A stretch of DNA of 64,000 bases from Henricia sp. BOLD:AAB3569 (taxonomy: Eukaryota > Echinodermata > Asteroidea > Spinulosida > Echinasteridae), in contig JBBELK010000994.1 in the NCBI GenBank assembly GCA_037783545.1, positions 124,001-188,000 on the forward strand, written 5' to 3'. Position numbers and translations under genes: made by a program. The notes beneath the pieces are model-generated. The model was not told the origin of the DNA and ran no database searches. It saw only the letters and a program-made list of their open reading frames with translations. Within the stretch, counting starts at the first letter, position 1; every line of letters starts with the position of its first letter. Positions 1 to 64,000 of the stretch are shown here, one piece after another.

Positions 1-58
1 TATTAACTTCTACATTTTATATATTCTAGCTACAAGGGGTTGATGAAATGGTATGACT

Positions 59-130
59 GGTCACATGGTGTAATGGTTAGCACTCGAGACTTTGAATCTC
101 GCGATCCGAGTTCAAATCTCGGTGGGACCT
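59..130 (+). tRNA. tRNA-Gln (TTG)
   Basis: Class U2, tail a. First complete gene in the window. C5 is replaced by A, which leaves an A5:G67 mismatch in the acceptor stem; the other stems pair. Confidence 0.85.
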
Positions 131-228
131 TGTACGATTTTGTGTGAGTGGTTTACTGAAATGTTTTAGGTTAACTTTTAGATTTGATATATTCTAGTTA
201 CAACTGCTTGGTGTGCAAAAGCATGACT

Positions 229-300
229 GGTCCCATGGTGTAACGGTTAGCACTCGAGACTCTGAATCTCGCGATCCGAGTTCAAATCTCGGTAGGACCT
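229..300 (+). tRNA. tRNA-Gln (CTG)
   Basis: Class Q14, tail a. A66 gives a C6:A66 mismatch in the acceptor stem. Confidence 0.85.
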
Positions 301-398
301 TGTACGATTTTGTGTGAGTGGTTTACTGAAATGTTTTCGGTTAACTTCTAAATTTTATATATTCCAGCTACAACTGCTTGGTGGTCATAAGTATGACT

Positions 399-470
399 GG
401 TCTCGTGGTGTAACGGTTAGCACTCGAAACTCTGAATCTCGCCATCCGAGTTCAAATCTCGGTGGGACCT
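399..470 (+). tRNA. tRNA-Gln (CTG)
   Basis: Class Q3, tail b, plus a private T5 (T5:G67 wobble). A30 opposes C40 in the anticodon stem. Confidence 0.82.
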
Positions 471-573
471 TGTATGGGTCAGTCTTTTGTGCAGGTTCTT
501 TACTGCAATGTCTTTTATTAACTTCTACATTTTATATATTCTAGCTACAAGGGGTTGATGAAATGGTATGACT

Positions 574-621
574 GGTCCCATGGTATAATGGTTAGCACTC
601 GAGGCTTTGAATCTGGCGATC
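574..621 (+). pseudogene. Truncated tRNA-Gln (TTG), class P
   Basis: The gene stops after base 48. The T arm, box B and the 3' acceptor strand are missing, and TTTT follows at once. It also carries A12, G31 and G42. The same truncated unit recurs 17 times. Confidence 0.9.
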
Positions 622-719
622 TTTTCCCTTTGTGTGAGCGGTTTACTCCAATTTTGTTCGGTTAACTTCTAGATTTTATATATTCCAGTTACAACTGCTT
701 GGTGTGCAAAAGCATGACT

Positions 720-791
720 GGTCCCATGGTTTAACGGTTAGCACTCGAGACTCTGAATCTCGCAATCCGAGTTCAAATCTCGGTGGGACCT
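720..791 (+). tRNA. tRNA-Gln (CTG)
   Basis: Class Q4, tail c. T12 lies in the D stem and box A. Confidence 0.85.
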
Positions 792-896
792 TGTACGATT
801 CTCAATTTTGTGTGAGTGGTTTACTGACATGATTTCGGTTAACTTCTAAATTTTATATATTCCAGCTACAACTGCTTGGTGGTCATAGGTATGACT

Positions 897-968
897 GGTC
901 CCGTGGTGTAACGGTTAGCACTCGAGACTCTGAATCTCGCGATCCGAGTTCAAATCTCGGTGGGACCT
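897..968 (+). tRNA. tRNA-Gln (CTG)
   Basis: Class Q2, tail d. G7 wobble-pairs with T65; all stems are otherwise intact. Confidence 0.9.
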
Positions 969-1073
969 TGTAGTATTTATACCTTTGTGTGAGTGGTTTA
1001 CTGAAATGTTTTCGGATAACTTCTAGATTTGATATATTTTAGTTACAACTGCTTGGTGTACAAAAGCATGACT

Positions 1074-1145
1074 GGTCCCATGGTGTAACGGTTAGCACTC
1101 GAGACTCTGAATCTCGCGATCCGAGTTCAAATCTCGGTGGGACCT
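1074..1145 (+). tRNA. tRNA-Gln (CTG)
   Basis: Class Q1, tail e. Every stem pairs perfectly. Confidence 0.93.
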
Positions 1146-1248
1146 TGTATAGGTCAGACTTTTGTGCAGGTTCTTTACTGCAATGTCTTTTATTAACTTC
1201 TACATTTTATATATTCTAGCTACAAGGGGTTGATTAAATGGTATGACT

Positions 1249-1320
1249 GGTCACATGGTGTAACGGTTAGCACTCGAGACTCTGAATCTCGCAATCCGAG
1301 TTTAAATCTCGGTGGGACCT
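1249..1320 (+). tRNA. tRNA-Gln (CTG), box B mutated
   Basis: Class Q5, tail b, plus private A5. T55 replaces the near-invariant C of the TTC in the T loop and box B, so transcription and folding may be weak. Confidence 0.7.
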
Positions 1321-1431
1321 TGTATGGGTCAGTCTTTTGTGCAGGTTCTTTACTGCAATGTCTTTTATTAACTTCTAAATTTGATATATTCCATAACCAG
1401 CTACAACTGCTTGGTGGTCATAGGGATGACT

Positions 1432-1503
1432 GGTCCCGTGGTGTAACGGTTAGCACTCGAGACTCTGAATCTCGCGATCCGAGTTCAAATCTCGGTGGGA
1501 CCT
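1432..1503 (+). tRNA. tRNA-Gln (CTG)
   Basis: Class Q2, tail b. Its spacer carries the extra CCATAACC word. Confidence 0.9.
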
Positions 1504-1565
1504 TGTATGGGTCAGTCTTTTGTGCAGGTTCTTTACTGCAATGTCTTTTATTAACTTCTACATTT

Positions 1566-1574
1566 TATATATTC
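1566..1574 (+). promoter_or_regulatory. Upstream TATATATTC element, representative of all units
   Basis: This TATA-like stretch lies 41 bp before the TTG gene at 1607. The same TATATATTC(C/T)AG word precedes nearly every gene in the array at a similar distance, in all three spacer families. A Pol III TATA-like role is an inference from position and conservation. Confidence 0.4.
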
Positions 1575-1606
1575 TAGCTACAAGGGGTTGATGAAATGGT
1601 ATGACT

Positions 1607-1678
1607 GGTCCCATGGTGTAATGGTTAGCACTCGAGACTTTGAATCTCGCGATCCGAGTTCAAATCTCGGTGGGACCT
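1607..1678 (+). tRNA. tRNA-Gln (TTG)
   Basis: Class U1, tail f. Perfect cloverleaf. Confidence 0.93.
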
Positions 1679-1784
1679 TGTACGATTTTAACCTTTGTGT
1701 GAGCTGTTTACTCCAATTTTTTTCGGTTAACTTCTAGATTTGATATATTCCAGTTACAACTGCTTGGTGTGCAAAAGCAAGACT

Positions 1785-1856
1785 GGTCCCATGGTGTAAC
1801 GGTTAGCACTCGACACTCTGAATCTCGCAATCCGAGTTCAAATCTTGGTGGGACCT
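1785..1856 (+). tRNA. tRNA-Gln (CTG)
   Basis: Class Q7, tail h. C30 opposes C40 in the anticodon stem; T62 wobble-pairs with G50. Confidence 0.78.
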
Positions 1857-1961
1857 TGTGCGATTCTCAATTTTGTGTGAGTGGTTTACTGAAATGTTTT
1901 CGGTTAACTTCTAAATTTTATATATTCCAGCTACAACTGCTTGGTGTGCAAAAGCATGACT

Positions 1962-2033
1962 GGTCCCATGGTGTAACGGTTAGCACTCGAGACTCTGAAT
2001 CTCGCACTCCGAGTTCAGATCTCGGTGGGACCT
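1962..2033 (+). tRNA. tRNA-Gln (CTG)
   Basis: Class Q9, tail c. Changes lie in the variable region and T loop; stems are intact. Confidence 0.87.
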
Positions 2034-2154
2034 TGTACGATTCTCAATTTTGTGTGAGTGGTTTACTGAAATGTTTTCGGTTAACTTCTAAATTTTATAT
2101 GTTCCAGCTACAACTGCTTGGTGGTCATAGGTATGGGTGGTCATAGGTATGTCT

Positions 2155-2226
2155 GGTCCCGTTGTGTAACGGTTAGCACTCGAGAGTCTGAATCTCGCGA
2201 TCCGAGTTCAAATCTCGGTGGGACCT
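2155..2226 (+). tRNA. tRNA-Gln (CTG)
   Basis: Class Q10, tail i. G32 alters the anticodon loop and T9 the D-arm junction. Confidence 0.82.
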
Positions 2227-2329
2227 TGTATGGGTCAGTCATTTGTGCAGGTTCTTTACTGCAATGTCTTTTATTAACTTCTACATTTTATATATTCTAG
2301 CTACAAGGGGTTGATGAAATGGTATGACT

Positions 2330-2401
2330 GGTCCCATGGTGTAATGGTTAGCACTCGAGACTTTGAATCTCGCGATCCGAGTTCAAATCTCGGTGGGACC
2401 T
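2330..2401 (+). tRNA. tRNA-Gln (TTG)
   Basis: Class U1, tail g. Confidence 0.92.
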
Positions 2402-2506
2402 TGTACGATTTAACCTTTGTGTGAGCTGTTTACTCCAATTTTTTTAGGTTAACTTGTAGATTTAATATATTCCAGTTACAACTGCTTGGTGTGCAAAAGC
2501 ATGACT

Positions 2507-2578
2507 GGTCCCATGGTGTAACGGTTAGCACTCGACACTCTGAATCTCGCAATCCGAGTTCAAATCTTGGTGGGACCT
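2507..2578 (+). tRNA. tRNA-Gln (CTG)
   Basis: Class Q7, tail h. Confidence 0.78.
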
Positions 2579-2683
2579 TGTGCGATTCTCAATTTTGTGT
2601 GAGTGGTTTACTGAAATGTTTTCGTTTAACTTCTAAATTTTATATATTCCAGCTACAACTGCTTGGTGGTCATAGGTATGACT

Positions 2684-2755
2684 GGTCCCGTGGTGTAACG
2701 GTTAGCACTCGAGACTCTGAATCTCGCGATCCGAGTTCAAATCTCGGTGGGACCT
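2684..2755 (+). tRNA. tRNA-Gln (CTG)
   Basis: Class Q2, tail j. Confidence 0.9.
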
Positions 2756-2859
2756 TGTATGGGTCAGTCCTTTGTGCAGGTTCTTTACTGCAATGTCTTT
2801 TTATTAACTTCTACATTTTATATATTCTAGCTACAAGGGGTTGATGAAATGGTATGACT

Positions 2860-2931
2860 GGTCCCATGGTGTAATGGTTAGCACTCGAGACTTTGAATCT
2901 CGCGATCCGAGTTCAAATCTCGGTGGGACCT
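2860..2931 (+). tRNA. tRNA-Gln (TTG)
   Basis: Class U1, tail k. Confidence 0.92.
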
Positions 2932-3036
2932 TGTACTATGTTAACGTTTGTGTGAGTGGTTTACTGAAATGTTTTAGGTTAACTTTTAGATTTGATATAT
3001 TCTAGTTACAACTGCTTGGTGTGCAAAAGCATGACT

Positions 3037-3108
3037 GGTCCCATGGTGTAACGGTTAGCACTCGAGACTCTGAATCTCGCGATCCCAGTTCAAATCTCAG
3101 TGGGACCT
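3037..3108 (+). tRNA. tRNA-Gln (CTG), T stem disrupted
   Basis: Class Q12, tail l. C50:C62 and C49:A63 mismatches break the T stem. Confidence 0.7.
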
Positions 3109-3213
3109 TGTAGTATTTTCACCTTTGTGTGAGTGGTTTACTGAAATGTTTTCGGATAACTTCTAGATTTGATATATTCTAGTTACAACTGCTTGGTGTA
3201 CAAAAGCATGACT

Positions 3214-3285
3214 GGTCCCATGGTGTAACGGTTAGCACTCGAGACTCTGAATCTCGCGATCCGAGTTCAAATCTCGGTGGGACCT
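3214..3285 (+). tRNA. tRNA-Gln (CTG)
   Basis: Class Q1, tail e. Confidence 0.93.
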
Positions 3286-3388
3286 TGTATAGGTCAGGCT
3301 TTTGTGCAGGTTCTTTACTGCAATGTCTTTTATTAACTTCTACATTTTATATATTCTAGCTACAAGGGGTTGATGAAATGGTATGACT

Positions 3389-3460
3389 GGTCCCATGGTG
3401 TAATGGTTAGCACTCGAGACTTTGAATCTCGCGATCCGAGTTCATATCTCGGTGGGACCT
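3389..3460 (+). tRNA. tRNA-Gln (TTG)
   Basis: Class U3, tail f. T57 changes the T loop only. Confidence 0.87.
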
Positions 3461-3565
3461 TGTACTATTTTAACCTTTGTGTGAGTGGTATACTGAAATG
3501 TTTTCGGTTAACTTCTAGATTTGATATATTCTAGTTACAACTGCTTGGTGTGCAAAAGCATGACT

Positions 3566-3637
3566 GGTCCCATGGTGTAACGGTTAGCACTCGAGACTCT
3601 GAATCTCGCGATCCGAGTTCAAATCTCGGTGGGACCT
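3566..3637 (+). tRNA. tRNA-Gln (CTG)
   Basis: Class Q1, tail b. Confidence 0.93.
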
Positions 3638-3740
3638 TGTATGGGTCAGTCTTTTGTGCAGGTTCTTTACTGCAATGTCTTTTATTAACTTCTACATTTT
3701 ATATATTCTAGCTACAAGGGGTTGATGAAATGGTATGACT

Positions 3741-3812
3741 GGTCCCATGGTGTAATGGTTAGCACTCGAGACTTTGAATCTCGCGATCCGAGTTCAAATC
3801 TCGGTGGGACCT
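3741..3812 (+). tRNA. tRNA-Gln (TTG)
   Basis: Class U1, tail a. Starts the second copy of the 3682-bp order seen from 59. Confidence 0.92.
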
Positions 3813-3910
3813 TGTACGATTTTGTGTGAGTGGTTTACTGAAATGTTTTAGGTTAACTTTTAGATTTGATATATTCTAGTTACAACTGCTTGGTGTGCAA
3901 AAGCATGACT

Positions 3911-3982
3911 GGTCCCATGGTGTAACGGTTAGCACTCGAGACTCTGAATCTCGCGATCCGAGTTCAAATCTCGGTAGGACCT
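3911..3982 (+). tRNA. tRNA-Gln (CTG)
   Basis: Class Q14, tail a. Confidence 0.85.
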
Positions 3983-4080
3983 TGTACGATTTTGTGTGAG
4001 TGGTTTACTGAAATGTTTTCGGTTAACTTCTAAATTTTATATATTCCAGCTACAACTGCTTGGTGGTCATAAGTATGACT

Positions 4081-4152
4081 GGTCCCGTGGTGTAACGGTT
4101 AGCACTCGAAACTCTGAATCTCGCCATCCGAGTTCAAATCTCGGTGGGACCT
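4081..4152 (+). tRNA. tRNA-Gln (CTG)
   Basis: Class Q3, tail b. Confidence 0.84.
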
Positions 4153-4255
4153 TGTATGGGTCAGTCTTTTGTGCAGGTTCTTTACTGCAATGTCTTTTAT
4201 TAACTTCTACATTTTATATATTCTAGCTACAAGGGGTTGATGAAATGGTATGACT

Positions 4256-4303
4256 GGTCCCATGGTATAATGGTTAGCACTCGAGGCTTTGAATCTGGCG
4301 ATC
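4256..4303 (+). pseudogene. Truncated tRNA-Gln (TTG), class P
   Basis: Class P; followed by T5. Confidence 0.9.
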
Positions 4304-4401
4304 TTTTTCCTTTGTGTGAGCGGTTTACTCCAATTTTGTTCGGTTAACTTCTAGATTTTATATATTCCAGTTACAACTGCTTGGTGTGCAAAAGCATGAC
4401 T

Positions 4402-4473
4402 GGTCCCATGGTTTAACGGTTAGCACTCGAGACTCTGAATCTCGCAATCCGAGTTCAAATCTCGGTGGGACCT
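4402..4473 (+). tRNA. tRNA-Gln (CTG)
   Basis: Class Q4, tail c. Confidence 0.85.
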
Positions 4474-4578
4474 TGTACGATTCTCAATTTTGTGTGAGTG
4501 GTTTACTGACATGATTTCGGTTAACTTCTAAATTTTATATATTCCAGCTACAACTGCTTGGTGGTCATAGGTATGACT

Positions 4579-4650
4579 GGTCCCGTGGTGTAACGGTTAG
4601 CACTCGAGACTCTGAATCTCGCGATCCGAGTTCAAATCTCGGTGGGACCT
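4579..4650 (+). tRNA. tRNA-Gln (CTG)
   Basis: Class Q2, tail d. Confidence 0.9.
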
Positions 4651-4755
4651 TGTAGTATTTATACCTTTGTGTGAGTGGTTTACTGAAATGTTTTCGGATA
4701 ACTTCTAGATTTGATATATTTTAGTTACAACTGCTTGGTGTACAAAAGCATGACT

Positions 4756-4827
4756 GGTCCCATGGTGTAACGGTTAGCACTCGAGACTCTGAATCTCGCG
4801 ATCCGAGTTCAAATCTCGGTGGGACCT
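4756..4827 (+). tRNA. tRNA-Gln (CTG)
   Basis: Class Q1, tail e. Confidence 0.93.
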
Positions 4828-4930
4828 TGTATAGGTCAGGCTTTTGTGCAGGTTCTTTACTGCAATGTCTTTTATTAACTTCTACATTTTATATATTCTA
4901 GCTACAAGGGGTTGATTAAATGGTATGACT

Positions 4931-5002
4931 GGTCCCATGGTGTAACGGTTAGCACTCGAGACTCTGAATCTCGCAATCCGAGTTTAAATCTCGGTGGGAC
5001 CT
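4931..5002 (+). tRNA. tRNA-Gln (CTG), box B mutated
   Basis: Class Q5, tail b. Confidence 0.7.
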
Positions 5003-5113
5003 TGTATGGGTCAGTCTTTTGTGCAGGTTCTTTACTGCAATGTCTTTTATTAACTTCTAAATTTGATATATTCCATAACCAGCTACAACTGCTTGGTGGT
5101 CATAGGGATGACT

Positions 5114-5185
5114 GGTCCCGTGGTGTAACGGTTAGCACTCGAGACTCTGAATCTCGCGATCCGAGTTCAAATCTCGGTGGGACCT
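5114..5185 (+). tRNA. tRNA-Gln (CTG)
   Basis: Class Q2, tail b. Confidence 0.9.
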
Positions 5186-5288
5186 TGTATGGGTCAGTCT
5201 TTTGTGCAGGTTCTTTACTGCAATGTCTTTTATTAACTTCTACATTTTATATATTCTAGCTACAAGGGGTTGATTAAATGGTATGACT

Positions 5289-5360
5289 GGTCCCATGGTG
5301 TAACGGTTAGCACTCGAGACTCTGAATCTCGCGATCCGAGTTCAAATATCGATGGGACCT
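5289..5360 (+). tRNA. tRNA-Gln (CTG), T stem disrupted
   Basis: Class Q13, tail a. G52:A60 and C48:A64 mismatches. It stands where copy 1 has two units (1607 and 1785). Confidence 0.72.
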
Positions 5361-5458
5361 TGTACGATTTTGTGTGAGTGGTTTACTGAAATGTTTTCGG
5401 TTAACTTCTAAATTTTATATATTCCAGCTACAACTGCTTGGTGTGCAAAAGCATGACT

Positions 5459-5530
5459 GGTCCCATGGTGTAACGGTTAGCACTCGAGACTCTGAATCTC
5501 GCACTCCGAGTTCAGATCTCGGTGGGACCT
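5459..5530 (+). tRNA. tRNA-Gln (CTG)
   Basis: Class Q9, tail c. Confidence 0.87.
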
Positions 5531-5651
5531 TGTACGATTCTCAATTTTGTGTGAGTGGTTTACTGAAATGTTTTCGGTTAACTTCTAAATTTTATATGTT
5601 CCAGCTACAACTGCTTGGTGGTCATAGGTATGGGTGGTCATAGGTATGTCT

Positions 5652-5723
5652 GGTCCCGTTGTGTAACGGTTAGCACTCGAGAGTCTGAATCTCGCGATCC
5701 GAGTTCAAATCTCGGTGGGACCT
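5652..5723 (+). tRNA. tRNA-Gln (CTG)
   Basis: Class Q10, tail i. Confidence 0.82.
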
Positions 5724-5826
5724 TGTATGGGTCAGTCATTTGTGCAGGTTCTTTACTGCAATGTCTTTTATTAACTTCTACATTTTATATATTCTAGCTA
5801 CAAGGGGTTGATGAAATGGTATGACT

Positions 5827-5898
5827 GGTCCCATGGTGTAATGGTTAGCACTCGAGACTTTGAATCTCGCGATCCGAGTTCAAATCTCGGTGGGACCT
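5827..5898 (+). tRNA. tRNA-Gln (TTG)
   Basis: Class U1, tail g. Confidence 0.92.
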
Positions 5899-6003
5899 TG
5901 TACGATTTAACCTTTGTGTGAGCTGTTTACTCCAATTTTTTTAGGTTAACTTGTAGATTTAATATATTCCAGTTACAACTGCTTGGTGTGCAAAAGCATG
6001 ACT

Positions 6004-6075
6004 GGTCCCATGGTGTAACGGTTAGCACTCGACACTCTGAATCTCGCAATCCGAGTTCAAATCTTGGTGGGACCT
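6004..6075 (+). tRNA. tRNA-Gln (CTG)
   Basis: Class Q7, tail h. Confidence 0.78.
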
Positions 6076-6180
6076 TGTGCGATTCTCAATTTTGTGTGAG
6101 TGGTTTACTGAAATGTTTTCGGTTAACTTCTAAATTGTATATATTCCAGCTACAACTGCTTGGTGGTCATAGGTATGACT

Positions 6181-6252
6181 GGTCCCGTGGTGTAACGGTT
6201 AGCACTCGAGACTCTGAATCTCGCGATCCGAGTTCAAATCTCGGTGGGACCT
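6181..6252 (+). tRNA. tRNA-Gln (CTG)
   Basis: Class Q2, tail j. Confidence 0.9.
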
Positions 6253-6356
6253 TGTATGGGTCAGTCCTTTGTGCAGGTTCTTTACTGCAATGTCTTTTTA
6301 TTAACTTCTACATTTTATATATTCTAGCTACAAGGGGTTGATGAAATGGTATGACT

Positions 6357-6428
6357 GGTCCCATGGTGTAATGGTTAGCACTCGAGACTTTGAATCTCGC
6401 GATCCGAGTTCAAATCTCGGTGGGACCT
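6357..6428 (+). tRNA. tRNA-Gln (TTG)
   Basis: Class U1, tail k. Confidence 0.92.
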
Positions 6429-6533
6429 TGTACTATGTTAACGTTTGTGTGAGTGGTTTACTGAAATGTTTTAGGTTAACTTTTAGATTTGATATATTCT
6501 AGTTACAACTGCTTGGTGTGCAAAAGCATGACT

Positions 6534-6605
6534 GGTCCCATGGTGTAACGGTTAGCACTCGAGACTCTGAATCTCGCGATCCCAGTTCAAATCTCAGTGG
6601 GACCT
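6534..6605 (+). tRNA. tRNA-Gln (CTG), T stem disrupted
   Basis: Class Q12, tail l. Confidence 0.7.
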
Positions 6606-6710
6606 TGTAGTATTTTCACCTTTGTGTGAGTGGTTTACTGAAATGTTTTCGGATAACTTCTAGATTTGATATATTCTAGTTACAACTGCTTGGTGTACAA
6701 AAGCATGACT

Positions 6711-6782
6711 GGTCCCATGGTGTAACGGTTAGCACTCGAGACTCTGAATCTCGCGATCCGAGTTCAAATCTCGGTGGGACCT
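6711..6782 (+). tRNA. tRNA-Gln (CTG)
   Basis: Class Q1, tail e. Confidence 0.93.
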
Positions 6783-6885
6783 TGTATAGGTCAGGCTTTT
6801 GTGCAGGTTCTTTACTGCAATGTCTTTTATTAACTTCTACATTTTATATATTCTAGCTACAAGGGGTTGATGAAATGGTATGACT

Positions 6886-6957
6886 GGTCCCATGGTGTAA
6901 TGGTTAGCACTCGAGACTTTGAATCTCGCGATCCGAGTTCAAATCTCGGTGGGACCT
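6886..6957 (+). tRNA. tRNA-Gln (TTG)
   Basis: Class U1, tail g. Confidence 0.92.
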
Positions 6958-7062
6958 TGTACGATTTAACCTTTGTGTGAGCTGTTTACTCCAATTTTTT
7001 TAGGTTAACTTGTAGATTTAATATATTCCAGTTACAACTGCTTGGTGTGCAAAAGCATGACT

Positions 7063-7134
7063 GGTCACATGGTGTAACGGTTAGCACTAGACACTCTGAA
7101 TCTCGCAATCCGAGTTCAAATCTTGGTGGGACCT
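7063..7134 (+). tRNA. tRNA-Gln (CTG), degenerate stems
   Basis: Class Q8, tail h. A5:G67, A27:G43 and C30:C40 mismatches sit in one gene, so it is probably weak or non-functional. It looks like a further decayed Q7. Confidence 0.62.
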
Positions 7135-7239
7135 TGTGCGATTCTCAATTTTGTGTGAGTGGTTTACTGAAATGTTTTCGGTTAACTTCTAAATTTTATA
7201 TATTCCAGCTACAACTGCTTGGTGGTCATAGGTATGACT

Positions 7240-7311
7240 GGTCCCGTGGTGTAACGGTTAGCACTCGAGACTCTGAATCTCGCGATCCGAGTTCAAATCT
7301 CGGTGGGACCT
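7240..7311 (+). tRNA. tRNA-Gln (CTG)
   Basis: Class Q2, tail j. Confidence 0.9.
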
Positions 7312-7415
7312 TGTATGGGTCAGTCCTTTGTGCAGGTTCTTTACTGAAATGTCTTTTTATTAACTTCTACATTTTATATATTCTAGCTACAAGGGGTTGA
7401 TGAAATGGTATGACT

Positions 7416-7487
7416 GGTCACATGGTGTAATGGTTAGCACTCGAGACTTTGAATCTCGCGATCCGAGTTCAAATCTCGGTGGGACCT
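7416..7487 (+). tRNA. tRNA-Gln (TTG)
   Basis: Class U2, tail k. Confidence 0.84.
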
Positions 7488-7592
7488 TGTACTATGTTAA
7501 CGTTTGTGTGAGTGGTTTACTGAAATGTTTTAGGTTAACTTTTAGATTTGATATATTCTAGTTACAACTGCTTGGTGTGCAAAAGCATGACT

Positions 7593-7664
7593 GGTCCCAT
7601 GGTGTAACGGTTAGCACTCGAGACTCTGAATCTCGCGATCCGAGTTCAAATCTGGGTGGGACCT
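7593..7664 (+). tRNA. tRNA-Gln (CTG)
   Basis: Class Q1, tail a, with private G62 (G50:G62 mismatch in the T stem). Confidence 0.8.
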
Positions 7665-7762
7665 TGTACGATTTTGTGTGAGTGGTTTACTGAAATGTTT
7701 TCGGTTAACTTCTAAATTTTATATATTCCAGCTACAACTGCTTGGTGGTCATAAGTATGACT

Positions 7763-7834
7763 GGTCCCGTGGTGTAACGGTTAGCACTCGGAACTCTGAA
7801 TCTCGCCATCCGAGTTCAAATCTCGGTGGGACCT
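7763..7834 (+). tRNA. tRNA-Gln (CTG)
   Basis: Class Q3, tail b, with private G29. Confidence 0.8.
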
Positions 7835-7937
7835 TGTATGGGTCAGTCTTTTGTGCAGGTTCTTTACTGCAATGTCTTTTATTAACTTCTACATTTTATA
7901 TATTCTAGCTACAAGGGGTTGATGAAATGGTATGACT

Positions 7938-7985
7938 GGTCCCATGGTATAATGGTTAGCACTCGAGGCTTTGAATCTGGCGATC
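7938..7985 (+). pseudogene. Truncated tRNA-Gln (TTG), class P
   Basis: Class P. Confidence 0.9.
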
Positions 7986-8083
7986 TTTTCCCTTTGTGTG
8001 AGCGGTTTACTCCAATTTTGTTCGGTTAACTTCTAGATTTTATATATTCCAGTTACAACTGCTTGGTGTGCAAAAGCATGACT

Positions 8084-8155
8084 GGTCCCATGGTTTAACG
8101 GTTAGCACTCGAGACTCTGAATCTCGCAATCCGAGTTCAAATCTCGGTGGGACCT
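8084..8155 (+). tRNA. tRNA-Gln (CTG)
   Basis: Class Q4, tail c. Confidence 0.85.
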
Positions 8156-8260
8156 TGTACGATTCTCAATTTTGTGTGAGTGGTTTACTGACATGATTTC
8201 GGTTAACTTCTAAATTTTATATATTCCAGCTACAACTGCTTGGTGGTCATAGGTATGACT

Positions 8261-8332
8261 GGTCCCGTGGTGTAACGGTTAGCACTCGAGACTCTGAATC
8301 TCGCGATCCGAGTTCAAATCTCGGTGGGACCT
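8261..8332 (+). tRNA. tRNA-Gln (CTG)
   Basis: Class Q2, tail d. Confidence 0.9.
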
Positions 8333-8437
8333 TGTAGTATTTATACCTTTGTGTGAGTGGTTTACTGAAATGTTTTCGGATAACTTCTAGATTTGATATA
8401 TTTTAGTTACAACTGCTTGGTGTACAAAAGCATGACT

Positions 8438-8509
8438 GGTCCCATGGTGTAACGGTTAGCACTCGAGACTCTGAATCTCGCGATCCGAGTTCAAATCTCG
8501 GTGGGACCT
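8438..8509 (+). tRNA. tRNA-Gln (CTG)
   Basis: Class Q1, tail e. Confidence 0.93.
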
Positions 8510-8612
8510 TGTATAGGTCAGGCTTTTGTGCAGGTTCTTTACTGCAATGTCTTTTATTAACTTCTACATTTTATATATTCTAGCTACAAGGGGTTGATGA
8601 AATGGTATGACT

Positions 8613-8684
8613 GGTCCCATGGTGTAATGGTTAGCACTCGAGACTTTGAATCTCGCGATCCGAGTTCAAATCTCGGTGGGACCT
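8613..8684 (+). tRNA. tRNA-Gln (TTG)
   Basis: Class U1, tail g. Confidence 0.92.
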
Positions 8685-8789
8685 TGTACGATTTAACCTT
8701 TGTGTGAGCTGTTTACTCCAATTTTTTTAGGTTAACTTGTAGATTTAATATATTCCAGTTACAACTGCTTGGTGTGCAAAAGCATGACT

Positions 8790-8861
8790 GGTCACATGGT
8801 GTAACGGTTAGCACTAGACACTCTGAATCTCGCAATCCGAGTTCAAATCTTGGTGGGACCT
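8790..8861 (+). tRNA. tRNA-Gln (CTG), degenerate stems
   Basis: Class Q8, tail h. Confidence 0.62.
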
Positions 8862-8966
8862 TGTGCGATTCTCAATTTTGTGTGAGTGGTTTACTGAAAT
8901 GTTTTCGGTTAACTTCTAAATTTTATATATTCCAGCTACAACTGCTTGGTGGTCATAGGTATGACT

Positions 8967-9038
8967 GGTCCCGTGGTGTAACGGTTAGCACTCGAGACTC
9001 TGAATCTCGCGATCCGAGTTCAAATCTCGGTGGGACCT
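8967..9038 (+). tRNA. tRNA-Gln (CTG)
   Basis: Class Q2, tail j. Confidence 0.9.
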
Positions 9039-9142
9039 TGTATGGGTCAGTCCTTTGTGCAGGTTCTTTACTGAAATGTCTTTTTATTAACTTCTACATT
9101 TTATATATTCTAGCTACAAGGGGTTGATGAAATGGTATGACT

Positions 9143-9214
9143 GGTCACATGGTGTAATGGTTAGCACTCGAGACTTTGAATCTCGCGATCCGAGTTCAAA
9201 TCTCGGTGGGACCT
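9143..9214 (+). tRNA. tRNA-Gln (TTG)
   Basis: Class U2, tail a. Confidence 0.84.
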
Positions 9215-9312
9215 TGTACGATTTTGTGTGAGTGGTTTACTGAAATGTTTTAGGTTAACTTTTAGATTTGATATATTCTAGTTACAACTGCTTGGTGTGC
9301 AAAAGCATGACT

Positions 9313-9384
9313 GGTCCCATGGTGTAACGGTTAGCACTCGAGACTCTGAATCTCGCGATCCGAGTTCAAATCTCGGTAGGACCT
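9313..9384 (+). tRNA. tRNA-Gln (CTG)
   Basis: Class Q14, tail a. Confidence 0.85.
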
Positions 9385-9482
9385 TGTACGATTTTGTGTG
9401 AGTGGTTTACTGAAATGTTTTCGGTTAACTTCTAAATTTTATATATTCCAGCTACAACTGCTTGGTGGTCATAGGTATGACT

Positions 9483-9554
9483 GGTCCCGTGGTGTAACGG
9501 TTAGCACTCGAGACTCTGAATCTCGCGATCCGAGTTCAAATCTCGGTGGGACCT
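9483..9554 (+). tRNA. tRNA-Gln (CTG)
   Basis: Class Q2, tail d. It directly follows the Q14 gene, where other copies have Q3, P and Q4 first, so three units were lost here. Confidence 0.9.
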
Positions 9555-9659
9555 TGTAGTATTTATACCTTTGTGTGAGTGGTTTACTGAAATGTTTTCG
9601 GATAACTTCTAGATTTGATATATTTTAGTTACAACTGCTTGGTGTACAAAAGCATGACT

Positions 9660-9731
9660 GGTCCCATGGTGTAACGGTTAGCACTCGAGACTCTGAATCT
9701 CGCGATCCGAGTTCAAATCTCGGTGGGACCT
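9660..9731 (+). tRNA. tRNA-Gln (CTG)
   Basis: Class Q1, tail e. Confidence 0.93.
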
Positions 9732-9834
9732 TGTATAGGTCAGGCTTTTGTGCAGGTTCTTTACTGCAATGTCTTTTATTAACTTCTACATTTTATATAT
9801 TCTAGCTACAAGGGGTTGATTAAATGGTATGACT

Positions 9835-9906
9835 GGTCCCATGGTGTAACGGTTAGCACTCGAGACTCTGAATCTCGCAATCCGAGTTTAAATCTCGGTG
9901 GGACCT
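9835..9906 (+). tRNA. tRNA-Gln (CTG), box B mutated
   Basis: Class Q5, tail b. Confidence 0.7.
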
Positions 9907-10017
9907 TGTATGGGTCAGTCTTTTGTGCAGGTTCTTTACTGCAATGTCTTTTATTAACTTCTAAATTTGATATATTCCATAACCAGCTACAACTGCTTGG
10001 TGGTCATAGGGATGACT

Positions 10018-10089
10018 GGTCCCGTGGTGTAACGGTTAGCACTCGAGACTCTGAATCTCGCGATCCGAGTTCAAATCTCGGTGGGACCT
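10018..10089 (+). tRNA. tRNA-Gln (CTG)
   Basis: Class Q2, tail b. Confidence 0.9.
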
Positions 10090-10192
10090 TGTATGGGTCA
10101 GTCTTTTGTGCAGGTTCTTTACTGCAATGTCTTTTATTAACTTCTACATTTTATATATTCTAGCTACAAGGGGTTGATTAAATGGTATGACT

Positions 10193-10264
10193 GGTCCCAT
10201 GGTGTAATGGTTAGCACTCGAGACTTTAAATCTCGCGATCCGATTTCAAATCTCGGTGGGACCT
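10193..10264 (+). tRNA. tRNA-Gln-like with TTA anticodon (putative ochre suppressor)
   Basis: Class X, tail c. Anticodon TTA at 10226-10228 arises from TTG by G36 to A. Private T52 weakens the T stem (T52:C60). A UUA anticodon would pair with the stop codon UAA. First of 14 such genes. Confidence 0.8.
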
Positions 10265-10369
10265 TGTACGATTCTCAATTTTGTGTGAGTGGTTTACTGA
10301 AATGTTTTCGGTTAACTTCTAAATTTTATATGTTCCAGCTACAACTGCTTGGTGATCATAGGTATGTCT

Positions 10370-10441
10370 GGTCCCGTTGTGTAACGGTTAGCACTCGAGA
10401 GTCTGAATCTCGCGATCCGAGTTCAAATCTCGGTGGGACCT
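10370..10441 (+). tRNA. tRNA-Gln (CTG)
   Basis: Class Q10, tail i. Confidence 0.82.
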
Positions 10442-10544
10442 TGTATGGGTCAGTCATTTGTGCAGGTTCTTTACTGCAATGTCTTTTATTAACTTCTACA
10501 TTCTATATATTCTAGCTACAAGGGGTTGATTAAATAGTATGACT

Positions 10545-10616
10545 GGTCCCATGGTGTAATGGTTAGCACTCGAGACTTTGAATCTCGCGATCCGAGTTCA
10601 TATTTCGGTGGGACCT
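10545..10616 (+). tRNA. tRNA-Gln (TTG)
   Basis: Class U4, tail f. T60 wobble-pairs with G52. Confidence 0.85.
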
Positions 10617-10721
10617 TGTACTATTTTAACCTTTGTGTGAGTGGTATACTGAAATGTTTTCGGTTAACTTCTAGATTTGATATATTCTAGTTACAACTGC
10701 TTGGTGTGCAAAAGCATGACT

Positions 10722-10793
10722 GGTCCCATGGTGTAACGGTTAGCACTCGAGACTCTGAATCTCGCGATCCGAGTTCAAATCTCGGTGGGACCT
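10722..10793 (+). tRNA. tRNA-Gln (CTG)
   Basis: Class Q1, tail b. Confidence 0.93.
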
Positions 10794-10896
10794 TGTATGG
10801 GTCAGTCTTTTGTGCAGGTTCTTTACTGCAATGTCTTTTATTAACTTCTACATTTTATATATTCTAGCTACAAGGGGTTGATGAAATGGTATGACT

Positions 10897-10968
10897 GGTC
10901 CCATGGTGTAATGGTTAGCACTCGAGACTTTGAATCTCGCGATCCGAGTTCAAATCTCGGTGGGACCT
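10897..10968 (+). tRNA. tRNA-Gln (TTG)
   Basis: Class U1, tail g. Confidence 0.92.
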
Positions 10969-11073
10969 TGTACGATTTAACCTTTGTGTGAGCTGTTTAC
11001 TCCAATTTTTTTAGGTTAACTTGTAGATTTAATATATTCCAGTTACAACTGCTTGGTGTGCAAAAGCATGACT

Positions 11074-11145
11074 GGTCACATGGTGTAACGGTTAGCACTA
11101 GACACTCTGAATCTCGCAATCCGAGTTCAAATCTTGGTGGGACCT
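11074..11145 (+). tRNA. tRNA-Gln (CTG), degenerate stems
   Basis: Class Q8, tail h. Confidence 0.62.
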
Positions 11146-11250
11146 TGTGCGATTCTCAATTTTGTGTGAGTGGTTTACTGAAATGTTTTCGGTTAACTTC
11201 TAAATTTTATATATTCCAGCTACAACTGCTTGGTGGTCATAGGTATGACT

Positions 11251-11322
11251 GGTCCCGTGGTGTAACGGTTAGCACTCGAGACTCTGAATCTCGCGATCCG
11301 AGTTCAAATCTCGGTGGGACCT
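11251..11322 (+). tRNA. tRNA-Gln (CTG)
   Basis: Class Q2, tail j. Confidence 0.9.
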
Positions 11323-11426
11323 TGTATGGGTCAGTCCTTTGTGCAGGTTCTTTACTGAAATGTCTTTTTATTAACTTCTACATTTTATATATTCTAGCTA
11401 CAAGGGGTTGATGAAATGGTATGACT

Positions 11427-11498
11427 GGTCACATGGTGTAATGGTTAGCACTCGAGACTTTGAATCTCGCGATCCGAGTTCAAATCTCGGTGGGACCT
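11427..11498 (+). tRNA. tRNA-Gln (TTG)
   Basis: Class U2, tail k. Confidence 0.84.
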
Positions 11499-11603
11499 TG
11501 TACTATGTTAACGTTTGTGTGAGTGGTTTACTGAAATGTTTTAGGTTAACTTTTAGATTTGATATATTCTAGTTACAACTGCTTGGTGTGCAAAAGCATG
11601 ACT

Positions 11604-11675
11604 GGTCCCATGGTGTAACGGTTAGCACTCGAGACTCTGAATCTCGCGATCCGAGTTCAAATCTCGGTGGGACCT
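11604..11675 (+). tRNA. tRNA-Gln (CTG)
   Basis: Class Q1, tail a. Confidence 0.93.
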
Positions 11676-11773
11676 TGTACGATTTTGTGTGAGTGGTTTA
11701 CTGAAATGTTTTCGGTTAACTTCTAAATTTTATATATTCCAGCTACAACTGCTTGGTGGTCATAAGTATGACT

Positions 11774-11845
11774 GGTCCCGTGGTGTAACGGTTAGCACTC
11801 GAAACTCTGAATCTCGCCATCCGAGTTCAAATCTCGGTGGGACCT
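11774..11845 (+). tRNA. tRNA-Gln (CTG)
   Basis: Class Q3, tail b. Confidence 0.84.
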
Positions 11846-11948
11846 TGTATGGGTCAGTCTTTTGTGCAGGTTCTTTACTGCAATGTCTTTTATTAACTTC
11901 TACATTTTATATATTCTAGCTACAAGGGGTTGATGAAATGGTATGACT

Positions 11949-11996
11949 GGTCCCATGGTATAATGGTTAGCACTCGAGGCTTTGAATCTGGCGATC
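11949..11996 (+). pseudogene. Truncated tRNA-Gln (TTG), class P
   Basis: Class P. Confidence 0.9.
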
Positions 11997-12094
11997 TTTT
12001 CCCTTTGTGTGAGCGGTTTACTCCAATTTTGTTCGGTTAACTTCTAGATTTTATATATTCCAGTTACAACTGCTTGGTGTGCAAAAGCATGACT

Positions 12095-12166
12095 GGTCCC
12101 ATGGTTTAACGGTTAGCACTCGAGACTCTGAATCTCGCAATCCGAGTTCAAATCTCGGTGGGACCT
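12095..12166 (+). tRNA. tRNA-Gln (CTG)
   Basis: Class Q4, tail c. Confidence 0.85.
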
Positions 12167-12271
12167 TGTACGATTCTCAATTTTGTGTGAGTGGTTTACT
12201 GACATGATTTCGGTTAACTTCTAAATTTTATATATTCCAGCTACAACTGCTTGGTGGTCATAGGTATGACT

Positions 12272-12343
12272 GGTCCCGTGGTGTAACGGTTAGCACTCGA
12301 GACTCTGAATCTCGCGATCCGAGTTCAAATCTCGGTGGGACCT
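12272..12343 (+). tRNA. tRNA-Gln (CTG)
   Basis: Class Q2, tail d. Confidence 0.9.
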
Positions 12344-12448
12344 TGTAGTATTTATACCTTTGTGTGAGTGGTTTACTGAAATGTTTTCGGATAACTTCTA
12401 GATTTGATATATTTTAGTTACAACTGCTTGGTGTACAAAAGCATGACT

Positions 12449-12520
12449 GGTCCCATGGTGTAACGGTTAGCACTCGAGACTCTGAATCTCGCGATCCGAG
12501 TTCAAATCTCGGTGGGACCT
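12449..12520 (+). tRNA. tRNA-Gln (CTG)
   Basis: Class Q1, tail e. Confidence 0.93.
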
Positions 12521-12623
12521 TGTATAGGTCAGGCTTTTGTGCAGGTTCTTTACTGCAATGTCTTTTATTAACTTCTACATTTTATATATTCTAGCTACAA
12601 GGGGTTGATTAAATGGTATGACT

Positions 12624-12695
12624 GGTCCCATGGTGTAACGGTTAGCACTCGAGACTCTGAATCTCGCAATCCGAGTTTAAATCTCGGTGGGACCT
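12624..12695 (+). tRNA. tRNA-Gln (CTG), box B mutated
   Basis: Class Q5, tail b. Confidence 0.7.
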
Positions 12696-12806
12696 TGTAT
12701 GGGTCAGTCTTTTGTGCAGGTTCTTTACTGCAATGTCTTTTATTAACTTCTAAATTTGATATATTCCATAACCAGCTACAACTGCTTGGTGGTCATAGGG
12801 ATGACT

Positions 12807-12878
12807 GGTCCCGTGGTGTAACGGTTAGCACTCGAGACTCTGAATCTCGCGATCCGAGTTCAAATCTCGGTGGGACCT
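12807..12878 (+). tRNA. tRNA-Gln (CTG)
   Basis: Class Q2, tail b. Confidence 0.9.
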
Positions 12879-12981
12879 TGTATGGGTCAGTCTTTTGTGC
12901 AGGTTCTTTACTGCAATGTCTTTTATTAACTTCTACATTTTATATATTCTAGCTACAAGGGGTTGATTAAATGGTATGACT

Positions 12982-13053
12982 GGTCCCATGGTGTAACGGT
13001 TAGCACTCGAGACTCTGAATCTCGCGATCCGAGTTCAAATATCGATGGGACCT
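12982..13053 (+). tRNA. tRNA-Gln (CTG), T stem disrupted
   Basis: Class Q13, tail a. Second and last copy of this class in the window. Confidence 0.72.
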
Positions 13054-13151
13054 TGTACGATTTTGTGTGAGTGGTTTACTGAAATGTTTTCGGTTAACTT
13101 CTAAATTTTATATATTCCAGCTACAACTGCTTGGTGTGCAAAAGCATGACT

Positions 13152-13223
13152 GGTCCCATGGTGTAACGGTTAGCACTCGAGACTCTGAATCTCGCACTCC
13201 GAGTTCAGATCTCGGTGGGACCT
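13152..13223 (+). tRNA. tRNA-Gln (CTG)
   Basis: Class Q9, tail c. Confidence 0.87.
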
Positions 13224-13328
13224 TGTACGATTCTCAATTTTGTGTGAGTGGTTTACTGAAATGTTTTCGGTTAACTTCTAAATTTTATATGTTCCAGCTA
13301 CAACTGCTTGGTGATCATAGGTATGTCT

Positions 13329-13400
13329 GGTCCCGTTGTGTAACGGTTAGCACTCGAGAGTCTGAATCTCGCGATCCGAGTTCAAATCTCGGTGGGACCT
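13329..13400 (+). tRNA. tRNA-Gln (CTG)
   Basis: Class Q10, tail i. Confidence 0.82.
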
Positions 13401-13503
13401 TGTATGGGTCAGTCATTTGTGCAGGTTCTTTACTGCAATGTCTTTTATTAACTTCTACATTCTATATATTCTAGCTACAAGGGGTTGATTAAATAGTATG
13501 ACT

Positions 13504-13575
13504 GGTCCCATGGTGTAATGGTTAGCACTCGAGACTTTGAATCTCGCGATCCGAGTTCATATTTCGGTGGGACCT
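13504..13575 (+). tRNA. tRNA-Gln (TTG)
   Basis: Class U4, tail f. Confidence 0.85.
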
Positions 13576-13680
13576 TGTACTATTTTAACCTTTGTGTGAG
13601 TGGTATACTGAAATGTTTTCGGTTAACTTCTAGATTTGATATATTCTAGTTACAACTGCTTGGTGTGCAAAAGCATGACT

Positions 13681-13752
13681 GGTCCCATGGTGTAACGGTT
13701 AGCACTCGAGACTCTGAATCTCGCGATCCGAGTTCAAATCTCGGTGGGACCT
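13681..13752 (+). tRNA. tRNA-Gln (CTG)
   Basis: Class Q1, tail b. Confidence 0.93.
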
Positions 13753-13855
13753 TGTATGGGTCAGTCTTTTGTGCAGGTTCTTTACTGCAATGTCTTTTAT
13801 TAACTTCTACATTTTATATATTCTAGCTACAAGGGGTTGATGAAATGGTATGACT

Positions 13856-13927
13856 GGTCCCATGGTGTAATGGTTAGCACTCGAGACTTTGAATCTCGCG
13901 ATCCGAGTTCAAATCTCGGTGGGACCT
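13856..13927 (+). tRNA. tRNA-Gln (TTG)
   Basis: Class U1, tail g. Confidence 0.92.
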
Positions 13928-14032
13928 TGTACGATTTAACCTTTGTGTGAGCTGTTTACTCCAATTTTTTTAGGTTAACTTGTAGATTTAATATATTCCA
14001 GTTACAACTGCTTGGTGTGCAAAAGCATGACT

Positions 14033-14104
14033 GGTCACATGGTGTAACGGTTAGCACTAGACACTCTGAATCTCGCAATCCGAGTTCAAATCTTGGTGGG
14101 ACCT
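14033..14104 (+). tRNA. tRNA-Gln (CTG), degenerate stems
   Basis: Class Q8, tail h. Confidence 0.62.
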
Positions 14105-14209
14105 TGTGCGATTCTCAATTTTGTGTGAGTGGTTTACTGAAATGTTTTCGGTTAACTTCTAAATTTTATATATTCCAGCTACAACTGCTTGGTGGTCATA
14201 GGTATGACT

Positions 14210-14281
14210 GGTCCCGTGGTGTAACGGTTAGCACTCGAGACTCTGAATCTCGCGATCCGAGTTCAAATCTCGGTGGGACCT
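14210..14281 (+). tRNA. tRNA-Gln (CTG)
   Basis: Class Q2, tail j. Confidence 0.9.
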
Positions 14282-14385
14282 TGTATGGGTCAGTCCTTTG
14301 TGCAGGTTCTTTACTGAAATGTCTTTTTATTAACTTCTACATTTTATATATTCTAGCTACAAGGGGTTGATGAAATGGTATGACT

Positions 14386-14457
14386 GGTCACATGGTGTAA
14401 TGGTTAGCACTCGAGACTTTGAATCTCGCGATCCGAGTTCAAATCTCGGTGGGACCT
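14386..14457 (+). tRNA. tRNA-Gln (TTG)
   Basis: Class U2, tail k. Confidence 0.84.
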
Positions 14458-14562
14458 TGTACTATGTTAACGTTTGTGTGAGTGGTTTACTGAAATGTTT
14501 TAGGTTAACTTTTAGATTTGATATATTCTAGTTACAACTGCTTGGTGTGCAAAAGCATGACT

Positions 14563-14634
14563 GGTCCCATGGTGTAACGGTTAGCACTCGAGACTCTGAA
14601 TCTCGCGATCCGAGTTCAAATCTCGGTGGGACCT
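14563..14634 (+). tRNA. tRNA-Gln (CTG)
   Basis: Class Q1, tail a. Confidence 0.93.
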
Positions 14635-14732
14635 TGTACGATTTTGTGTGAGTGGTTTACTGAAATGTTTTCGGTTAACTTCTAAATTTTATATATTCCA
14701 GCTACAACTGCTTGGTGGTCATAAGTATGACT

Positions 14733-14804
14733 GGTCCCGTGGTGTAACGGTTAGCACTCGAAACTCTGAATCTCGCCATCCGAGTTCAAATCTCGGTGGG
14801 ACCT
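14733..14804 (+). tRNA. tRNA-Gln (CTG)
   Basis: Class Q3, tail b. Confidence 0.84.
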
Positions 14805-14907
14805 TGTATGGGTCAGTCTTTTGTGCAGGTTCTTTACTGCAATGTCTTTTATTAACTTCTACATTTTATATATTCTAGCTACAAGGGGTTGATGAAATGG
14901 TATGACT

Positions 14908-14955
14908 GGTCCCATGGTATAATGGTTAGCACTCGAGGCTTTGAATCTGGCGATC
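14908..14955 (+). pseudogene. Truncated tRNA-Gln (TTG), class P
   Basis: Class P. Confidence 0.9.
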
Positions 14956-15053
14956 TTTTCCCTTTGTGTGAGCGGTTTACTCCAATTTTGTTCGGTTAAC
15001 TTCTAGATTTTATATATTCCAGTTACAACTGCTTGGTGTGCAAAAGCATGACT

Positions 15054-15125
15054 GGTCCCATGGTTTAACGGTTAGCACTCGAGACTCTGAATCTCGCAAT
15101 CCGAGTTCAAATCTCGGTGGGACCT
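15054..15125 (+). tRNA. tRNA-Gln (CTG)
   Basis: Class Q4, tail c. Confidence 0.85.
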
Positions 15126-15230
15126 TGTACGATTCTCAATTTTGTGTGAGTGGTTTACTGACATGATTTCGGTTAACTTCTAAATTTTATATATTCCAGC
15201 TACAACTGCTTGGTGGTCATAGGTATGACT

Positions 15231-15302
15231 GGTCCCGTGGTGTAACGGTTAGCACTCGAGACTCTGAATCTCGCGATCCGAGTTCAAATCTCGGTGGGAC
15301 CT
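15231..15302 (+). tRNA. tRNA-Gln (CTG)
   Basis: Class Q2, tail d. Confidence 0.9.
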
Positions 15303-15407
15303 TGTAGTATTTATACCTTTGTGTGAGTGGTTTACTGAAATGTTTTCGGATAACTTCTAGATTTGATATATTTTAGTTACAACTGCTTGGTGTACAAAAG
15401 CATGACT

Positions 15408-15479
15408 GGTCCCATGGTGTAACGGTTAGCACTCGAGACTCTGAATCTCGCGATCCGAGTTCAAATCTCGGTGGGACCT
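15408..15479 (+). tRNA. tRNA-Gln (CTG)
   Basis: Class Q1, tail e. Confidence 0.93.
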
Positions 15480-15582
15480 TGTATAGGTCAGGCTTTTGTG
15501 CAGGTTCTTTACTGCAATGTCTTTTATTAACTTCTACATTTTATATATTCTAGCTACAAGGGGTTGTTTAAATGGTATGACT

Positions 15583-15654
15583 GGTCCCATGGTGTAACGG
15601 TTAGCACTCGAGACTCTGAATCTCGCAATCCGAGTTTAAATCTCGGTGGGACCT
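15583..15654 (+). tRNA. tRNA-Gln (CTG), box B mutated
   Basis: Class Q5, tail b. The 5' flank has GTTGTTTAAATGG, a variant shared only with 27055. Confidence 0.7.
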
Positions 15655-15765
15655 TGTATGGGTCAGTCTTTTGTGCAGGTTCTTTACTGCAATGTCTTTT
15701 ATTAACTTCTAAATTTGATATATTCCATAACCAGCTACAACTGCTTGGTGGTCATAGGGATGACT

Positions 15766-15837
15766 GGTCCCGTGGTGTAACGGTTAGCACTCGAGACTCT
15801 GAATCTCGCGATCCGAGTTCAAATCTCGGTGGGACCT
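15766..15837 (+). tRNA. tRNA-Gln (CTG)
   Basis: Class Q2, tail b. Confidence 0.9.
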
Positions 15838-15940
15838 TGTATGGGTCAGTCTTTTGTGCAGGTTCTTTACTGCAATGTCTTTTATTAACTTCTACATTTT
15901 ATATATTCTAGCTACAAGGGGTTGATTAAATGGTATGACT

Positions 15941-16012
15941 GGTCCCATGGTGTAATGGTTAGCACTCGAGACTTTAAATCTCGCGATCCGAGTTCAAATC
16001 TCGGTGGGACCT
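15941..16012 (+). tRNA. tRNA-Gln-like with TTA anticodon (putative ochre suppressor)
   Basis: Class X, tail c. Anticodon at 15974-15976. All stems, box A, box B and a T4 terminator are intact; it differs from U1 only at base 36. Confidence 0.87.
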
Positions 16013-16117
16013 TGTACGATTCTCAATTTTGTGTGAGTGGTTTACTGAAATGTTTTCGGTTAACTTCTAAATTTTATATGTTCCAGCTACAACTGCTTGG
16101 TGATCATAGGTATGTCT

Positions 16118-16189
16118 GGTCCCGTTGTGTAACGGTTAGCACTCGAGAGTCTGAATCTCGCGATCCGAGTTCAAATCTCGGTGGGACCT
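16118..16189 (+). tRNA. tRNA-Gln (CTG)
   Basis: Class Q10, tail i. Confidence 0.82.
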
Positions 16190-16292
16190 TGTATGGGTCA
16201 GTCATTTGTGCAGGTTCTTTACTGCAATGTCTTTTATTAACTTCTACATTCTATATATTCTAGCTACAAGGGGTTGATTAAATAGTATGACT

Positions 16293-16364
16293 GGTCCCAT
16301 GGTGTAATGGTTAGCACTCGAGACTTTGAATCTCGCGATCCGAGTTCATATCTCGGTGGGACCT
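16293..16364 (+). tRNA. tRNA-Gln (TTG)
   Basis: Class U3, tail f. Confidence 0.87.
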
Positions 16365-16469
16365 TGTACTATTTTAACCTTTGTGTGAGTGGTATACTGA
16401 AATGTTTTCGGTTAACTTCTAGATTTGATATATTCTAGTTACAACTGCTTGGTGTGCAAAAGCATGACT

Positions 16470-16541
16470 GGTCCCATGGTGTAACGGTTAGCACTCGAGA
16501 CTCTGAATCTCGCGATCCGAGTTCAAATCTCGGTGGGACCT
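16470..16541 (+). tRNA. tRNA-Gln (CTG)
   Basis: Class Q1, tail b. Confidence 0.93.
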
Positions 16542-16644
16542 TGTATGGGTCAGTCTTTTGTGCAGGTTCTTTACTGCAATGTCTTTTATTAACTTCTACA
16601 TTTTATATATTCTAGCTACAAGGGGTTGATGAAATGGTATGACT

Positions 16645-16716
16645 GGTCCCATGGTGTAATGGTTAGCACTCGAGACTTTGAATCTCGCGATCCGAGTTCA
16701 AATCTCGGTGGGACCT
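16645..16716 (+). tRNA. tRNA-Gln (TTG)
   Basis: Class U1, tail g. Confidence 0.92.
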
Positions 16717-16821
16717 TGTACGATTTAACCTTTGTGTGAGCTGTTTACTCCAATTTTGTTAGGTTAACTTGTAGATTTAATATATTCCAGTTACAACTGC
16801 TTGGTGTGCAAAAGCATGACT

Positions 16822-16893
16822 GGTCACATGGTGTAACGGTTAGCACTAGACACTCTGAATCTCGCAATCCGAGTTCAAATCTTGGTGGGACCT
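16822..16893 (+). tRNA. tRNA-Gln (CTG), degenerate stems
   Basis: Class Q8, tail h. Confidence 0.62.
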
Positions 16894-16998
16894 TGTGCGA
16901 TTCTCAATTTTGTGTGAGTGGTTTACTGAAATGTTTTCGGTTAACTTCTAAATTTTATATATTCCAGCTACAACTGCTTGGTGGTCATAGGTATGACT

Positions 16999-17070
16999 GG
17001 TCCCGTGGTGTAACGGTTAGCACTCGAGACTCTGAATCTCGCGATCCGAGTTCAAATCTCGGTGGGACCT
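16999..17070 (+). tRNA. tRNA-Gln (CTG)
   Basis: Class Q2, tail j. Confidence 0.9.
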
Positions 17071-17174
17071 TGTATGGGTCAGTCCTTTGTGCAGGTTCTT
17101 TACTGAAATGTCTTTTTATTAACTTCTACATTTTATATATTCTAGCTACAAGGGGTTGATGAAATGGTTTGACT

Positions 17175-17246
17175 GGTCACATGGTGTAATGGTTAGCACT
17201 CGAGACTTTGAATCTCGCGATCCGAGTTCAAATCTCGGTGGGACCT
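17175..17246 (+). tRNA. tRNA-Gln (TTG)
   Basis: Class U2, tail k. Confidence 0.84.
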
Positions 17247-17351
17247 TGTACTATGTTAACGTTTGTGTGAGTGGTTTTCTGAAATGTTTTAGGTTAACTT
17301 TTAGATTTGATATATTCTAGTTACAACTCCTTGGTGTGCAAAAGCATGACT

Positions 17352-17423
17352 GGTCCCATGGTGTAACGGTTAGCACTCGAGACTCTGAATCTCGCGATCC
17401 GAGTTCAAATCTCGGTGGGACCT
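17352..17423 (+). tRNA. tRNA-Gln (CTG)
   Basis: Class Q1, tail a. Confidence 0.93.
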
Positions 17424-17521
17424 TGTACGATTTTGTGTGAGTGGTTTACTGAAATGTTTTCGGTTAACTTCTAAATTTTATATATTCCAGCTACAACTGC
17501 TTGGTGGTCATAAGTATGACT

Positions 17522-17593
17522 GGTCCCGTGGTGTAACGGTTAGCACTCGAAACTCTGAATCTCGCCATCCGAGTTCAAATCTCGGTGGGACCT
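17522..17593 (+). tRNA. tRNA-Gln (CTG)
   Basis: Class Q3, tail b. Confidence 0.84.
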
Positions 17594-17696
17594 TGTATGG
17601 GTCAGTCTTTTGTGCAGGTTCTTTACTGCAATGTCTTTTATTAACTTCTACATTTTATATATTCTAGCTACAAGGGGTTGATGAAATGGTATGACT

Positions 17697-17744
17697 GGTC
17701 CCATGGTATAATGGTTAGCACTCGAGGCTTTGAATCTGGCGATC
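17697..17744 (+). pseudogene. Truncated tRNA-Gln (TTG), class P
   Basis: Class P. Confidence 0.9.
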
Positions 17745-17842
17745 TTTTCCCTTTGTGTGAGCGGTTTACTCCAATTTTGTTCGGTTAACTTCTAGATTTT
17801 ATATATTCCAGTTACAACTGCTTGGTGTGCAAAAGCATGACT

Positions 17843-17914
17843 GGTCCCATGGTTTAACGGTTAGCACTCGAGACTCTGAATCTCGCAATCCGAGTTCAAA
17901 TCTCGGTGGGACCT
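17843..17914 (+). tRNA. tRNA-Gln (CTG)
   Basis: Class Q4, tail c. Confidence 0.85.
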
Positions 17915-18019
17915 TGTACGATTCTCAATTTTGTGTGAGTGGTTTACTGACATGATTTCGGTTAACTTCTAAATTTTATATATTCCAGCTACAACTGCTT
18001 GGTGGTCATAGGTATGACT

Positions 18020-18091
18020 GGTCCCGTGGTGTAACGGTTAGCACTCGAGACTCTGAATCTCGCGATCCGAGTTCAAATCTCGGTGGGACCT
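18020..18091 (+). tRNA. tRNA-Gln (CTG)
   Basis: Class Q2, tail d. Confidence 0.9.
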
Positions 18092-18196
18092 TGTAGTATT
18101 TATACCTTTGTGTGAGTGGTTTACTGAAATGTTTTCGGATAACTTCTAGATTTGATATATTTTAGTTACAACTGCTTGGTGTACAAAAGCATGACT

Positions 18197-18268
18197 GGTC
18201 CCATGGTGTAACGGTTAGCACTCGAGACTCTGAATCTCGCGATCCGAGTTCAAATCTCGGTGGGACCT
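18197..18268 (+). tRNA. tRNA-Gln (CTG)
   Basis: Class Q1, tail e. Confidence 0.93.
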
Positions 18269-18371
18269 TGTATAGGTCAGGCTTTTGTGCAGGTTCTTTA
18301 CTGCAATGTCTTTTATTAACTTCTACATTTTATATATTCTAGCTACAAGGGGTTGATTAAATGGTATGACT

Positions 18372-18443
18372 GGTCCCATGGTGTAACGGTTAGCACTCGA
18401 GACTCTGAATCTCGCAATCCGAGTTTAAATCTCGGTGGGACCT
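18372..18443 (+). tRNA. tRNA-Gln (CTG), box B mutated
   Basis: Class Q5, tail b. Confidence 0.7.
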
Positions 18444-18554
18444 TGTATGGGTCAGTCTTTTGTGCAGGTTCTTTACTGCAATGTCTTTTATTAACTTCTA
18501 AATTTGATATATTCCATAACCAGCTACAACTGCTTGGTGGTCATTGGGATGACT

Positions 18555-18626
18555 GGTCCCGTGGTGTAACGGTTAGCACTCGAGACTCTGAATCTCGCGA
18601 TCCGAGTTCAAATCTCGGTGGGACCT
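18555..18626 (+). tRNA. tRNA-Gln (CTG)
   Basis: Class Q2, tail b. The 5' flank has CATTGGGAT, shared with 30027 and 31947. Confidence 0.9.
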
Positions 18627-18729
18627 TGTATGGGTCAGTCTTTTGTGCAGGTTCTTTACTGCAATGTCTTTTATTAACTTCTACATTTTATATATTCTAG
18701 CTACAAGGGGTTGATTAAATGGTATGACT

Positions 18730-18801
18730 GGTCCCATGGTGTAATGGTTAGCACTCGAGACTTTAAATCTCGCGATCCGAGTTCAAATCTCGGTGGGACC
18801 T
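18730..18801 (+). tRNA. tRNA-Gln-like with TTA anticodon (putative ochre suppressor)
   Basis: Class X, tail c. Anticodon at 18763-18765; intact stems. Confidence 0.87.
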
Positions 18802-18906
18802 TGTACGATTCTCAATTTTGTGTGAGTGGTTTACTGAAATGTTTTCGGTTAACTTCTAAATTTTATATATTCCAGCTACAACTGCTTGGTGGTCATAAGT
18901 ATGACT

Positions 18907-18978
18907 GGTCCCGTGGTGTAACGGTTAGCACTCGAAACTCTGAATCTCGCCATCCGAGTTCAAATCTCGGTGGGACCT
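18907..18978 (+). tRNA. tRNA-Gln (CTG)
   Basis: Class Q3, tail b. Confidence 0.84.
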
Positions 18979-19081
18979 TGTATGGGTCAGTCTTTTGTGC
19001 AGGTTCTTTACTGCAATGTCTTTTATTAACTTCTACATTTTATATATTCTAGCTACAAGGGGTTGATGAAATGGTATGACT

Positions 19082-19129
19082 GGTCCCATGGTGTAATGGT
19101 TAGCACTCGAGGCTTTGAATCTGGCGATC
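19082..19129 (+). pseudogene. Truncated tRNA-Gln (TTG), class P
   Basis: Class P, but with G12 as in full-length genes. Confidence 0.9.
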
Positions 19130-19227
19130 TTTTCCCTTTGTGTGAGCGGTTTACTCCAATTTTGTTCGGTTAACTTCTAGATTTGATATATTCCAGTTAC
19201 AACTGCTTGGTGTGCAAAAGCATGACT

Positions 19228-19299
19228 CGTCCCATGGTGTAACGGTTAGCACTCGAGACTCTGAATCTCGCAATCCGAGTTCAAATCTCGGTGGGACCT
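19228..19299 (+). tRNA. tRNA-Gln (CTG)
   Basis: Class Q6, tail c, with private C1 that cannot pair with C71. Confidence 0.8.
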
Positions 19300-19404
19300 T
19301 GTACGATTCTCAATTTTGTGTGAGTGGTTTACTGAAATGATTTCGGTTAACTTCTAAATTTTATATATTCCAGCTACAACTGCTTGGTGGTCATAGGTAT
19401 GACT

Positions 19405-19476
19405 GGTCCCGTGGTGTAACGGTTAGCACTCGAGACTCTGAATCTCGCGATCCGAGTTCAAATCTCAATGGGACCT
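19405..19476 (+). tRNA. tRNA-Gln (CTG), T stem disrupted
   Basis: Class Q11, tail l. A63 and A64 oppose C49 and C48. Confidence 0.72.
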
Positions 19477-19566
19477 TGTAGTATTTTCACCTTTGTGTGA
19501 GTGGTTTACTGAAATGTTTTCGGATAACTTCTAGATTTGATATATTCTAGTTACAACTGCTTGGTG

Positions 19567-19573
19567 TATAAAA
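19567..19573 (+). promoter_or_regulatory. TATAAAA word before the gene at 19582
   Basis: C to T in the usual TGTACAAAAG flank creates TATAAAA 15 bp upstream of the gene. The same change occurs at 31039 and 32959. Confidence 0.3.
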
Positions 19574-19581
19574 GCATGACT

Positions 19582-19653
19582 GGTCCCATGGTGTAACGGT
19601 TAGCACTCGAGACTCTGAATCTCGCGATCCGAGTTCAAATCTCGGTGGGACCT
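19582..19653 (+). tRNA. tRNA-Gln (CTG)
   Basis: Class Q1, tail e. Confidence 0.93.
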
Positions 19654-19756
19654 TGTATAGGTCAGGCTTTTGTGCAGGTTCTTTACTGCAATGTCTTTTA
19701 TTAACTTCTACATTTTATATATTCTAGCTACAAGGGGTTGATTAAACGGTATGACT

Positions 19757-19828
19757 GGTCCCATGGTGTAACGGTTAGCACTCGAGACTCTGAATCTCGC
19801 AATCCGAGTTCAAATCTCGGTGGGACCT
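19757..19828 (+). tRNA. tRNA-Gln (CTG)
   Basis: Class Q6, tail b. It occupies the Q5 slot but has normal C55. Confidence 0.9.
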
Positions 19829-19939
19829 TGTATGGGTCAGTCTTTTGTGCAGGTTATTTACTGCAATGTCTTTTATTAACTTCTAAATTTTATATATTCC
19901 ATAACCAGCTACAACTGCTTGGTGGTCATAGGGATGACT

Positions 19940-20011
19940 GGTCCCGTGGTGTAACGGTTAGCACTCGAGACTCTGAATCTCGCGATCCGAGTTCAAATCT
20001 CGGTGGGACCT
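19940..20011 (+). tRNA. tRNA-Gln (CTG)
   Basis: Class Q2, tail m. Confidence 0.9.
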
Positions 20012-20114
20012 TGTATGCGTCAGTCTTTTGTGCAGGTTCTTTACTGCAATGTATTTTATTAACTTCTACATTTTATATATTCTAGCTACAAGGGGTTGAT
20101 GAAATGGTATGACT

Positions 20115-20186
20115 GGTCCCATGGTGTAATGGTTAGCACTCGAGACTTTAAATCTCGCGATCCGAGTTCAAATCTCGGTGGGACCT
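20115..20186 (+). tRNA. tRNA-Gln-like with TTA anticodon (putative ochre suppressor)
   Basis: Class X, tail c. Anticodon at 20148-20150; intact stems. Confidence 0.87.
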
Positions 20187-20291
20187 TGTACGATTCTCAA
20201 TTTTGTGTGAGTGGTTTACTGAAATGTTTTCGGTTAACTTCTAAATGTTATATGTTCCAGCTACAACTGCTTGGTGGTCATAGGTATGTCT

Positions 20292-20363
20292 GGTCCCGTT
20301 GTGTAACGGTTAGCACTCGAGAGTCTGAATCTCGCGATCCGAGTTCAAATCTCGGTGGGACCT
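20292..20363 (+). tRNA. tRNA-Gln (CTG)
   Basis: Class Q10, tail i. Confidence 0.82.
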
Positions 20364-20466
20364 TGTATGGGTCAGTCATTTGTGCAGGTTCTTTACTGCA
20401 ATGTCTTTTATTAACTTCTACATTCTATATATTCTAGCTACAAGGGGTTGATTAAATAGTATGACT

Positions 20467-20538
20467 GGTCCCATGGTGTAATGGTTAGCACTCGAGACTT
20501 TGAATCTCGCGATCCGAGTTCATATTTCGGTGGGACCT
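20467..20538 (+). tRNA. tRNA-Gln (TTG)
   Basis: Class U4, tail f. Confidence 0.85.
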
Positions 20539-20643
20539 TGTACTATTTTAACCTTTGTGTGAGTGGTATACTGAAATGTTTTCGGTTAACTTCTAGATTT
20601 GATATATTCTAGTTACAACTGCTTGGTGTGCAAAAGCATGACT

Positions 20644-20715
20644 GGTCCCATGGTGTAACGGTTAGCACTCGAGACTCTGAATCTCGCGATCCGAGTTCAA
20701 ATCTCGGTGGGACCT
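20644..20715 (+). tRNA. tRNA-Gln (CTG)
   Basis: Class Q1, tail b. Confidence 0.93.
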
Positions 20716-20818
20716 TGTATGGGTCAGTCTTTTGTGCAGGTTCTTTACTGCAATGTCTTTTATTAACTTCTACATTTTATATATTCTAGCTACAAGGGGT
20801 TGATGAAATGGTATGACT

Positions 20819-20890
20819 GGTCCCATGGTGTAATGGTTAGCACTCGAGACTTTGAATCTCGCGATCCGAGTTCAAATCTCGGTGGGACCT
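20819..20890 (+). tRNA. tRNA-Gln (TTG)
   Basis: Class U1, tail g. Confidence 0.92.
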
Positions 20891-20995
20891 TGTACGATTT
20901 AACCTTTGTGTGAGCTGTTTACTCCAATTTTTTTAGGTTAACTTGTAGATTTAATATATTCCAGTTACAACTGCTTGGTGTGCAAAAGCATGACT

Positions 20996-21067
20996 GGTCA
21001 CATGGTGTAACGGTTAGCACTAGACACTCTGAATCTCGCAATCCGAGTTCAAATCTTGGTGGGACCT
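20996..21067 (+). tRNA. tRNA-Gln (CTG), degenerate stems
   Basis: Class Q8, tail h. Confidence 0.62.
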
Positions 21068-21172
21068 TGTGCGATTCTCAATTTTGTGTGAGTGGTTTAC
21101 TGAAATGTTTTCGGTTAACTTCTAAATTTTATATATTCCAGCTACAACTGCTTGGTGGTCATAGGTATGACT

Positions 21173-21244
21173 GGTCCCGTGGTGTAACGGTTAGCACTCG
21201 AGACTCTGAATCTCGCGATCCGAGTTCAAATCTCGGTGGGACCT
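21173..21244 (+). tRNA. tRNA-Gln (CTG)
   Basis: Class Q2, tail j. Confidence 0.9.
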
Positions 21245-21348
21245 TGTATGGGTCAGTCCTTTGTGCAGGTTCTTTACTGAAATGTCTTTTTATTAACTTC
21301 TACATTTTATATATTCTAGCTACAAGGGGTTGATGAAATGGTATGACT

Positions 21349-21420
21349 GGTCACATGGTGTAATGGTTAGCACTCGAGACTTTGAATCTCGCGATCCGAG
21401 TTCAAATCTCGGTGGGACCT
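21349..21420 (+). tRNA. tRNA-Gln (TTG)
   Basis: Class U2, tail k. Confidence 0.84.
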
Positions 21421-21525
21421 TGTACTATGTTAACGTTTGTGTGAGTGGTTTACTGAAATGTTTTAGGTTAACTTTTAGATTTGATATATTCTAGTTACAA
21501 CTGCTTGGTGTGCAAAAGCATGACT

Positions 21526-21597
21526 GGTCCCATGGTGTAACGGTTAGCACTCGAGACTCTGAATCTCGCGATCCGAGTTCAAATCTCGGTGGGACCT
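21526..21597 (+). tRNA. tRNA-Gln (CTG)
   Basis: Class Q1, tail a. Confidence 0.93.
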
Positions 21598-21695
21598 TGT
21601 ACGATTTTGTGTGAGTGGTTTACTGAAATGTTTTCGGTTAACTTCTAAATTTTATATATTCCAGCTACAACTGCTTGGTGGTCATAAGTATGACT

Positions 21696-21767
21696 GGTCC
21701 CGTGGTGTAACGGTTAGCACTCGAAACTCTGAATCTCGCCATCCGAGTTCAAATCTCGGTGGGACCT
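21696..21767 (+). tRNA. tRNA-Gln (CTG)
   Basis: Class Q3, tail b. Confidence 0.84.
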
Positions 21768-21870
21768 TGTATGGGTCAGTCTTTTGTGCAGGTTCTTTAC
21801 TGCAATGTCTTTTATTAACTTCTACATTTTATATATTCTAGCTACAAGGGGTTGATGAAATGGTATGACT

Positions 21871-21918
21871 GGTCCCATGGTATAATGGTTAGCACTCGAG
21901 GCTTTGAATCTGGCGATC
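21871..21918 (+). pseudogene. Truncated tRNA-Gln (TTG), class P
   Basis: Class P. Confidence 0.9.
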
Positions 21919-22016
21919 TTTTCCCTTTGTGTGAGCGGTTTACTCCAATTTTGTTCGGTTAACTTCTAGATTTTATATATTCCAGTTACAACTGCTTGGT
22001 GTGCAAAAGCATGACT

Positions 22017-22088
22017 GGTCCCATGGTTTAACGGTTAGCACTCGAGACTCTGAATCTCGCAATCCGAGTTCAAATCTCGGTGGGACCT
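22017..22088 (+). tRNA. tRNA-Gln (CTG)
   Basis: Class Q4, tail c. Confidence 0.85.
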
Positions 22089-22193
22089 TGTACGATTCTC
22101 AATTTTGTGTGAGTGGTTTACTGACATGATTTCGGTTAACTTCTAAATTTTATATATTCCAGCTACAACTGCTTGGTGGTCATAAGTATGACT

Positions 22194-22265
22194 GGTCCCG
22201 TGGTGTAACGGTTAGCACTCGAGACTCTGAATCTCGCGATCCGAGTTCAAATCTCGGTGGGACCT
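22194..22265 (+). tRNA. tRNA-Gln (CTG)
   Basis: Class Q2, tail d. Confidence 0.9.
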
Positions 22266-22370
22266 TGTAGTATTTATACCTTTGTGTGAGTGGTTTACTG
22301 AAATGTTTTCGGATAACTTCTAGATTTGATATATTTTAGTTACAACTGCTTGGTGTACAAAAGCATGACT

Positions 22371-22442
22371 GGTCCCATGGTGTAACGGTTAGCACTCGAG
22401 ACTCTGAATCTCGCGATCCGAGTTCAAATCTCGGTGGGACCT
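22371..22442 (+). tRNA. tRNA-Gln (CTG)
   Basis: Class Q1, tail e. Confidence 0.93.
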
Positions 22443-22545
22443 TGTATAGGTCAGGCTTTTGTGCAGGTTCTTTACTGCAATGTCTTTTATTAACTTCTAC
22501 ATTTTATATATTCTAGCTACAAGGGGTTGATGAAATGGTATGACT

Positions 22546-22617
22546 GGTCCCATGGTGTAATGGTTAGCACTCGAGACTTTGAATCTCGCGATCCGAGTTC
22601 AAATCTCGGTGGGACCT
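22546..22617 (+). tRNA. tRNA-Gln (TTG)
   Basis: Class U1, tail g. Confidence 0.92.
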
Positions 22618-22722
22618 TGTACGATTTAACCTTTGTGTGAGCTGTTTACTCCAATTTTTTTAGGTTAACTTGTAGATTTAATATATTCCAGTTACAACTG
22701 CTTGGTGTGCAAAAGCATGACT

Positions 22723-22794
22723 GGTCACATGGTGTAACGGTTAGCACTAGACACTCTGAATCTCGCAATCCGAGTTCAAATCTTGGTGGGACCT
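22723..22794 (+). tRNA. tRNA-Gln (CTG), degenerate stems
   Basis: Class Q8, tail h. Confidence 0.62.
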
Positions 22795-22899
22795 TGTGCG
22801 ATTCTCAATTTTGTGTGAGTGGTTTACTGAAATGTTTTCGGTTAACTTCTAAATTTTATATATTCCAGCTACAACTGCTTGGTGGTCATAGGTATGACT

Positions 22900-22971
22900 G
22901 GTCCCGTGGTGTAACGGTTAGCACTCGAGACTCTGAATCTCGCGATCCGAGTTCAAATCTCGGTGGGACCT
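22900..22971 (+). tRNA. tRNA-Gln (CTG)
   Basis: Class Q2, tail j. Confidence 0.9.
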
Positions 22972-23075
22972 TGTATGGGTCAGTCCTTTGTGCAGGTTCT
23001 TTACTGAAATGTCTTTTTATTAACTTCTACATTTTATATATTCTAGCTACAAGGGGTTGATGAAATGGTATGACT

Positions 23076-23147
23076 GGTCACATGGTGTAATGGTTAGCAC
23101 TCGAGACTTTGAATCTCGCGATCCGAGTTCAAATCTCGGTGGGACCT
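23076..23147 (+). tRNA. tRNA-Gln (TTG)
   Basis: Class U2, tail a. Confidence 0.84.
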
Positions 23148-23245
23148 TGTACGATTTTGTGTGAGTGGTTTACTGAAATGTTTTAGGTTAACTTTTAGAT
23201 TTGATATATTCTAGTTACAACTGCTTGGTGTGCAAAAGCATGACT

Positions 23246-23317
23246 GGTCCCATGGTGTAACGGTTAGCACTCGAGACTCTGAATCTCGCGATCCGAGTTC
23301 AAATCTCGGTAGGACCT
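23246..23317 (+). tRNA. tRNA-Gln (CTG)
   Basis: Class Q14, tail a. Confidence 0.85.
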
Positions 23318-23415
23318 TGTACGATTTTGTGTGAGTGGTTTACTGAAATGTTTTCGGTTAACTTCTAAATTTTATATATTCCAGCTACAACTGCTTGGTG
23401 GTCATAAGTATGACT

Positions 23416-23487
23416 GCTCCCGTGGTGTAACGGTTAGCACTCGAAACTCTGAATCTCGCCATCCGAGTTCAAATCTCGGTGGGACCT
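23416..23487 (+). tRNA. tRNA-Gln (CTG)
   Basis: Class Q3, tail b, with private C2 opposing C70. Confidence 0.76.
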
Positions 23488-23590
23488 TGTATGGGTCAGT
23501 CTTTTGTGCAGGTTCTTTACTGCAATGTCTTTTATTAACTTCTACATTTTATATATTCTAGCTACAAGGGGTTGATGAAATGGTATGACT

Positions 23591-23638
23591 GGTCCCATGG
23601 TATAATGGTTAGCACTCGAGGCTTTGAATCTGGCGATC
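23591..23638 (+). pseudogene. Truncated tRNA-Gln (TTG), class P
   Basis: Class P. Confidence 0.9.
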
Positions 23639-23736
23639 TTTTCCCTTTGTGTGAGCGGTTTACTCCAATTTTGTTCGGTTAACTTCTAGATTTTATATAT
23701 TCCAGTTACAACTGCTTGGTGTGCAAAAGAATGACT

Positions 23737-23808
23737 GGTCCCATGGTTTAACGGTTAGCACTCGAGACTCTGAATCTCGCAATCCGAGTTCAAATCTCGG
23801 TGGGACCT
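23737..23808 (+). tRNA. tRNA-Gln (CTG)
   Basis: Class Q4, tail c. Confidence 0.85.
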
Positions 23809-23913
23809 TGTACGATTCTCAATTTTGTGTGAGTGATTTACTGACATGATTTCGGTTAACTTCTAAATTTTATATATTCCAGCTACAACTGCTTGGTGGT
23901 CATAGGTATGACT

Positions 23914-23985
23914 GGTCCCGTGGTGTAACGGTTAGCACTCGAGACTCTGAATCTCGCGATCCGAGTTCAAATCTCGGTGGGACCT
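23914..23985 (+). tRNA. tRNA-Gln (CTG)
   Basis: Class Q2, tail d. Confidence 0.9.
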
Positions 23986-24090
23986 TGTAGTATTTATACC
24001 TTTGTGTGAGTGGTTTACTGAAATGTTTTCGGATAACTTCTAGATTTGATATATTTTAGTTACAACTGCTTGGTGTACAAAAGCATGACT

Positions 24091-24162
24091 GGTCCCATGG
24101 TGTAACGGTTAGCACTCGAGACTCTGAATCTCGCGATCCGAGTTCAAATCTCGGTGGGACCT
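24091..24162 (+). tRNA. tRNA-Gln (CTG)
   Basis: Class Q1, tail e. Confidence 0.93.
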
Positions 24163-24265
24163 TGTATAGGTCAGGCTTTTGTGCAGGTTCTTTACTGCAA
24201 TGTCTTTTATTAACTTCTACATTTTATATATTCTAGCTACAAGGGGTTGATTAAATGGTATGACT

Positions 24266-24337
24266 GGTCCCATGGTGTAACGGTTAGCACTCGAGACTCT
24301 GAATCTCGCAATCCGAGTTTAAATCTCGGTGGGACCT
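24266..24337 (+). tRNA. tRNA-Gln (CTG), box B mutated
   Basis: Class Q5, tail b. Confidence 0.7.
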
Positions 24338-24448
24338 TGTATGGGTCAGTCTTTTGTGCAGGTTCTTTACTGCAATGTCTTTTATTAACTTCTAAATTTG
24401 ATATATTCCATAACCAGCTACAACTGCTTGGTGGTCATAGGGATGACT

Positions 24449-24520
24449 GGTCCCGTGGTGTAACGGTTAGCACTCGAGACTCTGAATCTCGCGATCCGAG
24501 TTCAAATCTCGGTGGGACCT
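24449..24520 (+). tRNA. tRNA-Gln (CTG)
   Basis: Class Q2, tail b. Confidence 0.9.
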
Positions 24521-24623
24521 TGTATGGGTCAGTCTTTTGTGCAGGTTCTTTACTGCAATGTCTTTTATTAACTTCTACATTTTATATATTCTAGCTACAA
24601 GGGGTTGATTAAATGGTATGACT

Positions 24624-24695
24624 GGTCCCATGGTGTAATGGTTAGCACTCGAGACTTTAAATCTCGCGATCCGATTTCAAATCTCGGTGGGAGCT
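24624..24695 (+). tRNA. tRNA-Gln-like with TTA anticodon, acceptor mismatch
   Basis: Class X, tail c. Anticodon at 24657-24659. It shares T52 with 10193 and adds G70, a G2:G70 mismatch, so this copy is probably impaired. Confidence 0.7.
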
Positions 24696-24800
24696 TGTAC
24701 GATTCTCAATTTTGTGTGAGTGGTTTACTGAAATGTTTTCGGTTAACTTCTAAATTTTATATGTTCCAGCTACAACTGCTTGGTGATCATAGGTATGTCT

Positions 24801-24872
24801 GGTCCCGTTGTGTAACGGTTAGCACTCGAGAGTCTGAATCTCGCGATCCGAGTTCAAATCTCGGTGGGACCT
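24801..24872 (+). tRNA. tRNA-Gln (CTG)
   Basis: Class Q10, tail i. Confidence 0.82.
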
Positions 24873-24975
24873 TGTATGGGTCAGTCATTTGTGCAGGTTC
24901 TTTACTGCAATGTCTTTTATTAACTTCTACATTCTATATATTCTAGCTACAAGGGGTTGATTAAATAGTATGACT

Positions 24976-25047
24976 GGTCCCATGGTGTAATGGTTAGCAC
25001 TCGAGACTTTGAATCTCGCGATCCGAGTTCATATTTCGGTGGGACCT
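24976..25047 (+). tRNA. tRNA-Gln (TTG)
   Basis: Class U4, tail f. Confidence 0.85.
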
Positions 25048-25152
25048 TGTACTATTTTAACCTTTGTGTGAGTGGTATACTGAAATGTTTTCGGTTAACT
25101 TCTAGATTTGATATATTCTAGTTACAACTGCTTGGTGTGCAAAAGCATGACT

Positions 25153-25224
25153 GGTCCCATGGTGTAACGGTTAGCACTCGAGACTCTGAATCTCGCGATC
25201 CGAGTTCAAATCTCGGTGGGACCT
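25153..25224 (+). tRNA. tRNA-Gln (CTG)
   Basis: Class Q1, tail b. Confidence 0.93.
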
Positions 25225-25327
25225 TGTATGGGTCAGTCTTTTGTGCAGGTTCTTTACTGCAATGTCTTTTATTAACTTCTACATTTTATATATTCTAGCT
25301 ACAAGGGGTTGATGAAATGGTATGACT

Positions 25328-25399
25328 GGTCCCATGGTGTAATGGTTAGCACTCGAGACTTTGAATCTCGCGATCCGAGTTCAAATCTCGGTGGGACCT
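25328..25399 (+). tRNA. tRNA-Gln (TTG)
   Basis: Class U1, tail g. Confidence 0.92.
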
Positions 25400-25504
25400 T
25401 GTACGATTTAACCTTTGTGTGAGCTGTTTACTCCAATTTTTTTAGGTTAACTTGTAGATTTAATATATTCCAGTTACAACTGCTTGGTGTGCAAAAGCAT
25501 GACT

Positions 25505-25576
25505 GGTCACATGGTGTAACGGTTAGCACTAGACACTCTGAATCTCGCAATCCGAGTTCAAATCTTGGTGGGACCT
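25505..25576 (+). tRNA. tRNA-Gln (CTG), degenerate stems
   Basis: Class Q8, tail h. Confidence 0.62.
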
Positions 25577-25681
25577 TGTGCGATTCTCAATTTTGTGTGA
25601 GTGGTTTACTGAAATGTTTTCGGTTAACTTCTAAATTTTATATATTCCAGCTACAACTGCTTGGTGGTCATAGGTATGACT

Positions 25682-25753
25682 GGTCCCGTGGTGTAACGGT
25701 TAGCACTCGAGACTCTGAATCTCGCGATCCGAGTTCAAATCTCGGTGGGACCT
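25682..25753 (+). tRNA. tRNA-Gln (CTG)
   Basis: Class Q2, tail j. Confidence 0.9.
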
Positions 25754-25857
25754 TGTATGGGTCAGTCCTTTGTGCAGGTTCTTTACTGAAATGTCTTTTT
25801 ATTAACTTCTACATTTTATATATTCTAGCTACAAGGGGTTGATGAAATGGTATGACT

Positions 25858-25929
25858 GGTCACATGGTGTAATGGTTAGCACTCGAGACTTTGAATCTCG
25901 CGATCCGAGTTCAAATCTCGGTGGGACCT
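25858..25929 (+). tRNA. tRNA-Gln (TTG)
   Basis: Class U2, tail k. Confidence 0.84.
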
Positions 25930-26034
25930 TGTACTATGTTAACGTTTGTGTGAGTGGTTTACTGAAATGTTTTAGGTTAACTTTTAGATTTGATATATTC
26001 TAGTTACAACTGCTTGGTGTGCAAAAGCATGACT

Positions 26035-26106
26035 GGTCCCATGGTGTAACGGTTAGCACTCGAGACTCTGAATCTCGTGATCCGAGTTCAAATCTCGGTG
26101 GGACCT
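26035..26106 (+). tRNA. tRNA-Gln (CTG)
   Basis: Class Q1, tail a, with private T44 in the variable region. Confidence 0.9.
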
Positions 26107-26204
26107 TGTACGATTTTGTGTGAGTGGTTTACTGAAATGTTTTCGGTTAACTTCTAAATTTTATATATTCCAGCTACAACTGCTTGGTGGTCATAAGTAT
26201 GACT

Positions 26205-26276
26205 GGTCCCGTGGTGTAACGGTTAGCACTCGAAACTCTGAATCTCGCCATCCGAGTTCAAATCTCGGTGGGACCT
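26205..26276 (+). tRNA. tRNA-Gln (CTG)
   Basis: Class Q3, tail b. Confidence 0.84.
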
Positions 26277-26379
26277 TGTATGGGTCAGTCTTTTGTGCAG
26301 GTTCTTTACTGCAATGTCTTTTATTAACTTCTACATTTTATATATTCTAGCTACAAGGGGTTGATGAAATGGTATGACT

Positions 26380-26427
26380 GGTCCCATGGTATAATGGTTA
26401 GCACTCGAGGCTTTGAATCTGGCGATC
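26380..26427 (+). pseudogene. Truncated tRNA-Gln (TTG), class P
   Basis: Class P. Confidence 0.9.
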
Positions 26428-26525
26428 TTTTCCCTTTGTGTGAGCGGTTTACTCCAATTTTGTTCGGTTAACTTCTAGATTTTATATATTCCAGTTACAA
26501 CTGCTTGGTGTGCAAAAGCATGACT

Positions 26526-26597
26526 GGTCCCATGGTTTAACGGTTAGCACTCGAGACTCTGAATCTCGCAATCCGAGTTCAAATCTCGGTGGGACCT
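26526..26597 (+). tRNA. tRNA-Gln (CTG)
   Basis: Class Q4, tail c. Confidence 0.85.
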
Positions 26598-26702
26598 TGT
26601 ACGATTCTCAATTTTGTGTGAGTGGTTTACTGACATGATTTCGGTTAACTTCTAAATTTTATATATTCCAGCTACAACTGCTTGGTGGTCATAGGTATGA
26701 CT

Positions 26703-26774
26703 GGTCCCGTGGTGTAACGGTTAGCACCCGAGACTCTGAATCTCGCGATCCGAGTTCAAATCTCGGTGGGACCT
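26703..26774 (+). tRNA. tRNA-Gln (CTG)
   Basis: Class Q2, tail d, with private C26. Confidence 0.88.
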
Positions 26775-26879
26775 TGTAGTATTTATACCTTTGTGTGAGT
26801 GGTTTACTGAAATGTTTTCGGATAACTTCTAGATTTGATATATTTTAGTTACAACTGCTTGGTGTACAAAAGCATGACT

Positions 26880-26951
26880 GGTCCCATGGTGTAACGGTTA
26901 GCACTCGAGACTCTGAATCTCGCGATCCGAGTTCAAATCTCGGTGGGACCT
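26880..26951 (+). tRNA. tRNA-Gln (CTG)
   Basis: Class Q1, tail e. Confidence 0.93.
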
Positions 26952-27054
26952 TGTATAGGTCAGGCTTTTGTGCAGGTTCTTTACTGCAATGTCTTTTATT
27001 AACTTCTACATTTTATATATTCTAGCTACAAGGGGTTGTTTAAATGGTATGACT

Positions 27055-27126
27055 GGTCCCATGGTGTAACGGTTAGCACTCGAGACTCTGAATCTCGCAA
27101 TCCGAGTTTAAATCTCGGTGGGACCT
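27055..27126 (+). tRNA. tRNA-Gln (CTG), box B mutated
   Basis: Class Q5, tail b. Shares the GTTGTTTAAATGG flank with 15583. Confidence 0.7.
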
Positions 27127-27237
27127 TGTATGGGTCAGTCTTTTGTGCAGGTTCTTTACTGCAATGTCTTTTATTAACTTCTAAATTTGATATATTCCAT
27201 AACCAGCTACAACTGCTTGGTGGTCATAGGGATGACT

Positions 27238-27309
27238 GGTCCCGTGGTGTAACGGTTAGCACTCGAGACTCTGAATCTCGCGATCCGAGTTCAAATCTCG
27301 GTGGGACCT
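27238..27309 (+). tRNA. tRNA-Gln (CTG)
   Basis: Class Q2, tail b. Confidence 0.9.
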
Positions 27310-27412
27310 TGTATGGGTCAGTCTTTTGTTCAGGTTCTTTACTGCAATGTCTTTTATTAACTTCTACATTTTATATATTCTAGCTACAAGGGGTTGATTA
27401 AATGGTATGACT

Positions 27413-27484
27413 GGTCCCATGGTGTAATGGTTAGCACTCGAGACTTTAAATCTCGCGATCCGAGTTCAAATCTCGGTGGGACCT
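27413..27484 (+). tRNA. tRNA-Gln-like with TTA anticodon (putative ochre suppressor)
   Basis: Class X, tail c. Anticodon at 27446-27448; intact stems. Confidence 0.87.
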
Positions 27485-27589
27485 TGTACGATTCTCAATT
27501 TTGTGTGAGTGGTTTACTGAAATGTTTTCGGTTAACTTCTAAATTTTATATGTTCCAGCTACAACTGCTTGGTGATCATAGGTATGTCT

Positions 27590-27661
27590 GGTCCCGTTGT
27601 GTAACGGTTAGCACTCGAGAGTCTGAATCTCGCGATCCGAGTTCAAATCTCGGTGGGACCT
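27590..27661 (+). tRNA. tRNA-Gln (CTG)
   Basis: Class Q10, tail i. Confidence 0.82.
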
Positions 27662-27764
27662 TGTATGGGTCAGTCATTTGTGCAGGTTCTTTACTGCAAT
27701 GTCTTTTATTAACTTCTACATTCTATATATTCTAGCTACAAGGGGTTGATTAAATAGTATGACT

Positions 27765-27836
27765 GGTCCCATGGTGTAATGGTTAGCACTCGAGACTTTG
27801 AATCTCGCGATCCGAGTTCATATCTCGGTGGGACCT
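27765..27836 (+). tRNA. tRNA-Gln (TTG)
   Basis: Class U3, tail f. Confidence 0.87.
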
Positions 27837-27941
27837 TGTACTATTTTAACCTTTGTGTGAGTGGTATACTGAAATGTTTTCGGTTAACTTCTAGATTTGA
27901 TATATTCTAGTTACAACTGCTTGGTGTGCAAAAGCATGACT

Positions 27942-28013
27942 GGTCCCATGGTGTAACGGTTAGCACTCGAGACTCTGAATCTCGCGATCCGAGTTCAAAT
28001 CTCGGTGGGACCT
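27942..28013 (+). tRNA. tRNA-Gln (CTG)
   Basis: Class Q1, tail b. Confidence 0.93.
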
Positions 28014-28116
28014 TGTATGGGTCAGTCTTTTGTGCAGGTTCTTTACTGCAATGTCTTTTATTAACTTCTACATTTTATATATTCTAGCTACAAGGGGTTG
28101 ATGAAATGGTATGACT

Positions 28117-28188
28117 GGTCCCATGGTGTAATGGTTAGCACTCGAGACTTTGAATCTCGCGATCCGAGTTCAAATCTCGGTGGGACCT
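28117..28188 (+). tRNA. tRNA-Gln (TTG)
   Basis: Class U1, tail g. Confidence 0.92.
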
Positions 28189-28293
28189 TGTACGATTTAA
28201 CCTTTGTGTGAGCTGTTTACTCCAATTTTTTTAGGTTAACTTGTAGATTTAATATATTCCAGTTACAACTGCTTGGTGTGCAAAAGCATGACT

Positions 28294-28365
28294 GGTCACA
28301 TGGTGTAACGGTTAGCACTAGACACTCTGAATCTCGCAATCCGAGTTCAAATCTTGGTGGGACTT
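28294..28365 (+). tRNA. tRNA-Gln (CTG), degenerate stems
   Basis: Class Q8, tail h, plus private T71. Confidence 0.6.
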
Positions 28366-28470
28366 TGTGCGATTCTCAATTTTGTGTGAGTGGTTTACTG
28401 AAATGTTTTCGGTTAACTTCTAAATTTTATATATTCCAGCTACAACTGCTTGGTGGTCATAGGTATGACT

Positions 28471-28542
28471 GGTCCCGTGGTGTAACGGTTAGCACTCGAG
28501 ACTCTGAATCTCGCGATCCGAGTTCAAATCTCGGTGGGACCT
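28471..28542 (+). tRNA. tRNA-Gln (CTG)
   Basis: Class Q2, tail j. Confidence 0.9.
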
Positions 28543-28646
28543 TGTATGGGTCAGTCCTTTGTGCAGGTTCTTTACTGAAATGTCTTTTTATTAACTTCTA
28601 CATTTTATATATTCTAGCTACAAGGGGTTGATGAAATGGTATGACT

Positions 28647-28718
28647 GGTCACATGGTGTAATGGTTAGCACTCGAGACTTTGAATCTCGCGATCCGAGTT
28701 CAAATCTCGGTGGGACCT
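28647..28718 (+). tRNA. tRNA-Gln (TTG)
   Basis: Class U2, tail k. Confidence 0.84.
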
Positions 28719-28823
28719 TGTACTATGTTAACGTTTGTGTGAGTGGTTTTCTGAAATGTTTTAGGTTAACTTTTAGATTTGATATATTCTAGTTACAACT
28801 GCTTGGTGTGCAAAAGCATGACT

Positions 28824-28895
28824 GGTCCCATGGTGTAACGGTTAGCACTCGAGACTCTGAATCTCGCGATCCGAGTTCAAATCTCGGTGGGACCT
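28824..28895 (+). tRNA. tRNA-Gln (CTG)
   Basis: Class Q1, tail a. Confidence 0.93.
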
Positions 28896-28993
28896 TGTAC
28901 GATTTTGTGTGAGTGGTTTACTGAAATGTTTTCGGTTAACTTCTAAATTTTATATATTCCAGCTACAACTGCTTGGTGGTCATAAGTATGACT

Positions 28994-29065
28994 GGTCCCG
29001 TGGTGTAACGGTTAGCACTCGAAACTCTGAATCTCGCCATCCGAGTTCAAATCTCGGTGGGACCT
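28994..29065 (+). tRNA. tRNA-Gln (CTG)
   Basis: Class Q3, tail b. Confidence 0.84.
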
Positions 29066-29168
29066 TGTATGGGTCAGTCTTTTGTGCAGGTTCTTTACTG
29101 CAATGTCTTTTATTAACTTCTACATTTTATATATTCTAGCTACAAGGGGTTGATGAAATGGTATGACT

Positions 29169-29216
29169 GGTCCCATGGTATAATGGTTAGCACTCGAGGC
29201 TTTGAATCTGGCGATC
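29169..29216 (+). pseudogene. Truncated tRNA-Gln (TTG), class P
   Basis: Class P. Confidence 0.9.
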
Positions 29217-29314
29217 TTTTCCCTTTGTGTGAGCGGTTTACTCCAATTTTGTTCGGTTAACTTCTAGATTTTATATATTCCAGTTACAACTGCTTGGTGT
29301 GCAAAAGCATGACT

Positions 29315-29386
29315 GGTCCCATGGTTTAACGGTTAGCACTCGAGACTCTGAATCTCGCAATCCGAGTTCAAATCTCGGTGGGACCT
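29315..29386 (+). tRNA. tRNA-Gln (CTG)
   Basis: Class Q4, tail c. Confidence 0.85.
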
Positions 29387-29491
29387 TGTACGATTCTCAA
29401 TTTTGTGTGAGTGGTTTACTGACATGATTTCGGTTAACTTCTAAATTTTATATATTCCAGCTACAACTGCTTGGTGGTCATAGGTATGACT

Positions 29492-29563
29492 GGTCCCGTG
29501 GTGTAACGGTTAGCACTCGAGACTCTGAATCTCGCGATCCGAGTTCAAATCTCGGTGGGACCT
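29492..29563 (+). tRNA. tRNA-Gln (CTG)
   Basis: Class Q2, tail d. Confidence 0.9.
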
Positions 29564-29668
29564 TGTAGTATTTATACCTTTGTGTGAGTGGTTTACTGAA
29601 ATGTTTTCGGATAACTTCTAGATTTGATATATTTTAGTTACAACTGCTTGGTGTACAAAAGCATGACT

Positions 29669-29740
29669 GGTCCCATGGTGTAACGGTTAGCACTCGAGAC
29701 TCTGAATCTCGCGATCCGAGTTCAAATCTCGGTGGGACCT
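29669..29740 (+). tRNA. tRNA-Gln (CTG)
   Basis: Class Q1, tail e. Confidence 0.93.
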
Positions 29741-29843
29741 TGTATAGGTCAGGCTTTTGTGCAGGTTCTTTACTGCAATGTCTTTTATTAACTTCTACAT
29801 TTTATATATTCTAGCTACAAGGGGTTGATTAAATGGTATGACT

Positions 29844-29915
29844 GGTCCCATGGTGTAACGGTTAGCACTCGAGACTCTGAATCTCGCAATCCGAGTTTAA
29901 ATCTCGGTGGGACCT
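29844..29915 (+). tRNA. tRNA-Gln (CTG), box B mutated
   Basis: Class Q5, tail b. Confidence 0.7.
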
Positions 29916-30026
29916 TGTATGGGTCAGTCTTTTGTGCAGGTTCTTTACTGCAATGTCTTTTATTAACTTCTAAATTTGATATATTCCATAACCAGCTACA
30001 ACTGCTTGGTGGTCATTGGGATGACT

Positions 30027-30098
30027 GGTCCCGTGGTGTAACGGTTAGCACTCGAGACTCTGAATCTCGCGATCCGAGTTCAAATCTCGGTGGGACCT
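30027..30098 (+). tRNA. tRNA-Gln (CTG)
   Basis: Class Q2, tail b. Confidence 0.9.
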
Positions 30099-30201
30099 TG
30101 TATGGGTCAGTCTTTTGTGCAGGTTCTTTACTGCAATGTCTTTTATTAACTTCTACATTTTATATATTCTAGCTACAAGGGGTTGATTAAATGGTATGAC
30201 T

Positions 30202-30273
30202 GGTCCCATGGTGTAATGGTTAGCACTCGAGACTTTAAATCTCGCGATCCGAGTTCAAATCTCGGTGGGACCT
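30202..30273 (+). tRNA. tRNA-Gln-like with TTA anticodon (putative ochre suppressor)
   Basis: Class X, tail c. Anticodon at 30235-30237; intact stems. Confidence 0.87.
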
Positions 30274-30378
30274 TGTACGATTCTCAATTTTGTGTGAGTG
30301 GTTTACTGAAATGTTTTCGGTTAACTTCTAAATTTTATATATTCCAGCTACAACTGCTTGGTGGTCATAAGTATGACT

Positions 30379-30450
30379 GGTCCCGTGGTGTAACGGTTAG
30401 CACTCGAAACTCTGAATCTCGCCATCCGAGTTCAAATCTCGGTGGGACCT
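30379..30450 (+). tRNA. tRNA-Gln (CTG)
   Basis: Class Q3, tail b. Confidence 0.84.
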
Positions 30451-30553
30451 TGTATGGGTCAGTCTTTTGTGCAGGTTCTTTACTGCAATGTCTTTTATTA
30501 ACTTCTACATTTTATATATTCTAGCTACAAGGGGTTGATGAAATGGTATGACT

Positions 30554-30601
30554 GGTCCCATGGTGTAATGGTTAGCACTCGAGGCTTTGAATCTGGCGAT
30601 C
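30554..30601 (+). pseudogene. Truncated tRNA-Gln (TTG), class P
   Basis: Class P with G12. Confidence 0.9.
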
Positions 30602-30699
30602 TTTTCCCTTTGTGTGAGCGGTTTACTCCAATTTTGTTCGGTTAACTTCTAGATTTGATATATTCCAGTTACAACTGCTTGGTGTGCAAAAGCATGACT

Positions 30700-30771
30700 G
30701 GTCCCATGGTGTAACGGTTAGCACTCGAGACTCTGAATCTCGCAATCCGAGTTCAAATCTCGGTGGGACCT
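30700..30771 (+). tRNA. tRNA-Gln (CTG)
   Basis: Class Q6, tail c. Confidence 0.9.
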
Positions 30772-30876
30772 TGTACGATTCTCAATTTTGTGTGAGTGGT
30801 TTACTGAAATGATTTCGGTTAACTTCTAAATTTTATATATTCCAGCTACAACTGCTTGGTGGTCATAGGTATGACT

Positions 30877-30948
30877 GGTCCCGTGGTGTAACGGTTAGCA
30901 CTCGAGACTCTGAATCTCGCAATCCGAGTTCAAATCTCAATGGGACCT
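30877..30948 (+). tRNA. tRNA-Gln (CTG), T stem disrupted
   Basis: Class Q11, tail l, plus A45 (shared only with 32797). Confidence 0.72.
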
Positions 30949-31053
30949 TGTAGTATTTTCACCTTTGTGTGAGTGGTTTACTGAAATGTTTTCGGATAAC
31001 TTCTAGATTTGATATATTCTAGTTACAACTGCTTGGTGTATAAAAGCATGACT

Positions 31054-31125
31054 GGTCCCATGGTGTAACGGTTAGCACTCGAGACTCTGAATCTCGCGAT
31101 CCGAGTTCAAATCTCGGTGGGACCT
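31054..31125 (+). tRNA. tRNA-Gln (CTG)
   Basis: Class Q1, tail e, with TATAAAA at -15. Confidence 0.93.
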
Positions 31126-31228
31126 TGTATAGGTCAGGCTTTTGTGCAGGTTCTTTACTGCAATGTCTTTTATTAACTTCTACATTTTATATATTCTAGC
31201 TACAAGGGGTTGATTAAACGGTATGACT

Positions 31229-31300
31229 GGTCCCATGGTGTAACGGTTAGCACTCGAGACTCTGAATCTCGCAATCCGAGTTCAAATCTCGGTGGGACCT
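31229..31300 (+). tRNA. tRNA-Gln (CTG)
   Basis: Class Q6, tail b. Confidence 0.9.
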
Positions 31301-31411
31301 TGTATGGGTCAGTCTTTTGTGCAGGTTATTTACTGCAATGTCTTTTATTAACTTCTAAATTTTATATATTCCATAACCAGCTACAACTGCTTGGTGGTCA
31401 TAGGGATGACT

Positions 31412-31483
31412 GGTCCCGTGGTGTAACGGTTAGCACTCGAGACTCTGAATCTCGCGATCCGAGTTCAAATCTCGGTGGGACCT
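31412..31483 (+). tRNA. tRNA-Gln (CTG), duplication junction
   Basis: Class Q2, tail d. The 5' flank is that of the 19940/33332 type but the tail is that of 29492, so the 1920-bp duplication joins inside or beside this gene. Confidence 0.9.
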
Positions 31484-31588
31484 TGTAGTATTTATACCTT
31501 TGTGTGAGTGGTTTACTGAAATGTTTTCGGATAACTTCTAGATTTGATATATTTTAGTTACAACTGCTTGGTGTACAAAAGCATGACT

Positions 31589-31660
31589 GGTCCCATGGTG
31601 TAACGGTTAGCACTCGAGACTCTGAATCTCGCGATCCGAGTTCAAATCTCGGTGGGACCT
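31589..31660 (+). tRNA. tRNA-Gln (CTG)
   Basis: Class Q1, tail e. Confidence 0.93.
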
Positions 31661-31763
31661 TGTATAGGTCAGGCTTTTGTGCAGGTTCTTTACTGCAATG
31701 TCTTTTATTAACTTCTACATTTTATATATTCTAGCTACAAGGGGTTGATTAAATGGTATGACT

Positions 31764-31835
31764 GGTCCCATGGTGTAACGGTTAGCACTCGAGACTCTGA
31801 ATCTCGCAATCCGAGTTTAAATCTCGGTGGGACCT
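31764..31835 (+). tRNA. tRNA-Gln (CTG), box B mutated
   Basis: Class Q5, tail b. Confidence 0.7.
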
Positions 31836-31946
31836 TGTATGGGTCAGTCTTTTGTGCAGGTTCTTTACTGCAATGTCTTTTATTAACTTCTAAATTTGAT
31901 ATATTCCATAACCAGCTACAACTGCTTGGTGGTCATTGGGATGACT

Positions 31947-32018
31947 GGTCCCGTGGTGTAACGGTTAGCACTCGAGACTCTGAATCTCGCGATCCGAGTT
32001 CAAATCTCGGTGGGACCT
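31947..32018 (+). tRNA. tRNA-Gln (CTG)
   Basis: Class Q2, tail b. Confidence 0.9.
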
Positions 32019-32121
32019 TGTATGGGTCAGTCTTTTGTGCAGGTTCTTTACTGCAATGTCTTTTATTAACTTCTACATTTTATATATTCTAGCTACAAGG
32101 GGTTGATTAAATGGTATGACT

Positions 32122-32193
32122 GGTCCCATGGTGTAATGGTTAGCACTCGAGACTTTAAATCTCGCGATCCGAGTTCAAATCTCGGTGGGACCT
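32122..32193 (+). tRNA. tRNA-Gln-like with TTA anticodon (putative ochre suppressor)
   Basis: Class X, tail c. Anticodon at 32155-32157; intact stems. Confidence 0.87.
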
Positions 32194-32298
32194 TGTACGA
32201 TTCTCAATTTTGTGTGAGTGGTTTACTGAAATGTTTTCGGTTAACTTCTAAATTTTATATATTCCAGCTACAACTGCTTGGTGGTCATAAGTATGACT

Positions 32299-32370
32299 GG
32301 TCCCGTGGTGTAACGGTTAGCACTCGAAACTCTGAATCTCGCCATCCGAGTTCAAATCTCGGTGGGACCT
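32299..32370 (+). tRNA. tRNA-Gln (CTG)
   Basis: Class Q3, tail b. Confidence 0.84.
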
Positions 32371-32473
32371 TGTATGGGTCAGTCTTTTGTGCAGGTTCTT
32401 TACTGCAATGTCTTTTATTAACTTCTACATTTTATATATTCTAGCTACAAGGGGTTGATGAAATGGTATGACT

Positions 32474-32521
32474 GGTCCCATGGTGTAATGGTTAGCACTC
32501 GAGGCTTTGAATCTGGCGATC
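32474..32521 (+). pseudogene. Truncated tRNA-Gln (TTG), class P
   Basis: Class P with G12. Confidence 0.9.
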
Positions 32522-32619
32522 TTTTCCCTTTGTGTGAGCGGTTTACTCCAATTTTGTTCGGTTAACTTCTAGATTTGATATATTCCAGTTACAACTGCTT
32601 GGTGTGCAAAAGCATGACT

Positions 32620-32691
32620 GGTCCCATGGTGTAACGGTTAGCACTCGAGACTCTGAATCTCGCAATCCGAGTTCAAATCTCGGTGGGACCT
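32620..32691 (+). tRNA. tRNA-Gln (CTG)
   Basis: Class Q6, tail c. Confidence 0.9.
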
Positions 32692-32796
32692 TGTACGATT
32701 CTCAATTTTGTGTGAGTGGTTTACTGAAATGATTTCGGTTAACTTCTAAATTTTATATATTCCAGCTACAACTGCTTGGTGGTCATAGGTATGACT

Positions 32797-32868
32797 GGTC
32801 CCGTGGTGTAACGGTTAGCACTCGAGACTCTGAATCTCGCAATCCGAGTTCAAATCTCAATGGGACCT
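32797..32868 (+). tRNA. tRNA-Gln (CTG), T stem disrupted
   Basis: Class Q11, tail l, plus A45. Confidence 0.72.
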
Positions 32869-32973
32869 TGTAGTATTTTCACCTTTGTGTGAGTGGTTTA
32901 CTGAAATGTTTTCGGATAACTTCTAGATTTGATATATTCTAGTTACAACTGCTTGGTGTATAAAAGCATGACT

Positions 32974-33045
32974 GGTCCCATGGTGTAACGGTTAGCACTC
33001 GAGACTCTGAATCTCGCGATCCGAGTTCAAATCTCGGTGGGACCT
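32974..33045 (+). tRNA. tRNA-Gln (CTG)
   Basis: Class Q1, tail e, with TATAAAA at -15. Confidence 0.93.
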
Positions 33046-33148
33046 TGTATAGGTCAGGCTTTTGTGCAGGTTCTTTACTGCAATGTCTTTTATTAACTTC
33101 TACATTTTATATATTCTAGCTACAAGGGGTTGATTAAACGGTATGACT

Positions 33149-33220
33149 GGTCCCATGGTGTAACGGTTAGCACTCGAGACTCTGAATCTCGCAATCCGAG
33201 TTCAAATCTCGGTGGGACCT
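33149..33220 (+). tRNA. tRNA-Gln (CTG)
   Basis: Class Q6, tail b. Confidence 0.9.
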
Positions 33221-33331
33221 TGTATGGGTCAGTCTTTTGTGCAGGTTATTTACTGCAATGTCTTTTATTAACTTCTAAATTTTATATATTCCATAACCAG
33301 CTACAACTGCTTGGTGGTCATAGGGATGACT

Positions 33332-33403
33332 GGTCCCGTGGTGTAACGGTTAGCACTCGAGACTCTGAATCTCGCGATCCGAGTTCAAATCTCGGTGGGA
33401 CCT
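33332..33403 (+). tRNA. tRNA-Gln (CTG)
   Basis: Class Q2, tail m. Confidence 0.9.
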
Positions 33404-33506
33404 TGTATGCGTCAGTCTTTTGTGCAGGTTCTTTACTGCAATGTATTTTATTAACTTCTACATTTTATATATTCTAGCTACAAGGGGTTGATGAAATGGT
33501 ATGACT

Positions 33507-33578
33507 GGTCCCATGGTGTAATGGTTAGCACTCGAGACTTTAAATCTCGCGATCCGAGTTCAAATCTCGGTGGGACCT
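33507..33578 (+). tRNA. tRNA-Gln-like with TTA anticodon (putative ochre suppressor)
   Basis: Class X, tail c. Anticodon at 33540-33542; intact stems. Confidence 0.87.
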
Positions 33579-33683
33579 TGTACGATTCTCAATTTTGTGT
33601 GAGTGGTTTACTGAAATGTTTTCGGTTAACTTCTAAATTTTATATGTTCCAGCTACAACTGCTTGGTGATCATAGGTATGTCT

Positions 33684-33755
33684 GGTCCCGTTGTGTAACG
33701 GTTAGCACTCGAGAGTCTGAATCTCGCGATCCGAGTTCAAATCTCGGTGGGACCT
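33684..33755 (+). tRNA. tRNA-Gln (CTG)
   Basis: Class Q10, tail i. Confidence 0.82.
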
Positions 33756-33858
33756 TGTATGGGTCAGTCATTTGTGCAGGTTCTTTACTGCAATGTCTTT
33801 TATTAACTTCTACATTCTATATATTCTAGCTACAAGGGGTTGATTAAATAGTATGACT

Positions 33859-33930
33859 GGTCCCATGGTGTAATGGTTAGCACTCGAGACTTTGAATCTC
33901 GCGATCCGAGTTCATATTTCGGTGGGACCT
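33859..33930 (+). tRNA. tRNA-Gln (TTG)
   Basis: Class U4, tail f. Confidence 0.85.
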
Positions 33931-34035
33931 TGTACTATTTTAACCTTTGTGTGAGTGGTATACTGAAATGTTTTCGGTTAACTTCTAGATTTGATATATT
34001 CTAGTTACAACTGCTTGGTGTGCAAAAGCATGACT

Positions 34036-34107
34036 GGTCCCATGGTGTAACGGTTAGCACTCGAGACTCTGAATCTCGCGATCCGAGTTCAAATCTCGGT
34101 GGGACCT
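34036..34107 (+). tRNA. tRNA-Gln (CTG)
   Basis: Class Q1, tail b. Confidence 0.93.
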
Positions 34108-34210
34108 TGTATGGGTCAGTCTTTTGTGCAGGTTCTTTACTGCAATGTCTTTTATTAACTTCTACATTTTATATATTCTAGCTACAAGGGGTTGATGAAA
34201 TGGTATGACT

Positions 34211-34282
34211 GGTCCCATGGTGTAATGGTTAGCACTCGAGACTTTGAATCTCGCGATCCGAGTTCAAATCTCGGTGGGACCT
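34211..34282 (+). tRNA. tRNA-Gln (TTG)
   Basis: Class U1, tail g. Confidence 0.92.
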
Positions 34283-34387
34283 TGTACGATTTAACCTTTG
34301 TGTGAGCTGTTTACTCCAATTTTTTTAGGTTAACTTGTAGATTTAATATATTCCAGTTACAACTGCTTGGTGTGCAAAAGCATGACT

Positions 34388-34459
34388 GGTCACATGGTGT
34401 AACGGTTAGCACTAGACACTCTGAATCTCGCGATCCGAGTTCAAATCTTGGTGGGACCT
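34388..34459 (+). tRNA. tRNA-Gln (CTG), degenerate stems
   Basis: Class Q8, tail h, but with consensus G45. Confidence 0.62.
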
Positions 34460-34564
34460 TGTGCGATTCTCAATTTTGTGTGAGTGGTTTACTGAAATGT
34501 TTTCGGTTAACTTCTAAATTTTATATATTCCAGCTACAACTGCTTGGTGGTCATAGGTATGACT

Positions 34565-34636
34565 GGTCCCGTGGTGTAACGGTTAGCACTCGAGACTCTG
34601 AATCTCGCGATCCGAGTTCAAATCTCGGTGGGACCT
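34565..34636 (+). tRNA. tRNA-Gln (CTG)
   Basis: Class Q2, tail j. Confidence 0.9.
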
Positions 34637-34740
34637 TGTATGGGTCAGTCCTTTGTGCAGGTTCTTTACTGAAATGTCTTTTTATTAACTTCTACATTTT
34701 ATATATTCTAGCTACAAGGGGTTGATGAAATGGTATGACT

Positions 34741-34812
34741 GGTCACATGGTGTAATGGTTAGCACTCGAGACTTTGAATCTCGCGATCCGAGTTCAAATC
34801 TCGGTGGGACCT
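34741..34812 (+). tRNA. tRNA-Gln (TTG)
   Basis: Class U2, tail k. Confidence 0.84.
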
Positions 34813-34917
34813 TGTACTATGTTAACGTTTGTGTGAGTGGTTTACTGAAATGTTTTAGGTTAACTTTTAGATTTGATATATTCTAGTTACAACTGCTTGG
34901 TGTGCAAAAGCATGACT

Positions 34918-34989
34918 GGTCCCATGGTGTAACGGTTAGCACTCGAGACTCTGAATCTCGCGATCCGAGTTCAAATCTCGGTGGGACCT
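34918..34989 (+). tRNA. tRNA-Gln (CTG), deletion junction
   Basis: Class Q1, tail e. Its 5' flank belongs to the tail-a slot (as at 21526) while its tail belongs to the 15408-type slot, so a crossover passed through the gene. Confidence 0.92.
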
Positions 34990-35092
34990 TGTATAGGTCA
35001 GGCTTTTGTGCAGGTTCTTTACTGCAATGTCTTTTATTAACTTCTACATTTTATATATTCTAGCTACAAGGGGTTGATTAAATGGTATGACT

Positions 35093-35164
35093 GGTCCCAT
35101 GGTGTAACGGTTAGCACTCGAGACTCTGAATCTCGCAATCCGAGTTTAAATCTCGGTGGGACCT
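35093..35164 (+). tRNA. tRNA-Gln (CTG), box B mutated
   Basis: Class Q5, tail b. Confidence 0.7.
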
Positions 35165-35275
35165 TGTATGGGTCAGTCTTTTGTGCAGGTTCTTTACTGC
35201 AATGTCTTTTATTAACTTCTAAATTTGATATATTCCATAACCAGCTACAACTGCTTGGTGGTCATAGGGATGACT

Positions 35276-35347
35276 GGTCCCGTGGTGTAACGGTTAGCAC
35301 TCGAGACTCTGAATCTCGCGATCCGAGTTCAAATCTCGGTGGGACCT
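35276..35347 (+). tRNA. tRNA-Gln (CTG)
   Basis: Class Q2, tail b. Confidence 0.9.
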
Positions 35348-35450
35348 TGTATGGGTCAGTCTTTTGTGCAGGTTCTTTACTGCAATGTCTTTTATTAACT
35401 TCTACATTTTATATATTCTAGCTACAAGGGGTTGATTAAATGGTATGACT

Positions 35451-35522
35451 GGTCCCATGGTGTAATGGTTAGCACTCGAGACTTTAAATCTCGCGATCCG
35501 AGTTCAAATCTCGGTGGGACCT
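35451..35522 (+). tRNA. tRNA-Gln-like with TTA anticodon (putative ochre suppressor)
   Basis: Class X, tail c. Anticodon at 35484-35486; intact stems. Confidence 0.87.
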
Positions 35523-35627
35523 TGTACGATTCTCAATTTTGTGTGAGTGGTTTACTGAAATGTTTTCGGTTAACTTCTAAATTTTATATGTTCCAGCTAC
35601 AACTGCTTGGTGATCATAGGTATGTCT

Positions 35628-35699
35628 GGTCCCGTTGTGTAACGGTTAGCACTCGAGAGTCTGAATCTCGCGATCCGAGTTCAAATCTCGGTGGGACCT
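35628..35699 (+). tRNA. tRNA-Gln (CTG)
   Basis: Class Q10, tail i. Confidence 0.82.
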
Positions 35700-35802
35700 T
35701 GTATGGGTCAGTCATTTGTGCAGGTTCTTTACTGCAATGTCTTTTATTAACTTCTACATTCTATATATTCTAGCTACAAGGGGTTGATTAAATAGTATGA
35801 CT

Positions 35803-35874
35803 GGTCCCATGGTGTAATGGTTAGCACTCGAGACTTTGAATCTCGCGATCCGAGTTCATATCTCGGTGGGACCT
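35803..35874 (+). tRNA. tRNA-Gln (TTG)
   Basis: Class U3, tail f. Confidence 0.87.
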
Positions 35875-35979
35875 TGTACTATTTTAACCTTTGTGTGAGT
35901 GGTATACTGAAATGTTTTCGGTTAACTTCTAGATTTGATATATTCTAGTTACAACTGCTTGGTGTGCAAAAGCATGACT

Positions 35980-36051
35980 GGTCCCATGGTGTAACGGTTA
36001 GCACTCGAGACTCTGAATCTCGCGATCCGAGTTCAAATCTCGGTGGGACCT
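35980..36051 (+). tRNA. tRNA-Gln (CTG)
   Basis: Class Q1, tail b. Confidence 0.93.
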
Positions 36052-36154
36052 TGTATGGGTCAGTCTTTTGTGCAGGTTCTTTACTGCAATGTATTTTATT
36101 AACTTCTACATTTTATATATTCTAGCTACAAGGGGTTGATGAAATGGTATGACT

Positions 36155-36226
36155 GGTCCCATGGTGTAATGGTTAGCACTCGAGACTTTGAATCTCGCGA
36201 TCCGAGTTCAAATCTCGGTGGGACCT
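36155..36226 (+). tRNA. tRNA-Gln (TTG)
   Basis: Class U1, tail g. Confidence 0.92.
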
Positions 36227-36331
36227 TGTACGATTTAACCTTTGTGTGAGCTGTTTACTCCAATTTTTTTAGGTTAACTTGTAGATTTAATATATTCCAG
36301 TTACAACTGCTTGGTGTGCAAAAGCATGACT

Positions 36332-36403
36332 GGTCAAATGGTGTAACGGTTAGCACTAGACACTCTGAATCTCGCAATCCGAGTTCAAATCTTGGTGGGA
36401 CCT
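36332..36403 (+). tRNA. tRNA-Gln (CTG), degenerate stems
   Basis: Class Q8, tail h, plus private A6: two adjacent acceptor mismatches. Confidence 0.55.
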
Positions 36404-36508
36404 TGTGCGATTCTCAATTTTGTGTGAGTGGTTTACTGAAATGTTTTCGGTTAACTTCTAAATTTTATATATTCCAGCTACAACTGCTTGGTGGTCATAG
36501 GTATGACT

Positions 36509-36580
36509 GGTCCCGTGGTGTAACGGTTAGCACTCGAGACTCTGAATCTCGCGATCCGAGTTCAAATCTCGGTGGGACCT
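36509..36580 (+). tRNA. tRNA-Gln (CTG)
   Basis: Class Q2, tail j. Confidence 0.9.
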
Positions 36581-36684
36581 TGTATGGGTCAGTCCTTTGT
36601 GCAGGTTCTTTACTGAAATGTCTTTTTATTAACTTCTACATTTTATATATTCTAGCTACAAGGGGTTGATGAAATGGTATGACT

Positions 36685-36756
36685 GGTCACATGGTGTAAT
36701 GGTTAGCACTCGAGACTTTGAATCTCGCGATCCGAGTTCAAATCTCGGTGGGACCT
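36685..36756 (+). tRNA. tRNA-Gln (TTG)
   Basis: Class U2, tail k. Confidence 0.84.
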
Positions 36757-36861
36757 TGTACTATGTTAACGTTTGTGTGAGTGGTTTTCTGAAATGTTTT
36801 AGGTTAACTTTTAGATTTGATATATTCTAGTTACAACTGCTTGGTGTGCAAAAGCATGACT

Positions 36862-36933
36862 GGTCCCATGGTGTAACGGTTAGCACTCGAGACTCTGAAT
36901 CTCGCGATCCGAGTTCAAATCTCGGTGGGACCT
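36862..36933 (+). tRNA. tRNA-Gln (CTG)
   Basis: Class Q1, tail a. Confidence 0.93.
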
Positions 36934-37031
36934 TGTACGATTTTGTGTGAGTGGTTTACTGAAATGTTTTCGGTTAACTTCTAAATTTTATATATTCCAG
37001 CTACAACTGCTTGGTGGTCATAAGTATGACT

Positions 37032-37103
37032 GGTCCCGTGGTGTAACGGTTAGCACTCGAAACTCTGAATCTCGCCATCCGAGTTCAAATCTCGGTGGGA
37101 CCT
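37032..37103 (+). tRNA. tRNA-Gln (CTG)
   Basis: Class Q3, tail b. Confidence 0.84.
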
Positions 37104-37206
37104 TGTATGGGTCAGTCTTTTGTGCAGGTTCTTTACTGCAATGTCTTTTATTAACTTCTACATTTTATATATTCTAGCTACAAGGGGTTGATGAAATGGT
37201 ATGACT

Positions 37207-37254
37207 GGTCCCATGGTATAATGGTTAGCACTCGAGGCTTTGAATCTGGCGATC
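37207..37254 (+). pseudogene. Truncated tRNA-Gln (TTG), class P
   Basis: Class P. Confidence 0.9.
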
Positions 37255-37352
37255 TTTTCCCTTTGTGTGAGCGGTTTACTCCAATTTTGTTCGGTTAACT
37301 TCTAGATTTTATATATTCCAGTTACAACTGCTTGGTGTGCAAAAGCATGACT

Positions 37353-37424
37353 GGTCCCATGGTTTAACGGTTAGCACTCGAGACTCTGAATCTCGCAATC
37401 CGAGTTCAAATCTCGGTGGGACCT
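37353..37424 (+). tRNA. tRNA-Gln (CTG)
   Basis: Class Q4, tail c. Confidence 0.85.
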
Positions 37425-37529
37425 TGTACGATTCTCAATTTTGTGTGAGTGGTTTACTGACATGATTTCGGTTAACTTCTAAATTTTATATATTCCAGCT
37501 ACAACTGCTTGGTGGTCATAGGTATGACT

Positions 37530-37601
37530 GGTCCCGTGGTGTAACGGTTAGCACTCGAGACTCTGAATCTCGCGATCCGAGTTCAAATCTCGGTGGGACC
37601 T
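37530..37601 (+). tRNA. tRNA-Gln (CTG)
   Basis: Class Q2, tail d. Confidence 0.9.
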
Positions 37602-37706
37602 TGTAGTATTTATACCTTTGTGTGAGTGGTTTACTGAAATGTTTTCGGATAACTTCTAGATTTGATATATTTTAGTTACAACTGCTTGGTGTACAAAAGC
37701 ATGACT

Positions 37707-37778
37707 GGTCCCATGGTGTAACGGTTAGCACTCGAGACTCTGAATCTCGCGATCCGAGTTCAAATCTCGGTGGGACCT
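37707..37778 (+). tRNA. tRNA-Gln (CTG)
   Basis: Class Q1, tail e. Confidence 0.93.
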
Positions 37779-37881
37779 TGTATAGGTCAGGCTTTTGTGC
37801 AGGTTCTTTACTGCAATGTCTTTTATTAACTTCTACATTTTATATATTCTAGCTACAAGGGGTTGATTAAATGGTATGACT

Positions 37882-37953
37882 GGTCCCATGGTGTAACGGT
37901 TAGCACTCGAGACTCTGAATCTCGCAATCCGAGTTTAAATCTCGGTGGGACCT
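37882..37953 (+). tRNA. tRNA-Gln (CTG), box B mutated
   Basis: Class Q5, tail b. Confidence 0.7.
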
Positions 37954-38064
37954 TGTATGGGTCAGTCTTTTGTGCAGGTTCTTTACTGCAATGTCTTTTA
38001 TTAACTTCTAAATTTGATATATTCCATAACCAGCTACAACTGCTTGGTGGTCATAGGGATGACT

Positions 38065-38136
38065 GGTCCCGTGGTGTAACGGTTAGCACTCGAGACTCTG
38101 AATCTCGCGATCCGAGTTCAAATCTCGGTGGGACCT
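38065..38136 (+). tRNA. tRNA-Gln (CTG)
   Basis: Class Q2, tail b. Confidence 0.9.
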
Positions 38137-38239
38137 TGTATGGGTCAGTCTTTTGTGCAGGTTCTTTACTGCAATGTCTTTTATTAACTTCTACATTTTA
38201 TATATTCTAGCTACAAGGGGTTGATTAAATGGTATGACT

Positions 38240-38311
38240 GGTCCCATGGTGTAATGGTTAGCACTCGAAACTTTAAATCTCGCGATCCGAGTTCAAATCT
38301 CGGTGGGACCT
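38240..38311 (+). tRNA. tRNA-Gln-like with TTA anticodon (putative ochre suppressor)
   Basis: Class X, tail c. Anticodon at 38273-38275. Private A30 gives an A30:C40 mismatch in the anticodon stem. Confidence 0.8.
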
Positions 38312-38416
38312 TGTACGATTCTCAATTTTGTGTGAGTGGTTTACTGAAATGTTTTCGGTTAACTTCTAAATTTTATATATTCCAGCTACAACTGCTTGGT
38401 GGTCATAAGTATGACT

Positions 38417-38488
38417 GGTCCCGTGGTGTAACGGTTAGCACTCGAAACTCTGAATCTCGCCATCCGAGTTCAAATCTCGGTGGGACCT
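38417..38488 (+). tRNA. tRNA-Gln (CTG)
   Basis: Class Q3, tail b. Confidence 0.84.
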
Positions 38489-38591
38489 TGTATGGGTCAG
38501 TCTTTTGTGCAGGTTCTTTACTGCAATGTCTTTTATTAACTTCTACATTTTATATATTCTAGCTACAAGGGGTTGATGAAATGGTATGACT

Positions 38592-38639
38592 GGTCCCATG
38601 GTGTAATGGTTAGCACTCGAGGCTTTGAATCTGGCGATC
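38592..38639 (+). pseudogene. Truncated tRNA-Gln (TTG), class P
   Basis: Class P with G12; followed by T5. Confidence 0.9.
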
Positions 38640-38737
38640 TTTTTCCTTTGTGTGAGCGGTTTACTCCAATTTTGTTCGGTTAAATTCTAGATTTGATATA
38701 TTCCAGTTACAACTGCTTGGTGTTCAAAAGCATGACT

Positions 38738-38809
38738 GGTCCCATGGTGTAACGGTTAGCACTCGAGACTCTGAATCTCGCAATCCGAGTTCAAATCTCG
38801 GTGGGACCT
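38738..38809 (+). tRNA. tRNA-Gln (CTG)
   Basis: Class Q6, tail c. Confidence 0.9.
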
Positions 38810-38914
38810 TGTACGATTCTCAATTTTGTGTGAGTGGTTTACTGAAATGATTTCGGTTAACTTCTAAATTTTATATATTCCAGCTACAACTGCTTGGTGG
38901 TCATAGGTATGACT

Positions 38915-38986
38915 GGTCCCGTGGTGTAACGGTTAGCACTCGAGACTCTGAATCTCGCGATCCGAGTTCAAATCTCAATGGGACCT
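38915..38986 (+). tRNA. tRNA-Gln (CTG), T stem disrupted
   Basis: Class Q11, tail l. Confidence 0.72.
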
Positions 38987-39091
38987 TGTAGTATTTTCAC
39001 CTTTGTGTGAGTGGTTTACTGAAATGTTTTCGGATAACTTCTAGATTTGATATATTCTAGTTACAACTGCTTGGTGTACAAAAGCATGACT

Positions 39092-39163
39092 GGTCCCATG
39101 GTGTAACGGTTAGCACTCGAGACTCTGAATCTCGCGATCCGAGTTCAAATCTCGGTGGGACCT
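39092..39163 (+). tRNA. tRNA-Gln (CTG)
   Basis: Class Q1, tail e. Confidence 0.93.
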
Positions 39164-39266
39164 TGTATAGGTCAGGCTTTTGTGCAGGTTCTTTACTGCA
39201 ATGTCTTTTATTAACTTCTACATTTTATATATTCTAGCTACAAGGGGTTGATTAAACGGTATGACT

Positions 39267-39338
39267 GGTCCCATGGTGTAACGGTTAGCACTCGAGACTC
39301 TGAATCTCGCAATCCGAGTTCAAATCTCGGTGGGACCT
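39267..39338 (+). tRNA. tRNA-Gln (CTG)
   Basis: Class Q6, tail b. Confidence 0.9.
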
Positions 39339-39449
39339 TGTATGGGTCAGTCTTTTGTGCAGGTTATTTACTGCAATGTCTTTTATTAACTTCTAAATTT
39401 TATATATTCCATAACCAGCTACAACTGCTTGGTGGTCATAGGGATGACT

Positions 39450-39521
39450 GGTCCCGTGGTGTAACGGTTAGCACTCGAGACTCTGAATCTCGCGATCCGA
39501 GTTCAAATCTCGGTGGGACCT
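39450..39521 (+). tRNA. tRNA-Gln (CTG)
   Basis: Class Q2, tail m. Confidence 0.9.
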
Positions 39522-39624
39522 TGTATGCGTCAGTCTTTTGTGCAGGTTCTTTACTGCAATGTATTTTATTAACTTCTACATTTTATATATTCTAGCTACA
39601 AGGGGTTGATGAAATGGTATGACT

Positions 39625-39696
39625 GGTCCCATGGTGTAATGGTTAGCACTCGAGACTTTAAATCTCGCGATCCGAGTTCAAATCTCGGTGGGACCT
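39625..39696 (+). tRNA. tRNA-Gln-like with TTA anticodon (putative ochre suppressor)
   Basis: Class X, tail c. Anticodon at 39658-39660; intact stems. Confidence 0.87.
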
Positions 39697-39801
39697 TGTA
39701 CGATTCTCAATTTTGTGTGAGTGGTTTACTGAAATGTTTTCGGTTAACTTCTAAATTTTATATGTTCCAGCTACAACTGCTTGGTGATCATAGGTATGTC
39801 T

Positions 39802-39873
39802 GGTCCCGTTGTGTAACGGTTAGCACTCGAGAGTCTGAATCTCGCGATCCGAGTTCAAATCTCGGTGGGACCT
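39802..39873 (+). tRNA. tRNA-Gln (CTG)
   Basis: Class Q10, tail i. Confidence 0.82.
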
Positions 39874-39976
39874 TGTATGGGTCAGTCATTTGTGCAGGTT
39901 CTTTACTGCAATGTCTTTTATTAACTTCTACATTCTATATATTCTAGCTACAAGGGGTTGATTAAATAGTATGACT

Positions 39977-40048
39977 GGTCCCATGGTGTAATGGTTAGCA
40001 CTCGAGACTTTGAATCTCGCGATCCGAGTTCATATTTCGGTGGGACCT
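39977..40048 (+). tRNA. tRNA-Gln (TTG)
   Basis: Class U4, tail f. Confidence 0.85.
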
Positions 40049-40153
40049 TGTACTATTTTAACCTTTGTGTGAGTGGTATACTGAAATGTTTTCGGTTAAC
40101 TTCTAGATTTGATATATTCTAGTTACAACTGCTTGGTGTGCAAAAGCATGACT

Positions 40154-40225
40154 GGTCCCATGGTGTAACGGTTAGCACTCGAGACTCTGAATCTCGCGAT
40201 CCGAGTTCAAATCTCGGTGGGACCT
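40154..40225 (+). tRNA. tRNA-Gln (CTG)
   Basis: Class Q1, tail b. Confidence 0.93.
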
Positions 40226-40328
40226 TGTATGGGTCAGTCTTTTGTGCAGGTTCTTTACTGCAATGTCTTTTATTAACTTCTACATTTTATATATTCTAGC
40301 TACAAGGGGTTGATGAAATGGTATGACT

Positions 40329-40400
40329 GGTCCCATGGTGTAATGGTTAGCACTCGAGACTTTGAATCTCGCGATCCGAGTTCAAATCTCGGTGGGACCT
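40329..40400 (+). tRNA. tRNA-Gln (TTG)
   Basis: Class U1, tail g. Confidence 0.92.
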
Positions 40401-40505
40401 TGTACGATTTAACCTTTGTGTGAGCTGTTTACTCCAATTTGTTTAGGTTAACTTGTAGATTTAATATATTCCAGTTACAACTGCTTGGTGTGCAAAAGCA
40501 TGACT

Positions 40506-40577
40506 GGTCACATGGTGTAACGGTTAGCACTAGACACTCTGAATCTCGCAATCCGAGTTCAAATCTTGGTGGGACCT
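40506..40577 (+). tRNA. tRNA-Gln (CTG), degenerate stems
   Basis: Class Q8, tail h. Confidence 0.62.
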
Positions 40578-40682
40578 TGTGCGATTCTCAATTTTGTGTG
40601 AGTGGTTTACTGAAATGTTTTCGGTTAACTTCTAAATTTTATATATTCCAGCTACAACTGCTTGGTGGTCATAGGTATGACT

Positions 40683-40754
40683 GGTCCCGTGGTGTAACGG
40701 TTAGCACTCGAGACTCTGAATCTCGCGATCCGAGTTCAAATCTCGGTGGGACCT
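40683..40754 (+). tRNA. tRNA-Gln (CTG)
   Basis: Class Q2, tail j. Confidence 0.9.
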
Positions 40755-40858
40755 TGTATGGGTCAGTCCTTTGTGCAGGTTCTTTACTGAAATGTCTTTT
40801 TATTAACTTCTACATTTTATATATTCTAGCTACAAGGGGTTGATGAAATGGTATGACT

Positions 40859-40930
40859 GGTCACATGGTGTAATGGTTAGCACTCGAGACTTTGAATCTC
40901 GCGATCCGAGTTCAAATCTCGGTGGGACCT
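40859..40930 (+). tRNA. tRNA-Gln (TTG)
   Basis: Class U2, tail k. Confidence 0.84.
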
Positions 40931-41035
40931 TGTACTATGTTAACGTTTGTGTGAGTGGTTTACTGAAATGTTTTAGGTTAACTTTTAGATTTGATATATT
41001 CTAGTTACAACTGCTTGGTGTGCAAAAGCATGACT

Positions 41036-41107
41036 GGTCCCATGGTGTAACGGTTAGCACTCGAGACTCTGAATCTCGCGATCCGAGTTCAAATCTCGGT
41101 GGGACCT
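41036..41107 (+). tRNA. tRNA-Gln (CTG)
   Basis: Class Q1, tail a. Confidence 0.93.
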
Positions 41108-41205
41108 TGTACGATTTTGTGTGAGTGGTTTACTGAAATGTTTTCGGTTAACTTCTAAATTTTATATATTCCAGCTACAACTGCTTGGTGGTCATAATTA
41201 TGACT

Positions 41206-41277
41206 GGTCCCGTGGTGTAACGGTTAGCACTCGAAACTCTGAATCTCGCCATCCGAGTTCAAATCTCGGTGGGACCT
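41206..41277 (+). tRNA. tRNA-Gln (CTG)
   Basis: Class Q3, tail b. Confidence 0.84.
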
Positions 41278-41380
41278 TGTATGGGTCAGTCTTTTGTGCA
41301 GGTTCTTTACTGCAATGTCTTTTATTAACTTCTACATTTTATATATTCTAGCTACAAGGGGTTGATGAAATGGTATGACT

Positions 41381-41428
41381 GGTCCCATGGTATAATGGTT
41401 AGCACTCGAGGCTTTGAATCTGGCGATC
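41381..41428 (+). pseudogene. Truncated tRNA-Gln (TTG), class P
   Basis: Class P. Confidence 0.9.
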
Positions 41429-41526
41429 TTTTCCCTTTGTGTGAGCGGTTTACTCCAATTTTGTTCGGTTAACTTCTAGATTTTATATATTCCAGTTACA
41501 ACTGCTTGGTGTGCAAAAGCATGACT

Positions 41527-41598
41527 GGTCCCATGGTTTAACGGTTAGCACTCGAGACTCTGAATCTCGCAATCCGAGTTCAAATCTCGGTGGGACCT
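41527..41598 (+). tRNA. tRNA-Gln (CTG)
   Basis: Class Q4, tail c. Confidence 0.85.
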
Positions 41599-41703
41599 TG
41601 TACGATTCTCAATTTTGTGTGAGTGGTTTACTGACATGATTTCGGTTAACTTCTAAATTTTATATATTCCAGCTACAACTGCTTGGTGGTCATAGGTATG
41701 ACT

Positions 41704-41775
41704 GGTCCCGTGGTGTAACGGTTAGCACTCGAGACTCTGAATCTCGCGATCCGAGTTCAAATCTCGGTGGGACCT
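41704..41775 (+). tRNA. tRNA-Gln (CTG)
   Basis: Class Q2, tail d. Confidence 0.9.
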
Positions 41776-41880
41776 TGTAGTATTTATACCTTTGTGTGAG
41801 TGGTTTACTGAAATGTTTTCGGATAACTTCTAGATTTGATATATTTTAGTTACAACTGCTTGGTATACAAAAGCATGACT

Positions 41881-41952
41881 GGTCCCATGGTGTAACGGTT
41901 AGCACTCGAGACTCTGAATCTCGCGATCCGAGTTCAAATCTCGGTGGGACCT
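41881..41952 (+). tRNA. tRNA-Gln (CTG)
   Basis: Class Q1, tail e. Confidence 0.93.
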
Positions 41953-42055
41953 TGTATAGGTCAGGCTTTTGTGCAGGTTCTTTACTGCAATGTCTTTTAT
42001 TAACTTCTACATTTTATATATTCTAGCTACAAGGGGTTGATTAAATGGTATGACT

Positions 42056-42127
42056 GGTCCCATGGTGTAACGGTTAGCACTCGAGACTCTGAATCTCGCA
42101 ATCCGAGTTTAAATCTCGGTGGGACCT
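42056..42127 (+). tRNA. tRNA-Gln (CTG), box B mutated
   Basis: Class Q5, tail b. Confidence 0.7.
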
Positions 42128-42238
42128 TGTATGGGTCAGTCTTTTGTGCAGGTTCTTTACTGCAATGTCTTTTATTAACTTCTAAATTTGATATATTCCA
42201 TAACCAGCTACAACTGCTTGGTGGTCATAGGGATGACT

Positions 42239-42310
42239 GGTCCCGTGGTGTAACGGTTAGCACTCGAGACTCTGAATCTCGCGATCCGAGTTCAAATCTC
42301 GGTGGGACCT
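42239..42310 (+). tRNA. tRNA-Gln (CTG)
   Basis: Class Q2, tail b. Confidence 0.9.
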
Positions 42311-42413
42311 TGTATGGGTCAGTCTTTTGTGCAGGTTCTTTACTGCAATGTCTTTTATTAACTTCTACATTTTATATATTCTAGCTACAAGTGGTTGATT
42401 AAATGGTATGACT

Positions 42414-42485
42414 GGTCCCATGGTGTAATGGTTAGCACTCGAGACTTTAAATCTCGCGATCCGAGTTCAAATCTCGGTGGGACCT
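42414..42485 (+). tRNA. tRNA-Gln-like with TTA anticodon (putative ochre suppressor)
   Basis: Class X, tail c. Anticodon at 42447-42449; intact stems. Confidence 0.87.
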
Positions 42486-42590
42486 TGTACGATTCTCAAT
42501 TTTGTGTGAGTGGTTTACTGAAATGTTTTCGGTTAACTTCTAAATTGTATATGTTCCAGCTACAACTGCTTGGTGATCATAGGTATGTCT

Positions 42591-42662
42591 GGTCCCGTTG
42601 TGTAACGGTTAGCACTCGAGAGTCTGAATCTCGCGATCCGAGTTCAAATCTCGGTGGGACCT
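42591..42662 (+). tRNA. tRNA-Gln (CTG)
   Basis: Class Q10, tail i. Confidence 0.82.
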
Positions 42663-42765
42663 TGTATGGGTCAGTCATTTGTGCAGGTTCTTTACTGCAA
42701 TGTCTTTTATTAACTTCTACATTCTATATATTCTAGCTACAAGGGGTTGATTAAATAGTATGACT

Positions 42766-42837
42766 GGTCCCATGGTGTAACGGTTAGCACTCGAGACTCT
42801 GAATCTCGCGATCCGAGTTCAAATCTCGGTGGGACCT
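42766..42837 (+). tRNA. tRNA-Gln (CTG), fusion unit
   Basis: Class Q1, tail b. The 5' flank (TAAATAGTATGACT) is that of the U3/U4 slot, but the body and tail are those of the next Q1 slot: one unit was deleted by recombination at or near the gene start. The tail begins TTT, making a T4 across the discriminator. Confidence 0.9.
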
Positions 42838-42940
42838 TTTATGGGTCAGTCTTTTGTGCAGGTTCTTTACTGCAATGTCTTTTATTAACTTCTACATTTT
42901 ATATATTCTAGCTACAAGGGGTTGATGAAATGGTATGACT

Positions 42941-43012
42941 GGTCCCATGGTGTAATGGTTAGCACTCGAGACTTTGAATCTCGCGATCCGAGTTCAAATC
43001 TCGGTGGGACCT
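42941..43012 (+). tRNA. tRNA-Gln (TTG)
   Basis: Class U1, tail g. Confidence 0.92.
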
Positions 43013-43117
43013 TGTACGATTTAACCTTTGTGTGAGCTGTTTACTCCAATTTTTTTAGGTTAACTTGTAGATTTAATATATTCCAGTTACAACTGCTTGG
43101 TGTGCAAAAGCATGACT

Positions 43118-43189
43118 GGTCACATGGTGTAACGGTTAGCACTAGACACTCTGAATCTCGCAATCCGAGTTCAAATCTTGGTGGGACCT
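43118..43189 (+). tRNA. tRNA-Gln (CTG), degenerate stems
   Basis: Class Q8, tail h. Confidence 0.62.
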
Positions 43190-43294
43190 TGTGCGATTCT
43201 CAATTTTGTGTGAGTGGTTTACTGAAATGTTTTCGGTTAACTTCTAAATTGTATATATTCCAGCTACAACTGCTTGGTGGTCATAGGTATGACT

Positions 43295-43366
43295 GGTCCC
43301 GTGGTGTAACGGTTAGCACTCGAGACTCTGAATCTCGCGATCCGAGTTCAAATCTCGGTGGGACCT
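43295..43366 (+). tRNA. tRNA-Gln (CTG)
   Basis: Class Q2, tail j. Confidence 0.9.
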
Positions 43367-43470
43367 TGTATGGGTCAGTCCTTTGTGCAGGTTCTTTACT
43401 GAAATGTCTTTTTATTAACTTCTACATTTTATATATTCTAGCTACAAGGGGTTGATGAAATGGTATGACT

Positions 43471-43542
43471 GGTCACATGGTGTAATGGTTAGCACTCGAG
43501 ACTTTGAATCTCGCGATCCGAGTTCAAATCTCGGTGGGACCT
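43471..43542 (+). tRNA. tRNA-Gln (TTG)
   Basis: Class U2, tail k. Confidence 0.84.
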
Positions 43543-43647
43543 TGTACTATGTTAACGTTTGTGTGAGTGGTTTTCTGAAATGTTTTAGGTTAACTTTTAG
43601 ATTTGATATATTCTAGTTACAACTGCTTGGTGTGCAAAAGCATGACT

Positions 43648-43719
43648 GGTCCCATGGTGTAACGGTTAGCACTCGAGACTCTGAATCTCGCGATCCGAGT
43701 TCAAATCTCGGTGGGACCT
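43648..43719 (+). tRNA. tRNA-Gln (CTG)
   Basis: Class Q1, tail a. Confidence 0.93.
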
Positions 43720-43817
43720 TGTACGATTTTGTGTGAGTGGTTTACTGAAATGTTTTCGGTTAACTTCTAAATTTTATATATTCCAGCTACAACTGCTTGG
43801 TGGTCATAAGTATGACT

Positions 43818-43889
43818 GGTCCCGTGGTGTAACGGTTAGCACTCGAAACTCTGAATCTCGCCATCCGAGTTCAAATCTCGGTGGGACCT
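43818..43889 (+). tRNA. tRNA-Gln (CTG)
   Basis: Class Q3, tail b. Confidence 0.84.
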
Positions 43890-43992
43890 TGTATGGGTCA
43901 GTCTTTTGTGCAGGTTCTTTACTGCAATGTCTTTTATTAACTTCTACATTTTATATATTCTAGCTACAAGGGGTTGATGAAATGGTATGACT

Positions 43993-44040
43993 GGTCCCAT
44001 GGTATAATGGTTAGCACTCGAGGCTTTGAATCTGGCGATC
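43993..44040 (+). pseudogene. Truncated tRNA-Gln (TTG), class P
   Basis: Class P; last of the 17 copies. Confidence 0.9.
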
Positions 44041-44138
44041 TTTTCCCTTTGTGTGAGCGGTTTACTCCAATTTTGTTCGGTTAACTTCTAGATTTTATAT
44101 ATTCCAGTTACAACTGCTTGGTGTGCAAAAGCATGACT

Positions 44139-44210
44139 GGTCCCATGGTTTAACGGTTAGCACTCGAGACTCTGAATCTCGCAATCCGAGTTCAAATCTC
44201 GGTGGGACCT
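44139..44210 (+). tRNA. tRNA-Gln (CTG)
   Basis: Class Q4, tail c. Confidence 0.85.
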
Positions 44211-44315
44211 TGTACGATTCTCAATTTTGTGTGAGTGGTTTACTGACATGATTTCGGTTAACTTCTAAATTTTATATATTCCAGCTACAACTGCTTGGTG
44301 GTCATAGGTATGACT

Positions 44316-44387
44316 GGTCCCGTGGTGTAACGGTTAGCACTCGAGACTCTGAATCTCGCGATCCGAGTTCAAATCTCGGTGGGACCT
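44316..44387 (+). tRNA. tRNA-Gln (CTG)
   Basis: Class Q2, tail d. Confidence 0.9.
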
Positions 44388-44492
44388 TGTAGTATTTATA
44401 CCTTTGTGTGAGTGGTTTACTGAAATGTTTTCGGATAACTTCTAGATTTGATATATTTTAGTTAGAACTGCTTGGTGTACAAAAGCATGACT

Positions 44493-44564
44493 GGTCCCAT
44501 GGTGTAACGGTTAGCACTCGAGACTCTGAATCTCGCGATCCGAGTTCAAATCTCGGTGGGACCT
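44493..44564 (+). tRNA. tRNA-Gln (CTG)
   Basis: Class Q1, tail e. The spacer has GTTAGAACTG, shared only with 45380. Confidence 0.93.
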
Positions 44565-44667
44565 TGTATAGGTCAGGCTTTTGTGCAGGTTCTTTACTGC
44601 AATGTCTTTTATTAACTTCTAAATTTTATATATTCTAGCTACAAGGGGTTGATTAAATGGTATGACT

Positions 44668-44739
44668 GGTCCCATGGTGTAATGGTTAGCACTCGACACT
44701 CTGAATCTCGCAATCCGAGTTTAAATCTCGGTGGGACCT
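44668..44739 (+). tRNA. tRNA-Gln (CTG), box B mutated
   Basis: Class Q5, tail b, plus T16 and C30 (C30:C40 mismatch). Confidence 0.65.
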
Positions 44740-44850
44740 TGTATGGGTCAGTCTTTTGTGCAGGTTCTTTACTGCAATGTCTTTTATTAACTTCTAAATT
44801 TGATATATTCCATAACCAGCTACAACTGCTTGGTGGTCATAGGGATGACT

Positions 44851-44922
44851 GGTCCCGTGGTGTAACGGTTAGCACTCGAGACTCTGAATCTCGCGATCCG
44901 AGTTCAAATCTCGGTGGGACCT
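44851..44922 (+). tRNA. tRNA-Gln (CTG)
   Basis: Class Q2, tail b. Confidence 0.9.
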
Positions 44923-45025
44923 TGTATGGGTCAGTCTTTTGTGCAGGTTCTTTACTGCAATGTCTTTTATTAACTTCTACATTTTATATATTCTAGCTAC
45001 AAGGGGTTGATTAAATGGTATGACT

Positions 45026-45097
45026 GGTCCCATGGTGTAATGGTTAGCACTCGAGACTTTAAATCTCGCGATCCGAGTTCAAATCTCGGTGGGACCT
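45026..45097 (+). tRNA. tRNA-Gln-like with TTA anticodon (putative ochre suppressor)
   Basis: Class X. Anticodon at 45059-45061; intact stems. It is the only X gene with tail l, so its 3' side was exchanged. Confidence 0.86.
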
Positions 45098-45202
45098 TGT
45101 AGTATTTTCACCTTTGTGTGAGTGGTTTACTGAAATGTTTTCGGATAACTTCTAGATTTGATATATTCTAGTTACAACTGCTTGGTGTACAAAAGCATGA
45201 CT

Positions 45203-45274
45203 GGTCCCATGGTGTAACGGTTAGCACTCGAGACTCTGAATCTCGCGATCCGAGTTCAAATCTCGGTGGGACCT
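45203..45274 (+). tRNA. tRNA-Gln (CTG)
   Basis: Class Q1 with tail d, an unusual pairing that marks a junction. Confidence 0.92.
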
Positions 45275-45379
45275 TGTAGTATTTATACCTTTGTGTGAGT
45301 GGTTTACTGAAATGTTTTCGGATAACTTCTAGATTTGATATATTTTAGTTAGAACTGCTTGGTGTACAAAAGCATGACT

Positions 45380-45451
45380 GGTCCCATGGTGTAACGGTTA
45401 GCACTCGAGACTCTGAATCTCGCGATCCGAGTTCAAATCTCGGTGGGACCT
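45380..45451 (+). tRNA. tRNA-Gln (CTG)
   Basis: Class Q1, tail e. Confidence 0.93.
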
Positions 45452-45554
45452 TGTATAGGTCAGGCTTTTGTGCAGGTTCTTTACTGCAATGTCTTTTATT
45501 AACTTCTAAATTTTATATATTCTAGCTACAAGGGGTTGATTAAATGGTATGACT

Positions 45555-45626
45555 GGTCCCATGGTGTAATGGTTAGCACTCGACACTCTGAATCTCGCAA
45601 TCCGAGTTTAAATCTCGGTGGGACCT
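45555..45626 (+). tRNA. tRNA-Gln (CTG), box B mutated
   Basis: Class Q5, tail b, plus T16 and C30, as at 44668 (887 bp earlier). Confidence 0.65.
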
Positions 45627-45737
45627 TGTATGGGTCAGTCTTTTGTGCAGGTTATTTACTGCAATGTCTTTTATTAACTTCTAAATTTTATATATTCCAT
45701 AACCAGCTACAACTGCTTGGTGGTCATATGGATGACT

Positions 45738-45809
45738 GGTCCCGTGGTGTAACGGTTAGCACTCGAGACTCTGAATCTCGCGATCCGAGTTCAAATCTCG
45801 GTGGGACCT
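45738..45809 (+). tRNA. tRNA-Gln (CTG)
   Basis: Class Q2, tail m. Confidence 0.9.
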
Positions 45810-45912
45810 TGTATGCGTCAGTCTTTTGTGCAGGTTCTTTACTGCAATGTATTTTATTAACTTCTACATTTTATATATTCTAGCTACAAGGGGTTGATGA
45901 AATGGTATGACT

Positions 45913-45984
45913 GGTCCCATGGTGTAATGGTTAGCACTCGAGACTTTGAATCTCGCGGTCCGAGTTCAAATCTCGGTGGGATCT
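45913..45984 (+). tRNA. tRNA-Gln (TTG)
   Basis: Class U1, tail f, with private G46 and T70 (G2:T70 wobble). Confidence 0.85.
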
Positions 45985-46089
45985 TGTACTATTTTAACCT
46001 TTGTGTGAGTGGTATACTGAAATGTTTTCGGTTAACTTCTAGATTTGATATATTCTAGTTACAACTGCTTGGTGTGCAAAAGCATGACT

Positions 46090-46161
46090 GGTCCCATGGT
46101 GTAACGGTTAGCACTCTAGACTCTGAATGTCGCGATCCGAGTTCAAATCTCGGTGGGACCT
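46090..46161 (+). tRNA. tRNA-Gln (CTG), anticodon stem disrupted
   Basis: Class Q1, tail f, with private T28 and G40; both create anticodon-stem mismatches. Confidence 0.65.
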
Positions 46162-46267
46162 TGTACGATTTTAACCTTTGTGTGAGCTGTTTACTCCAAT
46201 TTTGTTCGGTTAACTTCTAGATTTAATATATTCCAGTTACAACTGCTTGGTGTGCAAAAGCATGACT

Positions 46268-46339
46268 GGTCCCATGGTGTAACGGTTAGCACTCGACACT
46301 CTGAATCTCGCAATCCGAGTTCAAATCTTGGTGGGACCT
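46268..46339 (+). tRNA. tRNA-Gln (CTG)
   Basis: Class Q7, tail h. It lacks the A5 and A27 of Q8 and resembles the left-end copies. Confidence 0.78.
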
Positions 46340-46444
46340 TGTGCGATTCTCAATTTTGTGTGAGTGGTTTACTGAAATGTTTTCGGTTAACTTCTAAATT
46401 TTATATATTCCAGCTACAACTGCTTGGTAGTCATAGGTATGACT

Positions 46445-46516
46445 GGTCCCGTGGTGTAACGGTTAGCACTCGAGACTCTGAATCTCGCGGTCCGATTTCA
46501 AATCTCGGTGGGACCT
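46445..46516 (+). tRNA. tRNA-Gln (CTG)
   Basis: Class Q2, tail j, with private G46 and T52 (T52:C60 mismatch). Confidence 0.78.
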
Positions 46517-46619
46517 TGTATGGGTCAGTCCTTTGTGCAGGTTCTTTACTGCAATGTCTTTTATTAACTTCTACATTTTATATATTCTAGCTACAAGGGG
46601 TTGATGAAATGGTATGACT

Positions 46620-46691
46620 GGTCCCATGGTGTAATGGTTAGCACTCGAGACTTTGAATCTCGCGATCCGAGTTCAAATCTCGGTGGGACCT
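46620..46691 (+). tRNA. tRNA-Gln (TTG)
   Basis: Class U1, tail f. Confidence 0.92.
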
Positions 46692-46796
46692 TGTACTATT
46701 TTAACCTTTGTGTGAGTGGTTTACTGAAATGTTTTCGGTTAACTTTTAGATTTGATATATTCTAGTTACAACTGCTTGGTGTGCAAAAGCATGACT

Positions 46797-46868
46797 GGTC
46801 CCATGGTGTAACGGTTAGCACTCGAGACTCTGAATCTCACGATCCGAGTTCAAATCTCGGTGAGACCT
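46797..46868 (+). tRNA. tRNA-Gln (CTG)
   Basis: Class Q1, tail a, with private A43 (C27:A43) and A67 (C5:A67). Confidence 0.68.
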
Positions 46869-46966
46869 TGTACGATTTTGTGTGAGTGGTTTACTGAAAT
46901 GTTTTCGGTTAACTTCTAAATTTTATATATTCTAGCTACAACTGCTTGGTGGTCATAAGTATGACT

Positions 46967-47028
46967 GGTCCCGTGGTGTAACGGTTAGCACTAGAGACTC
47001 TGAATCTCGCGATCCGAGTTCAAATCTC
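46967..47028 (+). pseudogene. 3'-truncated tRNA-Gln (CTG)
   Basis: G7 and A27. The gene stops inside the T stem (base 62) and runs straight into spacer TTCGGTTAACTTC, so the 3' acceptor strand and tail were deleted. Confidence 0.88.
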
Positions 47029-47091
47029 TTCGGTTAACTTCTAAATTTGATATATTCGAGCTACAACTGCATGGTGTGCAAAAGCATGACT

Positions 47092-47163
47092 GGTCCCATG
47101 GTGTAACGGTTAGCACTCGAGACGCTGAATCTCGCGATCCGAGTTCAAATCTCGGTGGGACCT
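47092..47163 (+). tRNA. tRNA-Gln (CTG), G33 variant
   Basis: Class Q1 body with G33 replacing the universal U33 before the anticodon, which should impair decoding. The tail has T4 at about +15. Confidence 0.65.
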
Positions 47164-47266
47164 TGCATGGGTCAGGCTTTTGTGCAGGTTCTTTACTGCA
47201 ATGTTTTTTATTAACTTCTACATGTTATATATTCTAGCTACAAGGGGTTGATGAAATAGTATGACT

Positions 47267-47338
47267 GGTCCCATGGTGTAATGGTTAGCACTCGAGATTT
47301 TGAATCTTGCGATCCGAGTTCAAATCTCGGTGGGACCT
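47267..47338 (+). tRNA. tRNA-Gln (TTG)
   Basis: Class U1, tail f, with private T32 and T42 (G28:T42 wobble). Confidence 0.85.
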
Positions 47339-47407
47339 TGTACTATTTTAACCTTTGTGTGAGCGGTTTAGTCCAATCTTTTCGGTTAACTTCTAGATTT
47401 GATATTT

Positions 47408-47755
47408 TCTTAAAGGCACAGGCTCGCCAGCAATGCGCGTGCGCCAAACCCGTGCCACGAAATACGCAGCTCCATGCCCCTGCTAGACGGAGCCGCTCAC
47501 CCCGCGGCACGAACCCGGCGAGCGCACCGCTGACGAGCCCGCGTCCTTAACATAATCCATAGCCTGCTGCCCCAGTCACCGACAGTATGTCAAAACAAAA
47601 AAGGAATCATTTACCTGCATCGTCTTGATTGAGTAATCGAATTAAATAGGGGAGTGCGCTATTTTGAAAGCGTGTAGTCCTGCATCGAATTTCAGGGGTA
47701 GTCGGTTTATTTCTCAAAACCCTGTTGTTATGAGGCGGGAAAAACTCTCTAAATT
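47408..47755. other. GC-rich insert inside the array
   Basis: Non-array sequence of about 350 bp interrupts a spacer after GATATT; spacer sequence resumes at GGTGTGCAAAAGCATGACT. Its left part (about 47415-47548) is very CpG/GC-rich, unlike the AT-rich array. No tRNA, TIR or recognisable gene is seen; a frame that stays open across it starts in the upstream tRNA and looks fortuitous. Confidence 0.6.
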
Positions 47756-47780
47756 GTGATTGGTGTGCAAAAGCATGACT

Positions 47781-47852
47781 GGTCCCGTGGTGTAACGGTT
47801 AGCACTCGAGACTCTGAATCTCGCGATCCGAGTTCAAATCTCGGTGGGACCT
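47781..47852 (+). tRNA. tRNA-Gln (CTG)
   Basis: Class Q2, tail f. First gene after the GC-rich insert. Confidence 0.9.
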
Positions 47853-47957
47853 TGTACTATTTTAACCTTTGTGTGAGCGGTTTACTCCAATCTTTTCGGT
47901 TAACTTCTAAATTTTATATATTCGAGCTACAACTGCATGGTGTGCAAAAGCATGACT

Positions 47958-48029
47958 GGTCCCATGGTGTAACGGTTAGCACTCGAGACTCTGAATCTCG
48001 CGATCCGAGTTCAAATCTCGGTGGGACCT
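47958..48029 (+). tRNA. tRNA-Gln (CTG)
   Basis: Class Q1; the tail is intermediate between b and e, with T4 at about +15. Confidence 0.92.
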
Positions 48030-48131
48030 TGTATGGGTCAGGCTTTTGTGCAGGTTCTTTACTGCAATGTCTTTTATTAACTTCTACATTTTATATATTC
48101 TAGCTACAAGGGGTTGATGAAATAGTATGAC

Positions 48132-48293
48132 TGAGCGCCCAAGGCAGCCGGGGCTGTATACTTCCCAGGGAGCTGAGGAGGATTAAGGAATGGTATTACT
48201 GAGCCCAATGAGCAAGGGTAATAATGCAGAAAGCGCATTGAGAGATCCGTCGGATCTGAAATGCGCTATATAAGAACTGTATATTGTTACTAT
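48132..48293 (+). mobile_element. SINE-like insertion in the array
   Basis: The spacer is broken at TATGACT and followed by AGCGCCCAAGGCAGCCGG. The insert ends with an AAATGCGCTATATAAGAAC-type segment and a short TTACTATTAT simple tail, after which spacer-like sequence (TATTCCAGTTACAAGGGCTTG) returns. This layout fits a retroposed short element, but no family was confirmed. Confidence 0.5.
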
Positions 48294-48326
48294 TATATAT
48301 TCCAGTTACAAGGGCTTGTCGTTACT

Positions 48327-48398
48327 GATCCTAAGGTGTTACGGTTAGCACTCGAGACTTTGAATCTCGCGATCCGAGTTCAAATCTCGGTGGGACTT
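48327..48398 (+). pseudogene. Degenerate tRNA-Gln (TTG), last array unit
   Basis: The anticodon and T arm are normal, but A2, T6, A8, T14 and T71 damage the acceptor stem and box A. A T5 follows at about +14. It is the outermost and most diverged full-length unit. Confidence 0.75.
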
Positions 48399-49374
48399 TG
48401 TACGATTGTGGTTTTTGTATGAGTGGTATATAATTGCAAGTAATGTAAACAACGTTTCATGTAAAAAGTCGAGAAACTCGTAGATCTGCTAAACGAAAAA
48501 TTCCCTTTGCCTTAAAGGAATCTTACGTCTCGACCTTTGCTTTAACCGGTGCCACAATTTTGAACAACTATTGTCTTCTCTGAGTTTATTTAAATCGGCA
48601 CTTCGTCAAACGTATACATAATCTTCACATAATGGAACTTTAGGGGACAACATGCCAATTTGCGGAGTCGTGTTGCCATAAATTAAATTTGTATCCAGGA
48701 GCCGGAAGTGAAATTTCCCATTTTTTTGTGTTCACCTAATAATTGTGGCGTGATGATATTTAGTGAATATTCATGCTATAGTATCTTGTTCCAGTTTGTC
48801 AATAGCTAGTACGATTGTGAAGAACTTATTTAATTTATTAAAATTATTGTATTGTCTTTATGAGTGTTTGCAGAGCTACAATGGAAACCAGTTCTAGTTA
48901 ACTGTTTCGGCACACCCTGGGTAAATTAAAATAGAATAAATAAATGTTTTGCAGTACGGTGGTTGGACTTGAGAGGGCGTCGGTCAGGATCACAGCAAAT
49001 TTTCCATACTTCACGGTGTCCTGGAGTCGGGAAACAAGCGTTCAATCCTGATGTCATCCATGCAACTGGTCCACGGTCACTTTCCCGTTAAGAATTTTAA
49101 ATATGGCTCAGCGCATAGTCGCATTGGCTTCAAAGTTTATCATCAAATTTGGTTGTGTTGCCGACGTTTAAAAGAAGGGTTTATGCATCGGCATTTCAGA
49201 GGATCTTTCCGTCAGTGTCTTATTAACCATAGAGGAAGGAAACAGATATGTTCCTCCTCCGTATACATAACAATGATGTTATTATGCCTCAGGTCTATAA
49301 ATATGTTGACAAAAGAGATTCACATGGTGCTACCGCAAACCCATACACATGTTGATTTCCACCATACATAGCCT
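48399..49374. other. Intergenic, no feature recognised
   Basis: AT-rich unique-looking sequence right of the array. A 106-codon open frame at 49051-49371 shows no domain, signal peptide or splice support and was not called. Confidence 0.6.
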
Positions 49375-49377
49375 TAA

Positions 49378-49666
49378 TGCACCTATCAATTGTTTCCCCC
49401 CACCCCTCCATCCCCCCACCCCCGGGCTACCCCACCTAAGAGGTGGGGATTGTCACTTTTGCGTGACAAAATCCCCACCCCTGGGGCAACATTTAGGTGA
49501 CAAAAATCCCCACCCTCGGGTGCAAAACATGCGCAAAAATTCACAAAAATGCACAGATAATGGGCCAAATGCCCCACCCTGGGGCACGAAAAATGTGACC
49601 AAACCCCCACCTAGGGGGTGGGGTAGCGCGGGGGGCGAGGGGTGGGGGAAACAATTGATAGGTGCA
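49378..49666. mobile_element. MITE, family M1 copy 1
   Basis: Terminal inverted repeats of about 30 bp (TGCACCTATCAATTGTTTCC at the left, its complement at the right), flanked by direct TAA (49375-49377 and 49667-49669). The interior has several GGTGGGG/CCCCACC blocks. The 3-bp TAA/TTA target duplication is typical of PIF/Harbinger elements; no transposase is encoded. Confidence 0.8.
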
Positions 49667-49926
49667 TAAGTCTTACGCATCGGCATTTGTTATTAAAATT
49701 AAGATTTTATACAGGGACTTGGTGTGTAAGAGGATATAAAGAATAAAAAAATTCCAAGGATGTCAGGGCAACAATAATAGGTGCATTATTTTGAACTGCT
49801 TTTAGTGAATGCGATTAGCATGAGAACGTATCAATATGAACTTACATATCGCACGTGTGTGCATCGCACGTACGTTCTGCCCTGAGTCGTTTAATTAATT
49901 ATAATAATTATGTGTTGAACTTTAGC

Positions 49927-50507
49927 TTAAAGGGCCTGTGACATCCAAAATAACTTTGTGCCTAAGCTTTGCTTCATAATGATGGAATACTTGTTCAGCA
50001 AGACATACTATTGTTCGTTTGGATGTAAAATCAATAAAAGGTGGCATTTTTCAACTTTGAAGATTTCATTGCAATAAATCACTGACAGAGGGCGCTGTTT
50101 TGAGTGCATCACATAAGGAAGACAGAAGGGAACAGTTAAGAAAAAACATAAGACTTTAAGTTGGACTTGTGGCAAATTGCTGCAGTTTCTACCCCAAGTT
50201 TTGTCATGGCCTACAGCAGGCAACATGTAAAACAAACTCAAACAGCCATGGATTACGAAAGTTTCAGGAAAATTGAGAAAAAAGTGGAATCGTTTGTGCA
50301 CAATTGTATGTGATTTTCCTGTCTGTGCCTCTTGTGACATCGTGACCTTGGTCATGAATATGCATATTCGCATTAGCATAAAAACTAAAAACCTTCGTTT
50401 TAACCCCCAAAGCAAGCTCCAAATAGGATTTTTATGACTTTAACTGAGTAGAGTGGTTTTAAAGCATAGATTTCATTGATAAAAATCTTAAATAAGGGGC
50501 CCTTTAA
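49927..50507. repeat. Possible interspersed repeat with TTAAAGGGCC ends
   Basis: The left end TTAAAGGGCC and right end GGCCCTTTAA are complementary, about 580 bp apart. The interior has no convincing gene: the 135-codon minus frame shows no domain. Confidence 0.3.
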
Positions 50508-51620
50508 ACGCCAGGTTACCGCGGTATTGTACGCGAGTGGAAGACGGCATATCATTATTCAGAAATGTACGACATCACAACGAGTGCGTCAAACGTGTGT
50601 ACATTACAGTCGCGTGAATCTTAAATTGTCAGCAGGGGAATTTCGCGCGCGACACTGTCACGGTGGTATTAAACCAGCACTTCGTTGCTGATCAATTCGA
50701 TACACAGGCTAACTACTGACTGATTATGCATGCGATTTCTAAACGTCGTGAACCTTTAATCGAGCCAGTACGCTGAGGAATATTTCACTCTGCTAGTGTA
50801 GACAATGCGGAATGGACAGCACTGTCGAGGGGGATTTTCATAGCCGCCGTGTTTCCCCCGGAATATCGATATCACTGGACACACCTGCATTTTAACGGCT
50901 TGCCAGGTCTGTTGGCTCCGGTACATAAGGCTTAACACCATTTCATGCCCATGTGCGGCGATTTTAACGTGTGCTTGATTCCACCGTAAATGGATGACAA
51001 CGTCGCGGGTACGGACGTCTGACTGTCTGGGTGCGCTAGGGGCGAGGACTTCCCTCTCCCTTCAGCCTCTTTTGCTGTTTGCGAAACACGAGCCTCCAGA
51101 CTGGACAGGGCATAAGACGCAAAAACAACGATGACGAATCCCATACTTGGAGGAGCAACTGCCCATCGGCGTATGTCCTCGGATTCGGACAGGCAACTGG
51201 AAGGTAATTTGACGCAATTTGTTTTAAGAATTCTCGTTTGGCTTGTTGATTTTAGAAGTGCAATTAAGTATAGTATGATAATATCCCACCCAGGAACTGT
51301 TTTCGGTCCCATTGTATGAAATGTACGACAGAACACCATTCAGACCTGCTCTTTCATAAAATAATGCAAGGGCGCGCAATCTGCGATTCCTGAAATATTT
51401 GACAATACCTTTGTTCTGTTGGACCTATTAATCCTTTGTTACGGACATAAACGTGTTGGAAGGTGCAGAGCAGACAGTCACTATGAGTCACGCGGATAAA
51501 ATTTCACTGTCACTTCCAAGTCTAATCGGCTTTTAAAATTAATATACACGCCGCGGACATTTACAGTACATTATCGCCAAATTCACCTTATATGGTGCTG
51601 CTTGTGTTTTTCGTGCTTCT
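50508..51620. other. Intergenic, no feature recognised
   Basis: Only short overlapping open frames on both strands; no domain, splice-consistent exon or repeat was recognised. Confidence 0.5.
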
Positions 51621-51980
51621 TTTAAAGGAGCGTACCATATTTTATTCTAGAAAATATATTTCGTTCTAACCTAACAGTCATATAAAATACCTCCCCGAAA
51701 TACAATCCATGGGAAGAAAAACAGGAAATTTGCAATCTTCAATTTGGATATGGAAGCAAAAAGGTTGGTGTAATCACTGCACTGCTTTATATTATGTATA
51801 TAAATTAGTTTACTAAACTTCAGTAGATTTTTGACGATATCCCAAGAAATATTGGATTGAGAGCGCAACATTTCAGAATGATAATGAGAAAAATATGACA
51901 GGATATGGTATCAAAATCTGAACACCCATGCATGGGGAAAATGGGGAGTCAAACATGTGATCTGGTCACACTCCTTTAAA
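51621..51980. mobile_element. Possible MITE with TTTAAAGGAG ends
   Basis: The left end (TTTAAAGGAGCGTACCATAT) and the complement of the right end (TTTAAAGGAGTGTGACCAGA) match imperfectly over about 20 bp. Length is 360 bp, interior AT-rich. Confidence 0.35.
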
Positions 51981-52000
51981 TTTCTGCACAAATATACCAG

Positions 52001-52281
52001 TGAGACGTCATGAAGTCGCCACCCCTGCTTCGGTTTCATTTATACTCCTTGTTTCACTCGAATTACTATGCTTAGCATCCAAGGCTGGCTTGAGCCTTTC
52101 AACTTTTAACCAGTTAAAAGAGCACTATTGTCCTGAATTGAATGCCGTAACAAAAGCTGAAATACTCTCACGAATTGGAAAAAGGGTGACTCATCAAACC
52201 ACCCTTTCAAATAATATAGACCCTTTGCACGGTGGCAACGAGGGAACTCACACTCATAATGCCAACGTGCATTATGCATGA
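52001..52281 (+). CDS. Candidate exon of a secreted peptide precursor
   Basis: Not recognised as a known gene. The frame opens after an acceptor-like CTCCTTT...ATACCAG and needs an upstream exon for its ATG, because it has no ATG of its own before the hydrophobic segment. It reads a signal-peptide-like stretch (SFILLVSLELLCLASKA), then a segment beginning GLSLSTFNQLKEHY and ending AEILSRIGKR, followed by a polar His/Asn-rich tail and a TGA stop. GKR after a hydrophobic residue is the usual signal for cleavage and C-terminal amidation of neuropeptides. One Cys only. The peptide-hormone reading is an inference; chance is a real alternative. Confidence 0.3.
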
Positions 52282-54097
52282 GTATAGGCGCTTTGTGGAT
52301 CTGTGTCGCATATACATGTACTGAGAAAACCTGCGGTATATCTTTAACATGGCCGCGGGTGCAAAAGGGCTATCCAGTTCTCCCATAAACAGCCAACAAA
52401 CGTCAGCCTGCTGTAGACCTTAACCGCCGAGTCAAGATTTTGACCCCAAAAGGACGGGTGATGTTTTAATAATTGTCATAAAACCAGAAATTTGTGAATG
52501 CATATGATATACCAGACACATATCTATGGGGTCTATATGCTACTTGTAGCCTTAAGGGCCAGTTGAGGTCCGCTTGGCTTTTAAATCCTAACTATTTGGC
52601 TATGACTTGATTTCACATGAGTCTATGGAAATTATCAAACCAGCTACCCAGTATGCATTATTGACAATACTAAACCATAAAATAGGTATGAAAAGCCCAT
52701 TGATTGCAAGAAAATTCCTATATTATTTAAACAGATTCATGAAAAAATAGGCTACGAACACCCATCATTGTGGGCCACGTTGCTCTATTTTTAAATTACT
52801 TTAATATTGACGATCTTCTAAAAGTCAAGTAAATGGCGCTCTTTTGTATAGCCCAAAATGCTCAGTGCATTTCTCTTCCGACGAAAATTAATAAATGCGG
52901 ATCATATCATGGGAGAGGTGGTGGGTCTTCCGGGTCATGTAGGTTAATTTTTATTTCTAGAAGCAAGAACTAATTACACTATAATCGGCCTTGTGAAGTA
53001 TATTATTTACCCTTATACCCTAAATGGCATGATTAGGTGCGATTGACCAATCCACACAGTAAACTAAACGGGAGAAAGAAAAAGCCCAACCGGTATATTA
53101 ATTTTATTGTTAATCAAAAAGCATCACCAGTGCGGTTTTTGTGGTTTCGACGATTAAAAAACTGCATGGAGATAGACTGCAATAGTCATAGAGTTCATGG
53201 TACAAGTGCTGGTTAGCATTCAATATGTTTGATTTTTGTTTATCGCGTCAATTGTAAATTTGATGTAGCATGGCATATGCTTTCAAGTTTCATATGACAA
53301 ATGGTTCTGCTTTATACCATTGCTATGCCTGTCTTTGTTATTTTCCCCGAATGGTCAAATTCCAAGTTCAGTGCCACAAAAGAAAGATGATAAAGTTAAT
53401 GATTCAAAGACTGGCGCGTCGCTTGAAGTTATATTACGCTGGCAACGGGTAAATTATTACAAACAGACAGCATGCAGATCTCGGATTTTTTTTCTCATTT
53501 GGGAGAAGTGGTGAGAGAAACTGCATCATCGGTGTTGCTCTAAATCGTACCCCCGGGCGATATTATCCCCGCGTCTTATGGGACAGGCGGCTTCTTTTGA
53601 AGACAGTGAGCTACATATAGAAACCCTGAACATGATGGATTGGCGTATATCTTATCCGATTTCATGAATTTAATCGGACGCATTATTTGCTTTTTACTCG
53701 GAGAGGGCCAGAACCCCTGGCCCCTTTCATTTTACCATTATGTAGATTATATAAATCAGTAAGTGCGATCCGACCAAATATACTTGAGCATCAATGATGA
53801 ACCTATACATTTTTGTTTTAATGTTATTGACATTTATAAAATAACTGCAAAAATCCCGTGTTTTTGTCAGTAATTGTCGTATATACAGTTAGTGCAGCCT
53901 ATCTCAGCCACCTACAACCCTGTACTTTAATTGCAATTTACAAAGCATGTGTTGAATTAATGTCATTTGTGAAGTAAGTAAATACGGGTTCAGAAAAAAA
54001 GGTGCGTGGTTCCTGCCATGAGATTTAAACCACCAATCGCTGGTATATAGATACTCCATCAGGGGACGGTAGCCGGATGTGACTGTCTAAATTGACC
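52282..54097. other. Intergenic, no feature recognised
   Basis: AT-rich sequence with short frames only. Two overlapping 60-64-codon frames near 53270-53514 show nothing recognisable. Confidence 0.5.
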
Positions 54098-54346
54098 TGG
54101 GGCCAATTTCATAAAGCTGTTTAGCAAAAAAAATTGCTTAATCCAAAATTTGTCTGCTTTATAAAAATAGGTTAATAGTCAAAATAAATATTGTATGTCA
54201 ACTTGTGTTTTTATCAAGAATAGCAGAACACCAGTCAAATGTAATGCACATCGTATAAGATTTTGACTGAAAACCCATTTTATAAAGCAAACAAATTTTT
54301 GATTAAGCAAATTTTTCTGCTAAACAACTTTATGAAATTGGCCCCC
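54098..54346. mobile_element. Fold-back element with about 72-bp arms
   Basis: The left arm starts GGGGCCAATTTCATAAAG and the right arm ends CTTTATGAAATTGGCCCC. The arms are complementary for about 72 bp with scattered mismatches and enclose about 100 bp. It is a non-autonomous inverted-repeat element with no coding capacity. Confidence 0.7.
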
Positions 54347-54810
54347 GGTCGTACTGTAATAAGTTTGGTCTCTGTTATAGAGACGCATGAAGATGGGTTA
54401 TTTATGTGATCATGATTTTGTAATGTGGGAGGAGGAAAAATATGGTCCTCAATTGAACTGATATCAATTAGATTTCATTGTACTGATGCACACGCAACTA
54501 CTTTGGGACTGCATTTTACTGATTTGTTTTACTGTAACGCAGTATTAGTCTGCATACTAAACTTATTTCAGAATGTTTTCTCTATCACTGTATATATAAT
54601 TCGCTCGTACCCACCGCGCTGGAACGGGCTAAATAAATTTACGAATAAAATAAAAAGACGTGACCTCGTGGTCACGTGTCGTATACAATTTTGGCCATTG
54701 AGGGCGCAAACAGATTAGCCCGTCCCAGCGCCCTGTAAGGGCGGTGGATACCAGCGAATTCTTCATAACTGTTAAATAACCTTTCGACGTATGTCGGACA
54801 CAATATGGGT

Positions 54811-54860
54811 GAGCGTATGGTTTGCGTATGAATTCGAGCGTATGGTTTGCGTATGAATTC
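54811..54860. repeat. 25-bp direct tandem duplication
   Basis: A 25-bp unit beginning GAGCGTATGGTTTGCG and ending GTATGAATTC occurs twice in perfect tandem. Confidence 0.85.
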
Positions 54861-55443
54861 GAAGTAAATCCAAATTAACTGCGTTTTTTTGTTTTCATTT
54901 TGTACTTAATTATTTTATTTATAATCCTGTCTCTGTATGTGCTTTATGGGCGTAATGTCACAATCACAGTTATCAAATATAAAGCCAAAAACCATTTTTT
55001 TTTAAGCAGACGACGAATTTAATGCGTTTAGGTAAACCTCTAACGACATTTTTGTAGGGAGATAAGGTGTTGCTCCGCGTTAAATAAATAGTAACTTTTC
55101 TTTGTTCATCCACCACTTTGTCGGATGGGATAAAACTGGAAAAAAATGCATCGATTGATATCGATTTGTTGCATGCGCTACACCCTCTCTCTTATGTGCT
55201 TTAACGATGAGACCGGTTCACGTTCTCTTCTGTTGTCTTTCTGTATGGTTGAATGATTAATACAAATTATCATCATGTTACCCCGGGACTCCTCATTCAA
55301 CGGAGCGTGTGCGTGTATATCTTTGCCTGATAACAGGCATAATGACTCCATTAGAATTCCGCTGGCGGTGTCTGGGATGCATTCGGTTTTAACTGTAAAG
55401 ATTTTTGGGTGAGATGGTTGGCATTATCCTAAAACAAAGAATA
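54861..55443. other. Intergenic, diverged repeat traces
   Basis: The stretch from CGGACACAATA (54795) through ATTTTATTTATAATCCTGTCTC (about 54935) resembles the interior of the inverted-repeat element at 58407-58656, so it is probably an old copy lacking clear ends. Nothing else recognised. Confidence 0.35.
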
Positions 55444-55510
55444 ATGTTGATAAAGTGCCTTGTGGAAATTTTAGCCAGATAGATGCAGTAATACTTCAGA
55501 AAACTTTAAA
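55444..55510. repeat. Empty-site paralogue of the 57427 insertion
   Basis: ATGTTGATAAAGTGCCTTGT...CAGATAGATGCAGTAATAC matches the sequence on both sides of the Tc1-like element at 57427-57663, but with a single TA (55480-55481) where that locus carries the element. Confidence 0.7.
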
Positions 55511-55865
55511 CATTTTGGGTTATTGCAAATTATGTAGTAGACCTTTATTCTGACGTGAGCCAAAATGGTACCAAAATAACGGCCACTTCACACGCTTTAG
55601 CTCCTACGGACCGTATGAATATCCGCCGTTTCGTGGGGTAGTTTCTTTGTTCCTTGAGGACATGCATTGTTGCACATATTGTGCTTCCATTGTTGAACGG
55701 TTTAAGTAACATAACAAAAAGTGCCCCAGGTGCTATTCGATACGGTCTATAGGCCTACCAGGTGCTCGTTCATTTTGTGGCAGTTGCAACGCAATACCCT
55801 TGTTTGTTTATGACAAATGTTTAATATGGATTGGTTTATCTTAATTTATTCATATACAATGCATA

Positions 55866-56045
55866 TGTAACAAAGAATAAATCTGTGGCAAATCCACGCT
55901 CATTAAAATACAAAAACACAATGGAAATTCCAGGCAAAACACGGAAATTCCAGGCGGTATCTGGGCACCGCCAGGAATTTCTATTGTGTCACATAGTAAT
56001 AATTGTTAGGTTAGAACGAAATCCATAGCCTGCGCGACTTATTCC
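55866..56045. mobile_element. Diverged copy of palindromic MITE family M2
   Basis: Shares AATCTGTGGCA, CCACGCTCATTAAAATAC and ACACAATGGAAATTCCAGG with the element at 62354-62663, and has an opposing CAGGAATTTCTATTGTGT arm. The outer ends are lost or diverged. Confidence 0.6.
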
Positions 56046-56083
56046 AACTACCTTTTTTCCAGAGCAGGGCCCGGTTGCACCAA

Positions 56084-56213
56084 ACATGTCCTACACGCTT
56101 GTCGTAAGATAAGGAATTTAGGACCGCCCTTAGACATGTCGTAACTGCGGTTGCACCAACAAGCTCTTGGGCTGGTCCTAAAAACTATCTTACGACAAGC
56201 GTGTAGGACATGT
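56084..56213. mobile_element. Short inverted-repeat element, about 30-bp arms
   Basis: ACATGTCCTACACGCTTGTC at the left is mirrored by GACAAGCGTGTAGGACATGT at the right. The interior carries a second GGTTGCACCAA word also found just left of the element. Confidence 0.65.
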
Positions 56214-56303
56214 ACTAGTGTATAACTGTATGGGGACAGACGATAGTCACAATTCCTAAATCAGACGGCAACTGATACCCAGCATTTTTACAATCAATTA
56301 TAT

Positions 56304-56309
56304 TTTATT
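56304..56309 (-). terminator. AATAAA polyadenylation signal
   Basis: TTTATT on the + strand is AATAAA on the minus strand, about 20 nt past the TAA stop of the minus-strand exon at 56328. Confidence 0.5.
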
Positions 56310-56327
56310 AGGATAATTACTGAATCT

Positions 56328-56766
56328 TTACAAATGCATGTATGTCACTTCATTGTCGTCATCATCATCATCATAATCATTATAAACAAAGCTGTGGTTC
56401 CCAACATTCCTCAATTTATTGATCTTCATATTCATGTAACGCAGCTTTTCCTCTTGGACTTTTGTCTTAAGACTGAGTAATGCCATGGTTGCGTCGTGTT
56501 CTTTCTTAAACATTTCCAAATGTGAAGATGCTTGATACTGGACCGTTTGTCTTGCCGAACGATGTGCTTCTCCTTGGGTGGAATTTCTCGTTTCAACGGG
56601 ATTGGAGCGGTTCGTTGCTGGCGCTTGTGTTGCTGCTGCTGGCGCTTGTGTTGCTGTTGCTGGCGCTTGTGTTGCTGCTGCTGACGCTTGTGTTGCTGCT
56701 GCTGGCGCTTGTGTTGCTGCTGCTGGCGCTTGTGTTGCTGTTGCTGGCGCTTGTGGCATATGCTTC
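56328..56766 (-). CDS. Terminal exon, alanine-rich repeat protein
   Basis: Not recognised. On the minus strand an acceptor (ATGTTTTACAG) precedes the exon at 56766 and a TAA stop closes it at 56328-56330. It encodes about 145 residues: first seven tandem copies of a seven-residue unit like TQAPAAA, from a 21-bp DNA repeat (56605-56755); then a polar segment (SNPVETRNSTQGEAH); then a charged probable coiled coil (HDATMALLSLKTKVQEEKLR); then an acidic run of Asp residues (DYDDDDDD) before the end. The coiled coil plus acidic tail resembles C-termini of Myb/SANT-like proteins tied to Harbinger transposons, but that is a weak impression. Upstream exons were not found. A + strand frame over the same repeat (LALVLLLL) is a shadow. 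Confidence 0.45.
56605..56755. repeat. 21-bp coding minisatellite, about 7 copies
   Basis: The unit GCGCTTGTGTTGCTGCTGCTG on the + strand varies mainly as GCTGCTGCT versus GCTGTTGCT; 21 bp keeps the minus-strand reading frame. Confidence 0.85.
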
Positions 56767-56816
56767 CTGTAAAACATTAAAATAAGAATAGCGTTATTAT
56801 AGCGAATTAAGTGCAA

Positions 56817-57387
56817 GGAGATGCATGGGATGCTGGAAAAAATATGGTCAATATTTCTATACTGTCAGCATTATGCGGTATTGGGTTACATATTACGCTT
56901 ATAATTGCGCCCAACGTGGTGATAAGTTCGGCTGCTCTGGAAATTATAAGGTGATTTTTTTTCCTCGGCTTACTATAATTCACCAATTTAATAAAACTAA
57001 AATGCCAACCGCTTTTAAGTCAATTATTGCTACACGATCACATTAGCTTAGCGGAAACTAGAAATTTAGGGCACTACTTCATACATGCACCCAAGGGGAA
57101 AGTTAATGAGTTAGAGTGTATTGAATTTGTCGGTCTAGCTTCTCGTGTCTCACAATGATGTTGACAGCAGTCTTGACGATAAATATCGAATTCTCTGTCA
57201 GAAGGAGCGGAAAGACCATGCACGCATTTATACCATTTTGAGATGATGAATGACTCCGGTGGTTTGGTCGATATAAACAAGAAATAAATAGGAATGGAAA
57301 TGTCAAAAGATGTGCACCGTTATTTGTTAAAGACACGATTGGTGAACTGTTAAAAACGGCGTTATTTCCACCCGTGAATAAAAGCGT
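56817..57387. other. Intergenic, no feature recognised
   Basis: Short minus-strand frames (57074-57474) have no recognised domain and the longer one runs into the transposon end; not called. Confidence 0.5.
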
Positions 57388-57426
57388 ATGTTGATAAAAC
57401 TGCCTTGTAGAAATTTCCACCACATA

Positions 57427-57663
57427 CAGTTGAAGTCGGAAGTTTACATACATGTACACCACTACCATCATCACCCAATGGTAAACAGGACTACCCGAAC
57501 CATTGCAAGGTGTGCAAGCTATGTTTTAAGTACTGCAAGCACGTGAGGACACAAAATTACACAAAATCACGACTTTAGTAAAGACTGTTACAAAAAAGGT
57601 GACAACGCAAGTTTAAGCACACCAGTTTTAACACAGTTGTATGAAAACTTCTGACTGCAACTG
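57427..57663. mobile_element. Tc1/mariner-type MITE
   Basis: The left end CAGTTGAAGTCGGAAGTTTA and the complement of the right end (CAGTTGCAGTCAGAAGTTTT) form inverted repeats of about 28 bp, flanked by TA on both sides (57425-57426 and 57664-57665). The end sequence closely resembles the termini of Tc1-like elements of the Sleeping Beauty type. At 237 bp it has no transposase. Confidence 0.82.
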
Positions 57664-57665
57664 TA

Positions 57666-58194
57666 GATGCAGTAATACATGCAGAAAACCTGAAAAATCC
57701 ATGCATGTTTTATTTTGTGCATGAATGAATAGTAGGCCTAACCTTTTTATTTTTTAAAAGCACCTTCAGTTGGCAATTTTTCCCACAAAGGTACCATTCA
57801 TTTTACATGGGTAAAAATCATTTGGTGTTTGCTATCAACACTTTTACTCAGGTTTTTCTTATCAACTCAAATTAGGTATTGTGGCTTTAAGTATTTTTAC
57901 ACGTTTTAGGCATTTAAAATGCTGTTTTCCGGTAGTATTTATTCACGTAAACTTATTTAGGTGATAGATGGATAATAGGTGGTCTCATGCAGAAATCCTG
58001 GTATCGATAAAAAATGCCCTACTTGACATACATGCATAAATTAGCCATTATCTCAGTTCTGGCCTGTGCGACAAGCGCCGTGGAAGCGGCTCACATATGC
58101 GGTGTCATGTCTATAAACGAAAATCTTATAATTCTACAAAATATTACATCTGATCGGCTTTATATAGAGGTACTTCAAGTTCAACCAATTTTAA
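57666..58194. other. Intergenic, no feature recognised
   Basis: AT-rich. The open frame from 58014 reads into the SINE-like repeat and was not called. Confidence 0.5.
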
Positions 58195-58395
58195 CGGGGC
58201 GGTCGGGTTGGCGTAGTGGTTCCTTATTTTACCCTTGGTGTCCCGGGTTCGATTCCTGGGCGTGTATAGGCCCAATGTGGATTGGGTTTGCCGGCCCTAC
58301 ACGGCTGCGTTGGTTTCGCCTCATGAAATTTTTCTGGGGTCTTTCATCAAATTTCCAAACTGCATCTTCCTTATTTTCGTCATCTCAAGTTGTTA
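58195..58395 (+). mobile_element. tRNA-derived SINE-like repeat, copy 1
   Basis: Box A-like TTGGCGTAGTGGT (58209-58220) and box B GGTTCGATTCC (58246-58256) sit at tRNA spacing, followed by a CAATGTGGATTGGGTTTGCC body. The body recurs at about 63150 and 63320. Confidence 0.65.
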
Positions 58396-58406
58396 AAGCT
58401 GATACA

Positions 58407-58656
58407 ATTAGCCTTTTTGAAGTATGGCGGACACAATAGGAGGGCGCACTTTGCAGTGGGTATAAAATCGACTAAAATGCAAAATAACTCAGTTTTTCAC
58501 TTTACACTTATTCATTTTATTTATAATTCTGTCTGTGTATTATAATTACAACATGTAAATCAAGTTTTTGGAAAGAAATACAATTGATAAAAAAATTCAT
58601 ACCCAAATGAAATTGCGCCCTCTCCTTTTGTTCCGCCATACTTCTAAAAGGCTAAT
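58407..58656. mobile_element. Inverted-repeat element with about 45-bp arms
   Basis: ATTAGCCTTTTTGAAGTATGGCGGA at the left is mirrored by the right end ...CCGCCATACTTCTAAAAGGCTAAT. Arms carry GAGGGCGCA/TGCGCCCTC. A 250-bp non-coding MITE. Confidence 0.7.
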
Positions 58657-58855
58657 TTATAGTTGATGGCATAAAGGGCCTTAGAGATGCCATAGAATTA
58701 ACAAGACCAGCTCCAACGGCCCTTCTGTATAGCTTTGAACCAGCGCCGTAAAAAGACGAGTTTTCTTATTTACTCTATTTACTGTTCATTTATGTATGTC
58801 AAAAACTACACCTTTCAATTTTAAAACAAATGCGTAAAGACCACTTGGTAAAGTA

Positions 58856-59063
58856 CTGTAAAAGCTGAAATATTCGCGGTGGTTTTATTTTCGCGCATTT
58901 CGCGCACCGGACAGAGCCCGCGAAAATAACAACCCGCGAAAATATTGTTGGCGATCCCTGAAACAAAACATAATTTCCATCCGCGAAAATAACAACTCGC
59001 GAAAATGTCAGTGATGTTGAAATGCGCGAAAATATCTGTACGCGAAAATATTGGCTTTTACAG
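58856..59063. mobile_element. MITE with CTGTAAAAGC ends and CGCGAAAATA interior
   Basis: The ends CTGTAAAAGCTGAAATATTC and GAAAATATTGGCTTTTACAG are complementary with one gap. The interior has many copies of CGCGAAAATA in both orientations, giving strong self-pairing. Confidence 0.7.
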
Positions 59064-59598
59064 AAGATCATGTCCTCAGAGCTAGCTTGTGTAAATATTT
59101 CCAACTTTGTTTATATATAGCATCCAATCTCATGATGCCTCGAGAACGCGTGCACAAGGTTTATTTTGTAAAGTACCCATAATACCAGAATATTTTTGCA
59201 CGTCTTCTATTCATTTATCTGAGAAGAGATGTATGATTACCTGATATTATGACCAATGGGAATTTAGATAGAAGCGCGGAAGAATCGATCGAGTCTTCAT
59301 TCGCGATTAAAGAAAATATCGTGAAATTAGGAATAAAATGTTTTGCAAATGTATAGCTTTAATCTATAATACAGCTGAGCTACAAAGCTGTACAGTAGTG
59401 ATTCGTTACAGTGAGGAACGATAAAGTTTGACTTTGCCGCCATTTTGAAAAACAAACAAGTAAATAGGTATTTCTATATAAAAAGGAGCCAAAGTGTGCA
59501 TGACATTTTGAAGCACTTGTAAATATGGATTTCCAAGTTTGCAATTTTAAAAGAAATTCGCAATTTTAAAAGTGATAAAATATTCAATATATTTCCAA
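59064..59598. other. Intergenic, no feature recognised
   Basis: No gene or repeat recognised. Confidence 0.5.
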
Positions 59599-60035
59599 GG
59601 GTCTTTCCACGGTAATGGGTATTTTAAAAATAAGTCAATAATTCCTTTCAGATGTCTTCAGTTTATCTCAAACTTACAGAAATGTCCTTGTAGGCCTATA
59701 CTGTTCTCATCAGGAGATAACTTTTGCCCCATAAGGTCAGAAAATACTGCCATGCACATATACATTTCGCTTACAAAGTGTACAAATGTCCCCTATATAC
59801 GTATGTAACGTGGACAGACCAATAAATTGACATTTTTTTCTGTCTACAAATTGTTACAAAGGTATAATGGAAAATGTGTACACGGGTTTTCAGAAATGTA
59901 TGTTGTAGGACTATTTTTCTTACTCCTTTTGGTATTTCCTCAGTTTATCTAAGGCATTTGAAGTGCACTTTAACCTAAGATCTTGCATGGATCTGGTATG
60001 TCACAGAAATGTACCCTATTACTGTGGAAAGACCC
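59599..60035. mobile_element. Possible MITE, 437 bp, with about 23-bp TIRs
   Basis: GGGTCTTTCCACGGTAATGG at the left and CCTATTACTGTGGAAAGACCC at the right are complementary with two mismatches. No transposase frame inside. Confidence 0.6.
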
Positions 60036-61186
60036 ACTTACAAAGAAATCTACACCTGATTTCACTGATGCCTGTGTCTGAGGTTTCTTTTCCTTTTCTC
60101 AGATAAATTCATAAATTCATTTTCTTGGACAGAATGTCCCAACAGCGATGGTTTCATGTTACACATTTCGAGAGTCACTCGAACTAAATTTTGTACCAAC
60201 AAGAGCCTCACATTATACAGCTGCACCTGCTTATCGTGAAGTCTTTTCCCGTATACTCAACAACCTCCGAGGGCCCGGTGCTCCGAGTCACGACGAGGCA
60301 TGTTTCACGCCTGTCACACTCAATCTGACAGTAATTCCAAAATCCTTGACATAAATTCGCTTCTGCCTTTAAAAGATCCCTGAAATGGTCATCCAAGTCA
60401 GACTCATTTTGCTCAATATACGCAAGATTATATATTAACAAGACCGCACTTTAATATTTTGGTTTAAAATCAAAAGAATGCACATCAGTCTTTTTTTACC
60501 TTTTGACCACCATTTCACCCTAGTGTACATAAAGTATACATTCAGCATGTTAAATTGGCAATACTGCTTATATGAATACGAAATATATAAGCAACCACTT
60601 TTCATGGTTCATGCATGCAGGGAAACCGAAATCGGAACCATTTGCAAAACCAACACTCTGGGGTGGATTGCAATAAAGAAAGTTAAGATGCCTTAATGAC
60701 ACTTAAGACGTCTTAACTTAGACATCATAGATTAATTTTGTGCTGCAAAAAAATGTGTCATAACTTGTATATGGAGAAACACAAAACTTAACCTAAATCC
60801 AGTTATGACATACGATGTGTCTTAGATATAAGTTAATAATTGCAAAAAAAACCCATTATGTATTCATTTACGAAGGAGTTAATCATTACCAAAATCCAGG
60901 GCAGTCCAAACGGACATATGGTATTTCTCGGTGCGGGGCGTTACTTGGGCTGATAAATCGATATCCGAATAATGTCCCCTAGCCTATATATAACGATGTA
61001 CATCTATAGAATTGCCATACGTTTTTTTATGAAAACATCAGCTGATTGTCGCGTTCATCCCCACGTATACGTACAAAATGAATACAAAGAAGTCTACGAA
61101 TAGTTTTATCATGCGATTATGTGTATTCAAGATACTTTGAAATACCTCGAATATGCAGTGGGCAGTGTTTTGTTTGTATAGTAGCA
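60036..61186. other. Intergenic, no feature recognised
   Basis: Short frames on both strands only (60148-60696). Nothing recognised. Confidence 0.5.
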
Positions 61187-61189
61187 TTA

Positions 61190-61444
61190 TGCTTCCCCAC
61201 CCCCTTAGGTGGGGGTTTGGTCACGTTTTTCATGCCCCAGTGTGGGGACTTCGGGGTGGGGACCCATTTAAATAAAAATGTCTGTGCATCCGATAGCAAG
61301 CTGTGCATGTTTTGCACCCGTGGGATTTTTGTCACCTAAATTTTACCCCAGGGGTGGGGATTTTGTCACGCGAAAAGTGACAATCCCCACCTCTTAAGTG
61401 GGGTAGTCCGGAGGGAGAGGTGGGGGAAACAATTGATATGTGCA
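61190..61444. mobile_element. MITE, family M1 copy 2, reverse orientation
   Basis: It carries the same interior as 49378-49666 in opposite orientation and ends GGGGAAACAATTGATATGTGCA. The left TIR is cut down to TGC joined to TTCCCC. Direct TTA flanks both sides (61187-61189 and 61445-61447). Confidence 0.78.
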
Positions 61445-61447
61445 TTA

Positions 61448-62117
61448 CGTTCAAATTGTTTTTATGTAAACATTCAATGATAAAATCTTTAAATTAAGGT
61501 ATTTTTTTAGGGCGATGACTCCTGTGATATCACAGTTTGTTTCAAAGCATGGAAATTCTATACAGCATACAATTTAAAAAATACAGTTTTTACCCAAGAA
61601 TTGCAAATTAATTTTGCTTCGAAACTGCAAGTTCCATATACAATAAATGGAAATTACATGTATTGATGAAACGTGTTTTGTTTGCCAGTTTTTTTGTGAC
61701 AAATAAGTGTAAATTCTGCAGGCGTATTTACATCAGTATGTATGAATATTTAAACTTGTCATCACGGTAAACATTAAAAACCAATCACGAGCTTGTTGAA
61801 ATACACAGAAAAAGACAACAAATCTTTTTTTTTACTAGCTATATCCCGTAGCCATTCTGTGCAGAAGGAAATTCGACCGAAATAAAAAGCATAGCCATCG
61901 GCTAAACAAACAACACTCATTGTTTCAATTTTCAGTTTTCAACTTCAATTTCGCAGTTTCAATTTTGGTCGGCAAAAGGAAATTCTCTCGAGAGCTAAAA
62001 CCGAAGCACGTTCACAGCTCTAACGCCAAATTGCCAGCCGTCAGAAGCCCGCACGAGTCTTCTGCAACTGCCGTTCTGTATTATTATTGTACACGCGTCT
62101 TCGAGCGACAATCCGTA
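61448..62117. other. Intergenic, likely upstream region of the 62118 gene
   Basis: AT-rich with a T9 run near 61827. From about 61920 a frame is open in phase with the 62118 ATG, but its start is a low-complexity TTTCAATTTTCAG stretch and is not called coding. Confidence 0.35.
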
Positions 62118-62232
62118 ATGTCTCAGTCAATTGAGACAGTAAGGAGAGCCGAAACTCTTGACGGGCCTCCGTCTGTTAGAAAACAGAAACGGAATCAACA
62201 TGCCTGCTCCTTAATTTATTTTCCCACGTACG
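62118..62232 (+). CDS. Gene at right edge, candidate coding exon 1
   Basis: Starts MSQSIETVRRAETLDGPPSV and continues with a basic stretch (RKQKRNQH) to ...FPTY, then donor G|GTAAAT. It leaves one base of a split codon (phase 1). The next three candidate exons all accept this phase. The product would have a short basic cytoplasmic N-terminus before a membrane segment, as in a type II protein. The family is unknown and the true start could lie further upstream in the same frame. Confidence 0.35.
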
Positions 62233-62353
62233 GTAAATTCCCACTGCTGCACTCGGATCTGAATATTTCTACTGTTTATAGTAAATATAACGTGTAGGCC
62301 TATTATATGTGGTTTTTGAGATAATATTTTATGGCGGTGTAGTTGTACCTGCA

Positions 62354-62663
62354 ATATGTGACGGGCTCTAGGAAAATGAGTCACAAGTCGCGCTGGCTAG
62401 TATTCTTTTTGCGACCATAAAAAGAAATCCGCGGCAAATCCACGCTCAATAAAATACCAAAACACAATGGAAATTCCTGGCGGTGCCCAGATACCCCCTG
62501 GAATGTCTGTGTTCCCCCTGGAATGTCTGTGTTACGCCTGGAATTTCTTTTGTGTTTAGGTATTTTAATGAGCGTAGAAATGCCACAGATTTCTTTTTAT
62601 GGTCGCAAAAAGAATACTAGCCAGCGCGACTTGTGACTCATTTTCCTAGAGCCCGTCACATAT
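62354..62663. mobile_element. Palindromic MITE, family M2, about 125-bp arms
   Basis: ATATGTGACGGGCTCTAGG at the left is mirrored at the right (CCTAGAGCCCGTCACATAT). The arms stay complementary through CGCGCTGGCTAGTATTC and AAAATACC over about 125 bp, leaving a short core with repeated CCCCTGGAATGTCTGTGTT. It lies in intron 1 of the gene model. Confidence 0.8.
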
Positions 62664-62946
62664 AGACATTCGTTAAGCCTATTTTGAGTATCGGAGGATA
62701 CATATACAGAATTTGCAATGTCCCAAAATGTTAATCAACCAACAAAATTATTTAAAGCATGGACGCAATTTTCGTTGTTTTCTTGAAACATAGATATCTT
62801 GCACTGACTTGACTTATACACAGGTTCAATTGGTTTTTATCCCATACATCTTCAAATCACACATGAAACGCCATTGTTAACAGTTTTCCAATCTTGCAAT
62901 CTATTTTTAAATCTTTTAATCTGATTATATGTTGTATACCTTGCAG

Positions 62947-63036
62947 CATCCAAGTGTTGCTGGGGTCTGTGCTGTGGACCTGGCCTGGCTGTGGGCGTAG
63001 TGGCCTGTATCTATTTCATCGTTATCCTGCCTGCAG
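62947..63036 (+). CDS. Gene at right edge, candidate exon 2 (membrane segment)
   Basis: Acceptor ATACCTTGCAG and donor CAG|GTAAG bracket 90 bp, entering and leaving in phase 1. It encodes SKCCWGLCCGPGLAV followed by GVVACIYFIVILPA, a Cys-rich juxtamembrane motif and a transmembrane helix. The Cys pairs could be palmitoylated (inference). Confidence 0.42.
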
Positions 63037-63067
63037 GTAAGACTTTGCAAATTCATGCGTCCCGTTT

Positions 63068-63240
63068 TGGTATCGTTGGGGAATCAGATTCTTCCCTTGC
63101 ATGCCTTCCAACTCTGTGGCCCTGGTTTTGAATCCCGTCCGGGTCAGTATGTGGATTGGGTTCTCAGTCCCTGCTTAATTTCGTGAGTTTCCCCCATGCT
63201 CTTGTGTGTGGCTTCCTGAAAATTCATGCAAAGCCATCTC
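63068..63240 (+). mobile_element. tRNA-derived SINE-like repeat, copy 2
   Basis: GTGGCCCTGGTTTTGAATCC and TATGTGGATTGGGTTCTCAG match the 58195 family; the 5' tRNA-like part is diverged. It lies in intron 2 of the gene model. Confidence 0.55.
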
Positions 63241-63248
63241 ATTTGACG

Positions 63249-63440
63249 CGGGGAATCAGGTTTGCGTAGTGGTTCTATCTCCTAAGTGGCCCTGGTTTTA
63301 ATCGCTTTTAGGTCATATTATGTGGATTCGGTTCCGAGTCTGTTTGATTCTATAGGTTTTCCCCGCATGTTGGTGAGTGGGGGTTTCCCTCCCATCTCTG
63401 GAACTGAGCATTGTTCTGTTGCACTTCGTAGGCGTGGTGA
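63249..63440 (+). mobile_element. tRNA-derived SINE-like repeat, copy 3
   Basis: Box A-like TTTGCGTAGTGGTTC, then AAGTGGCCCTGGTTTTAATC and TATGTGGATTCGGTTCCGAG. It ends near GTTCTGTTGCACTTCG, almost directly behind copy 2. Confidence 0.6.
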
Positions 63441-63732
63441 AGAACCCTCTAGGTTCTACAGGGCAACGACTATTGATTGCTTTCGATGACGTAGAACATC
63501 CGGGAATGTGGGGTGGGCAACAGTCACGCGCGTACACGCGCGCGCCAATAGACGCACATGAACACGCGTAAAAATACTCACCAGCGTATTTTCATGCGAA
63601 GATGCCGCACGCGGGCGTTGTGATACGTTCAAATTATTGAGCATGCACTCGGCTTGTAAAAACAAAAGTGCTTTTAGATGATCGCGATTTTTAGCCTGAA
63701 GAAATGCGTTTTTATCTTTCTCGATACAACAG

Positions 63733-63771
63733 CCATGGCGCAACAACATAAAGCAAGGTCAAGCAACAGAG
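63733..63771 (+). CDS. Gene at right edge, candidate exon 3
   Basis: Acceptor TTTATCTTTCTC...ACAACAG precedes CC ATG GCG; donor G|GTAAGT follows. Enters and leaves in phase 1 and encodes (A)MAQQHKARSSNR(G). Its own ATG has a good context (GCCATGG), so it could instead be the first coding exon of a shorter isoform. Confidence 0.4.
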
Positions 63772-63942
63772 GTAAGTGCGACCAATGCACATTTCTTGCT
63801 CTTTTTGCTGGTTATTACTCGAGCCACGTGGGTCATGAAAAATGCCCACCAAAATGGTAGATGGAAGGGGTGACGTCACCGGAAAGCAATCAATAGGTCG
63901 GCTAATATCAGCCAATCCATTCTCTTCCTATGATTCCTTTAG

Positions 63943-64000
63943 GGGATCATACGAAAGAAGAAGAATTTGTCAGTGAGAACGAGGTTAAACTAGTGCCGAT
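63943..64000 (+). CDS. Gene at right edge, candidate exon 4 (runs off window)
   Basis: Acceptor GATTCCTTTAG, then in phase with exon 3: GDHTKEEEFVSENEVKLVP, a polar acidic stalk-like stretch. It is open to the last base of the window. Confidence 0.4.

Follow-up and report, generated by a model that had tools for sequence, protein, structure and literature searches.

The fourteen tRNA-Gln genes with a TTA anticodon described here are likely to be passengers, co-amplified within a satellite-like tRNA-Gln array and going back to a single G36-to-A change. The window, that is the whole stretch of 64,000 nucleotides analysed (C994:124001-188000), contains about 48 kb of this tandem array at 59..48398 on the plus strand; the array extends leftward beyond the window and spans 12325-172398 on contig C994. 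ARAGORN called 256 tRNA genes in the window, every one on the plus strand, with the anticodons CTG (195), TTG (47) and TTA (14), arranged head-to-tail as monomers of about 177 bp that each comprise a tRNA gene and a spacer. The stretches fetched hold 878 array genes on C994 and 339 on a second contig, C93, giving 1217 genes of which 14 are ochre. A scan of the 740.7-Mb genome, registering exact pattern letters only, placed TTA and CTA copies in these two arrays alone. We describe the locus as a tandem tRNA gene array with higher-order repeats and co-amplified variants. Searches of viral-contig and genome-contig collections with tRNA patterns returned no match, and ten flanking open reading frames gave three weak Pfam matches, none above the cut-off.

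ARAGORN assigned tRNA-Stop (tta) at exactly the fourteen starts listed in the first-pass annotation, and two further statements made there also hold, namely that eleven copies otherwise equal the TTG consensus and that T4 terminators follow these copies. Eleven of the fourteen differ from the commonest TTG gene by G36A alone, and a T4 run lies 3' of all fourteen, for 13 copies at positions +15 to +18 counted from the gene end and for the copy at 45026 at +8 to +11. The genes are as follows.

10193..10264, plus strand: tRNA-Gln(TTA), damaged, extra G52T (G53, T stem / B box), 61.1 bits
15941..16012, plus strand: tRNA-Gln(TTA), otherwise TTG consensus, 68.2 bits
18730..18801, plus strand: tRNA-Gln(TTA), otherwise TTG consensus, 68.2 bits
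20115..20186, plus strand: tRNA-Gln(TTA), otherwise TTG consensus, 68.2 bits
24624..24695, plus strand: tRNA-Gln(TTA), damaged, extra G52T and C70G, 51.9 bits
27413..27484, plus strand: tRNA-Gln(TTA), otherwise TTG consensus, 68.2 bits
30202..30273, plus strand: tRNA-Gln(TTA), otherwise TTG consensus, 68.2 bits
32122..32193, plus strand: tRNA-Gln(TTA), otherwise TTG consensus, 68.2 bits
33507..33578, plus strand: tRNA-Gln(TTA), otherwise TTG consensus, 68.2 bits
35451..35522, plus strand: tRNA-Gln(TTA), otherwise TTG consensus, 68.2 bits
38240..38311, plus strand: tRNA-Gln(TTA), extra G30A, anticodon stem, 61 bits
39625..39696, plus strand: tRNA-Gln(TTA), otherwise TTG consensus, 68.2 bits
42414..42485, plus strand: tRNA-Gln(TTA), otherwise TTG consensus, 68.2 bits
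45026..45097, plus strand: tRNA-Gln(TTA), otherwise TTG consensus, 3' flank unlike the other 13, 68.2 bits

The score of 68.2 bits shared by the eleven otherwise unchanged genes is the highest among the 257 window matches to Rfam RF00005 (5 + 122 + 130), and in each of them an anticodon that pairs with UAA sits inside an intact tRNA body. A damaged body, which is a pseudogene trait, is found in the other three and is absent from these eleven; positions of the extra changes refer to the gene, and gene position 52 is presumably G53 in standard tRNA numbering, pairing with C61 at the start of the B box. Since 11 of 14 bodies are unchanged and score at the top of the window, the TTA class is not simply rotting, and since they depart from the ordinary copies by G36A alone, their internal promoter boxes, at the positions we take these to occupy, are the same as in those copies. 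The copy at 45026 is probably a recombinant, judging from its deviant 3' flank.

The higher-order repeat measures 2789 bp and contains 15 tRNA-Gln genes, with the TTA gene in slot 8.

14563..17351, plus strand: one complete 2789-bp higher-order repeat (other complete ones start at 23246 and 26035)
1607..1678, plus strand: TTA-slot homologue still TTG (ancestral slot state)
45913..45984, plus strand: TTA-slot homologue still TTG (ancestral slot state)

The 13 gaps between consecutive TTA genes measure 2789 bp five times, 1385 bp three times, and 5748, 4509, 2612, 1944 and 1920 bp once each. A slot-7 gene precedes all fourteen, and the 18 genes found in that position comprise 14 TTA, 2 TTG and 2 CTG. 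Because all TTA genes occupy one slot of the repeat and the slot is still TTG at two places, we infer that the fourteen genes descend from one mutation in one repeat slot that was copied along. The earlier derivation of TTA from TTG by one change at base 36 stands as far as the substitution itself is concerned, the amendment being that a single change in a single slot, not fourteen independent changes, lies behind it.

Decayed slots have multiplied as often as the TTA slot, and broken tRNA bodies were amplified too. Slot 13, with a decayed body, is present in 17 copies that score 34.6-50.3 bits, 13 of these copies reaching no more than 41 bits; 13 copies of slot 2 carry G30A together with G45C, and 15 of the 20 copies of slot 6 carry C55T. 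G36A is one of 14 variants that reach at least 10 copies in the window. Within the TTA units, variable sites amount to 3/72 in the tRNA, 5/160 upstream and 5/100 downstream (13 of 14 units), a comparison of low power with n = 14 recent copies; the TTA bodies show no conservation in excess of that of their flanks, and weak selection on the body is compatible with so few recent copies. Among 1172 of the 1217 array genes (after removal of 35 that deviate in length and 10 whose position is shifted), G36A was found in 22 copies and 5 flank lineages, and the other 19 G-to-A positions in 1-206 copies and 1-57 lineages. G36A is unremarkable among G-to-A changes. Slots 5, 7, 11 and 12 showed zero tRNA variation in the presence of variable spacers (p = 0.039, 0.14, 0.073 and 0.26, respectively), so that parts of the array may be selected or homogenised by conversion. 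In seven of the 12 largest flank clusters variation was higher in the tRNA than in the flank, and in five it was lower; this tRNA/spacer ratio was set aside because grouping genes by similar flanks makes the divergence of the flanks look too small.

Amber (CTA) tRNA-Gln copies in the fetched stretches number eight, five of them with otherwise intact bodies, and lie in three flank types differing from the ochre ones, on two contigs. They arose on CTG-type bodies, separately from the ochre copies.

The genetic code is standard in the genes sampled. Two copies of eRF1, on contigs C95 and C254, both retain the GTS, TASNIKS and YxCxxxF (YLCDNKF) motifs. The two loci are near-identical, a hint of unpurged haplotypes. 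A first eRF1 candidate on C1058 turned out on reading to be Pelota-like; this protein and the eRF1 and histone sequences are all consistent with an animal. Histone gene ends were read in 19 stretches, two of which (L058 and L059) lacked a recognisable histone C-terminus and were left out; the 17 readable genes stop at UAG (10), UAA (5) and UGA (2). An inside stop was seen in 3 of 150 histone matches, one in each (2 TAA, 1 TGA; one gene family).

A suppressor tRNA would be expected to do harm. Human tRNA-Gln edited to read UAA is described as a strongly active suppressor (PMC6379413), and tolerance in this animal therefore needs explanation. In the reading that we prefer, a G36-to-A change would have occurred in one TTG-type gene of a giant satellite-like tRNA-Gln tandem array, and this gene, being one slot of a 15-gene, 2789-bp repeat, would have been multiplied along with the genes around it, whether whole or decayed, through unequal exchange or local conversion. 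The amplification would have been neutral and the net suppressor activity too low to harm the animal, because the array may be mostly silent, or the output of any single gene may be small beside that of some 1200 Gln genes in all, or eRF1 may outcompete the tRNA. Any transcribed copies would be expected to be charged and to read UAA weakly, by analogy with the engineered tRNA-Gln in human cells.

It is possible, though rather unlikely, that the TTA genes are weakly expressed and the animal tolerates this, with UAA slightly leaky and ambiguous to no benefit. The intact structure of 11 of the 14 genes agrees with this, and ribosomes in 3'UTRs at UAA stops rise just about 2-fold in human cells with a Gln-UAA tRNA (PMC6379413), which makes tolerance plausible; the small ochre share of the array, given above, counts against it. 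A broader proposal, which we consider doubtful, is that the 11 ochre and 5 amber intact tRNA-Gln genes form, in an animal that uses the standard code, a standing reservoir of more than one origin in one hypervariable mega-array, some being expressed by stage or tissue, with UAA and UAG partly ambiguous as glutamine. If true, this reservoir would allow the 'ambiguous intermediate' step that is assumed for stop-codon reassignment to be observed as it happens.

That the genes are working natural ochre suppressors, serving a useful and regulated read-through of UAA as glutamine, appears distinctly improbable. The unchanged bodies with T4 runs 3', the efficient suppression reported for human tRNA-Gln(UUA) (PMC6379413) and the amber counterparts in the genome would fit such a role, but the single origin through co-amplification, TTA bodies without excess conservation, a standard eRF1 in a genome where UAA serves as a histone gene stop, and the restriction of TTA and CTA copies to two arrays argue against it. 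Of the first-pass proposal of candidate natural ochre suppressors there remain mostly intact genes whose anticodon would pair with UAA, while the view that the multicopy state reflects selection or a ciliate-like use is unsupported, given one slot mutation in an amplifying repeat in which broken bodies multiplied too, retained eRF1 motifs, and histone genes ending in UAA and UAG.

An assembly or base-call artefact is very improbable. Long repeats make this a risky region, at two contig ends the arrays adjoin a satellite of 273 bp, and the close identity of the two eRF1 loci could reflect haplotypes left unpurged; against this, the TTA copies fall in 10 distinct contexts by 150-bp flanks and in 14 by 1000-bp flanks, so that TTA is not an effect of chance or base calling, and the amber copies lie on three other flank types and two contigs. 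Ciliate-like reassignment of UAA (and UAG) to glutamine, to which the presence of tRNA-Gln in both UUA and CUA forms might point (PMC5304391; PMC9858662), has a next to negligible probability and is ruled out for the genes sampled by the unaltered motifs of the two eRF1 proteins and by the histone gene ends, with inside stops in so few histone matches.

The TTA genes resemble several known systems in part. Sup-tRNA(TTA) genes were predicted by tRNAscan-SE in 21.65% of the eukaryotes surveyed (PMC9858662); these share the TTA anticodon, whereas here 14 copies from one event stand in a tRNA-Gln array, together with amber copies. Ciliates, which read UAR as glutamine, likewise have a Gln body with both anticodons in one genome (PMC5304391; PMC9858662, citing Kuchino 1985), but here eRF1 is standard and UAA and UAG end sampled histone genes. 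Tetrahymena tRNA-Gln(CUA) was not recognised by a mammalian GlnRS, as cited in PMC5304391, a point against the suppressor reading. The human-cell tRNA-Gln(UAA) is also an animal tRNA-Gln with a UAA-reading anticodon and shows that charging and decoding are possible (PMC6379413); it is engineered and overexpressed, whereas the present genes belong to a genomic array. Clustered animal tRNA genes (PMC2888827), including the human 1q23.3 tandem repeat (PMC4041453), are similarly parallel, tandem and of fast turnover with pseudogenes intermixed, in contrast to the array genes found here, 1217 in two stretches, which share one isotype body and form higher-order repeats. Among the matches listed in a literature search of partial coverage, none concerned this array or multicopy animal ochre tRNA-Gln genes.

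The genome holds several intact suppressor-type genes, ochre and amber, in an array where new anticodons continue to appear, and it shows how readily the tRNA side of a change from stop to glutamine arises. The locus is a natural setting in which to ask how stop-reading tRNAs are tolerated by an animal, be it by silent chromatin, dilution among more than 1000 copies, poor charging or competition from eRF1. If all the copies are silent, gene-count surveys of 'suppressor tRNAs' can include passenger mutations.

Ten 'TTT' genes proved to be position-shifted, with zero left after the filter, and four 'TGA' calls by ARAGORN correspond to TTG at gene positions 34-36 with an altered stem base adjoining the loop. 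The idea that C93 and C994 represent two haplotypes of a single array was unsupported by the fetched outer flanks, the right flank of C994 and the left flank of C93 giving six short matches of at most 582 bases. The right end of C93 and the left end of C994 carry the same 273-bp satellite, each at a contig end, which suggests that these two array ends are neighbours.

ARAGORN placed 256 tRNA genes in the window (recounted), all on the + strand: 195 tRNA-Gln genes with a CTG anticodon, 47 with TTG and 14 called as tRNA-Stop (TTA), the last at exactly the 14 starts for which the first-pass annotation had claimed an ochre-type anticodon. Rfam gave 257 RF00005 matches (5 + 122 + 130), the additional one lying at 36332. 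Eleven of the 14 TTA genes, the number originally claimed, differ from the commonest TTG gene by G36A alone, and these eleven hold the top tRNA score in the window (68.2 bits, RF00005). The other three carry further changes:

10193, + strand: TTA gene, G36A plus G52T
24624, + strand: TTA gene, G36A plus G52T and C70G
38240, + strand: TTA gene, G36A plus G30A

T4 runs, claimed as terminators for eleven copies, were found 3' of all 14 genes; they start at +15 except in one case, where the start is at +8. The copies lie in 10 distinct contexts when 150-bp flanks are considered and in 14 with 1000-bp flanks; base 36 was therefore resolved separately in diverged copies, which makes an artefact very unlikely as the source of the TTA anticodons. 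In sequence these genes are suppressor tRNAs; in function, expression and charging they are candidates only.

The array monomer of about 177 bp is grouped into a higher-order repeat of 2789 bp and 15 genes, partial forms of which are frequent in the window. All 14 TTA genes share one slot (slot 8) and the same preceding neighbour, and their 13 successive spacings are 2789 bp (five times), 1385 bp (three times) and 5748, 4509, 2612, 1944 and 1920 bp (once each). Eighteen genes occupy this slot, the remaining four being two TTG and two CTG genes:

14563, 23246 and 26035: starts of the three complete higher-order repeats (exact label-pattern match)
1607 and 45913: TTA slot still TTG
5289 and 12982: TTA slot with CTG

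Since TTG is present in this slot as well as in other TTG slots, it is likely ancestral, and G36A probably arose once in the TTA lineage of the window. The 3' flank of the 45026 unit is unlike that of the other TTA units, a sign of exchange inside the array. tRNA-Gln copies cut short at their 3' side lie at 574-621, within a 321-bp spacing, and at 46967-47028; the 321-bp spacing recurs, probably each time with a truncated copy of the former kind. The right array end is interrupted by non-array DNA at about 47410-47760 and at 48130-48300, the latter resembling, as we judge by eye, a SINE tail.

The best supported account of the TTA genes is that of a passenger: a single mutation would have been carried along through repeat amplification in a standard-code animal. 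Decayed slots reached copy numbers like that of the TTA slot, as seen for slot 13 (17 copies, 34.6-50.3 bits, 13/17 at 41 bits or below), slot 2 (13 copies with G30A and G45C, 43.2-50.7 bits) and slot 6 (20 copies, C55T in 15). Fourteen different variants reach at least 10 copies in the window, G36A among them. When 1172 of 1217 array genes were compared (45 were excluded for a different length or a shifted position), G36A was found in 22 copies and 5 flank lineages, and the remaining 19 G-to-A positions in 1-206 copies and 1-57 flank lineages each. Within the TTA units the tRNA was conserved no better than its surroundings, with 3/72 variable sites versus 5/160 upstream and, in 13 of the units, 5/100 downstream, and variation did not differ between the tRNAs and the spacers of the three complete repeats (8/1080 vs 8/1709, p 0.44). 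Against a purely neutral array count slots 5, 7, 11 and 12, whose tRNAs show zero variation (18, 18, 11 and 12 copies; single-slot p 0.039, 0.14, 0.073 and 0.26) though their spacers vary. Several animals carry large clusters of parallel tRNA genes that turn over quickly and include pseudogenes (PMC2888827).

Ambiguous reading of UAA by the candidate ochre tRNAs has a low probability. Human tRNA-Gln engineered to read UAA is strongly active as a suppressor; according to the accessible text of the source, the inserted amino acid was verified for the Trp and Gly tRNAs, not for Gln (PMC6379413). Against this, Tetrahymena tRNA-Gln(CUA) was not accepted by a mammalian GlnRS (as cited in PMC5304391). 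Charging is thus plausible for a UUA tRNA-Gln and doubtful for a CUA one. In the available text of one survey, TTA-anticodon genes are reported in 21.65% of eukaryotes and are never linked to an amino acid (PMC9858662). Our literature search, of partial coverage, found no description of a comparably sized one-isotype array with intact ochre and amber tRNA-Gln together.

A ciliate-like reading of UAA/UAG as Gln, the comparison drawn in the first-pass annotation, is contradicted for the genes sampled by eRF1 and by histone gene ends. Two near-identical eRF1 copies (C95:410359-412833 and C254:1004082-1005070, on other contigs of the assembly) both retain GTS, TASNIKS and YLCDNKF unchanged (motif list as seen in part of PMC5304391). 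These duplicates are possibly unpurged haplotypes, which would affect copy counts as well. Nineteen histone gene ends were examined and two dropped; the 17 readable genes end in TAG (10), TAA (5) or TGA (2). Internal stops occurred in 3 of 150 scored histone matches (from 1124 first-look candidates), one each (2 TAA, 1 TGA). UAA and UAG are true stops in the histone genes sampled. Large tandem histone arrays lie at C835:229176-478626 (period about 4.1 kb), in parts of C62:27548-988287 (about 2.4 kb on part of it) and at C375:927320-1143835.

The assembly comprises 740,731,340 bp in 2104 contigs, and the window corresponds to C994:124001-188000. ARAGORN was run on C994, the contig of the window (1-124000 plus the window), and on C93:2600001-2709417, and found 878 genes spanning C994:12325-172398 and 339 spanning C93:2626025-2690113, 1217 in total. 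Rare anticodons among them were 14 TTA, 8 CTA (amber type), 3 CTC, 1 CTT and 1 ATG. The last five, tRNA-Gln bodies at C994:113988, 117536, 119485 and 18081 and C93:2689500, would, if used, misread Glu, Lys and His codons. The amber genes, with their Rfam scores, are:

C994:64638, 64990, 66214, 67613 and 68837: CTA tRNA-Gln, otherwise identical to the CTG consensus (65 bits)
C994:98873, C994:100617 and C93:2663727: CTA tRNA-Gln plus G64T (57.4 bits)

The CTG-type body of these amber genes shows an origin separate from that of the ochre copies. The three G64T genes lie on two flank types further to that of the intact five, which suggests up to three amber origins, a number that conversion tracts could lower.

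Genome-wide, the exact TTA/CTA tRNA-Gln pattern, which misses the 14th TTA gene (G30A) and likewise any copy elsewhere differing within it, matched 21 sites (13 TTA, 8 CTA), every one inside the C994 and C93 arrays; the backwards control gave 0 matches in the whole genome. For the exact CTG core there are 444 genomic matches (443 plus 1 on the opposite strand), 437 of them in the two fetched stretches and 7 elsewhere (3 on C84). TTG genes with a different anticodon stem were found on C577 (one) and C329 (two). Together with the seven CTG cores, this small dispersed set could therefore supply translation without the array. The tRNA arrays are adjoined by a 273-bp satellite, with 98% matches inside its own array, which fills C93:2690251-2709417 (contig end) and C994:1-12200 (contig start); given this common satellite, the two may be neighbouring contigs.
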